Shown: in pieces, positions 1-38,774 of the stretch
How the letters are laid out: the number at the start of each line of letters is the position of its first letter
How positions within the stretch are numbered: position 1 is the stretch's first letter
Source of the DNA: Rhodocyclaceae bacterium
GTDB lineage: Bacteria > Pseudomonadota > Gammaproteobacteria > Burkholderiales > Rhodocyclaceae
DNA length: 38,774 nucleotides
NCBI GenBank assembly: GCA_024709955.1
Contig: JANJVS010000194.1
Location: 1-38,774, forward strand
Direction of reading: 5' to 3'
The notes under the pieces: model-generated
What the model was told of the DNA's origin: nothing
The model's input: only the letters and a program-made list of their open reading frames with translations
Databases searched by the model: none
Program-made: the position numbers and the translations under genes

Positions 1-54
1 GAAGAACTTGAGGAACTTTTCGCGGATCTCCGCACAACTCATTGCGCTTTTCAT
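1..54 (-). CDS. alaS: Alanyl-tRNA synthetase, N-terminal 18 codons only (cut by window edge)
   Basis: Reading the minus strand from an ATG at 54, or an in-frame ATG at 42, gives MKSAMSCAEIREKFLKFF. The part after the second Met matches the conserved AlaRS N-terminus (AEIRxxFLxFF), which opens the catalytic domain that charges tRNA-Ala. The second ATG gives a start closer to the usual family length; neither has a strong ribosome binding site. The rest of the gene lies outside the window, so the call rests on about 14 residues, but the motif is characteristic. Confidence 0.72.
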   Translation of the reverse strand, partial: MKSAMSCAEIREKFLKFF

Positions 55-152
55 GGGGTGGCTCGGCAAGGCAATCGGAAACGGCGAATTCTACGCGAAG
101 CGGCGTGGAATCAGGCGATTGGCGCCGGTCGGCGCGCCGCGTCCCGGCGCCA

Positions 153-275
153 AAAAGTCGGCGCTGGCGCGACGGTGAGTGCACCGAATGCCAACCCCGG
201 CTTTCGTGGAGGCTGACCGGCGCCAGCCGGTCAAGCGCAGCGGCCGAAACAAAAGTCGGCGCTGGCGCGACGGTG
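153..275 (+). repeat. Composite intergenic repeat, copy A (25-bp direct repeats flanking a 73-bp core)
   Basis: Two identical 25-bp modules, 153-177 and 251-275, each starting AAAAGTCGGCGC and ending GACGGTG, flank a 73-bp core (178-250). The core contains a perfect 7-bp stem, GACCGGC/GCCGGTC, with a 4-nt loop at 215-232. An inverted copy lies at 14454-14600; its core has the same length with about 63 of 73 positions identical, and the stem is kept while the loop changes. No reading frame here looks like a gene. The element fills the gap between alaS and the LysR gene. Confidence 0.85.
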
Positions 276-282
276 GGCGCGC

Positions 283-1218
283 TCAGTCCGGCAGCTCGGC
301 GCCGGCGCGGGTCTGGCGCGCCTCGTCCAGCAGCCAGGCGACGAAGCGCTCCACCTCGGGCCGCGCGGCGCCGGGGGCGCGCATCAGGTAGTAGGCGCGG
401 GCGGCATGGCGCTGGGCCGTCGCCGCCAGCGGCACCAGCCGCCCGGCCGCCAGCGACTGCGCCACCAGCGGGCCGCGCCCCAGCGCGATGCCGCGGCCGT
501 CCTCGGCGGCGCGTATGAGTTGGTCGTACTGGTTGAACTGCAGCACCGCCTGGGGCCGCGCATCCGCCAGCCCGTTCGCCGCCAGCCAGGGCTCCCAGGA
601 GAACCAGGGAAAGCGCCGGCCGTCGTCGTAGGACAGCAGCGTCGCCGTGGCGAAGTCCGCGGCGCGCAGCGGCAGGCGCAGCCCGACCGCCACGGCCGGC
701 GCGGCGACGGGGAAGACGTTCTCCCCGAACAGATGCACGGCCCCCGCCGCCACGCTGCCGGGATCGTCGTAGCGCAGGGCGAGGTCGATGCCCTCGCGCT
801 CCAGGTCGACGAAGCGGTTGTCGGCGGAGATCAGCACGTCGAGGTCCGGCTCCAGCGCCTGGAAGGCGGCCAGGCGCGGCACCAGCCAGAGCGAGGCGAT
901 GCTGACGGCGGCGGTGATGGTGACGCGCGGGCGCCGGCGCGGCGCGCGCAGGCCGGCGCAGACCCCGGCGAGACGCTCGAAGCTTTCGCTCACCGCGCGG
1001 AACAGCAGCTCGCCCTCGGCGGTGAGCGCGAGCCGGCGCGTCTCGCGGCGGAACAGCTTCACGCCGAGCTGCTCCTCCAGCGTCTGGATCTGGCGGCTGA
1101 TGGCCGACTGGGTGAGGAAAAGCTCGGCGGCGGCGCGGGTGAAGCTCAGGTGGCGCGCGGCGGCCTCGAAGCCTTTCAAGGGGTCGAGGGAGGGCAGCTT
1201 GCGCAGGTCTTCATGCAT
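283..1218 (-). CDS. LysR-family transcriptional regulator (GcvA-like)
   Basis: This 311-residue protein has the usual LysR length. A winged helix-turn-helix spans about residues 10-70 (AARHLSFTRAAAELFLTQSA, then RQIQTLEEQLGVKLFRR), followed by a periplasmic-binding-fold effector domain (about 95-300) of the GcvA/AmpR type. It is divergent from the DUF2917-tautomerase-hydrolase genes, the normal geometry for a LysR protein controlling its neighbours. A TTCATG/CATGAA inverted repeat (1210-1234) overlaps its start codon and could serve in autoregulation; that is inference. The effector cannot be named from sequence. Confidence 0.93.
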   Translation of the reverse strand: MHEDLRKLPSLDPLKGFEAAARHLSFTRAAAELFLTQSAISRQIQTLEEQLGVKLFRRETRRLALTAEGELLFRAVSESFERLAGVCAGLRAPRRRPRVTITAAVSIASLWLVPRLAAFQALEPDLDVLISADNRFVDLEREGIDLALRYDDPGSVAAGAVHLFGENVFPVAAPAVAVGLRLPLRAADFATATLLSYDDGRRFPWFSWEPWLAANGLADARPQAVLQFNQYDQLIRAAEDGRGIALGRGPLVAQSLAAGRLVPLAATAQRHAARAYYLMRAPGAARPEVERFVAWLLDEARQTRAGAELPD

Positions 1219-1234
1219 GATTTTTTCTCATGAA
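1210..1234. promoter_or_regulatory. Inverted repeat at the LysR start, candidate operator
   Basis: TTCATG (1210-1215) and CATGAA (1229-1234) form a 6-bp inverted repeat with a 13-nt AT-rich spacer, spanning the LysR start codon (1216-1218) at the edge of the divergent intergenic region. Size and position suit a LysR-type autoregulatory site, but the arms are short. Confidence 0.35.
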
Positions 1235-1338
1235 TCAAATGCCGATTTCTCGTTTGTGCGCCACCTTTACAGGACATACAGTGCAGGCACGAAAGACGGA
1301 AATTCCATCAATGCAACCAACGCATGGAGGATAGGCAA

Positions 1339-1683
1339 ATGGCAAGCATCAGGCAAGAGACGCGCATCGAACTCGGCCGGCGCGAACTGCTGGCCCTGTG
1401 CGCCCCCGGGGCGCACAGCCTCGCCTGCGCGGCGGGCGAGCTCTGGATCACCTTCGACGGCAGCCGCGAGGACGCCATCCTGCGCGCCGGCGACCGGCTC
1501 GAAGTCGCCGACGGGCGCGGCATCGTGGTTTCCGCCCTGCGGCCGGCGACGCTGCTGCTCGCGCCCCATCGGCCGACGGGCGCCTGCCTGCTCGGCGCCG
1601 GGCGCGGCCTCTGGGCGGCCGCGCGGCGGCTGCGCTGGCGCTTCCCGGCTCTCTCTTCCCTCCCGTCCACTCAACTGCGCTAG
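1339..1683 (+). CDS. DUF2917-family protein
   Basis: The 114-residue product starts at the ATG at 1339, which has GGAGG (1326-1330) eight bases upstream; an earlier in-frame ATG at 1324 overlaps that ribosome binding site and is less likely. The sequence is a small beta-rich domain (GELWITFDGSREDAILRAGD, then RLEVADGRGIVVSA) typical of DUF2917, a cupin-like family of unknown function common beside GcvA-like LysR genes in betaproteobacteria. The tail is rich in Arg and Leu. It lies divergent from the LysR gene and upstream of a tautomerase-like gene on the same strand. Confidence 0.8.
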   Translation: MASIRQETRIELGRRELLALCAPGAHSLACAAGELWITFDGSREDAILRAGDRLEVADGRGIVVSALRPATLLLAPHRPTGACLLGAGRGLWAAARRLRWRFPALSSLPSTQLR

Positions 1684-1692
1684 GAAAAAATC

Positions 1693-2094
1693 ATGCCCTA
1701 CCTCGACATCCGCATCGCCGCGCCCTGTCTGCCGGAAACCGTGCGGAAGTTCGCCACGCGCCTCACCGACCTCACCGCCGACCTGCTCGCCAAGCGGCGC
1801 GAGCTGACCGCCGTGTCGCTGCAATGCGTCGCCCCCGGCCACTGGTACGTGGGCGGCGCCTCCCTCTCGGAGGTCGGCGGCACGAGCTTCTTCATCGAGG
1901 CGAACGTCACGGCCGGCAGCAACAATGCCGAGCAGAAGGAGGCCTTCGTCGCCGCCGCCTTCGCCGCCGCCGAGGACATCCTCGGCCAGCTCGACGCGGC
2001 GAGCTACGTCATCGTGCGCGAGGTGCCGGCGGACGCCTGGGGCTACCAGGGCAGGACGCAGGCCCGGCGCCAGGCTGAGAGGAGCGCGGCATGA
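1693..2094 (+). CDS. Tautomerase-superfamily protein (4-oxalocrotonate tautomerase-like)
   Basis: The protein begins MPYLDIRIAA, so Met removal leaves an N-terminal Pro, the general base of the tautomerase superfamily. At 133 residues it is about twice the length of a classic 4-oxalocrotonate tautomerase (about 62), closer to the fused-domain members such as malonate semialdehyde decarboxylase or cis-CaaD. The C-terminal VREVPADAWGYQG resembles the second conserved segment of such proteins. AGGA lies seven bases upstream of the start. The gene starts 9 bases after DUF2917 and its stop overlaps the following hydrolase start (ATGA at 2091). The substrate is unknown. Confidence 0.82.
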   Translation: MPYLDIRIAAPCLPETVRKFATRLTDLTADLLAKRRELTAVSLQCVAPGHWYVGGASLSEVGGTSFFIEANVTAGSNNAEQKEAFVAAAFAAAEDILGQLDAASYVIVREVPADAWGYQGRTQARRQAERSAA

Positions 2095-2633
2095 ACCCCG
2101 CCCTGCTGATCGTCGACATCCAGAACGACTATTTCGCCGACGGCGCCCTGCCCCTCGTCGGCAGCGCGGCGGCGGCGGCCCAGGCCGGCCGGCTGCTCGC
2201 GCATTTCCGCGCGCAAGGCTGGCCGGTCGTGCATGTGCGCCACGTGTCCTTGCGTCCCGACGCGGCCTACCTGCGGCCCGCCACGCCGGGCGCGGAAATC
2301 CATCCGGCGGTCGCGCCGCAGGCCGGCGAGCCGGTGATCCTCAAGCATTATCCGAACAGCTTCCGCGCCACGCCGCTGCTGGAGACGCTGCGCGCGCTGC
2401 CGGCCGAACGCCTGGTGGTCGCGGGCATGATGACGCACATGTGCATCGACACCAGCGTGCGCGCCGCGTCCGATCTCGGCTTCGCGTGCACGCTGGCGCA
2501 CGACGCCTGCGCGACGCGCGCGCTGCGCTTCGGCACGACGGAGGTGGCGGCGGAACAGGTGCAGGCGGCCTATCTCGCGGCCCTGCACGGCTTGTTCGCG
2601 ACGGTGCGCGCGACGGACGAGATCGTCGCCTGA
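2091..2633 (+). CDS. Isochorismatase-family cysteine hydrolase
   Basis: This 180-residue protein has the full family length and fold. The likely catalytic triad is Asp9 (LLIVDIQNDYF), Lys85 (VILKHYPNSF) and Cys118 (GMMTHMCIDTSVRAASDLGF), with the characteristic T-x-x-C-x-x-x-T segment. Family members hydrolyse amide or ether bonds in compounds such as nicotinamide, N-carbamoyl sarcosine or isochorismate; the exact substrate is not readable. The start overlaps the tautomerase stop by 4 bases, indicating translational coupling. Its stop codon directly abuts the stop of the convergent phosphodiesterase at 2634, with no intergenic base. Confidence 0.92.
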   Translation: MNPALLIVDIQNDYFADGALPLVGSAAAAAQAGRLLAHFRAQGWPVVHVRHVSLRPDAAYLRPATPGAEIHPAVAPQAGEPVILKHYPNSFRATPLLETLRALPAERLVVAGMMTHMCIDTSVRAASDLGFACTLAHDACATRALRFGTTEVAAEQVQAAYLAALHGLFATVRATDEIVA

Positions 2634-3323
2634 CTACATCTCCTCCGCCCGCCAGAGGTCGGGGCGGTCGGTGAACACGGCGGCGCAGCCGAGGGCGAAC
2701 AGGCGCTCCGCCTCGGCGCGGGTATTCACCGTGTAGCAGGCCCAGGGCAGGCCGGCGGCGGCCAGCCGCGCGGCGGCGGCCGGCGCGTGGCCGGCGTCGA
2801 GATGCACGGCGGCGGCGTCGAGGCGGGCGCAGACGACCTGCCAGTCCGCCGGCAAAGCCTCAAAAAGCATGGCGAAGGCGGCGTCGGGCAGCGCGCACCG
2901 TGCCGCCAGCGCCGACTTTTCGGAGAAGGAGGAAACCACGCCCTTGCCGTCCCAGTGGGCGGCGAGCCAGGCGCCGACGACGGCGCCGGTCTCTTCCTCG
3001 TGGCCGGCGGCGGGCTTGAGCTCGACGTTGGTCCACAGGCCGAGGCGGCGGCAGTCCGCCATGGCCTCGGCGAGCGTCGGCACCGCCGGATCGCCGGCGC
3101 GGATCGCGGCGAAGGCCAGTTCGGCGACGCGCCCCCGGCAGCGCGTGCTGCGGTCGAGGGTCTCGTCGTGCATGAGGATGGGCACGCGGTCGGCCGTCAG
3201 CATGACGTCGAACTCGACGGCGCGGCAGCCGAGCCGCGCGGCGGCTTCCAGGCCGGCGCGGGAGTTCTCCATCGCCAGCGCGCCGCCGCAGCGGTGGGCG
3301 ACGATGCGCGGGTAGCGGATCAA
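2634..3323 (-). CDS. Glycerophosphodiester phosphodiesterase (UgpQ/GlpQ type)
   Basis: The 229-residue cytoplasmic-type enzyme would cleave glycerophosphodiesters to glycerol-3-phosphate and an alcohol. Visible catalytic and metal residues are His10-Arg11 (IVAHRCGG), Glu37 and Asp39 (AVEFDV), His52 (ILMHDETLDRST) and Glu101 (NVELKP). No signal peptide is present. No ATG is available at the N-terminus; a TTG at 3323 overlaps the TGA of the upstream binding-protein gene (TTGA), fitting the coupling used elsewhere in this window. Residues 135-143 (EKSALAARC) are encoded by a copy of the dispersed 25-bp module (2896-2920). The sequence starts so close to the His-Arg motif that no longer start is needed. 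Confidence 0.88.
   Translation of the reverse strand: MIRYPRIVAHRCGGALAMENSRAGLEAAARLGCRAVEFDVMLTADRVPILMHDETLDRSTRCRGRVAELAFAAIRAGDPAVPTLAEAMADCRRLGLWTNVELKPAAGHEEETGAVVGAWLAAHWDGKGVVSSFSEKSALAARCALPDAAFAMLFEALPADWQVVCARLDAAAVHLDAGHAPAAAARLAAAGLPWACYTVNTRAEAERLFALGCAAVFTDRPDLWRAEEM
2896..2920 (-). repeat. 25-bp module inside the phosphodiesterase reading frame
   Basis: On the plus strand this reads CACCGT to GCCGACTTTT and matches the intergenic 25-bp module (153-177, reverse complement) at 23 of 25 positions. It is read in frame as Lys-Ser-Ala-Leu-Ala-Ala-Arg-Cys in the enzyme, between the Glu101 metal-site strand and the C-terminal part of the barrel. Confidence 0.7.
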
Positions 3324-4696
3324 CGCCTGGCCGTCTTGGCGACTTCCTGCGGCGCGAAGACCGGCGCGGCGCGCAGCACGGCGGTGTCGAGAGCCTCCTT
3401 GGCCGGCTTCTTGTCGCCCCAGACGAACTCGATCTCCTCGTTGAGGATGGCGCGGATGCGGCTGCGATCGTGGCCGTTGCCGTTCCTGGTGCGCGCGGAA
3501 TCGCGCTGGCTCATCGACAGGCGGCGCTCGGCGCGGTCGAGCAGCGCCGGATCGACGCCCGACTCGCGCAGCGCCTGCACGCCGGCGGGCGTCATCGGCA
3601 GGTAGCCGGTGGCGCGCACCCACTCGCCCTGCACCTCGGGCTTGAGCAGGAAGGCGACGAAGCGGGCGATCGCCTGCAGCTCGGGCTTCTTGTCGGCGGC
3701 GAGCACCCAGAGCGCGACGCCGTCGGGCAGCACGTTGACCGGCCGCGCGCCGTAGACGTCGTCGTAGTGGGGCAGCACGGCGACGCCGAGGGGGAAGTCC
3801 GGCTTTTCCCGCGCCAGCCGCGCGTAGAGGGCGGATTCGCCGGTCAGCATCGCGCATTCGCCGCTGGCGAAGCGCTCGTCGCCCTCGCGGCCGGGGCCGG
3901 AGTAGATGAAGTACTTGCTCTTGTACCAGCTCGTCAGCAGGGCGATGTGCTTGACGTTCACCATGTTGTTGAGGGCGAGCCGCTCCTGCCGGCCCTCCCT
4001 GGCCACCAGCGGCTCGCCGTGCTGGGACGCGACGTTCTCCACATGCACCCAGGCGAAGCGCGAGCTCGTCAGCGGGCACTTGAAGCCGGCGTCGCGCAGG
4101 GCGCCGGCGGTTTCCTGCAGCTCCCACCAGGTCTTGGGCGGATGGTTCGGGTCGAGCTTCGCCTTGGCGAAGGCCTCCTTGTTGTAGAACAGCACCGGCA
4201 GCGACAGCGCCATGGGCAGCGCCTGCATCTTGCCGGCGAGGTCGTCCACCGCGTCGACCATCTGCGGGTAGAACTGCTTGATGTCGAAGCGCTGCCGGCC
4301 GGCCTCCATCACCTGGTGCAGCGGGCGGAAGCGCGGCCGGGTGTCGAACAGCGTCGGGGCGTCGTCCTGGTCGAACAGCGCGAGCTGGGGCAGGCGCGCC
4401 TTGTCGGCCACGCCCTGGGCGTCCTCCAGCACGATGCGTCCGGCGCCGCTCTTGAGCTTGGCCTCCTCGTCGTTGAAGCGCAGCACCAGCGTTGCCAGCT
4501 TGTCGAGCGGCGCGCCGGAAAGGGCGTGGCGCAGCACGAGCTCCTGCGGCGGCTGCGGCGCGGGCGGCGTCTTGGCCGGCTTGGCGGCCTTGGCCGGTTT
4601 GGCGGGCTTGGCGGCCTTGACCGGCTCGGCGGCCACGGCGCCGGGCGGGCAGGCGAACAGAAGAGCGGCGAGGAGCGGAACGGGCAACAGTTTCAT
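3320..4696 (-). CDS. Extracellular solute-binding protein, UgpB-like (ABC family 1)
   Basis: This 458-residue periplasmic protein begins with a signal peptide (MKLLPVPLLAALLFAC to AVAA), followed by a Lys/Ala/Pro-rich linker (about residues 26-50) and a family 1 binding-protein fold. The segments FYNKEAFAKAKLDPNHPPKT and GECAMLTGESALYARLA are typical of UgpB proteins, which bind glycerol-3-phosphate or glycerophosphodiesters. The downstream glycerophosphodiester phosphodiesterase overlaps it by 4 bases, which supports that substrate class. No permease or ATPase genes (ugpA, ugpE, ugpC) lie nearby. The charged tail and long basic linker are unusual. Substrate assignment is inference from family and neighbour. 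Confidence 0.85.
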   Translation of the reverse strand: MKLLPVPLLAALLFACPPGAVAAEPVKAAKPAKPAKAAKPAKTPPAPQPPQELVLRHALSGAPLDKLATLVLRFNDEEAKLKSGAGRIVLEDAQGVADKARLPQLALFDQDDAPTLFDTRPRFRPLHQVMEAGRQRFDIKQFYPQMVDAVDDLAGKMQALPMALSLPVLFYNKEAFAKAKLDPNHPPKTWWELQETAGALRDAGFKCPLTSSRFAWVHVENVASQHGEPLVAREGRQERLALNNMVNVKHIALLTSWYKSKYFIYSGPGREGDERFASGECAMLTGESALYARLAREKPDFPLGVAVLPHYDDVYGARPVNVLPDGVALWVLAADKKPELQAIARFVAFLLKPEVQGEWVRATGYLPMTPAGVQALRESGVDPALLDRAERRLSMSQRDSARTRNGNGHDRSRIRAILNEEIEFVWGDKKPAKEALDTAVLRAAPVFAPQEVAKTARR

Positions 4697-4808
4697 GGGC
4701 CGGACCCTGGATGGCGAGGAGCGCCAGTGTATATCGAGAGCCCCTGCCCGCGTTGCGGGCCGGAGGCTTCTCCTTTACCCTACGGCTTCCGCCAGCCCGC
4801 CGCCCGCC

Positions 4809-5381
4809 ATGAACCGTCCGCAAGCCGTCGCCCTCGCCATCGCCGCCGCCAACCTGGCGCTGATGCTGCTGTTCCCGCCCCACGACTACCTGAGCTTGCA
4901 GCGCGGCAACGTGCCGACCTTCGACGGCTTCTACTTCGTCTTCGCCGGCCAGGCGAACCGTGTCATCAACGCCGACTTTCTCGCCCTCGAAGTCATCGTC
5001 GTGCTGATCAACGCCTGCATCGCCTGGCTGCTGCTGCGCGAGCGCCCGCTCGGCAAGGCCATGCCGGGCGGCAACCGCTACCAGCGCGGCGTGCTCTGGC
5101 TGGTGGCCCTCAACCTGATGCTGGTGGTGCTGTTCCCGCCCTTCCAGAACTACACGGCGATCACCCGCGCCGCCCTGCCGACCTTCGAGGGCTTCTATTT
5201 CATCTTCGCCGACAACTCGCAGCGCCAGCTCGTCGCCGCCATCCTCTACCTGGAAGTGGCGCTGGTGCTGGCGAACGGCGCGATCCTCTGGCTGCTGTTC
5301 AAGGGCCAGGGCGCCGCCAGGCTCTCGGCCGCCGAGCTGCGCGCCCTGGCCGGGCAGGTGCGCGACGCCCAACGGAAATAA
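4809..5381 (+). CDS. Small membrane protein with an internal duplication
   Basis: This 190-residue protein has about four hydrophobic segments and no recognised enzymatic motif. Its two halves are related. Residues around 17-80 contain LMLLFPPHDY, PTFDGFYFVFAG and LEVIVVLINACIAWLLL; residues around 105-165 contain LMLVVLFPPFQNY, PTFEGFYFIFAD and LEVALVLANGAILWLLF. The repeated FPP and PTF(D/E)GFYF(V/I)FA blocks sit in the loop after the first helix of each half. It is divergent from the UgpB-like gene with about 110 bases between. The function is unknown. Confidence 0.8.
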   Translation: MNRPQAVALAIAAANLALMLLFPPHDYLSLQRGNVPTFDGFYFVFAGQANRVINADFLALEVIVVLINACIAWLLLRERPLGKAMPGGNRYQRGVLWLVALNLMLVVLFPPFQNYTAITRAALPTFEGFYFIFADNSQRQLVAAILYLEVALVLANGAILWLLFKGQGAARLSAAELRALAGQVRDAQRK

Positions 5382-5450
5382 AGATTCCGGCGCCATTGCC
5401 GTAAACTCCGCAGAGCGCTGCCTGTCCGCCCGTCCCGCCACCACCGCCCC

Positions 5451-5894
5451 ATGCGAAAAGCCGCCCGAACCCTCATCCTCGCCCCGCTCTGCGGGCTCCT
5501 GCTCGGCTGCGACCAGCTCGGCCTGGAAACGCCCGCCCAGGCCGCCGCCGCCAAGGAGGCGGAAGGCCGCGCCATCGGCGGCGCCTGCCGCCACAGCGGC
5601 CGCGCGCTGGAGGACTGCTACACCCTGAACCCGAAGGCGCAGAAGGCCGCGGTGTTCACCGGCTGGCGCGACATGGACGCCTACATGCGCGAGAACAACA
5701 TCGAGATCGTGGCGCCGACCGTGCCGCGTCCCGACCCGCTGGCGAAGAAGAAAAAGCCCGCCGAGGGCGAGCCCGCGGCGGCCGAGGCCAAGGGCGAAGC
5801 CAAGGCCGAGGAGGCGCCGGCGAAGAAGGAAGCCGCCGCCCAATCCCGGGCGGACACGCCGCCCCTGCCCGCCGGCAAGGGGAAAATGGCCTGA
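5451..5894 (+). CDS. Hypothetical lipoprotein
   Basis: This 147-residue product has a lipoprotein signal: positively charged N-terminus, hydrophobic stretch and lipobox LLGC with Cys20. The mature part starts with a short region containing two further Cys (GGACRHSGRALEDCYTLN, perhaps a disulfide) and a GWRDMDAYMRENNIE segment. It ends in a low-complexity Lys/Ala/Glu/Pro tail of about 60 residues, suggesting a periplasmic spacer anchored in a membrane. I recognise no domain. The gene stands alone, 69 bases after the duplicated membrane protein gene and upstream of the large c-di-GMP sensor. Confidence 0.75.
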   Translation: MRKAARTLILAPLCGLLLGCDQLGLETPAQAAAAKEAEGRAIGGACRHSGRALEDCYTLNPKAQKAAVFTGWRDMDAYMRENNIEIVAPTVPRPDPLAKKKKPAEGEPAAAEAKGEAKAEEAPAKKEAAAQSRADTPPLPAGKGKMA

Positions 5895-6050
5895 CGGCCA
5901 TCCGCGGGTTTCCGCTCCGGGCCCGCTCCCGCAGGAACCGGCACCGCCGGATTCCTGCCGGGGAATTGATTCCAGTCAATGACCATCTATTACCAAAGAC
6001 TGGATAGTGGATGGCATTCCGGCCCGCGTGCCGGCCATGCCCACGCCGCG

Positions 6051-9000
6051 ATGAAACCCAGCGTCCTTTTGTTCCGACTGCGTACCGGCATGCGGCTGCT
6101 GGCCGGCGGGCTCGCGCTGGCGGCGTGCCCGCCCGCGCTTGCGGCGGCGCCGACGCAAATCGACATCGGCGTGCTGACCATCCGCTCCGCGGAACAGACG
6201 CTCGCCGCCTGGCAGCCGACCGCGGACTATCTCTCGCGCACCGTGCCGGGCCACCGCTTCCGCTTCGTGCCGCTGGAAATGCACGAGCTCAACGAGGCGA
6301 CGGCGCAGGGCAGGTTCGAATTCATCCTGACCAATCCATCCCACTACGTCTTCCTCGAAGCCGAATACCGCGTCAATCGCATCGCCACCCTGGTCAACGC
6401 CTGGAACCTGCGCCCGCTCAAGGAGTTCGGCGGCGTCGTCATCGTGCGCGCCGACCGCCGGGATCTGCGCGAACTGGCCGACCTCAAGGACCAGCGCGTC
6501 GCCGCCGTCGGCCAGCAGTGGCTCGGCGCCTATCAGTCCCAGGCCGGCGAACTGCTCGCGCGCGGCATCGACCCGGCCGCCGACCTGCGGATCCATTTCA
6601 CCGGCGAGCCGCAGGACCTGGCGGTGCTTGAGGTGCTGGAAGGCCGCGCCGACGCCGGCTTCGTGCGCAGCGGCCTGATCGAGCACATGCACCAGGAGGG
6701 GCGCATCGACCGCGACGCCCTGCGCGTGCTGAACCCGCGCCAGCAGCACGAGTATCCGCACGCGCTGACGACCGCGCTCTATCCGGAATGGCCCTTCGCC
6801 ATGGCCCAGCGCACCTCGATGACGCTGGCCAAGCAGGTCGCCGTCGCCCTGCTCGAAATGCCGCAGGGCAGCGACGCCGCCTTGCGCGGCGACTACCACG
6901 GCTGGGCGATTCCCGCCGACTACCAGGCGGTGCGCGACCTGATGCGCCTGCTGCGCGAACCACCCTACGACAGCCCGCCGGAGCTTTCCTGGCGCGAGTT
7001 CGTCAGCCGCCACCAGCTGGCGATCATCGCCGGCCTGTTCGCCGCCCTGGCGCTCGCGCTGCTGCTGGCCGCGCGCTTTCGCGCCCTCAATCGCACCATC
7101 GGCCGGCAAATGATCGAAGCCAGGCGCCAGGCCGACGAGCTGGCGGCGGAGAACCACGCGCGCCGCCAGGCGGAAACCAGGCTGCGCCTGGCCGCCAGCG
7201 TCTTCGAGCATTCCCACGACGGCATACTGATCACCGGCCCGGACAACCGGATCCTGGAGGTGAACGACGCCTTCAGCGAGATCACCGGCTACAGTCGCGC
7301 GGAGGCGATCGGCAAGGACCCGAGCATCCTCAAGTCCGGCCGGCAGAGCGCGGCCTTCTACCACGAGCTCTGGCAGTCGATCGTCGAGACCGGCCACTGG
7401 CGCGGCGAGATCTGGAACCGCCGCAAGAACGGCGAGTTCTTCGTCGAGATGCTCGAAATCGCCGCCGTGCGCGATCCCGCCGGCCAGCTCACCCACCACG
7501 TCGCGGTGTTCAACGACGTCACCAGCCTGCGCCACAGCCAGGAGCGCCTCGAACACATGGCGCACTACGACCCGCTCACGCAACTGCCCAACCGCGCCCT
7601 GCTCTCCGACCGCCTGCACCAGAGCGTCGCCCTGGCCCAGCGCGGCGGCAACCTGCTCGCGGTCTGCTTCCTCGATCTCGACTGCTTCAAGCCGATCAAC
7701 GACGAGCACGGCCACGAGGTCGGCGACCTGCTGCTGATCGGCGTCGCGCGGCGCCTGGAGATCGTCCTGCGCGAGGTGGACACCGTGGCCCGCCTCGGCG
7801 GCGACGAATTCGTCCTGCTGCTCACCGACCTCGCCGACATGGACGAGCTCGAAACGATCCTCGAACGCATCATGGACGTGCTGGAACAGCCCTTCGACAT
7901 CGAGGAGCACCGGCTGCAGGTTTCGGCGAGCATCGGCATCACCATCTATCCGCTCGACGAGGCCGATCCGGAATCGCTGCTGCGCCACGCCGACCAGGCG
8001 ATGTACCAGGCCAAGCGCGCCGGCCGCAGCCGCTACAGCCTGTTCGACGCCGGCCAGGACCGCGAGGCGCAGTCGCGCCAGAACGACATGGAGCGCCTGC
8101 GCCAGGCGCTCGCGGCCGACGAATTCGTCCTCCACTACCAGCCCAAGGTGGACATGCGCCAGGGCCGCGTGACCGGCTGCGAGGCGCTGATCCGCTGGCA
8201 GCATCCGCTGCGCGGCCTGGTGCTGCCGGGGGAATTCCTGCCCCTCGTCGAACAGACGGAATTCATCGCCGAGATCGACGACTGGGTGATCCGCGCGGCG
8301 CTGCGCCAGATCGGGCGCTGGCTCGACGCCGGCCTGCGCATGTCGGTGAGCGTCAACGTCTCGGCGCGCAAGCTGCAGTCCTTCGGCTTCGCCGACTCGC
8401 TGCGCCGGCTGCTGGAAAAGCACCCCGAGGTGCCGCCCGAACTGCTCGAATTCGAGATCCTCGAATCCGCCGCCCTGAGCAACATCGACGGCGTGCGCGA
8501 GACCATCCGCAAGTGCCAGGAACTCGGCATCGGCTTCTCCCTCGACGACTTCGGCACCGGCTATTCCTCGCTCTCCTACCTCAAGCGCCTGCCGGTGAAC
8601 ACCATCAAGATCGACCAGTCCTTCGTGCGCGACCTGCTCGACAACCCGGAGGATCTCGCCATCGTCGAGGGCATCGTCGGCCTCTCCCAGGTGTTCCGCC
8701 GCCGCCTGGTCGGCGAGGGCGTCGAATCGGCCGAGCACGGCATCATGCTGCTGCGCCTCGGCTGCGACGTGGCGCAGGGCTATGGCATCGCCCGGCCGAT
8801 GCCGGCGGCCGACGTGATCCACTGGACGCGCCACTACCAGCCCGACCCGCAATGGCAGGCCTGGGCCGACAAGACCTGGAACCTCGCCGACTTTCCCCTG
8901 CTCATCGCCCAGAGCGACCATCTCAAGTGGGTGAAGACGGTGACGCGCATCGTCGAGAGCGGCGTGCGTCCCGGTTCCGCCGACCGCATCGCCGACCACC

Positions 9001-9257
9001 GCCAGTGCCGCTTCGGCCAGTGGTACCACGGCGGCGGCAGCGAGCGCTACGCCGCGCTGGCGGAATTCGCCGCCATCGGACCGATCCACGAGGAGATCCA
9101 CCGCGTCGGCGGCGAGATCCTGCGCCTGATGGAGAGCGGCGAGCAGGCGCTGGCGCGGCAGCGCCTGCAGCGGCTGTTCGAGCTGCGCGACCGCATCCTC
9201 ATCCAGCTCGCCGCGATCCAGGGCGTGGTGGTCGGCGCGACGACACCGACCGGCTGA
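6051..9257 (+). CDS. PhnD-like/PAS/GGDEF/EAL/CZB sensor for c-di-GMP turnover
   Basis: The protein is about 1068 residues from the ATG at 6051, which places a signal peptide directly at the N-terminus; an in-frame ATG at 5979 would add 24 residues ahead of it. Order: signal; PhnD-like periplasmic binding domain (about 40-310; IDIGVLTIRSAEQTLAAWQP); transmembrane helix (about 320-345); coiled segment; PAS (about 380-500); GGDEF intact at 583-587 with an upstream inhibitory RxxD (REVD, 574-577); EAL intact at 711-713; C-terminal zinc-binding CZB domain (His983, CRFGQWYHGG, HEEIH). Both catalytic signatures are intact, so it could make and degrade c-di-GMP. The CZB domain suggests control by zinc or oxidised cysteine; the binding domain suggests a phosphonate-, phosphate- or other small-anion ligand. 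No transporter genes accompany it. Confidence 0.9.
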   Translation: MKPSVLLFRLRTGMRLLAGGLALAACPPALAAAPTQIDIGVLTIRSAEQTLAAWQPTADYLSRTVPGHRFRFVPLEMHELNEATAQGRFEFILTNPSHYVFLEAEYRVNRIATLVNAWNLRPLKEFGGVVIVRADRRDLRELADLKDQRVAAVGQQWLGAYQSQAGELLARGIDPAADLRIHFTGEPQDLAVLEVLEGRADAGFVRSGLIEHMHQEGRIDRDALRVLNPRQQHEYPHALTTALYPEWPFAMAQRTSMTLAKQVAVALLEMPQGSDAALRGDYHGWAIPADYQAVRDLMRLLREPPYDSPPELSWREFVSRHQLAIIAGLFAALALALLLAARFRALNRTIGRQMIEARRQADELAAENHARRQAETRLRLAASVFEHSHDGILITGPDNRILEVNDAFSEITGYSRAEAIGKDPSILKSGRQSAAFYHELWQSIVETGHWRGEIWNRRKNGEFFVEMLEIAAVRDPAGQLTHHVAVFNDVTSLRHSQERLEHMAHYDPLTQLPNRALLSDRLHQSVALAQRGGNLLAVCFLDLDCFKPINDEHGHEVGDLLLIGVARRLEIVLREVDTVARLGGDEFVLLLTDLADMDELETILERIMDVLEQPFDIEEHRLQVSASIGITIYPLDEADPESLLRHADQAMYQAKRAGRSRYSLFDAGQDREAQSRQNDMERLRQALAADEFVLHYQPKVDMRQGRVTGCEALIRWQHPLRGLVLPGEFLPLVEQTEFIAEIDDWVIRAALRQIGRWLDAGLRMSVSVNVSARKLQSFGFADSLRRLLEKHPEVPPELLEFEILESAALSNIDGVRETIRKCQELGIGFSLDDFGTGYSSLSYLKRLPVNTIKIDQSFVRDLLDNPEDLAIVEGIVGLSQVFRRRLVGEGVESAEHGIMLLRLGCDVAQGYGIARPMPAADVIHWTRHYQPDPQWQAWADKTWNLADFPLLIAQSDHLKWVKTVTRIVESGVRPGSADRIADHRQCRFGQWYHGGGSERYAALAEFAAIGPIHEEIHRVGGEILRLMESGEQALARQRLQRLFELRDRILIQLAAIQGVVVGATTPTG

Positions 9258-9413
9258 GCGCCGGCTTTTTGCCGTAGAATCGGCCCGCGTCCTGCCGGTT
9301 GGACGCGGTTTCGCGGCATCACCGCCATTCCCCAGTTGCCCCGCCTGAGCCGGCACCCGCTTTTCCGGGCCACGGAAAAGCCAATGGGCGCGCAACGCAA
9401 CCGGAGTCCATCA

Positions 9414-10853
<1,440 letters not shown>

Positions 10854-10863
10854 GGAGCCGCCG

Positions 10864-11712
10864 ATGAAACTCGTCCGCCATGGCGCCAGGGGCCGCGAGA
10901 AGCCCGGCCTGATCGACGCGCAGGGCAGGCTGCGCGACCTTTCCGCCCACTGCGCCGACATCGGCTGGGCCGAGCTTTCCCCCGCCGGCAGGAAGCGCCT
11001 CGCCGCCATCGACCCGGCGACGCTGCCGCTGGTCCGCGGCAAGCCACGCCTCGGCGTGCCCTTCACCGGCATTTCCAAGATCGTCGGCGTCGGCCTCAAC
11101 TATCGCGACCACGCCAAGGAAACCGGCGCGGCGATCCCCGCCGAGCCCGTGCTGTTCATGAAGGCCACCACGGCGATCAACGGCCCGTGCGACGACATCG
11201 TGCTGCCGCGCGGCTCGACCAAGACCGACTGGGAGGCCGAGCTCGGCCTCGTCATCGGCAGGGAGGCGCGCTACGTCCCGGAGGACAAGGCGCTGTCCTA
11301 TCTGGCCGGCTACGTGTGCTTCCACGACGTTTCCGAACGCCACTTCCAGAAGGAGCGCGGCGGCGGCTGGGACAAGGGCAAGGGCTGCGATACCTTCGCG
11401 CCGATCGGCCCCTGGCTGGTCACCGCCGACGAGGTCAAGGACCCGCAGCGCCTGCGCGTCTGGTGCGAGGTGAACGGCGTCATGCGCCAGGACAGCAATA
11501 CCGACCAGATGATCTTCTCCTGCGCCCACCTGGTCAGCTACATCTCCCAGTTCATGACCCTCATGCCCGGCGACGTGATCTGCACCGGCACGCCGCCCGG
11601 CGTCGGCCTCGGCATGAATCCGCCCCAGTTCCTCAAGGCCGGCGACGTCGTGCGCCTCGGCGTGGCGGGTCTCGGCGAGCAATGCCAGAAAGTCGTCGCC
11701 GGCCGGAGCTGA
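10864..11712 (+). CDS. Fumarylacetoacetate hydrolase-family protein
   Basis: The 282-residue protein has the FAH fold of 2-hydroxyhepta-2,4-diene-dioate isomerase, oxaloacetate decarboxylase and ureidoglycolate lyase relatives. Visible signatures are IVGVGLNYRDHAKE, the metal-binding segment KTDWEAELGLVIG, GYVCFHDVSERHFQKERGGG and GDVICTGTPPGVGLGMNPP. A metal-dependent hydrolase, isomerase or decarboxylase of a short 2-oxo acid is expected; the substrate is open. GGAG lies shortly upstream of the ATG, 10 bases after rhlE ends, and only one base separates its stop from the next GTG start. Confidence 0.92.
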   Translation: MKLVRHGARGREKPGLIDAQGRLRDLSAHCADIGWAELSPAGRKRLAAIDPATLPLVRGKPRLGVPFTGISKIVGVGLNYRDHAKETGAAIPAEPVLFMKATTAINGPCDDIVLPRGSTKTDWEAELGLVIGREARYVPEDKALSYLAGYVCFHDVSERHFQKERGGGWDKGKGCDTFAPIGPWLVTADEVKDPQRLRVWCEVNGVMRQDSNTDQMIFSCAHLVSYISQFMTLMPGDVICTGTPPGVGLGMNPPQFLKAGDVVRLGVAGLGEQCQKVVAGRS

Positions 11713-11713
11713 C

Positions 11714-12301
11714 GTGGCGCAGTCGGTCCATGTTTCCCTCGTGGCCCACGCCGCGAACCCCGCGCGCTTCCACCAGCGCGTGGACGCGACGCTGACGCGC
11801 GCCGCCGGCGGCGGGCTCGCCGTCGCCTACGCGATCCACGGCCTGAATCTCGACCTGCGCGTGCCGACGCCGCACGCGCCCGCCCCCGCCGACGCGCTCT
11901 GGAAGACCACCTGCTGCGAGCTGTTCCTCGGCGCCGTCGGCCAGGCCGGCTACCGCGAATTCAACTTCTCGCCCTCGGGCCAGTGGGCCGTCTACGACTT
12001 CGCCGACACGCGGCAGCGCGACGCCGCTCCGTGCGACTGCCCGCCCCCCGCCCTCTCCTTCGACCGCGACGCCGACCTGATGAAGCTGAGCGCGACGCTG
12101 CCCGAGGCCGCCATCCCGCCCCGCTGGCGCAAGGCGGACGTCACCCTGCGCATCGCCGTCGCCGCCATTCTCGAAGCCGAGGGAGGCCATCTGGGCTACT
12201 GGGCACTCGCCCACCCGCCGGGCAAGCCCGACTTCCACCACCACGCCGGCTTCGTGCTGAGCCTCGGCGCGCTCGGTTTCCGTCCCTCGCACTGGCCATG
12301 A
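11714..12301 (+). CDS. DOMON-like domain protein
   Basis: This 195-residue protein starts at GTG one base after the previous stop. It resembles the DOMON-like ligand-binding beta sandwich family found in proteobacteria: LWKTTCCELFLGA, YREFNFSPSGQWAVYDFADT and the C-terminal LGYWALAHPPGKPDFHHHAG segment, which carries three consecutive His residues. DOMON folds bind sugars or haem. No signal peptide is present, so it should be cytoplasmic. The next gene, a NamZ-type muramidase, begins 4 bases downstream, and a carbohydrate role would fit; that is inference. Confidence 0.8.
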   Translation: MAQSVHVSLVAHAANPARFHQRVDATLTRAAGGGLAVAYAIHGLNLDLRVPTPHAPAPADALWKTTCCELFLGAVGQAGYREFNFSPSGQWAVYDFADTRQRDAAPCDCPPPALSFDRDADLMKLSATLPEAAIPPRWRKADVTLRIAVAAILEAEGGHLGYWALAHPPGKPDFHHHAGFVLSLGALGFRPSHWP

Positions 12302-12305
12302 AGCC

Positions 12306-13520
12306 ATGAGATTCGGGCTGGAACGCCTCGTCGCGGAACCCGCGCTGCGCCGCCCCCTCGCCGGCCGGCGCGTCGCCCTGCTCGCCCATCCGGCCTCGAC
12401 CACGCGCGAGCTGACCCACGCGCTCGACGCACTCGGGAATCGGGCCGCCCTGCCCGAAATCAAGCTCACCGCCGCCTTCGGTCCGCAGCACGGCCTGCGC
12501 GGCGACAAGCAGGACAACATGATGGAGTCGCCCGACTTCCTCGATCCGGCCCTCGGCATCCCGGTGTTCAGCCTCTACGGCGAGGTGCGCCGGCCGACCG
12601 CCGCGATGATGGATACCTTCGACGTGCTGCTCGTGGACCTGCAGGACCTCGGCTGCCGCATCTACACCTTCATCACCACGCTGCGCTACGTGCTCGAAGC
12701 CGCCGCCGCCCACGGCAAGGCGGTCTGGGTGCTCGACCGCCCCAACCCCGCCGGCCGTCCCGTCGAGGGCACGCTGCTGCGCGCCGGCTGGGAAAGCTTC
12801 GTCGGCGCCGGGCCGCTGCCGATGCGCCACGGCCTGACCATGGGCGAACTGGCGCGCTGGTTCGTCGCCACGCTCGGGCTCGACGTCGAATGCGAGGTCA
12901 TCGCGATGGAAGGCTGGCAGCCCGACGCCGCGCCCGGCCACGGCTGGCCGCTGCTGGAACGCAGCTGGATCAACCCGAGCCCGAACGCGCCCAACCTGTC
13001 GATGGCGCGCTGCTACGCCGGCACGGTGATGCTCGAAGGCACGACGCTCTCCGAGGGGCGCGGCACGACGCGTCCCCTCGAACTCTTCGGCGCGCCGGAC
13101 ATCGACGCCGCCGCGCTGCTTCAGGAAATGTCGGCGCTGGCGCCACGGTGGCTGGCGGGCTGCAAGCTGCGCCCCTGCTGGTTCGAGCCCACCTTCCACA
13201 AGCACGCCGGCCAGCTCTGCCAGGGCATCCAGATCCACGTCGAGGACCCGGCGCATTACGACCACGCCGCCTTCCACCCCTGGCGCCTGATGGCGCTCGC
13301 CTTCAAGGCGATCCGGCGCCTGCAACCGGACTACCCACTGTGGCGCGACTTCCCCTACGAATACGAACGCGACCGCCTCGCCATCGACCTGATCAACGGC
13401 GGCCCGCTATTGCGCGAGTGGGTGGACGATCCGGCGGCGACGCCCGCCGACCTCGACGCGCTGGCCGGCCCGGACGAGACGCTCTGGCGCGCGGCGAGCG
13501 CGGCCTTCCGCCTCTACTGA
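12306..13520 (+). CDS. Exo-beta-N-acetylmuramidase NamZ family (DUF1343, GH171)
   Basis: The 404-residue product shows the DUF1343 blocks in order: VALLAHPAS, AAFGPQHGLRG, GIPVFSLYG, FDVLLVDLQDLGCRIYTFI, VLDRPNPAG, MRHGLTMGELA, NPSPNAPNLS and EGTTLSEGRGTTRPLELFG. The Bacillus NamZ enzyme of this family removes terminal MurNAc from peptidoglycan fragments. Here no signal peptide is visible, so a cytoplasmic role in muropeptide recycling is more likely than a secreted lytic one. It is the last gene of the helicase-FAH-DOMON cluster. Residues encoded at 13126-13150 come from a copy of the 25-bp dispersed module. Confidence 0.9.
   Translation: MRFGLERLVAEPALRRPLAGRRVALLAHPASTTRELTHALDALGNRAALPEIKLTAAFGPQHGLRGDKQDNMMESPDFLDPALGIPVFSLYGEVRRPTAAMMDTFDVLLVDLQDLGCRIYTFITTLRYVLEAAAAHGKAVWVLDRPNPAGRPVEGTLLRAGWESFVGAGPLPMRHGLTMGELARWFVATLGLDVECEVIAMEGWQPDAAPGHGWPLLERSWINPSPNAPNLSMARCYAGTVMLEGTTLSEGRGTTRPLELFGAPDIDAAALLQEMSALAPRWLAGCKLRPCWFEPTFHKHAGQLCQGIQIHVEDPAHYDHAAFHPWRLMALAFKAIRRLQPDYPLWRDFPYEYERDRLAIDLINGGPLLREWVDDPAATPADLDALAGPDETLWRAASAAFRLY
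13126..13150 (+). repeat. 25-bp module inside the NamZ-type reading frame
   Basis: These 25 bases match the intergenic module at 153-177 in 23 positions and are read in the same phase as the copy in the phosphodiesterase (Met-Ser-Ala-Leu-Ala-Pro-Arg-Trp here). Confidence 0.65.
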
Positions 13521-13529
13521 TCCCTCCTG

Positions 13530-13575
13530 CCGTTCCCGACTCCCACGGGGATTCCCTGCGATCACGCCGACTTTT
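13530..13575 (-). repeat. Longer variant of the dispersed module, intergenic
   Basis: Starts CCGTTCCCGACTCC, contains ACGGGGATTCCCTGCG and ends CACGCCGACTTTT. The block closely matches 14552-14600, the distal flank of composite copy B. It lies just downstream of the NamZ gene stop. Confidence 0.75.
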
Positions 13576-13590
13576 GGCAGATCGGAGGGC

Positions 13591-13630
13591 GAAAAAAATC
13601 CCCGCGCGAACAGGAGGATGGGTTCGCGCG
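13591..13630 (-). terminator. Rho-independent terminator of the cytochrome c gene
   Basis: On the minus strand a perfect 9-bp stem CGCGCGAAC/GTTCGCGCG (13603-13630) with a 10-base loop is followed by GGGGA and seven T residues (13592-13598 on the plus strand as A residues). It lies about 80 bases after the cytochrome c stop codon. Confidence 0.8.
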
Positions 13631-13711
13631 AGGACAAGGGGGTAAAACGAATCGCCGCCCCAGTAGCCTGCTCCGGGCGGAATCGACCGATCCCGCCGCC
13701 GCAAGTCCCCG

Positions 13712-14047
13712 CTAGCGCGGCAAGGTCGCCACGTACTCGGCGATGCGCTTGATCTGGACGTGATTGGGGACCTCGCCGCAGCCGCGCAGCACGTCCTCAT
13801 GGGCGCTGCTTTCGATGTAGCGCTTGGTCTTGATGTAGATGTCGTCCATGCGCATGCCGGCCAGCGGCGGCACCTTGGCCGTCTTGCCGCTCTTGCCGTC
13901 CGCGCCGTGGCATTCGCCGCAGTTGTATTCCTCGTAGAGCTGCCGGCCCTCGGCCACGACGGGATTCTCCGCGGCCAGGGCAACGCCGCCCAGGGTAGAG
14001 CCCAGCACAACGATGAAACAGGTAAGCCTTGTTTGCATGCCGTTCAT
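13712..14047 (-). CDS. Small periplasmic c-type cytochrome
   Basis: This 111-residue class I cytochrome c has a signal peptide (MNGMQTRLTCFIVV to GVALAAEN) and a single haem site CGECH (Cys43, Cys46, His47). A later Met in PPLAGMRMDDIY is the probable sixth ligand. It is an electron carrier or oxidase donor. The start at 14047 has GGGAGA six bases upstream, and the earlier ATG at 14077 would put ten polar residues before the signal. A terminator follows the gene. An AT-rich stretch at about 14140-14200 probably belongs to its promoter. Confidence 0.9.
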   Translation of the reverse strand: MNGMQTRLTCFIVVLGSTLGGVALAAENPVVAEGRQLYEEYNCGECHGADGKSGKTAKVPPLAGMRMDDIYIKTKRYIESSAHEDVLRGCGEVPNHVQIKRIAEYVATLPR

Positions 14048-14621
14048 GTCCGTCTCCCATGATGAATTGGTAAACATGAGGTTCAGGCGCGGTCACTACC
14101 CGGAAACCGGTACGCCTTGGGCAAGGGTAGGCCAGAAATACGGGAAATCAAGAATTTTTTATATTTTTCAAATACTTAATTAAAGTAATACGCTCCAGCG
14201 CCATGGTCTTGCTATGGATTTAGGCGATGATGGCCGTCCCTGGCCGGCAGGCCGCGATTCAGGCCATGCGGGCCTTGGCGGCGGAATGGACGGCCCGGCG
14301 AAGCTCGGGAAAAGAGCGCCACATCGGCCTCCCCGGCGCGCTACCAGCCCAAAGTGGTAGCTAGCGAGACTGTCATGTTCGCCAGGCCATGGCTCCGGCG
14401 ATTCACCGAATTCCGCAAGTCGCCGCGCGGCGACCGGGCATCGCTGCCGCAGCCACCGTCCCGCCGGCGCCGACTTTTATTCCGGCCGCTGCGCTTGACC
14501 GGCTACCGCCGGTCGGCCTCCACGAAAGCCGTGGTTGGCGTTCGGCACGCTCACCGTCCCAAGACTCCAACGGGGATTCCCTGCGTTCACGCCGTCTTTT
14601 GTTGCCGGAACGATCGATGTC
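14048..14621. other. Intergenic region with AT-rich tract, hairpin and composite repeat copy B
   Basis: No gene is visible. From the cytochrome side it holds an AT-rich tract (about 14150-14200, including the near-palindrome ACTTAATTAAAGT) that could carry the cytochrome promoter, a small hairpin CTACCA/TGGTAG (14341-14360), and the inverted composite repeat at 14454-14600 next to the stop codon of the c-di-GMP protein at 14622. Confidence 0.6.
14454..14600 (-). repeat. Composite intergenic repeat, copy B (inverted relative to copy A)
   Basis: The 25-bp module at 14454-14478 (23 of 25 identical to copy A) is followed by the 73-bp core (14479-14551) with the stem GACCGGC/GCCGGTC at 14497-14514. 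A longer terminal variant (14552-14600) contains ACGGGGATTCCCTGCG and ends GCCGTCTTTT. The orientation is opposite to copy A at 153-275. Confidence 0.85.
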
Positions 14622-17135
14622 CTAGCGCAGATTCGCGCGTATGAAATCCCCCGCCGCCTCGGCCGGCAGCGGCCTGCTGTAGAGGTAGCCCTGCAGGTAG
14701 TCGCAGCCGTGGCGCACGAGGAAGTCGCGCTGGCCCGGGGTTTCGACGCCCTCGGCGACGACCTTGAGGCCGAGGTTGTGGGCGAGGGCCAGGGAGGCGG
14801 CGCTGATGTCGGCGTCGCTCCGGTCGATTTCGATGTCGCGCACGAAGCTGCGGTCGAGCTTGAGCACCTGGATCGGCAGGCGCTTCAGGTAGGCGAGGGA
14901 GGAATATCCGGTGCCGAAGTCGTCGATGGCGAGCTGGACGCCGAGCTCGCGCAGCGCCTGCAGCTGGTCGATGGCGCATTCGGGATTTTCCATGGCGGCG
15001 GATTCGGTGATCTCCAGTTCGAGATCTTCCCCCTTGAGTCCGTGGCGTTCCAGCGCGTCGGCGACGCGCCGCACCAGGCTCTGCGTGCGCAGCTGGTGGG
15101 CGGAGAGGTTGACCGCCATGCGCAGCCCGCCGATGCCCGCCTGCCGCCAGGCGCCCAGCTGGCGGCAGGCCTCGTCGAGCACCCAGGTGCCGAGGATGTC
15201 GATCAGGCCGGATTCCTCGGCGATCGGGATGAACTGCAGCGGCGAGACGTCGCCGCGTTCCGGGTGGCGCCAGCGCACCAGCGCCTCGACGCCGAAGCAG
15301 CGCCCGTCGGCGGCGCGCACCTGCGGCTGGTAGTGCAGACTCAGCAGTCCCTCCTGCATCGCCTGGCGCAGGTCGTTCTCCAGGGCCAGGCGCTCGCTGG
15401 CGGCGGCGTTCATCGCCGCTGTGAAGAACTGGACGTTGTTGCGGCCGTGCGCCTTGGCGTGGTACATGGCGGTATCGGCGTTCTTCATCAGGCTGGCGCC
15501 GTCCTGGCCGTCGTTGGGCGCGATGGCGACGCCGATGCTCGGGCTCGAATGCAGCACCGCGCCCTCGATGGCGTAGGGGTCGCTCAGCGCGCGCAGGATC
15601 TTGTCCGCGACCGGCGCCGCGTCCATGTCGCCGCCGAGGGCAGTGAGCACGACGACGAACTCGTCGCCGCCGAGGCGGGCGACGATATCGCTCTCGCGCA
15701 CGCAGGCGCGCAGGCGCCGCGCCACCTCGATCAGAAGCTGGTCGCCGACGTGATGGCCGAGGGTGTCGTTGATCGTCTTGAAGCGATCCATGTCGATGAA
15801 CAGCACCGCGGTGCGCAGCCGGTCGCGCTGCGCGGAGAGCAGCACCTGGCCGAGGCGGTTCTCCAGGTTGTAGCGGTTGATCAGTCCGGTGAGTGCGTCG
15901 TGGTGGGCCAGATAGTCGATGCGCGCCTCGTTGGCTTTGCGCTCGCTGATGTCCGAGTAGGTGGCCAGATAGAACATCACCGCGCCCGCCTCGTCGCGGA
16001 TCGAGGAGATCGAGGTCCATTTCGGATAGACCTCGCCGCTCTTCTTGCGGTCCCACAGCTCGCCCTGCCAGAAGCCCTTGTCGCGCAGCTCGCGCCACAT
16101 TTCCTCCAGCGTCGCGGGCGGCGTGCGGCCGCAGGCGAGTATCTTCGGGTCCTGGCCGGCCACCTCCGCCAGCGCGTAGCCGGTCTGCCGCGTGAATGCC
16201 GCATTGACGTTGAGGATGCGGTTGCGGCGGTCGGTGATCAGCATCGCCTCGCCGCTGTTGTCGAAGGCGTTGGCGTAGAGCCGCAGCCTTTCGGCGACGC
16301 CCTCCGCCTCGTGCTTGGCGGCTTCCAGGGCGCGGCGCGAGGCGGCCAGGCTCCGCACCATGTCGCCCATGGCGTTGGCGAGTTGCCCCACCTCGTCGCG
16401 GGCCGTCGCGACCGCCGGGGCGTCGAGGTGGCCGGCGGCGATGCGGCGGGACCAGTCCAGCAGGCCGGCGAGCCGCGTGCTGGTGCGTCCCGAGACGAAG
16501 GAGGCGATGAACAGCAGGGCGAGGCCGCCGAGGATGCCGATCGCGATGGTGGCGCGCAGGTTCCTTTCGGCCGAGCCGAGCAGGTTTTCGCGGCTGGCGG
16601 CGATGTCCTCGAAGGCGTGGCGCGTCAATACGCGCAGGGAATCGCGGATCGCCGCCAGGTGCCGGCTTTCCGTCTCGAACACCAGGACGAAGGCCTGCTC
16701 CTTCTCGAATTCGCGGCTGAGCCGCACGGCCTCGTCGACGCGGCCGAAGTAGTCCTCGATGGCCCGCGTCATGGTCTCGATCTCGTCCAGCACCGCGGGA
16801 GCCTGCTCGGCGCACAAATCGCCAAGCCCCGCCAGTTCGGTCGCGAGCGCGCGTTTCTGGTCGGCCAGCGCCTGGCCGGTGCGGTCCATCGCCTCCGCGC
16901 TCTCGGTCGCCAGATGCTTGAAGCTGAGGACGCGCACGTTGGCGATCGTCTTGTCGGCCTCCTGCAGGCGGCGCAGCAATTCGCTGCCCAGCGAGGAGGA
17001 CTCGCCGACCGCCACCACCGAGCCCTGCAGCACCAGGGCGGAGGCGATCAGCGCGCCGATGCCGATGGCGCCGACCACCAGCATCGGCACGATCAGCTGC
17101 TTGAACAGCGAACAGTTCCTGAAGAGGGCCGGCAT
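14622..17135 (-). CDS. 4HB-HAMP-PAS-GGDEF-EAL membrane protein for c-di-GMP turnover
   Basis: The 837-residue protein begins with a transmembrane helix (about 14-36), a helical periplasmic sensor region (about 37-190, four-helix-bundle type), a second helix (about 193-212), HAMP (about 213-265), PAS (about 285-405; LYANAFDNSGEAMLITDRRN), GGDEF and EAL. The GGDEF site is intact (IVARLGGDEFVVVL) with an upstream RESD inhibitory-site motif. EAL is intact (FGVEALVRWRHPE) with the DDFGTGYSS loop. It can in principle both make and break c-di-GMP. It starts 11 bases after the stop of a ModA-like binding protein gene, so the binding protein may present a ligand to the periplasmic domain; that is inference. 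Confidence 0.92.
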   Translation of the reverse strand: MPALFRNCSLFKQLIVPMLVVGAIGIGALIASALVLQGSVVAVGESSSLGSELLRRLQEADKTIANVRVLSFKHLATESAEAMDRTGQALADQKRALATELAGLGDLCAEQAPAVLDEIETMTRAIEDYFGRVDEAVRLSREFEKEQAFVLVFETESRHLAAIRDSLRVLTRHAFEDIAASRENLLGSAERNLRATIAIGILGGLALLFIASFVSGRTSTRLAGLLDWSRRIAAGHLDAPAVATARDEVGQLANAMGDMVRSLAASRRALEAAKHEAEGVAERLRLYANAFDNSGEAMLITDRRNRILNVNAAFTRQTGYALAEVAGQDPKILACGRTPPATLEEMWRELRDKGFWQGELWDRKKSGEVYPKWTSISSIRDEAGAVMFYLATYSDISERKANEARIDYLAHHDALTGLINRYNLENRLGQVLLSAQRDRLRTAVLFIDMDRFKTINDTLGHHVGDQLLIEVARRLRACVRESDIVARLGGDEFVVVLTALGGDMDAAPVADKILRALSDPYAIEGAVLHSSPSIGVAIAPNDGQDGASLMKNADTAMYHAKAHGRNNVQFFTAAMNAAASERLALENDLRQAMQEGLLSLHYQPQVRAADGRCFGVEALVRWRHPERGDVSPLQFIPIAEESGLIDILGTWVLDEACRQLGAWRQAGIGGLRMAVNLSAHQLRTQSLVRRVADALERHGLKGEDLELEITESAAMENPECAIDQLQALRELGVQLAIDDFGTGYSSLAYLKRLPIQVLKLDRSFVRDIEIDRSDADISAASLALAHNLGLKVVAEGVETPGQRDFLVRHGCDYLQGYLYSRPLPAEAAGDFIRANLR

Positions 17136-17146
17136 GCCGTTGCGCG

Positions 17147-17917
17147 CTAGCGCGGCTCCGAGTCGAAGCCCTCGGCGCGGAAGATCTCGCGCGCCGCGCG
17201 GCCGCGCAGGAAGCCCAGGAAGGGCGCCAGCTCGGCGTTGTCGGCGGCCGCGTCGAGCGGCGCCAGGTAATAGCGGATCGGCTGGTGCCAGCTCTGGTTC
17301 ACGGCCAGGGTTTCCCGCAGCCGGTCGGTCAGGTTCGACTTGAACAGGATGCCGGCGGTGCCGGCATCGGCGGCGGCGAGGGACTCGGCGAGCAGCTCGA
17401 TGTTCTTGCGCGTCTCGATCTTGTCCTTGACGCGCTCCCAGAGGCCGGCCGCCTCCAGCGCCTGCTTGGCGTAGCGGCCGAAGGGCGCGTTGCTCGGGTC
17501 GCCGATCAGGATCTTCCGCACCCGCGGCATCGCCAGCTCATCCCAGCGCTCGATCCGCAGCGGACTGCCGGCGGGCACGGCGAGGACGAGGGCATTGCCC
17601 CACGGACTGGCGACGTTCGCCCGCGCCACCAAGCCCTTGTCGACGACGTAGTCCATCCATTCCGCATTGGCCGAGACGAAGATGTCCGCCGCCAGGGCGC
17701 CACCGGCCAGGCCCTTGGCCAGCAGTCCCGAGGACTTGCAGATGTAGCCGATCTCCACCGCGCGGTTCCGGCGGTAGAGGTCGCCGACCCGCTTCATCGC
17801 GTCGCAGGTCGAATTGGCCAGGGCGAGCCGCAGCTCGCCGGCCATGGCCGCCGGCAGGCAGCACAGGAACGCCAGCGCGGCCAACAGCCGCCGGCCGCTC
17901 CGGTTCGCATGGCTCAT
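17147..17917 (-). CDS. ModA-like periplasmic substrate-binding protein
   Basis: The 256-residue protein has a signal peptide (MSHANRSGRRLLAALAFLCC to AAMAGE) and a ModA/type 2 anion-binding fold: ADIFVSANAEWMDYVVDKGL, IGDPSNAPFGRYAKQALEAA and GLWERVKDKIETRKNIELLA. ModA proteins bind molybdate or tungstate. No modB or modC permease genes are nearby; instead it is cotranscribed with the c-di-GMP protein downstream. The ATG at 17917 is chosen because a GGGGG-type site precedes it and the signal peptide begins there; a 5' extension to 18004 looks non-coding. Confidence 0.87.
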   Translation of the reverse strand: MSHANRSGRRLLAALAFLCCLPAAMAGELRLALANSTCDAMKRVGDLYRRNRAVEIGYICKSSGLLAKGLAGGALAADIFVSANAEWMDYVVDKGLVARANVASPWGNALVLAVPAGSPLRIERWDELAMPRVRKILIGDPSNAPFGRYAKQALEAAGLWERVKDKIETRKNIELLAESLAAADAGTAGILFKSNLTDRLRETLAVNQSWHQPIRYYLAPLDAAADNAELAPFLGFLRGRAAREIFRAEGFDSEPR

Positions 17918-18061
17918 CGTCGATCCCCCTGATGTCTTCTTCGTCGTGGAGACGCCGGGTGGCCCCTCCCCAGGCGCCGTCCCGGCGTGGCCAATATACC
18001 GCAAGCCGAAATCCGGCCAGGGTGAAATTGCCTATGGCACCCCGAGGCGAATCTATCGCCG

Positions 18062-18250
18062 TCAGCCGCCGGGCAGCGTCGCGCGCCCGCGCTTCGGCTC
18101 GAACTGTTCGCCGGCGGGCAGCAGGTGCAGGCGGATGCCCTGGGCGCCGACCATGTCGCTGTCGTACTGGTTGAGCCGGGCGCGACGCGCGTCGAAAATC
18201 TTGACGAAGCTGTCGCCCAGCACCTCCCAGCGGCCGTCGGGATGCTTCAG
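18062..18250 (-). CDS. Small hypothetical protein with a possible CTG start
   Basis: An open frame directly after the 194-residue protein encodes about 62 residues with protein-like composition (HPDGRWEVLGDSFVKIFDAR, then LNQYDSDMVGAQGIRLHLLP). No ATG, GTG or TTG is available near its start, but a CTG at 18250 overlaps the upstream TGA as CTGA, the same geometry as the ATGA and TTGA junctions elsewhere here. Alternatives are a programmed or sequencing frameshift adding this as a C-terminal extension of the upstream protein, or a longer ORF starting within that gene. I recognise no family. Confidence 0.5.
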   Translation of the reverse strand: MKHPDGRWEVLGDSFVKIFDARRARLNQYDSDMVGAQGIRLHLLPAGEQFEPKRGRATLPGG

Positions 18251-18831
18251 CGCGGCCGATCGCCGTCCTCGTACTGCTTGCGCAGGCGCGCCAGGCCCTG
18301 GCGGAAGGCCTCGGCGTCGCCGTAGTCGAAGAAATGCGGATAGCGCTCGTGGGCGGCCTTGAGGCGGCGCGCGTGCTTGATCGGACACCAGTACTGCTCG
18401 GTGCGCGCGGCCACCTCGCGGGTGTAGGCGGCGACGCCGTTGCCGTAGGAGCAGTAGAAGCAGTTGAACTTCTCGATGGCGTTGAGATAGGGCAGGCCCT
18501 CGCGGTCGAAGACGATGTAGTCGGCGCGCCGCACCTTGGGAATCTTGTAGATCGGGAAGCAGACCGCCTGGTAGAGCGTGACGAACAGGTCCATCAGCAG
18601 GAAGGGAATCCAGCCCGCGTAGATCACCGGGGCGGTGAGCAGCACCAGCAGGCGCGTGCGGCGCAGGAAGCGGAACAGCCCCATCTTGTAACGCCGCTGC
18701 TGGCGCAGGAACTCGCCCGCCAGTTCGGCGCGCTTCTGCTCGAACTCCTCGCGCCGCTGGCGGTACTCCTCCTCGATCTCGTCCTGCAGGGACTGGAGGC
18801 GGAGCAGCAGTTCATCGAGGTGCTGTTTCAT
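18247..18831 (-). CDS. Conserved hypothetical membrane protein with N-terminal coiled coil
   Basis: The 194-residue product has a long charged N-terminal helix (about 1-55, coiled-coil-like: LLLRLQSLQDEIEEEYRQRR) and one or two hydrophobic segments (about 60-100; LVLLTAPVIYAGWIPFLLMD). A cytosolic part contains a Cys-containing motif (EKFNCFYCSYGNGVAAYTRE, Cys-x-x-Cys) and a later CPIKH. The CxxC and following Cys/His could bind a metal. It follows the M48 protease by 31 bases and probably belongs to the cbpA operon. I cannot assign a function. Confidence 0.78.
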   Translation of the reverse strand: MKQHLDELLLRLQSLQDEIEEEYRQRREEFEQKRAELAGEFLRQQRRYKMGLFRFLRRTRLLVLLTAPVIYAGWIPFLLMDLFVTLYQAVCFPIYKIPKVRRADYIVFDREGLPYLNAIEKFNCFYCSYGNGVAAYTREVAARTEQYWCPIKHARRLKAAHERYPHFFDYGDAEAFRQGLARLRKQYEDGDRPR

Positions 18832-18862
18832 CGGAAATCACCGTGGTTGTGGAAGGTTGCCG

Positions 18863-19813
18863 CTACCACCAGTGACCACCGAGGCGCCAGCGCGGGGCGG
18901 AGCGTACAGGGAAAGCGTCGAAGCCGCCAGACGGCCAGGGCGCCACGATGTCCCAGGTCGGGCGCGGCGCCGGCTGCATCGCGCGCAGGCGGCGGATACG
19001 TTCCTCGGTGGCGGGATGGGTGCGCAGCCAGGAAGGTTCCGGATTACCCCAGCCCGGCAGCAGCAGTCCGCGCCAGGAGCGCCCGGCGCGGTCGATGCGC
19101 GCGAGCGCGCTCGCCAGCCCGAGCGGATCGCCGGTGAGGGCGGCGGCAGAAAGATCGGCGTCGAACTCGCGCACGCGCGAAAGGCCGAGCTGCGCCAGCA
19201 TGGCGATGTAGGGCGCGGCCCAGAGTAGCAGCAGCGCCGTCCAGTTGATCTCGGCGGCGCCGGCCAGCCACCAGGGCAGCGCGAGCAGGAGCAGCAACTG
19301 CCCGGCGAGGGCGTAGAGGCTGGTGAGCCGGCTGACGAAATCGGCGAGCCCCATGACGCGCAGATCGCCATGGGCGATGTGGGATACCTCGTGGGCCAGC
19401 ACGCCGGCGATCTCGCGCGGCGCGAGGGCGCGCAGCAGTCCGTCGGTGAGCGCGATCGCGGCGTTATCGCGTCGACCGAGGGCGAAGGCGTTGATGAGCG
19501 GACTGGCGACGTAATGCAGCGCCGGCACCGCCGGCAGCCCGGCGCGCGCGGCGATCTCCTCGACCAGGCGCCAGAGATCCGGAGCCTCCCAACGGCCGAT
19601 CGGCCGCGCGCCGTACAAGCGCAGGCCGAGGCGCATGCCGGCCGCCGGCTCGATCAGCAGCGCCAGCAGTCCCGCGCCGAGGGCGATCCACAAGCCGTCT
19701 CCGCCGAGCAGCAGCATGCCCGCCAGGGCGTTGATGCCAAGCAGCGTCGCGACCAGCAGCAGCGACTGCAGGCGGTTGGCCCAGGCGTGGCGCCGCCAGA
19801 CTTGGGTGTCCAT
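18863..19813 (-). CDS. M48-family membrane zinc metalloprotease (HtpX-like)
   Basis: The 316-residue protein has two N-terminal hydrophobic helices (about 17-55), the zinc site HEVSH (141-145), two further helices (about 165-205) and the third zinc ligand in SRVREFDAD (Glu216), the arrangement of HtpX. HtpX degrades damaged inner-membrane proteins. Its place after cbpA-cbpM and beside hsp20 genes supports a heat-stress role. It starts 15 bases after cbpM. Confidence 0.92.
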   Translation of the reverse strand: MDTQVWRRHAWANRLQSLLLVATLLGINALAGMLLLGGDGLWIALGAGLLALLIEPAAGMRLGLRLYGARPIGRWEAPDLWRLVEEIAARAGLPAVPALHYVASPLINAFALGRRDNAAIALTDGLLRALAPREIAGVLAHEVSHIAHGDLRVMGLADFVSRLTSLYALAGQLLLLLALPWWLAGAAEINWTALLLLWAAPYIAMLAQLGLSRVREFDADLSAAALTGDPLGLASALARIDRAGRSWRGLLLPGWGNPEPSWLRTHPATEERIRRLRAMQPAPRPTWDIVAPWPSGGFDAFPVRSAPRWRLGGHWW

Positions 19814-19828
19814 GCCGGCTCCTGACCG

Positions 19829-20137
19829 CTAGCCGAAGCCGCCGCGGCGCAAGCGGGCGCGCAGCGCGTCCATTTCCTCCAGTAGATCGGCCACCAGGGC
19901 GGCGAGTTCCGGTACCGCGTCGAAATCGCGCTCGATCTGGCGCATGCGCCGCGCGCGCGCCAGGGCGGCGCCGGAAAAGCGCCAGATGCCCGCGACGCTC
20001 TCGGCGTGCGGGAACAGGCCGGCGTCGAGATGGCGCATCAGCCAGGCGGGCTCGACGCGGCAGGCGGCGGCGACCTGTTCAAGGGTCAGCCAGCTGTCTT
20101 CCATGAGAGTGCCGATCAGAATCTCGTCGTCGCGCAT
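19829..20137 (-). CDS. cbpM: Chaperone modulator CbpM
   Basis: The 102-residue protein has a MerR-like N-terminal helix-turn-helix (WLTLEQVAAACRVEPAWLMR, then GIWRFSGAALARARRMRQIE) and a helical C-terminus (VADLLEEMDALRARLRR), matching CbpM. CbpM binds the J domain of CbpA and inhibits its co-chaperone and DNA-binding activity. It begins 3 bases after cbpA ends, the conserved pairing. Confidence 0.92.
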   Translation of the reverse strand: MRDDEILIGTLMEDSWLTLEQVAAACRVEPAWLMRHLDAGLFPHAESVAGIWRFSGAALARARRMRQIERDFDAVPELAALVADLLEEMDALRARLRRGGFG

Positions 20138-20140
20138 GGT

Positions 20141-21094
20141 TCAGCTCCTCCGCGGGCGGCGCGGGTCGAAGGCCAGCTCGCGCGCCATCGTTGCATAAAG
20201 CTCGCGCGCCCGCGGCGTGTCGGCCGGCGGCAGCACGATGCGGATGTCGAGCAGCAGGTCGCCCGGCGGATTGCCCGGCAGCCCCTTGCCGCGCACGCGC
20301 AATTGGCGCCCGTCCTGGGTACCTTCCGGAATGCGCAGCTTGAGCGCGCCGTCGGGCAGGTCCACGGCGACCACCGCGCCGAGCGCCGCCTCCCAGGGCG
20401 CCACCGGCAGGGTCATGCGCAGGTCGGCGCCGTCCACCGCCAGGCGCGCATGGGGGCGGAACTCGACCTCCAGCAGCAGGTCGCCGGCCGGCGCGCCGCC
20501 CGTGCCCGGCGTACCCTGCCCGGCGAGACGGATCACCTGGCCAGGCCGCACGCCTTGGGGAATCCGGACATTGAGGGTGCGCGTATCCACCGTCACGCGA
20601 CCGCCCGCGTCGAGACGCGGCACGCGCAGGTTGATCTGCCGCGTCGCGCCGTGCAGGCTGTCCTCGATGTCGAGCAGAACCTTGGCGTGATGGTCCTCGC
20701 CGCGCGCGTGGTAGTCCTGCCGCGCGCGGAAGGCGCCGCCCATGCCGCCCCCCATGCGGCCGAACAGCTCGGCGAAGAAGTCGCTGAACTCGGCCGCCTC
20801 GTGGGGCGAGAAGCCGCGGCCGGAGAACTCGAAGCCGGCATCCCAGCCCGGCGGCGGACGAAACTCCTGTCCCGGCCGGTAGCCCTGGCCGAGCTGGTCG
20901 TAGGCCGCGCGCTTCTCCGGATCGGCAAGCACCGCGTGGGCCTCGTTGATCTCCTTCATGCGCTGTTCGGCGTCCGGCTCCTTCGAGACGTCCGGATGGT
21001 ATTTGCGCGCCAGCTTGCGGAAGGCGGTCCTGATCTCCTCCGCCGTCGCATCGCGCCGGACGCCAAGGGTCTGGTAATAGTCCTTGTATTGCAT
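20141..21094 (-). CDS. cbpA: DnaJ-like co-chaperone / curved DNA-binding protein CbpA
   Basis: The 317-residue protein has an N-terminal J domain (about 4-70) with the HPD tripeptide (KYHPDVSKEPDAEQRMKEIN), a Gly/Phe-rich linker and two beta C-terminal substrate-binding domains, without the zinc-finger domain of DnaJ. This is the CbpA architecture. It stimulates DnaK and can bind curved DNA. It heads the minus-strand operon cbpA-cbpM-M48 protease and diverges from the hsp20 genes across a sigma-32-type promoter region. Confidence 0.94.
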   Translation of the reverse strand: MQYKDYYQTLGVRRDATAEEIRTAFRKLARKYHPDVSKEPDAEQRMKEINEAHAVLADPEKRAAYDQLGQGYRPGQEFRPPPGWDAGFEFSGRGFSPHEAAEFSDFFAELFGRMGGGMGGAFRARQDYHARGEDHHAKVLLDIEDSLHGATRQINLRVPRLDAGGRVTVDTRTLNVRIPQGVRPGQVIRLAGQGTPGTGGAPAGDLLLEVEFRPHARLAVDGADLRMTLPVAPWEAALGAVVAVDLPDGALKLRIPEGTQDGRQLRVRGKGLPGNPPGDLLLDIRIVLPPADTPRARELYATMARELAFDPRRPRRS

Positions 21095-21150
21095 CTGCGC
21101 TTCCCGGTTAGAGAAAAAGGCTGCGATATAAGTAAGGATACTCGGGCCCG

Positions 21151-21187
21151 CTTCAAGCTCTTGAACTTCCGCGCCGCAATCCCATAT
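21151..21187. promoter_or_regulatory. Divergent heat-shock (sigma-32) promoter region
   Basis: On the plus strand CTTGAA (21160-21165) and CCCATAT (21181-21187) are separated by 15 bases, a near-consensus sigma-32 promoter about 50 bases before the first hsp20 gene. The reverse-facing CTTGAAG (21157-21151) forms a palindrome with it (TTCAAG-CT-CTTGAA) and points toward cbpA, although its -10 is not convincing. Confidence 0.75.
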
Positions 21188-21240
21188 CGGCGACGTGGGC
21201 GCCGGAGCACAGCGCCATTCGTGATCCGAAAGGAGGAATC

Positions 21241-21675
21241 ATGTTCCATCGCAGCCTGTTTCCCCGCGACCTGTTCGCGGAACTGGACCGCCTGCAGCGT
21301 GAGATGCAGCAGGCCAACGAGTATTCGCCAAGCATCCGCGGCAGCGGGCGCGGCGGCTTTCCAGCGCTCAACGTCGGCGGCACGCCGCGGTCCATCGAGA
21401 TCTACGCCTTCGCGCCCGGCATCGATCCGGCCAGCATCGACGTGCAGCTCGAAAAAGGCGTGCTGACCATCGCCGGCGAGCGCCCGCCCGCGCCCCGCGA
21501 CGAGAAGACCGCCGTGCATATCGACGAGCGCTTCGCCGGCCGCTTCCGCCGCGTCGTCACCCTGCCCGACGACATCGACCCGAACGCCGTGGCCGCGAAG
21601 TACCGCGACGGCGTGCTGCACATCAGCATCCAGCGCCGCGCCGCCGCCCAGCCGCGTCGCATCGCCATCCAGTAA
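21241..21675 (+). CDS. Small heat-shock protein Hsp20 (alpha-crystallin), copy 1
   Basis: The 144-residue holdase has an alpha-crystallin domain (about 40-135): IEIYAFAPGIDPASIDVQLE, GVLTIAGER, FRRVVTLPDDIDPNAVAAKY and DGVLHISI, with a C-terminal basic tail. It binds unfolding proteins under heat. AGGAGG stands five bases before the ATG. A sigma-32-type promoter lies upstream, and the second hsp20 gene follows after 13 bases, so the two form an operon. Confidence 0.94.
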   Translation: MFHRSLFPRDLFAELDRLQREMQQANEYSPSIRGSGRGGFPALNVGGTPRSIEIYAFAPGIDPASIDVQLEKGVLTIAGERPPAPRDEKTAVHIDERFAGRFRRVVTLPDDIDPNAVAAKYRDGVLHISIQRRAAAQPRRIAIQ

Positions 21676-21688
21676 GGAGGACCGGACC

Positions 21689-22075
21689 ATGAACGAAACC
21701 GCCAACAAGACCGCTGATCAAGCCACCGCGGCGCCCCGGCCAGAAGCCGCCCTGCTGCCGCCGGTGGACGTCATCGAGGACGCCAACGGCATCACCCTCC
21801 ACGCCGACCTGCCCGGCGTGCCGAAGGACAAGCTGCACCTCCAGGTGGAGGCCGACACCCTGACCATCGAGGGGGAGGTGAGCCTGGCCATGCCCGAGGA
21901 CATGGAATCGACCCACGCCGAGGTGAGCCTGCCACGCTACCGCCGCGTCTTCAGCCTGTCGAAGGAGCTCGACACCGAGAAGGTGGCCGCCGAGTTCGAC
22001 CAGGGCGTGCTCAAGCTGCGCATCCCGAAGGTGGCGCACGCGCAGCCGAGGAAGATCGAAATCCGCGTCGAGTAA
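21689..22075 (+). CDS. Small heat-shock protein Hsp20 (alpha-crystallin), copy 2
   Basis: This 128-residue paralogue has a complete alpha-crystallin domain (DANGITLHADLPGVPKDKLH, LTIEGEVSL, YRRVFSLSKELDTEKVAAEF, GVLKLRIPK). The N-terminal arm is short and Ala/Thr-rich. Paired Hsp20 proteins often form mixed oligomers. AGGAGG precedes the start. A strong inverted-repeat terminator follows three bases after the stop. Confidence 0.94.
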   Translation: MNETANKTADQATAAPRPEAALLPPVDVIEDANGITLHADLPGVPKDKLHLQVEADTLTIEGEVSLAMPEDMESTHAEVSLPRYRRVFSLSKELDTEKVAAEFDQGVLKLRIPKVAHAQPRKIEIRVE

Positions 22076-22077
22076 GG

Positions 22078-22127
22078 AAACTCGGCGCCGATGGGACGGT
22101 GCACCGTCCCGCGAGCGCCGAGTTTTT
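22078..22127. terminator. Bidirectional terminator made of two inverted copies of the dispersed module
   Basis: The outer stem AAACTCGGCGC (22078-22088) pairs with GCGCCGAGTTT (22115-22125); inside it lies a perfect palindrome GGGACGGTGCACCGTCCC (22093-22110). A T5 run follows on the plus strand and an A-tract precedes, so it can end hsp20 transcription and that of the convergent gene at 22130. Each half resembles the 25-bp module (CACCGT to GCCGAGTTTT). Confidence 0.85.
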
Positions 22128-22129
22128 GC

Positions 22130-23938
22130 TTACTGGATCGTATAGACCTGTTTGTAGCGCCCGCCCTGCAGCATGTCGTTGAGTGCGCTGTCACCCATGC
22201 CACGGCCGTAGCCGAACCAGACCGTCGTGCCGACCAGGCCGGAGAGATCGAGGCCGTCGGTCAGCGTGATCGGCAGGGGCACGCTCGTGACCGCCGAGAC
22301 ATAAGGCAGGTATTGATCCGTCCAGCCGCCGGGCGTGAAGAAGAAGAAGTTTCCGCCCACCTGGGCCGCGACGTAGAACGACACGCCGCCAGCCAGATCG
22401 CTCGCCGGCGCCGACATGCCGCCCAGGGTCAGGGTACGCGCCGTCAGCGCGCCGCTCGCCGTAACCGTGCCGTCGAGGATGGTCGTGGCTGGCGTCGCCT
22501 CCGGATCGAGACTGGCGAGATACATGCCCACGACCCAAGACTCGGTGTAACGGCCGGTGGCGAGCGAGGTGGCGTCGAAGCTCGCCGAATCCTCGAACGA
22601 ACCCGCGACCATCAGCTTGCCGCTGGCGCTCTGCGCCATGGCGTAGCCGAAATCGTCGCCGCTGCCACCGCCGCCGCTCTTGACCCAGAGATAGCCGCCG
22701 CTGGCCGCGTCGAACTCGGCGACGAACACATCCCCTTTATTGAGCGAGGTCAGGGTGAAGCCGCCGAAGCTGGTCTCCGCCGTGTAGTAGCCGCTCGCCA
22801 CCGGATTGCCGTTGCCGCGCACGAGCAGGCCGTAGACTCCCGCATGCCCGGCCAGCGTGGCGCTCGCCGGATTGCCGGCCTGCTGCGCCCAGAGGAAGTT
22901 GCCCGAACCGTCGAGCTTGGCGACGAAGGCCACATAGGAACTCTTCGCCGCCGTCAGGAAAGTGCCGCCGAAGGTGGCGGAGTAGGCGAACTGCCCGCCG
23001 ACATAGACGTTGCCAGCGCTGTCGACGGCGAGTGCGCGCGCCGAGTCGAAGCTGCCGCCCTGGATGCTGCGCGCCCACTGCCACTGGCCGTCGCGGTCGA
23101 GCTTGGCGACGAAGGGATCGCCGGAGGAGGTCACCGTCAGCGTCGAACCGCCGAAGCTCGCCGTGCCCTGCGCCATGGCGGCGACGATGTCGCCGGCGAT
23201 GAAGACATTGCCGCTGCCGTCGCTGGCGACCGCATAAGCATTGTCGCCATCCTCGCTGCCGCCGCCGCGCGCCCAGGCGAGCTGGTCGAAGGCCTTGTTG
23301 ATCTTGAAGACGAAGGCGTCACTGCCGGCGGAGTCGCCGCCGGTCGCCGCCAGCGACGCGCCGAGCACGCTGGCGGTCTTGGTGAATGCGCCGGCGACCA
23401 GCAGGCTGCCCTCCGCGTCAAGCGCCAACGCCTTGCCGTACATCGAGCCGCTGCCGCCATGGGTCAGCACGCGCGCGAACTGCCCCGTGCCCGCGTCGGC
23501 GGCGGCGAGGAAGAACGCGGCCTGGTAGGTCGCGCTCGCCGCCAGTGGATGGCCGTTGAAGTTGGCGCCATAGACGCAGTGGCCGGTGAGGAAGACCTCG
23601 TCGCCGTCGGTCGCCACCCCGCCCGCGCCGCAGGACATGCCGCCCGCCGCCACGGCCCAGAGCACCGTGCCGGCGCTGTCGTACTTGGCGAGGAACACGT
23701 CGCTATAGCCCGGCGTGCTGGTCAGCGTATTGGCGCCGAAACTCACGCTGCCGCTGTAGGTGCCGGTCACGTAGGTGTTGCCGGCGGCATCCGTCGCCAC
23801 CGCCGTCGCCGTGGCGGTCGAAGATGCGGCGGAAACATTCGCCTGCCGCGCCCAGGTCCAGGACTGTGTCGCGGCAAGGCCCATGCCCGCCCACAAACCG
23901 CACAGGGCGAACAAAATCGATGCGACTGCACGTTTCAT
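22130..23938 (-). CDS. SBBP-repeat (beta-propeller-like) exported protein
   Basis: The 602-residue protein has a signal peptide (MKRAVASILFALCGLWAGMG to LAAT) followed by about seven repeats of the SBBP type, each with a GNxYVxG or GxxFxAG strand, an FG block, and FVAKLD..G...WA. Examples are AGNTYVTGTYSGSVSFGANT and AGNVYVGGQFAYSATFGGTF. The last 120 residues form a separate beta-rich domain (TILDGTVTASGALTARTLTL to the terminal QVYTIQ) seen at the ends of secreted proteins in betaproteobacteria. The ATG at 23938 is set by AGGAGG eight bases upstream; a GTG at 23944 is too close to that site. Function is unknown; surface or periplasmic display is likely. Confidence 0.82.
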   Translation of the reverse strand: MKRAVASILFALCGLWAGMGLAATQSWTWARQANVSAASSTATATAVATDAAGNTYVTGTYSGSVSFGANTLTSTPGYSDVFLAKYDSAGTVLWAVAAGGMSCGAGGVATDGDEVFLTGHCVYGANFNGHPLAASATYQAAFFLAAADAGTGQFARVLTHGGSGSMYGKALALDAEGSLLVAGAFTKTASVLGASLAATGGDSAGSDAFVFKINKAFDQLAWARGGGSEDGDNAYAVASDGSGNVFIAGDIVAAMAQGTASFGGSTLTVTSSGDPFVAKLDRDGQWQWARSIQGGSFDSARALAVDSAGNVYVGGQFAYSATFGGTFLTAAKSSYVAFVAKLDGSGNFLWAQQAGNPASATLAGHAGVYGLLVRGNGNPVASGYYTAETSFGGFTLTSLNKGDVFVAEFDAASGGYLWVKSGGGGSGDDFGYAMAQSASGKLMVAGSFEDSASFDATSLATGRYTESWVVGMYLASLDPEATPATTILDGTVTASGALTARTLTLGGMSAPASDLAGGVSFYVAAQVGGNFFFFTPGGWTDQYLPYVSAVTSVPLPITLTDGLDLSGLVGTTVWFGYGRGMGDSALNDMLQGGRYKQVYTIQ

Positions 23939-23991
23939 ATCCACATCCTCCTTTCCATCATCATAGCCCGGCCACGGCGCGGGAGAAGGCG

Positions 23992-24131
23992 CACCGTGCC
24001 GCGATCCGCTACGGCGAGGATTCGCAGCGGCGAGGAGAGCGTACTTTGCTCGACCGCCCTGCTGCGCAGGGGCTTCATCAGAGCGCCTCTTGCTCGACCG
24101 CCTTGTAGCGCAGTTGTTCCATCAGCGCCGG
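23992..24131 (+). repeat. Approximately 80-bp dispersed element, one full and one partial tandem copy
   Basis: It starts CACCGTGCCGCGATCCGCTA, continues with a CGGCGAGGAGAGCGTACTTT block and then GCTCGACCGCC, TGCGCAG and GCTTCATCAGAGCGCC. A second partial copy (about 24088-24131) repeats CTTGCTCGACCGCCTTGTAG and ends CATCAGCGCCGG. Related copies lie at 30506-30573 and 37651-37735. It occupies the gap between the SBBP protein start and the ZIP transporter stop. Confidence 0.8.
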
Positions 24132-24141
24132 CTTTCCGGGT

Positions 24142-25086
24142 TCAGCCCAGCGTGGTGTCGAGCACCATCATGAGCGCGAAGCCGACCATGAGGCCGAGGG
24201 TGGCCGGGGTCTGATGGCCGTTGCGGTGGGTCTCGGGAATCACCTCGTGGGAGACGACGAAGATCATCGCGCCGGCGGCGAGGCCGAGGCCGACCGGGTA
24301 GGCGACCGCGAGGCCGCTCGACAGGCCGATACCGAGCAGCGCGCCAACGGGTTCGAGCAGGCCGCTGGCGGCGGCGACCAACACGGAGAGCAGCGCGGAA
24401 AAACCGGCGCCGCGCAGCGCCAGCGCCACCGCCAAACCCTCGGGGATGTCCTGCAGCGCGATGGCCGTGGTGAGCGGCAGGCCGACGCTCATGTCGCCCT
24501 GGGAAAAGCTCACGCCGATGGCCATGCCCTCGGGCAAGTTGTGCAGGGCGACGGCGAAGACGAACAGCCAGATGCGCCCGCAGCGCTCGTGGCCGGGGCC
24601 GCAGGGGCCGGTCTTGTCATGCTCGTGGGGCGTGAAGGCGTCGAGACCGAGCATCAGCAGCACGCCGAGGGCCATGCCGGCGACGACGACGGCGGCGCCG
24701 AGGCCCTTGTGACCGAGGATCTCCGTGCCGGCCGCCAGCCCCGGCAGCAGCAGCGAGAAGGCGCTGGCCGCGAGCATCATGCCGGCGGCGAGGCCGAGCA
24801 GGCTGTCCTCGACGCGCTGCGGCAGGCCGCGCAGCACCAGTGCCGGCAGGGCGCCGAGGGCGGTGGCGGCGAAGCCCGCCGCGCCGCCGAGCAGGGCGTA
24901 GCGCAGGCCGGCGGCGGCCTCGCCGGCGGCGATCTGGAGCAGGCTCTGGACCAGCAGGGCGAGCACCGCGAGCAGCCCGACGGCGAGACCCAGCGCGGCA
25001 AAGCCGTGGCTGCGCGCATGGGCGCGGAAGGCGTCGAGCCAATGGCCCGCCGGCGGCGGGACGGTTTGCGCGAGTTCGTTTTGCAT
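24142..25086 (-). CDS. ZIP-family divalent metal transporter
   Basis: The 314-residue membrane protein has about eight helices and the ZIP metal-site motifs HNLPEGMAIG (helix 4) and QDIPEGLAVALAL (helix 5), with a His/Cys-containing cytoplasmic loop (TPHEHDKTGPCGPGHERCG) between helices 3 and 4 that could sense or buffer metal. It imports zinc, iron or manganese; which one is not readable. The N-terminal segment before the first helix is longer than in minimal members. No regulator adjoins it. Confidence 0.92.
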   Translation of the reverse strand: MQNELAQTVPPPAGHWLDAFRAHARSHGFAALGLAVGLLAVLALLVQSLLQIAAGEAAAGLRYALLGGAAGFAATALGALPALVLRGLPQRVEDSLLGLAAGMMLAASAFSLLLPGLAAGTEILGHKGLGAAVVVAGMALGVLLMLGLDAFTPHEHDKTGPCGPGHERCGRIWLFVFAVALHNLPEGMAIGVSFSQGDMSVGLPLTTAIALQDIPEGLAVALALRGAGFSALLSVLVAAASGLLEPVGALLGIGLSSGLAVAYPVGLGLAAGAMIFVVSHEVIPETHRNGHQTPATLGLMVGFALMMVLDTTLG

Positions 25087-25253
25087 GGCCGCAAGCCTAG
25101 CGGCTTCGGCGGCGAAAGAAAACGAAAAAAACCCTATCGCGCCGATACCCCGATTCGATTGGACGCCGCCGGCGTTCTCGGCTCAAATGCCGCAAGCCGG
25201 CGCGGAACTCATCGCCCGCCGGACGATCCATGGATGGACACAGGGAGGCGATC

Positions 25254-25391
25254 ATGAACGGACAAACGACACACCGGTGGCTCGACAGCTTCATCCATGC
25301 CGTCGCGTTCCTCGGCCACGGCCTGGCCGGGACCGGCGCGGAAGACGCGCGCGCGGCGCGGCTTGAGAAATGCCGCGCGCGCCGCATCTGA
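25254..25391 (+). CDS. Small ORF of 45 residues upstream of the ChaN-type gene
   Basis: An ATG at 25254 with GGGAGG five bases upstream opens a 45-residue frame (MNGQTTHRWLDSFIHAVAFL, then GHGLAGTGAEDARAARLEKC). It stops 5 bases before the lipoprotein start at 25397. The good ribosome binding site and tight spacing suggest a real leader or coupled small protein. No family recognised. Confidence 0.5.
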   Translation: MNGQTTHRWLDSFIHAVAFLGHGLAGTGAEDARAARLEKCRARRI

Positions 25392-25396
25392 ACCGC

Positions 25397-26545
25397 ATGC
25401 GCCCGCTCCTGCTCGCCGCCGCCCTCCTGCCGCTGCTGACCGCCTGCGCCGGCGACCCGGCCCAGGCCGGCTGCGGCCAGCCCGGCGAATGGCGCGCCGC
25501 CACGCCGGCGGCCGCGCCGCTGCCGGCCGCCGCGCTGATCGACGACATGGCGCGACGCCAGGCGGTGCTGCTCGGCGAGGCCCACGACAGCGCCGAGGAC
25601 CACCGCTGGCAGTTGCATACCCTGGCGCAGCTGCACGCGCGCCAGCCGCGCCTGGCCATCGGCTTCGAGATGTTCCCGCGCCGCCTGCAGGGCGTGCTCG
25701 ACCAGTGGGTCGCCGGCGCGCTCACGGAGCGCGAGTTCCTCGAACGCGCCGAATGGGAGGCGGTCTGGGGCTTCGCCGCGCGCGACTACCTGCCGCTGTT
25801 CCACTTCGCGCGCATGCACCGGCTGCCGATGCTGGCCCTCAACGTCGAGCGCGAGCTGACCGACGCGGTCGGTAGGCAGGGCTGGGACGCCGTGCCGGAA
25901 AGCCGCCGCGAAGGCGTCTCCCGTCCCGCCGCGCCGGCGCCCGAATACCGCCGGGAACTGCGCGCCGTCTTCGACCACCACCCCGAAAAGGACAAGGACC
26001 CTCTGGCCTTCGCGCGCTTCGTCGAGGCCCAGACCCTCTGGGACCGGGCGATGGCGGAAGGCATCGCCGCCCATCTGCGGGGCCGGCCCGACGCGCTGGT
26101 GGTCGCCATCCTCGGCGCCGGCCATGTGCGCCACGGCCACGGCGTCGCCCACCAGCTCAAGGCCCTCGGCGTCGAGCGCGTCGGCGCGCTGCTGACCTGG
26201 CCGCGCGCGGAAAGCTGCGCGGCCATTCCGCCCGGACTCGCCGACGCCCTGCTGGTCGTCCAGCCGCCGCCGGAAAAGCCGTTGCGCATCGGCGTCTCCA
26301 TCGTCTCCGGCAAGGCAGCGGAGCCTGGCCTGCGCGTCGCCGAGGTGGCGCCAGGCGGCATCGCCGAGCAGGCCGGCATCAAGGCCGGCGACCTGATCGT
26401 CGCCGTCGCCGGCCAGCCGGCGCGCAGGCTGCAGACCCTGCGCAACGCCGTGCAGAACCAGCCGCCCGGCACCTGGCTGCCGCTCAGGCTGAAGCGCGGC
26501 GACGCCGAAATCGAACTCGTCGCCCGCTTTCCCGCGGCGCCATGA
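25397..26545 (+). CDS. ChaN-family lipoprotein with C-terminal PDZ domain
   Basis: The 382-residue product has a lipobox (LLTAC; Cys at about 17) and a ChaN domain (about 40-290): VLLGEAHDSAEDHRWQLHTL, AIGFEMFPRR and the C-terminal VVAILGAGHVRHGHGVAHQL. ChaN-type proteins are iron-regulated, bind haem in some species and resemble TraB/TIKI-type hydrolases. A PDZ domain occupies about 300-380 (GLRVAEVAPGGIAEQAGIKA, GDLIVAVAGQPA). The start at 25397 places the signal peptide at the N-terminus; the earlier ATG at 25370 would add nine residues and overlap the small ORF. Its stop overlaps the next gene (ATGA). Confidence 0.88.
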   Translation: MRPLLLAAALLPLLTACAGDPAQAGCGQPGEWRAATPAAAPLPAAALIDDMARRQAVLLGEAHDSAEDHRWQLHTLAQLHARQPRLAIGFEMFPRRLQGVLDQWVAGALTEREFLERAEWEAVWGFAARDYLPLFHFARMHRLPMLALNVERELTDAVGRQGWDAVPESRREGVSRPAAPAPEYRRELRAVFDHHPEKDKDPLAFARFVEAQTLWDRAMAEGIAAHLRGRPDALVVAILGAGHVRHGHGVAHQLKALGVERVGALLTWPRAESCAAIPPGLADALLVVQPPPEKPLRIGVSIVSGKAAEPGLRVAEVAPGGIAEQAGIKAGDLIVAVAGQPARRLQTLRNAVQNQPPGTWLPLRLKRGDAEIELVARFPAAP

Positions 26546-28503
26546 AGTCGATCGCCCGCGCCCTGATCCTGTTCTGCCTCGCGCTGCCCGCCGCCGCCGC
26601 GCCGCGGCTCGAACTGCAGGCGCGCCTCGATCCGGCGACGCGCCAGCTCGCCGCCACCGCGACCCTGGAGGATGCGCGCGGACTCGCGGGCTTCGCGCTC
26701 GGCGACGAGGTCGAGATCCTGTCCCTGACGGCGGACGGCCGTCGCATCGCGTCCCGGTCGATCCTGCGCCAGGGGCGTGCCTGGCACCCGCTGCCGACCG
26801 GCACGCGGCGCGCCCGGCTCGAATACCGCGTCACGCTGAAGCCGCTGGCCCGGCTCGACCATCGCGCGGCGCTCGCCGACCGCGACGCGGTGGCCGATCC
26901 GGAGGGCAGCTTCCTGCCCGCGGGCGCCGGCTGGTATCCGGAGCCCGGCGGCTATTTTTCCTACCGGCTCGACCTCGAACTGCCCGCGGGACAGAAGGGC
27001 CTCGCGCCCGGCGAGCTGCTGAGCGAGAGGGACGACGCCAGCGGCTACCGCGCCGCTTACGAGTTCGCCCAGCCCAGCGAGGGCATCGACCTGATGGCCG
27101 GCCCCTACGCCGTCGCCGAACGCGCCCTCGTCCTGCCGGGCGGCCGCCAGGTCCGCCTGCGCACCTGGTTCCATGCCGAGCTGGCGCCACTGGCCGCCGG
27201 CTACCTGGAAGACTCCGCGCGCCACATCGAACGCTACGACAGGCTCATCGGCGACTATCCCTTCGGCATCTTCAGCGTCGTCTCCAGCCCGACGCCGACC
27301 GGCTTCGGCATGCCGGGCCTGACCTACCTCGGCCGCGAGGTGCTGCGCCTGCCGTTCATCCGCGCCACCTCCCTCGGCCACGAGATCCTGCACAACTGGT
27401 GGGGCAACGGCGTCTATCCGGACTGGACCGCCGGCAACTGGTCCGAGGGTCTCGCCACCTACCTCGCCGACTACGCCTACAAGAAGGACGAGGGCGAGGA
27501 GGCCGCGCGCGCGATGCGCCTGGCCTGGCTGCGCGACCTCGCCGCCGTGCCGGCAGGCGGCGACGGCGCGCTCAAGGACTTCACCTCGCGCCGCCACGGT
27601 ATTTCCTCCATCGTCGGCTACAACAAGGCGGCGATGGTGTTCCTCATGCTGGAGGACGAGATCGGCCGCGCCGCCTTCGTGCGCGGCCTGCGCCTGCTCT
27701 GGGAACGCAAGCGCTTCGACGGCGCGAGCTGGGCCGACCTCGAAGCCGCCTTCGCGGCCGCCGCCGGCCGGCCGCTTCGGGACTTCTTCCGCCAGTGGGT
27801 GGAGCGCCCCGGCGCGCCCGCCCTCACCCTCAAGTCCGCCGTCCTCGGGGGCGACCGGCTGGAGCTCGGCATCGAGCAGCGCGGCGGCTACGCGCTGGAA
27901 ATCCCGCTGCGCCTGGTCTTCGCCGACCGCGTGGAGACGCGCAAGCCGCGCGTCACGGGCCGCGAAACCCGGCTCGTCCTCGACCGGGCGGCTGGCGCGC
28001 AAAGCGTCGAACTCGACCCCGACTACCGGCTCTGGCGCCGCGTCGATCCCGCCCTGCTGCCGGCGATCCTGCGCGAGGTCTTCGTCGCGCCGCGCGCCGC
28101 GCTGCTGGCGCCGGGCGCGGACGCGGCGACGCGCGCCGCCGCCCTCGCCCTCGCCGGCCGGGTGCTCGACGCCAGGCTGACGGCGGCGGCCGACGGCGAC
28201 GCGGGCCTGCCGGGCGCGCCGGCCCTGGTGATCGGCCTCGACCCCGCCGTGGATGCCTGGCTGAAGCGCCACGGACTGCCGCCGCGCCCGGTCGCGAGCG
28301 CCGGCAGCGCCCGGGTCTGGGCCGGCCGCGACGCGCGCGGCATTCCCTACGCGGTGGTCGCCGCCCGCGACCACGCCGCCCTCGGCGCCCTCGCGCGCGC
28401 CCTGCCCCACTACGGCGGCCAGAGCTGGCTCGCCTTCGACGGCCCGCGCGTCACGGCCAAGGGCATCTGGCCGCCGCGCGCGGAAGCCATTGCCGTTCGT
28501 TGA
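26542..28503 (+). CDS. M1-type zinc metallopeptidase (exported)
   Basis: The 653-residue protein has a signal peptide (MKSIARALILFCLALPAAAA), an N-terminal beta domain and a gluzincin core: HEILH (His280, Glu281, His284) and Glu302 in WSEGLATYLADYAYK, eighteen residues after the second His as in M1 aminopeptidases. The C-terminal region (about 420-650) is a less conserved Ala-rich domain. The start overlaps the ChaN-PDZ stop by 4 bases, so the lipoprotein with PDZ and the peptidase are coupled and may act together in the periplasm. A diverged 25-bp module begins at its stop codon (28502-28526). Confidence 0.88.
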   Translation: MKSIARALILFCLALPAAAAPRLELQARLDPATRQLAATATLEDARGLAGFALGDEVEILSLTADGRRIASRSILRQGRAWHPLPTGTRRARLEYRVTLKPLARLDHRAALADRDAVADPEGSFLPAGAGWYPEPGGYFSYRLDLELPAGQKGLAPGELLSERDDASGYRAAYEFAQPSEGIDLMAGPYAVAERALVLPGGRQVRLRTWFHAELAPLAAGYLEDSARHIERYDRLIGDYPFGIFSVVSSPTPTGFGMPGLTYLGREVLRLPFIRATSLGHEILHNWWGNGVYPDWTAGNWSEGLATYLADYAYKKDEGEEAARAMRLAWLRDLAAVPAGGDGALKDFTSRRHGISSIVGYNKAAMVFLMLEDEIGRAAFVRGLRLLWERKRFDGASWADLEAAFAAAAGRPLRDFFRQWVERPGAPALTLKSAVLGGDRLELGIEQRGGYALEIPLRLVFADRVETRKPRVTGRETRLVLDRAAGAQSVELDPDYRLWRRVDPALLPAILREVFVAPRAALLAPGADAATRAAALALAGRVLDARLTAAADGDAGLPGAPALVIGLDPAVDAWLKRHGLPPRPVASAGSARVWAGRDARGIPYAVVAARDHAALGALARALPHYGGQSWLAFDGPRVTAKGIWPPRAEAIAVR

Positions 28504-28526
28504 AAGTCGGCGCTCGCGGCACGGTG
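28502..28526 (+). repeat. Diverged copy of the 25-bp module at a gene end
   Basis: The 25 bases overlap the peptidase stop codon and agree with the module at 153-177 in 21 positions; they begin GAAAGTCGGCGCT and end CACGGTG. Confidence 0.6.
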
Positions 28527-28666
28527 AACGATAGCCATCCAAACCTGGCGGCAGACGACACGATTTACCAAGACTATCGACCGCATTGCCAAAGGCAATT
28601 GGCGACGCCGCCGGGCTTTCCCTATGCTGCGCGCCATTCCATCGACGCGACGCAAAGGAAATCCCC

Positions 28667-29104
28667 ATGAAGCACTCGACACTCTCCCTGGCCGCCGCCA
28701 GTCTCTGCGCCCTCCTGGCCGCCCTGCCCGCGGCGGCGGCGGAACACGCCCTCGAAGTCGATCTCGCCGGCATCAAGGACGCGCGCGGCCAGGTGCGCGT
28801 CGGCCTGTACGCCGACGCCAAGACCTTCCGCAAGGAGGAGCAGGCCCTGGCGGTGAAGACCGCGCCAGCCGCCGCCGGCGCGGTGCGCGTGCGCTTCGAC
28901 GGCCTCGCGCCGGGCCGTTACGCGATCATGGCCTACCATGACGAGGACGGCAACGGCCAGCTCAACCGCCGCCTCGGCATGTTCCCCACCGAGGGCTACG
29001 GCCTGTCGAACAATCCGAAGGTAATGGGCCCGCCGGCCTTCGACGACAGCGCCTTCGAACTGCCCCTGCCCGGCGGCGGGCTGCGCATCGAGATGCGCTA
29101 CTGA
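28667..29104 (+). CDS. DUF2141-family secreted protein
   Basis: The 145-residue protein has a signal peptide (MKHSTLSLAAASLCALLAAL to AAAAEH) and a DUF2141 beta-sandwich domain with the family block RYAIMAYHDEDGNGQLNRR, which resembles an acidic calcium-type loop, and a C-terminal GLRIEMRY. Function is unknown. The ATG at 28667 is chosen because AAAGGA precedes it and the signal starts there. A near-identical copy of the last 39 bases of coding sequence is found again at 30585-30623. Confidence 0.85.
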   Translation: MKHSTLSLAAASLCALLAALPAAAAEHALEVDLAGIKDARGQVRVGLYADAKTFRKEEQALAVKTAPAAAGAVRVRFDGLAPGRYAIMAYHDEDGNGQLNRRLGMFPTEGYGLSNNPKVMGPPAFDDSAFELPLPGGGLRIEMRY

Positions 29105-29265
29105 GGCATCGCGTCAGCCGGCATCGAGTTCCGCGCTGGCGCGCCGGCGGCACCCAGGCCGTCCTGTACGCGCGCCGCGATCGCGAACAGCTGCCGGTGC
29201 TCCCGTTCCATCTGCTCGATGCCGACCTGGCAAGCGGCGATCGAACTTCGCGGCGACGCGATCAT
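29098..29265 (-). pseudogene. Truncated hemerythrin-like ORF coupled to flaG
   Basis: The 55-residue frame starts at an ATG overlapping the flaG stop (ATGA at 29262-29265). It contains CQVGIEQMEREHRQLFAIAA, resembling the first helix of a bacteriohemerythrin with one iron-ligand His (His23). It then ends in an unrelated tail and lacks the other ligands (HFxxEE, HxxxH and HxxxxD), so it cannot form a diiron site. A full-length homologue is at 32084-32542. A decayed remnant is more likely than a functional short protein. Confidence 0.6.
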
Positions 29266-29606
29266 GCTCGTTCCTGGAGCAACAAGCCGGTGAAGTTGTC
29301 GAGGGCCTTGGCGATCTGCAGCACCTCCTCCGAAGGGAACTGCCGCAGCACCTCGTGAGTGCGGGTATCGACCACCTTGACGACGCTGTGGTGAGTTGCC
29401 GTGTCGAGGGAAAACTCCAGATGGGTGACGAGGGACTGCACGGTCTGGTTGATGCGGCCGATCGCCGCCCGGATGCTCTCGGTATCCGCCTCTTCCATGT
29501 CTGCGGTGGGCGGCTGAATGGTTTCGGCCGGGTTTGCCGGCCTGCTCGTCGCGGCGTGGGCGGGCAGACTTTCCGCGCCACCGAAATTCCGAATCGTTTG
29601 GATCAC
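29262..29606 (-). CDS. flaG: FlaG-family flagellar protein
   Basis: The 114-residue product ends in the FlaG domain: INQTVQSLVTHLEFSLDTAT, HHSVVKVVDTRTHEVLRQFP and SEEVLQIAKALDNFTGLLLQ. The N-terminus is disordered and Pro/Ala-rich, as usual. FlaG affects flagellar filament length in some bacteria and often sits beside fliD and fliS, absent here. A GTG at 29606 preceded by a G-rich ribosome binding site is favoured over the ATG at 29681. A hemerythrin stub overlaps its stop by 4 bases. Confidence 0.85.
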   Translation of the reverse strand: MIQTIRNFGGAESLPAHAATSRPANPAETIQPPTADMEEADTESIRAAIGRINQTVQSLVTHLEFSLDTATHHSVVKVVDTRTHEVLRQFPSEEVLQIAKALDNFTGLLLQERA

Positions 29607-29714
29607 CCCAGCCCCCCCTCTGTTCGATTGCCGTCCGCTGACCGGCTGCCCGCGCCGCATGCCGTGTCGTGTCGGCACCACATCGGCATGACGGGCGAAG
29701 CGGCGAAACCGGCG

Positions 29715-29738
29715 CCATGATCTTGATTTGGATCATGG
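29715..29738. promoter_or_regulatory. FNR/ANR-like site or 8-bp inverted repeat upstream of the response regulator
   Basis: CCATGATC and GATCATGG form a perfect 8-bp inverted repeat with an 8-base spacer. Within it, TTGAT-TTGG-ATCAT (29723-29736) matches the FNR consensus TTGAT-N4-ATCAA at nine of ten positions. It lies in the divergent region between flaG and the response regulator gene, about 120 bases before the latter. Confidence 0.5.
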
Positions 29739-29859
29739 CGGTCAATAATGCGAGAGGACTAGCCGGGACTAGCGAGAGGACTAGGCGCCGGCAGTTCGCG
29801 CTCCGTGGCGCGCCGAGCCCGGCGGATCGCCCCAACTTAAGGCTCGACAATCAAAACAA

Positions 29860-30474
29860 ATGAAATTTCTGCTCGTCGACGATCACGCGCTGCTCCGCCA
29901 CGGTCTGCTCCTGATGCTCGGCAAACTGCCGGGCGAACATGAATTCATCGAGGCCGAAAGCTGCGAAGCTGCGTTCGCCGCCACCGCCGACCACGCCGAC
30001 ATCGACCTGGTGCTGCTCGATCTCGCCCTGCCCGGCATGAACGGCCTCGACGGCCTGCTGCGCCTGCGCCAACTCCGCCCCTCCGTGCCGGTCGTCCTGC
30101 TGTCCGCCAACGACAGCTCCCACATCATCATCGAGGGCCTGCAGCGCGGCGCGCGCGGCTTCATCCCCAAGTCATCCAGTCCCGACATGATGATGGCCGC
30201 GCTGCGGGTGGTCCTGGCCGGCGGCACCTACGTGCCCCCCCTCGGCCTCGCCCGCCGCGCCGAAACGGAAGACAGGCGCGCCCTGACGACGCGCCAGCGC
30301 GAGGTGCTGGCGCTGCTGGCGCGCAACCGCAGCAACAAGGAAATCGCGGACGCCCTCGGCATGCGCGTGAACACCGTGCGCGTGCATGTCGCGGCCATTC
30401 TCAAGGCCCTCGACGTCGAGAATCGCAACGACGCGGCGCGCGCCGCCCTCGGCCTGGGGCTGACCGGTCCCTGA
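29860..30474 (+). CDS. NarL/FixJ-family response regulator (orphan)
   Basis: The 204-residue protein has a receiver domain (1-120) with Asp7-Asp8, phospho-acceptor Asp54 (LVLLDLALPGMNGLDG), Ser82 and Lys104 (GFIPKSS), and a LuxR-type helix-turn-helix (about 140-200; LTTRQREVLALLARNRSNKE, then IADALGMRVNTVRVHVAAIL). It is a phosphorylation-controlled transcription factor. No histidine kinase gene is adjacent, so its partner is elsewhere. An FNR-like palindrome lies upstream. Confidence 0.93.
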   Translation: MKFLLVDDHALLRHGLLLMLGKLPGEHEFIEAESCEAAFAATADHADIDLVLLDLALPGMNGLDGLLRLRQLRPSVPVVLLSANDSSHIIIEGLQRGARGFIPKSSSPDMMMAALRVVLAGGTYVPPLGLARRAETEDRRALTTRQREVLALLARNRSNKEIADALGMRVNTVRVHVAAILKALDVENRNDAARAALGLGLTGP

Positions 30475-30505
30475 GATTCGGGCGGCGAGGAACAAGGCCG
30501 TCCCG

Positions 30506-30573
30506 CCATCCGCTGCGGCGAGAAAAACGTCATTCGCTTGGCCACCCGATAGCACGATTGCTTCATCGGCGCC
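30506..30573 (+). repeat. Diverged copy of the approximately 80-bp dispersed element
   Basis: It follows the response regulator stop. CCATCCGCTGCGGCGAG, the CATTCGCTTGGCCACCCGATAG block and GCTTCATCGGCGCC parallel the elements at 23992-24131 and 37651-37735, with clear divergence. Confidence 0.6.
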
Positions 30574-30584
30574 ATCCGTTCACT

Positions 30585-30623
30585 CCCCTGCCCGGCGGCG
30601 GACTGCGCATCGAGATGCGCTAC
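30585..30623 (+). pseudogene. Duplicated 3' fragment of the DUF2141 gene
   Basis: A 39-base block (CCCCTGCCCGGCGGCG to GATGCGCTAC) repeats 29063-29101 with one mismatch. It codes for the same LPGGGLRIEMRY ending but lacks the gene and its stop codon. It lies directly after the dispersed element, suggesting a small duplication linked to that repeat. Confidence 0.75.
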
Positions 30624-30651
30624 CAAGGACGCAGCATATCCGGCCAATACA

Positions 30652-31866
30652 TCACATCCACCTAGCCTGATCGATACCCCACTTTTCGTAGGACTCGTTC
30701 GAGACGATCTTATCGGCGGACTTCGCCAGGTCGACGAGCTTCGGCGTCAGGTAGTAGTTCTTGCCAACGTGAAAGATCGTCTTGACCACCGGCTGCAGCA
30801 GCTTGTCCGGGTTGATCTCCTTGACGATGCCGAGCTGGCCGCTGTCGAGCCGTACCAGCGAGCCGGCGGGATAGATGCCGATGCTCTTGATGAAGGCCTG
30901 CACCAGGGCCGGGTTGAAGTGGAACTTGCCCCATTCGAACAGCTTGCGCAGCGCGTCGGTCGGCGGCATGCCCTTGTGATAGATGCGCACCGAGGTGATG
31001 GCGTCGTAAACATCGACAATCGCCATCATCTGTCCGTGGGCGCTGATTTCGTTCCCCTTCAGGCCGCGCGGATAGCCGGTGCCGTCGTAGCGTTCGTGGT
31101 GCTCGATCGCCGCGTTCATGGCGATCCGGCTGATCGCGCCCTTGGCCTGGGCAAGCACGTCGGCGCCATGCGCGGCATGGGTCTTCATGACGACGAATTC
31201 ATCGTCGGTCAGCTTGCCCGGCTTGTTGAGGATGCCGTCGGGCACCCGCGCCTTGCCGACATCGTGCAGCAAGGCGCCGAGGGCAAACTCGCGGATCTCC
31301 GCATACGGCAGCTTGAGCGCGCGGCCGAAGGCCACCGCCAGCGCGGACACCGAGACGGAATGCTGAAAGGTGTATTCGTCACGCGTCTTGACCTGGGAAA
31401 GCGGCAGCAGCGCATCCGGATTGCGGAAGATCGAATTGAAGATGCCATCCACCAGAGGTTCGCACTGCTCGACCTCGATCTGCTTGCCGAGGCGGATGTC
31501 GTGCATCATGCCGCGCACCAGCTTCTGCGTCTCGCCGTGCAGTCTGCGGGCGCGTACCAGCTCCTCGGCAAGCGTGACCGAGGGAATCGTCGTCCCGTCG
31601 TCGGCGGCGACGATGGCCTGGAGTTCCTGCTCCAGTTCCGCGCGCGATTCCTCCAGGGTCTGTGCGTCCTTGAAATCGGAACCCCGCCGCGTGTCGATGT
31701 AAATCTCGCGGATGCCCGCCTCCAGGATCTGCATCACCGTGTCCGGATCCTTGACCTTGAACTGGTTGGCGAGAAATGGATGGGCCATCCAGCCGCAGTT
31801 GAGGTCATGCACGAACATGCCGACCCGCAACTGGTCCACCGATATTTTCTTGATCGTTCCGACCAT
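30652..31866 (-). CDS. HD-GYP c-di-GMP phosphodiesterase with DUF3391
   Basis: The 404-residue cytoplasmic protein has an N-terminal DUF3391 domain (about 5-140; IKKISVDQLRVGMFVHDLNC) and an HD-GYP domain with intact HDVGK (201-205), further metal ligands (THAAHGADVL) and HHERYDGTGYPRGLKGN (256-272). It should hydrolyse c-di-GMP to pGpG or GMP. It is the third c-di-GMP enzyme in this window. GGGGAGGG lies shortly before the ATG on the minus strand. Confidence 0.94.
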   Translation of the reverse strand: MVGTIKKISVDQLRVGMFVHDLNCGWMAHPFLANQFKVKDPDTVMQILEAGIREIYIDTRRGSDFKDAQTLEESRAELEQELQAIVAADDGTTIPSVTLAEELVRARRLHGETQKLVRGMMHDIRLGKQIEVEQCEPLVDGIFNSIFRNPDALLPLSQVKTRDEYTFQHSVSVSALAVAFGRALKLPYAEIREFALGALLHDVGKARVPDGILNKPGKLTDDEFVVMKTHAAHGADVLAQAKGAISRIAMNAAIEHHERYDGTGYPRGLKGNEISAHGQMMAIVDVYDAITSVRIYHKGMPPTDALRKLFEWGKFHFNPALVQAFIKSIGIYPAGSLVRLDSGQLGIVKEINPDKLLQPVVKTIFHVGKNYYLTPKLVDLAKSADKIVSNESYEKWGIDQARWM

Positions 31867-32083
31867 GGCCCTCCCCTTTCAGGCTGTGACGGTGAATAAA
31901 CGGTGAGAGCCCCGCTCAACCGCTCCAGCGGCAGGCCATGAACCTACCGAATATCCGTGCATTGGCAACGATGGACAGCCAGCCATTTGCGCGGCGTCCC
32001 AAAACAACCCGCTCGCGTTCAAAACCACTTTCAGCATGGCCCCCGAAGGGTGTGGCTTGATTCAGGCTCATCTTGGCCAGCCG

Positions 32084-32542
32084 TTAACTTGTCCCGATCA
32101 GGCCAAGCTCTTCTAATGCGTCTGCACTCATGTCCTGCTCCCGTGCCTGCGCCATGAAGTTAGCCAACAGCTTGTCCGTCCCGACGATATGGTTCAACAA
32201 CCAGGAACGCAGGAAGGCAAAACGGTGACAGACGACCGGCAGGTAGCCGGATGCCGAGATCCGGTCCTGCAGCAGCCTTGCGGACACAAGCAAGGTCTGA
32301 TGTTCGGCCTTGTGTGCGGCCAGCTCCGGATAGCCGATAAGCTCCATCAAGAGTTCCTCACGATGAAAATGATCCTCGGTGTGCTCTACGAGAGTCTCGA
32401 ATGCCGTTCTGATGGCACATATGTCGCGACTGGCAAAAAGCGTGCGGAAAAGATGGTTGCAACATGCCACCAACTCCCGATGGTCCTCATCGATCTCCGG
32501 TACGCCGCATATCAGCCTCTCATCCCACTCGATGTATTCCAT
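32084..32542 (-). CDS. Bacteriohemerythrin
   Basis: The 152-residue protein has all seven diiron ligands: His21 (EIDEDHRELV), His58 and Glu62 (DHFHREELLM), His77 and His81 (HKAEHQTLL), and His118 and Asp123 (LLNHIVGTDKLL). It binds O2 reversibly and may deliver or sense oxygen. It is single-domain and cytoplasmic. The start is set at MEYIEWDERL, the usual beginning of the family. It follows the HD-GYP gene's upstream region on the same strand but is separated by 217 bases. Confidence 0.93.
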   Translation of the reverse strand: MEYIEWDERLICGVPEIDEDHRELVACCNHLFRTLFASRDICAIRTAFETLVEHTEDHFHREELLMELIGYPELAAHKAEHQTLLVSARLLQDRISASGYLPVVCHRFAFLRSWLLNHIVGTDKLLANFMAQAREQDMSADALEELGLIGTS

Positions 32543-33038
32543 CGTGAGTCCCCCCGCCGCAGTGGCTTCGAAGCAAGCTTAGCCCCCGCATCGGACCGGC
32601 ACAATTCCCAAAAGTCATAAGCACGAACAGCTCGCCCACTGATTTCGCGCCCGCGCATGGTTTGCCAGGCAGCGTCTGCCTCTGACGCTACTCAAGGAAG
32701 GCGACCGCGGCGGCAGTGTCGGCCTCGGGTCGATGATCCATGGGGACGCTCAACGGCACGCGTTTAGCGTCAGCGAAAAACGGAACGGGCGGACTTTTCC
32801 CGTTTCCTCGCCCCTGCAGCCGCGCCGGGTCGGTGCGCAGCAAGTTTTTTATGTCTTAAAAATTTTTAGCGCTACAATGAGTTATGACAACTTTTATTGA
32901 AAGTTGTCGCATTCATGTCTTTAGTTAGAAGGCTATTGAAGGCTGAACCGGTTGGGTCGCGTGCCGGACGGCCGTCGTCTAAGCGCGCCAATTTTCCACC
33001 CCGTCAGGCATGACGCCTGCTGTTCTAGGAGGTCAACC
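32543..33038. other. Intergenic region with inverted repeats and AT-rich promoter
   Basis: No gene is visible. It holds a GACGCT/AGCGTC inverted repeat (about 32743-32773), a hairpin AACGGG/CCCGTT (about 32783-32803) and an AT-rich segment (32845-32930), unusual in this GC-rich window, which contains the candidate promoter and palindrome described separately. Confidence 0.55.
32873..32908 (+). promoter_or_regulatory. Candidate promoter and operator palindrome upstream of DUF697-PKS
   Basis: TACAAT (32873-32878) is a good -10 hexamer in an AT-rich stretch; the -35 is weak. Just downstream a perfect 9-bp inverted repeat GACAACTTT/AAAGTTGTC with a 5-base spacer (32886-32908) sits where a repressor would block initiation. 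Alternatively TTGAAA within the right arm could be a -35 for a second promoter. Confidence 0.5.
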
Positions 33039-33572
33039 ATGAGCACTGCCGCCACCATCGAAAACACCGCCGCGTCCGAAGCCCCCGCGCAAGCCCCCTG
33101 CGCCAAGAGCATGGAAATGGACGAGCGGAAGGCCTACACCGCCGACCTCGTCAAGAAGCATGCCCTGGCGGCCGCCGGTATCGGCCTGATTCCCATGCCA
33201 GCCGTCGATTTCGTCGCCCTGACCGCGCTGCAAGTGAATCTGCTGCGCAAGCTTTCCGACTTTTATGGCATCGCCTTCACCGAGGAAATCGGCAAGAAGG
33301 TCGTCGGCGCCCTGGCCGGCGGCTACGCCCCGGTCGCCCTCGCGCTGCCCGTCGCCAGCCTGCTCAAGGCGATCCCCATCGTCGGCCAGACTACCGGCAT
33401 CCTCGCCATGTCGGCCGTCGCGGGCGCCTCCACCTATGCCGTCGGCAAGGTGTTCGTCCAGCACTTCGAGTCGGGCGGCACCTTCCTGAACTTCGACCCG
33501 GCCGCCGTGCGCGAGTACTACCGGGAGCAGTTCAAGGAAGGCAGCAGCGTCGTCAAGAACGCTTCCGAATAA
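33039..33572 (+). CDS. DUF697-family membrane-associated protein
   Basis: The 177-residue product carries a DUF697 domain (about 40-150): ADLVKKHALAAAGIGLIPMP, AVDFVALTALQVNLLRKLSD and GGYAPVALALPVASLLKAIP, with hydrophobic Gly/Ala-rich helices. The domain is often attached to or encoded near small GTPases (YcjX/YcjF type), absent here. The ATG at 33039 is fixed by AGGAGG five bases upstream; the longer frame from 32952 is not supported. It is 107 bases upstream of the PKS gene on the same strand and may be cotranscribed; its role there is unknown. Confidence 0.82.
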   Translation: MSTAATIENTAASEAPAQAPCAKSMEMDERKAYTADLVKKHALAAAGIGLIPMPAVDFVALTALQVNLLRKLSDFYGIAFTEEIGKKVVGALAGGYAPVALALPVASLLKAIPIVGQTTGILAMSAVAGASTYAVGKVFVQHFESGGTFLNFDPAAVREYYREQFKEGSSVVKNASE

Positions 33573-33608
33573 GCGCGTTCGCCTGATTCCCCCCGCCGTC
33601 TGATCGGT

Positions 33609-33640
33609 CTCCGAGGTGTCCTTGCGGACGCCTTGCGGAG
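33609..33640 (+). other. Hairpin between the DUF697 and PKS genes
   Basis: CTCCG/CGGAG forms an outer stem enclosing GGTGTCC/GGACGCC (one G-T pair). No T-run follows, so it is not a classic terminator; it could modulate read-through or protect mRNA. It ends about 40 bases before the PKS start. Confidence 0.4.
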
Positions 33641-33679
33641 GGGGAGAGGTGCGTCCGAAAAACACCGATATCGTCCAAG

Positions 33680-36600
33680 ATGGGGAAGACGACCTACGTC
33701 TATTCGGGCATCGGCACTCAATGGCCGGGGATGGCCGCCGGCCTGCTGGAGAGCGCGCATGCGCGCGCCGGCTTCGCCGCCGCGCTGGACGAAATCGACC
33801 GCATCTTCGTCCGCCAGGCCGGCTGGTCGGTCCGTGACCTGCTGCTAGACCCCGGCTTCGACGGCATGGCTCAGCCGGCGCGCAGCCATGCCGCCATCTT
33901 CGCGCTCCAGACCGCGCTGACCCATGCCCTGGCTGAACACGGCCGACGCCCCGCCGCCGTCCTCGGCCACAGCGGCGGCGAAGTCGCGGCGGCCGTGGCG
34001 GCCGGCGTCCTGTCGCTGGAGGACGCCGTCGCCCTCGTGCTCGCCCACGGCGAGCTGATGGACAGCACGCCGGCGGGCGCCATGCTGCACGTCGAGCTGG
34101 CGCCCGCCGAGCTCGAAGCGCGGCTCGCGCGCCACGCCGGCCGCATCGAGCTGGCGGTCCGCAACAGCACAGCAGCCGCGGTGCTCGCAGGCGACGCGGA
34201 CGCGATCGATCGCCTGACGCAGGAACTGGCGGGCGTGGGCATCGCCTGCCGCCCCTTGCGCATCCGCGTGCCCTTCCACAGCCAGGCCGTCGAACCGGCG
34301 CTCGACCGTTTCCGCGCGCGATTGGAGAAACTCGCTCCGCGCGAACCGAGCATTCCGATCTACTCCGCCTGGCGCGGTGGCCTGGCCGCCGCCGGCGACT
34401 TCGATGCCGCCTACTGGGTGCGTCACGTGCGCGAGCCCGTGCGTTTCTACGAGGCCGCCCAGGCCATGCTCGCCGACGGCGTCGGCTGCTGCGTCGAGAT
34501 CTCGCCCCATCCGGTGCTGCTGCAGCACATCGCCGCCATCGCGCGCAACCCGGACCTGCACTGCGTCGCCACGCTGCATCGCGAAATGGGCGCCGCCCCG
34601 CTGCACGAATGGCTGGCCGAGGCCGACACCGCGCCGGCGCACGGGCATCTCGACGCAACCGGGTTGACCGCAGCGCTGCACGGCATCTTGTCCGAACTGC
34701 TGCCCGGCACGACATTCCCCGCCGACTGGCAGGACCTGACCTGGAGCGAACTGGGACTCAAGTCCGTCCAGCTCGTCGCCCTCGGCAAGCGCGTCACCGC
34801 GCATTGCGGCGTCGCGCTGCCCGTCACCCTCGCCTATCGCTGCCCGACCCCGGCCTCGCTCGCGGCCCACCTTGCCAAAGGCGGCGTAGCGGAGCACAAA
34901 CCCGCGACGAGCCAGGCGGCCGCGCCCGACACTCCTGTCGCCATCGTAGGAATGGCCTGCCGCTTCCCCGGCGGCGCGAACACGCCGGCGCAATACTGGT
35001 CGCTGCTGACCAGCGGCCGCGACCCGATCCGCGAGATTCCCGCCGACCGCTGGCCGGCCATGGACTACTACGCCCCGACCGTCGGCACGCCGGGCAAGAG
35101 CGTCAGCCGCTGGGCCGGCTTCCTCGCCGACTGTGACCTGCAGGGCTTCGACGACAAGCTGTTCCGCGTCTCGCCGCGCGAGGCGAGCGCCCTCGACCCG
35201 CAGCAGCGCCTGCTGCTCGAAGTCGCCTGGGAGGCGCTGGAAAACGCCGGCATCCCGCCGCTCTCGCTCAAGGGCAGGCGCGTCGCCGTCTATCTGGGCA
35301 TCTCCACCGACGACTACAAGACCGCGAGCTTCTATACCCCCGACCTCGCCGCCATCGACCCCTACGCGGGCGCCGGCGCGCTCGGCTGCACCGCCGGCGG
35401 GCGCCTGTCCTACTTCTTCGGCTGGCAGGGTCCGAACCTCACCATCGACACCGCCTGCTCGTCCTCCCTGGTCGCCCTGCACCAGGCGCGCCAGGCGCTC
35501 CTCGCCGGCGAATGCGAGCTCGCCGTGGTGGCCGGCGTCAACCTGATGCTGACGCCCCATCTGTTCGTCTATTTCAGCCAGGTCGGCGCCCTGTCGCCGA
35601 CCGGCCGCTGCCACACCTTCGACGCCGCCGCCGACGGCTATGTGCGCGCCGAGGGCTGCGGGGTACTGGTGCTCGAACGCGAGGCCGACGCGCTGAAAAA
35701 CCGGCGCCGGCCGCGCGCCCGCGTCGCCGGAAGCGCGGTGAACCAGGACGGCGCCAGCACCGGCTTCTCCGCCCCCAACGGCGCGGCGCAGACCGAGGTG
35801 ATCGCCGCCGCCTGGCGCGCCGCCGGTGCGCGCGCGGGCGAGATCGCCTACGTCGAGGCCCACGGCACCGGCACCCCCATCGGCGACCCGATCGAGCTCG
35901 AATCCCTGGCCGCCGCCGCGCCGGGACGCACGAGCGCCGATCCGCTGCTGGTCGGCTCGGTGAAGTCCCACATCGGCCACCTCGAAGCGGCAGCCGGCGT
36001 CGCCGGCGTCGTCAAGCTGGTGCTCGCCCTCGAACACGGCGAACTGCCCGGCAACTTCGGCTTTACACAACCGAACCCGCGCCTCGACTGGCAGCAACTG
36101 CCGCTCAAGGTCGTCGACCGCGCCACGCCCTTCCCCGCGCGCGGCAAGCGCCGCCTCGCCGGCATCAGCAGCTTCGGCTTCAGTGGCACCAACGCCCACG
36201 CGGTGCTCGAAGGCGTGGAAACATCGCCTGCCACCGTATCACCAGCGCCGACTTCCGGCGTCGTCCCGCCGGATCGTGCATGTTTTGTATTGCAGTTGAG
36301 TGCGCACAACGAAGCCGCGCTCAAGGCCCTCGCCCAAGCCACCGCAAGCGCGCTGAGCAACCATCCGGCGCCGGCCGACTTCGTCTGGAGCAGCAACACC
36401 GGCCGCCAGCCCTTCGCCCAGCGCCTCGGCGTCGCCGCCCGCAGTCCGCGTGATCTGGCCGACGGCCTCGCCGCCTGGGCCGCCGGCCAGCCCATGCCGC
36501 CGGCCGCGCGCGCCGCCACGGGCCAGGGCGACGCGCCACCCCTGGTCTTCGGCTACACCGGCCAGGGCTGCCAGTATCCGGGCATGGCCCAGCAGCTCTA

Positions 36601-38774
36601 CGCGACCGAGCCCGTGTTCCGCGCCGTCGTCGACCGCTGCGATCAGCGCTTCGCGGAATTGCGCGGCCGTTCGCTCAAGCACTTCCTCATCGACCCGGCC
36701 AGCAGCGCCGAGGAGCTCGAAGCCATCGAGCTCGCCCAGCCGGCCGTGTTCATGGTCCAGGTGGCGCTCACCGAGCTGCTGGCGGGCTGGGGCATCCGGC
36801 CCGCGCGCATCGTCGGCCACAGCGCCGGCGAGGTGGCGGCGGGCGTCGCCGCCGGCGTGCTGACGCTGGAGGAAGGCATCTCGCTGATCGAGGCGCGCAG
36901 CCGGCTCATGGGCGCCCACCCGCCCGGCGGCAGCATGGCTTCGGTGCCGGTGGACGAGGCCACCGCCCGCGCCGCCATCGCAAGCGCCGCACCCGACGAG
37001 GTCTTCGTCGCCGTCATCAACAGTCCGGAAACCGTGGTGCTCTCCGGCGCCAGCGCCGCCCTCGACAAGGTGCTCGCGGCCCTCGGCGCCGCCGGCCGCC
37101 AGGCGCGCCGCCTGCGCATTTCCAACGCCTTCCACACGCCCCTGCTGACGCCCGTCGCCGACGGCCTGGTCGCCCATTGCCGCGCGCATCTGCCGGAGAT
37201 CGGCCGCGCCGGACATACAGAGTGGCTGTCGAGCGTGGATGGCCGCAATCTCGGTTCCGGCGGCACGCCGCCGGAATACTGGGCCGAGCAGCTGCTCTCG
37301 CCGGTGCGCTTCCACGCCACGCTGGGCCGGCTGGAGGAACAGACCGGCAGCTACGTCGAGATCGGCCCCGCCGCCGTGCTCGCCGCCCTGGGCAGCGAAC
37401 GCCCGGCCGGCAAGGACGGCCGCGCCGCCTGGATCGCCACCCAGCAGCGCCAGATGGACGGCGCGCTGACGCTGGCCGGCGCCGTCGCCGCCATCGCCGC
37501 GCGCGGCCACCGCATCGACTGGAACGCCCTCGCCGGCGGCCCGCGCCGGCGCACGGACTTGCCGCCCTATCCCTTCCAGCGCCGCCGCCACTGGCGCGCG
37601 CCGATCCTGCCCGCGAGCGGCGGGCAGGCCGCATCGCAGCCGACCTCACCCACCGTGTCGTCATCCGCTACGGCGAGGAGAGCGTCTTTTGCTCGACCGC
37701 CTTGTAGCGCAGGAGCTTCATCAGCGCCGAGTTTTGCCAGCATCGTCCCGCCGGTTCCAACCTTGTCCGTTCCACCCCAGCCGCAGGTGCCCGCCATGAC
37801 TTCCGCATCCCCACCGGCCGTGGATTCCGTCCGCGCCCTCATCGCCGAGATCACCGGCTTCCCGCTCGCGGACATCGTCCCCGACGTGCCGCTGCTCGAC
37901 CTCGGCCTCGATTCCCTGATGCTCGTCCAGCTCAAGGGCCACCTCGAAGCCCGCCACGGCGTGAGCGTCAAACTCGCCGAGTTCTACGACCAGCTCGACA
38001 CGGCGGAGAAGGTCGCCGCGCTGCTGCCGGCGACGCCGTCTGCTCCAACTGCGGCCGCCGTCCCCGTCGCAGCCGCCGCGCCCTGCGCCATGCCCCAGCC
38101 CGCCGTCAGCTTCACGGCGCCCGCCGGTCTGGCCAAGCCCGCCGCCGGTGTCGAAGGCCTGATGGCCATGCAGCTCGAAGCCCTCTCGCGCCTGATGTCC
38201 GAGCAGCTCGCCGTCCTCGGCCAGGCGCCCGCCGCCCAGCCCGCCGCCGCAGCGCCGGTCCAGGCCGCCCCCAAGGCCGAGCCGCCGGCGCAGATGCCCA
38301 ACTTCCGCTCCCTCAAGCTCGATGCCGACGTGCTGACGCCCGCGCAGCAGGCCTTCGTCGCCGACCTCACCCAACGCTACGTCGCCAAGACCGGCGGCTC
38401 GCGCCGCCTCGCCGCCGAGCATCGCGGCCCGCTCGCCGACTGGAAGAACACCCTCTCCTACCGCCACACGCTCAAGGAGATGACCTACCCGATCGCGGCG
38501 GTGCGCTCCAAGGGCGCCTACTTCACCGATGTGGACGGCAACGAATTCCTCGACATCACCATGGGCTGTGGCATCGTCATCCTCGGCCACGCGCCGGACG
38601 CGGTGGTCGCCGCCGTGCAGGAACAGGCCGCGGCGCACTACGCCATCGGCCCGCAGACGCCGCTCGCCGCCGACGTCGCCGAGATCTTCTGCCGCATGGT
38701 CGGCATGGAGCGCGTCACCTTCTGCAACACCGGCGCCGAGGCGGTGATGATGGCCGTGCGCATCGCCCGCGCCG
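33680..38774 (+). CDS. Type I polyketide synthase with aminotransferase domain (3' end beyond window)
   Basis: One uninterrupted frame of at least 1698 codons. Domains: AT1 (about 5-320; GHSGGE with Ser98); ACP1 (about 340-410; LGLKSVQL, Ser362, the usual Asp before it replaced by Lys361); KS (about 418-845; Cys593 in DTACSSS, EAHGTGTPIGDP, KSHIGHLEAAAG); AT2 (about 955-1250; GHSAGE with Ser1048, NAFH suggesting malonyl); ACP2 (about 1375-1445; LGLDSLML, Ser1412); and a class III aminotransferase (from about 1540; DVDGNEFLDITMGCG, FCNTGAEAVMMA), cut before its PLP lysine. This order resembles the amino-transferring modules of iturin/mycosubtilin-type hybrid synthases, so an NRPS part may follow. 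The ATG at 33680 directly precedes the AT domain; its ribosome binding site is weak. Two linkers contain dispersed repeats in frame (36232-36256 and 37651-37735). Confidence 0.92.
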   Translation, partial: MGKTTYVYSGIGTQWPGMAAGLLESAHARAGFAAALDEIDRIFVRQAGWSVRDLLLDPGFDGMAQPARSHAAIFALQTALTHALAEHGRRPAAVLGHSGGEVAAAVAAGVLSLEDAVALVLAHGELMDSTPAGAMLHVELAPAELEARLARHAGRIELAVRNSTAAAVLAGDADAIDRLTQELAGVGIACRPLRIRVPFHSQAVEPALDRFRARLEKLAPREPSIPIYSAWRGGLAAAGDFDAAYWVRHVREPVRFYEAAQAMLADGVGCCVEISPHPVLLQHIAAIARNPDLHCVATLHREMGAAPLHEWLAEADTAPAHGHLDATGLTAALHGILSELLPGTTFPADWQDLTWSELGLKSVQLVALGKRVTAHCGVALPVTLAYRCPTPASLAAHLAKGGVAEHKPATSQAAAPDTPVAIVGMACRFPGGANTPAQYWSLLTSGRDPIREIPADRWPAMDYYAPTVGTPGKSVSRWAGFLADCDLQGFDDKLFRVSPREASALDPQQRLLLEVAWEALENAGIPPLSLKGRRVAVYLGISTDDYKTASFYTPDLAAIDPYAGAGALGCTAGGRLSYFFGWQGPNLTIDTACSSSLVALHQARQALLAGECELAVVAGVNLMLTPHLFVYFSQVGALSPTGRCHTFDAAADGYVRAEGCGVLVLEREADALKNRRRPRARVAGSAVNQDGASTGFSAPNGAAQTEVIAAAWRAAGARAGEIAYVEAHGTGTPIGDPIELESLAAAAPGRTSADPLLVGSVKSHIGHLEAAAGVAGVVKLVLALEHGELPGNFGFTQPNPRLDWQQLPLKVVDRATPFPARGKRRLAGISSFGFSGTNAHAVLEGVETSPATVSPAPTSGVVPPDRACFVLQLSAHNEAALKALAQATASALSNHPAPADFVWSSNTGRQPFAQRLGVAARSPRDLADGLAAWAAGQPMPPAARAATGQGDAPPLVFGYTGQGCQYPGMAQQLYATEPVFRAVVDRCDQRFAELRGRSLKHFLIDPASSAEELEAIELAQPAVFMVQVALTELLAGWGIRPARIVGHSAGEVAAGVAAGVLTLEEGISLIEARSRLMGAHPPGGSMASVPVDEATARAAIASAAPDEVFVAVINSPETVVLSGASAALDKVLAALGAAGRQARRLRISNAFHTPLLTPVADGLVAHCRAHLPEIGRAGHTEWLSSVDGRNLGSGGTPPEYWAEQLLSPVRFHATLGRLEEQTGSYVEIGPAAVLAALGSERPAGKDGRAAWIATQQRQMDGALTLAGAVAAIAARGHRIDWNALAGGPRRRTDLPPYPFQRRRHWRAPILPASGGQAASQPTSPTVSSSATARRASFARPPCSAGASSAPSFASIVPPVPTLSVPPQPQVPAMTSASPPAVDSVRALIAEITGFPLADIVPDVPLLDLGLDSLMLVQLKGHLEARHGVSVKLAEFYDQLDTAEKVAALLPATPSAPTAAAVPVAAAAPCAMPQPAVSFTAPAGLAKPAAGVEGLMAMQLEALSRLMSEQLAVLGQAPAAQPAAAAPVQAAPKAEPPAQMPNFRSLKLDADVLTPAQQAFVADLTQRYVAKTGGSRRLAAEHRGPLADWKNTLSYRHTLKEMTYPIAAVRSKGAYFTDVDGNEFLDITMGCGIVILGHAPDAVVAAVQEQAAAHYAIGPQTPLAADVAEIFCRMVGMERVTFCNTGAEAVMMAVRIARA
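36232..36256 (+). repeat. Diverged 25-bp module in the PKS KS-AT linker
   Basis: It begins CACCGTATCACC and ends GCGCCGACTTCC. It agrees with the phosphodiesterase copy (2896-2920) in 20 of 25 positions and is read in frame as TVSPAPTS at about residues 852-859. Confidence 0.5.
37651..37735 (+). repeat. Approximately 80-bp dispersed element in frame in the PKS AT2-ACP2 linker
   Basis: CACCGTGTCGTCATCCGCTA, GGCGAGGAGAGCGTC, GCTCGACCGCCTTGTAGCGC and CTTCATCAGCGCCGAGTTTT closely match the intergenic element at 23992-24131. It is read through without a stop as Ser/Ala/Arg-rich linker (about residues 1325-1352); the other plus-strand frame shifted by one base meets TAG inside it. Confidence 0.82.

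What the first reader, a model, noticed from the sequence alone, without database searches (positions are those of the whole stretch)
153..28526. A mosaic 25-bp module family bounded by CACCGT and GCCGACTTTT
Seen directly: the module at 153-177 recurs identically at 251-275 and, with 2 to 4 mismatches, at 2896-2920, 13126-13150, 14454-14478 and 28502-28526, on both strands. Longer elements share the same ends but have different interiors (13530-13575, 14552-14600, 23992-24131, 37651-37735). By a rough estimate, 23 of 25 matches are far rarer than chance even in GC-rich sequence. I know of no named family with these ends. The shared termini with exchangeable interiors suggest a non-autonomous repeat whose ends are recognised by some enzyme; that is inference.
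Basis: partly seen in the sequence, partly recalled or inferred. Interest (0 to 1): 0.85.

Follow-up and report, generated by a model that had tools for sequence, protein, structure and literature searches.

The report
Candidate 25-bp genome-wide DNA uptake signal
Hundreds of copies of one 25-letter DNA word, kept in place inside and between genes and spelled in species-specific dialects, look like a self-recognition tag for DNA uptake in a bacterial family where no such tag is known.

Summary
The own genome (3.5 Mb) holds 572 copies within 3 mismatches of CACCGTCCCGCCAGCGCCGACTTTT, and 0 of the reversed pattern. Of 199 sampled genomes of its family, 21 in six genera carry 176-730 copies, three 16-28, the rest 0-8. 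Named hits are mostly Rhodocyclaceae. The module is sharply 25 bp long, about 35 bits.

'Mobile repeat' fails for the basic unit. Sites in genes mostly replace codons in place without indels, and persist at orthologous positions while flanks diverge. Genomes spell the module in their own dialect, CA here and TG or CG in relatives, also at the same orthologous sites. Sites are evenly spaced, and the one module-free stretch of 20 in a closed relative is prophage plus IS. This is the signature of a DNA uptake sequence (Neisseria DUS, Haemophilus USS), so far known from two families (PMC12616744, passages).

Uptake itself is untested, and competence genes do not track the module. The 'exchangeable interior' composites are real but look secondary; one interior sits in the centre of a module that is plain in four relatives.

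The parts
153..177 (-). 25-bp module, one of the two copies that bound interior A
   Evidence: 40.0 bits
178..250 (-). interior A of the module-interior-module unit; 44 matches to the whole 128-nt unit listed in the genome, 6 of them covering only a module end
251..275 (-). 25-bp module, identical to 153-177; lies just beyond the 3' end of the LysR-type gene (283-1218, minus)
2896..2920 (+). 25-bp module inside the GDPD gene (2634-3323, minus)
   Evidence: (42.0 bits)
10780..10804 (-). decayed site in the DEAD-box helicase gene; the ungapped orthologous position carries a module (0-2 mismatches) in 5 relatives
   Evidence: (18.1 bits)
13126..13150 (-). 25-bp site inside the NamZ gene; not a site in 10 of 10 module-bearing relatives aligned there without gap
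   Evidence: (34.3 bits)
13528..13575 (+). composite: module halves around interior C
14454..14478 (+). 25-bp module at the start of a second A-type composite
   Evidence: 41.1 bits
14552..14600 (+). second module of that composite, interrupted by interior C
22077..22101 (-). 25-bp module, left half of a back-to-back inverted pair between convergent genes
   Evidence: (33.1 bits)
22102..22126 (+). 25-bp module, right half of the inverted pair; 22070-22132 folds as a long hairpin ending in a T run (-42.4 kcal/mol, z -7.6), although the simple terminator scan did not list it
   Evidence: (37.7 bits)
23992..24131 (+). composite: module halves around interior B, partly duplicated
28502..28526 (-). 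25-bp module overlapping the stop codon of the M1-peptidase-like gene
   Evidence: (35.8 bits)
30496..30572 (+). decayed B-type composite (boundaries by eye)
36232..36256 (+). 25-bp site inside the polyketide-synthase-like gene
   Evidence: (30.3 bits)
37651..37735 (+). composite: module halves around interior B

Best explanation
The 25-bp module is a genome-wide, trans-recognised signal kept up by molecular drive, most likely a DNA uptake sequence. Proposed mechanism: a surface DNA receptor (candidate: a type IV minor pilin) prefers fragments carrying the module; homologous recombination then copies module-bearing alleles over module-less ones, so sites are gained and held by point substitution, in genes and between them. 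When receptor specificity shifts in a lineage, all sites drift together to a new dialect. Shown: copy number, sharp 25-bp motif, in-place evolution, conservation above flanks, concerted dialects, even spacing, absence from one prophage stretch. Inferred: that the recognising factor is an uptake receptor, and which protein it is.
For: 572 copies at <=3 mismatches, 300/272 by strand, control 0; 43 exact sites in closed relative G017 on mixed strands, 24/19. 35.8 bits in 25 bp, flanks about zero; 127 sites in 437 kb, control 0. A module word is the most over-represented 12-mer in G000 (210x) and G017 (135x); G005 shows no such motif and no site >=14 bits in 634 kb. Genic 52 of 127 (G000) and 56 of 76 (G017). 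In place: 13 of 21 genic sites align to G005 with no gap within 5 aa, among them PdxA, DusB, RecG and HemW (names). Conservation: 28 ungapped orthologous site pairs at 7 positions, identity 0.86 in the module, 0.65 in the flanks; second base A in G000 and G in the relative in 22 of 28, A in both in 0. Dialects at <=3 mismatches, control 0: CA 99 of 109 in G000, TG 63 of 66 in G017, CG 16 of 19 in G009. Graded substitution series at L218:18709. Under-dispersed spacing, var/mean 0.59, P=0.018 in regularly sampled G017. The only module-free 20-kb stretch of 20 encodes tail proteins and transposases. One inverted pair makes a long hairpin with a T run, as DUS pairs do (the DUS part recalled). ComEC is present, and G000 has a minor-pilin cluster: ComP_DUS, GspH, N_methyl and PilW domains.
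Against: No uptake or binding was measured. ComEC (194 of 199 genomes) and PF16732 (185 of 199) occur regardless of module count; G005 has ComEC but no module; module-rich G169 has no PF16732 hit, and module-bearing G018 no ComEC hit at 83% completeness. 25 bp is over twice the 9-12 nt of DUS/USS. Inverted pairs are rare: 2 pairs within 200 bp in the G000 sample, 0 in G017, and the simple terminator scan of window 21000-29000 does not list the pair there. 8 of 21 G005 alignments have a gap near the site and 25 of 66 within-genus pairs are gapped. At 5 of 12 sites the G005 counterpart matches the consensus at only 5-9 of 25 bases, about the control level, so a gradual ancestry of those sites is not seen. 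The prophage case is one stretch.
Confidence: 0.7

Rival explanations
1. Non-autonomous mobile repeat: the module (or its composites) transposes as a unit with its ends recognised by a transposase or recombinase.
For: Composite elements A-D share the ends CACCGT and GCCGACTTTT; 15 direct pairs of modules 70-128 bp apart in the G000 sample; in G011 an interior-C-like insert sits in the module centre where G000 and four relatives have a plain module (L218:248).
Against: Solo genic sites mostly replace codons without indels; sites sit at orthologous positions across the genus; a whole genome changes dialect together. G017 has 76 sites and no pair within 200 bp. May hold for the interiors only. 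No search for a transposase was made.
Confidence: 0.1
2. Binding site of a global chromosomal protein (nucleoid, segregation or repair factor) held by selection at each site.
For: Fixed positions across species, even spacing, a specific 25-bp word.
Against: Strands mixed along a closed genome; about 35 bits at hundreds of sites, many inside codons, and simultaneous dialect change are hard to maintain site by site; a module-free genome exists in the same genus; absent from a prophage stretch.
Confidence: 0.15
3. Chance match of favoured codons (S-A-L-A, V-G-A-G) in GC-rich coding DNA.
For: Genic sites use some reading frames far more than others.
Against: Controls give 0; 75 of 127 G000 sites are intergenic; G005 (634 kb, GC 0.61) has none.
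Confidence: 0.01

Closest known systems
DNA uptake sequence (DUS) of Neisseriaceae
   Same: Very high copy number, occurrence inside coding sequences, species dialects with a fixed core (PMC3630211 passages). Depletion in mobile DNA (PMC7371117, search listing only) and inverted pairs as terminators (recalled).
   Different: 25 bp rather than about 10-12 nt; lower density (190-290 per Mb here; kingDUS n=5918 in 2.4 Mb, PMC3630211 passage); inverted pairs rare; uptake not shown. The TG dialect begins TGCCGTC, which also occurs in the meningococcal DUS as I recall it; seven letters may be chance.
Uptake signal sequence (USS) of Pasteurellaceae
   Same: Genome-wide motif in genes and intergenic DNA, even spacing (recalled).
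   Different: Neither AAGTGCGGT nor ACAAGCGGT (PMC12616744 passages) is in the module on either strand; here a conserved 25-bp block.
Neisserial intergenic mosaic elements (dRS3-flanked RS repeats; recalled, no call)
   Same: Short repeat bounding longer exchangeable segments, like composites A-D.
   Different: dRS3 is a repeat apart from DUS and forms inverted flanks; here the flanks are halves or direct copies of the module.
REP/BIME elements with RAYT transposases (recalled, no call)
   Same: Hundreds of short copies, mosaic composites.
   Different: REPs are palindromic and mainly intergenic; the module is not palindromic and 41% (G000) or 74% (G017) of sites are genic by my crude gene calls. 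No search for a RAYT transposase was made.

Membership tests
DNA uptake signal (general kind: DUS/USS) | short motif over-represented far beyond chance on both strands | tested here: met
DNA uptake signal (general kind: DUS/USS) | sites in genes arise by substitution, not insertion | tested here: met
   13 of 21 ungapped vs G005; 40 of 58 genic within-genus pairs ungapped; the gapped rest is not explained site by site
DNA uptake signal (general kind: DUS/USS) | lineage-specific dialects changing in concert | tested here: met
   clear for G000, G017, G007, G009; G011 and G003 are mixed
DNA uptake signal (general kind: DUS/USS) | depletion in recently acquired mobile DNA | tested here: inconclusive
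   one prophage/IS stretch with 0 sites, 19 other stretches with 2-7; a single case
DNA uptake signal (general kind: DUS/USS) | competence machinery present | tested here: inconclusive
   ComEC in 194 of 199 family genomes, so not discriminating
DNA uptake signal (general kind: DUS/USS) | motif raises DNA uptake or transformation | not testable with these tools
   needs an experiment
Neisseria DUS proper | contains the GCCGTCTGAA-type word (recalled) with its CTG core | tested here: not met
   GCCGTCTGAA is absent from the CG and TG consensus on both strands; the trinucleotide CTG alone does occur on the complement
Pasteurellaceae USS proper | contains AAGTGCGGT or ACAAGCGGT with GCGG core | tested here: not met
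   both words absent on both strands; GCGG alone does occur on the complement, across the variable triplet
Transposable short repeat (MITE/REP) | presence/absence by insertion at orthologous loci | tested here: not met
   for the module; one insertion of an interior into a module seen at L218:248 in G011

The most novel reading that the evidence does not exclude
A third, independently evolved genomic DNA uptake signal, 25 bp long with species dialects, in six or more genera of an environmental betaproteobacterial family, outside the two families where such signals are known.
Probability: 0.65. Interest if true: 0.88.

Novelty: new variant of a known kind. Interest (0 to 1): 0.82.

Why it matters
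[quoted passage not shown] A third, much longer signal with dialects in environmental bacteria would show that self-tagging of DNA evolves repeatedly, would let the drive-versus-selection question be tested in independent replicates (six rich genera in the sample, one module-free species in the same genus), and would give a readout for natural transformation in uncultured groups. It also offers a natural experiment on how a receptor and hundreds of sites change specificity together.

Tried and rejected
Insertion-type mobile repeat for the basic module: rejected by mostly ungapped alignments. Chance codon strings: rejected by controls. Rfam: no family at gathering threshold in the window. Sequence-string search in papers: 61 papers hold the 10-mer, 20 were listed, and those look unrelated by title and abstract start. 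Polar segregation or Chi-like motif: strands mixed in the closed genome. Cassette-like arrays in L088, L093, L106, L114: only composition, ORFs and module positions were looked at; not pursued. Co-occurrence with ComEC or PF16732: tested, not discriminating. Interiors as hairpins: one example each of A, B and C does not fold better than shuffles (z -0.4, -0.8, -0.3), so I withdraw that idea from my notes. Proto-site test: mean 10.8 of 25 matches in 12 G005 counterparts against 7.0 in control, but shared protein constraint explains part of it, so I do not lean on it. Corrections after checking: my notebook says 14 ungapped of 21, a recount gives 13; it says the matrix found nothing in G005, which one search had not run (the seed of <=4 mismatches found none) and one search then confirmed; the loose dialect count (<=5 mismatches) has reversed-sequence controls of 9 in G000, 3 in G003, 2 in G017 and G011, 1 in G007, G042 and G179, 0 elsewhere, so I quote the stricter count (controls 0); one search also overturned my first statement that the module holds no CTG or GCGG.
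Full report
Observation. GCCGACTTTT occurs 5 times against 0.07 expected in dinucleotide shuffles. The window is contig C52 of a 3.51-Mb, 237-contig genome. There the 25-mer CACCGTCCCGCCAGCGCCGACTTTT has 300 forward and 272 reverse matches at up to 3 mismatches, with 0 for the reversed control.

Distribution. Of 41 relatives (own genome included), 21 matched a composite query: 18 of the 19 of the own genus (all but G005), plus G019, G022 and G035. Of 199 genomes of the family, 80 had at least one match to the 24-mer at <=3 mismatches; 21 genomes in six genera (g1, g2, g25, g54, g62, g80) had 176 to 730, three had 16-28, the rest 0-8; the reversed control gave 0-1. All 21 genomes of those six genera drawn in that call were rich. 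Of 250 genomes of the order, 20 matched a stricter pattern; only the drawn members of g1 and g62 (G000, G002, G017, G079) exceeded 5 (195-357). A scan of named genome contigs stopped at its limit with 120 stretches; of the 80 printed with titles most are labelled Rhodocyclaceae, others Sulfuritalea, Thiobacillus, Gallionellaceae, Rubrivivax and more. Contamination of metagenome bins was not excluded for the outliers, and no call names the own genome, so 'Rhodocyclaceae' is inference.

The motif. A logo of 224 sites in those 120 loci shows Y-GCCGT-nnn-GCCAGCGCCGACTTTT with conservation falling to background on both sides; the loci were fetched by an exact pattern, which biases the letters and the base just after the module. 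Matrices from 437 kb of the own genome and 400 kb of the closed relative G017 hold 35.8 and 34.3 bits; at a 14-bit cut they find 127 and 76 sites, 0 in the reversed sequence. In 634 kb of G005 there is no seed at <=4 mismatches and no score >=14 bits with either matrix (best 11.1 and 13.3). The G000 stretches were chosen on contigs known to carry sites; the G017 stretches were taken at regular intervals. De novo, a module word tops the 12-mer list in G000 and G017, and G005 shows no comparable motif.

Position. With a crude gene caller of my own, 75 of 127 sites are intergenic in G000 (coding 0.908) and 20 of 76 in G017 (coding 0.903). In the mixed named sample, 48 of 127 perfect sites were intergenic, 1 at an edge and 78 genic. 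Of 64 G000 intergenic or edge sites with both neighbours called, 17 lay between convergent and 7 between divergent genes; this was not normalised for the lengths of such gaps. Sites merged within 300 bp are more even than random: var/mean 0.47 in G000 (P=0.0018) and 0.59 in G017 (P=0.018). Nineteen of twenty G017 stretches have 2-7 sites; the twentieth (L254) has none and encodes phage-tail, tape-measure and transposase proteins.

In-place evolution. Of genic sites in G000 and G017, 21 fall in genes whose best hit in the G005 sample is at least 40% identical and covers the site. In 13 there is no gap within 5 residues, among them PdxA, DusB, RecG and HemW (names); in 8 there is a gap nearby, one large and overlapping the site; a few of the 21 are weak sites of 18-28 bits. 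Two own regions (20 and 17 kb) were compared with 12 same-genus genomes; the alignments use the 30 loci fetched by each call, not all matches. Of 66 site-by-genome pairs 41 are ungapped, 40 of them among 58 genic pairs; 7 of 8 intergenic pairs are gapped. In the 28 ungapped pairs where both have a site (7 positions), identity is 0.86 in the module and 0.65 in 24 flanking bases. At L218:18709 relatives show a graded series from non-site to site by substitution. The window site at 13126 is a site in none of 10 module-bearing relatives aligned there without gap; it could be a recent gain or a look-alike. Window 10780 is decayed here while 5 relatives have a module at the ungapped position.

Dialects. 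With a pattern neutral between C/T and G/A at the first two bases and <=3 mismatches (reversed control 0 throughout), the first two bases are CA in 99 of 109 G000 sites, TG in 63 of 66 G017 sites, CG in 15 of 20 (G007), 16 of 19 (G009), 13 of 15 (G042), 15 of 17 (G071) and 11 of 11 (G133); G011 (15 TG, 9 CG of 25) and G003 (14 CG, 12 TG of 32) are mixed. In G102 (another genus, 10 sites at a looser cut) the end reads GACTCCC rather than GACTTTT; G079 (4 sites) and G179 (7) are too few to read. At orthologous positions the second base is A in G000 and G in the relative in 22 of 28 pairs, never A in both; the 6 G/G pairs are 5 at the decayed 10780 site and one at L218:248. A base change shared by hundreds of non-homologous places needs a common recogniser.

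Composites. In G000, interiors A, B, C and D lie between module halves or module copies. BLAST listed 44 matches for the A unit and 51 for B, with only 40 candidates scored in each search and some matches short. In the 437-kb sample 13 of 21 interior copies have both module halves (A 5/10, B 4/5, C 2/4, D 2/2). At L218:248 the G011 ortholog carries an interior-C-like insert in the middle of a module that is plain (0-1 mismatches) in G000, G003, G008, G009 and G010, while G001 and G002 have degenerate forms and G005 none. These look like a second, later layer; one example each of A, B and C does not fold better than shuffles.

Mechanism. The set of features (in genes and out, in place, conserved above flanks, dialects, even spacing, absence from a prophage stretch) matches what is reported or recalled for DUS and USS. 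A 2025 paper states that Neisseriaceae and Pasteurellaceae are the only families known with such specific binding (PMC12616744, passages); dialects and their link to ComP are from PMC3630211 (passages). A search for 'DNA uptake sequence' with Rhodocyclaceae gave 0 papers; broader searches, seen as listings of 10 to 20 papers each, showed none on such a motif in this family. The own genome has ComEC and a pilin cluster with ComP_DUS, GspH, N_methyl and PilW domains, but ComEC and ComP_DUS are near-universal in the family and so explain nothing by themselves; G005 has ComEC and no module. The uptake step is therefore inference; the drive-like behaviour is shown.

Noticed in passing
window 22077-22126: Two modules back to back in inverted orientation between convergent genes form a long hairpin followed by a T run (z -7.6); the simple terminator scan did not list it.
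   Followed up: partly
L088, L093, L106, L114: Named loci with 2-5 modules, several in stretches where my gene caller finds no genes; possibly transferred DNA.
   Followed up: partly
G089:C104, G115:C1 near 1.46-1.49 Mb, G088:C50, G245:C3: Genomes of module-poor groups carry a few modules clustered on single contigs, as if on DNA acquired from a module-rich species.
   Followed up: no
L240-L259 (G017): A second over-represented word family around AACCCAGATTGTCCATT (11-13 copies of its 12-mers in 400 kb, 0.01-0.02 expected).
   Followed up: no
G005 (L180-L199, L220-L239): A same-genus genome with no module in 634 kb although it has ComEC; a natural control for loss or prior absence.
   Followed up: partly
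L218:5766-5847: Short segment 94-97% identical to three relatives where surroundings are far more diverged; perhaps an RNA gene.
   Followed up: no
L380:2088-4499: Minor pilin cluster (ComP_DUS, GspH, N_methyl and PilW domains) that holds the best receptor candidates.
   Followed up: partly
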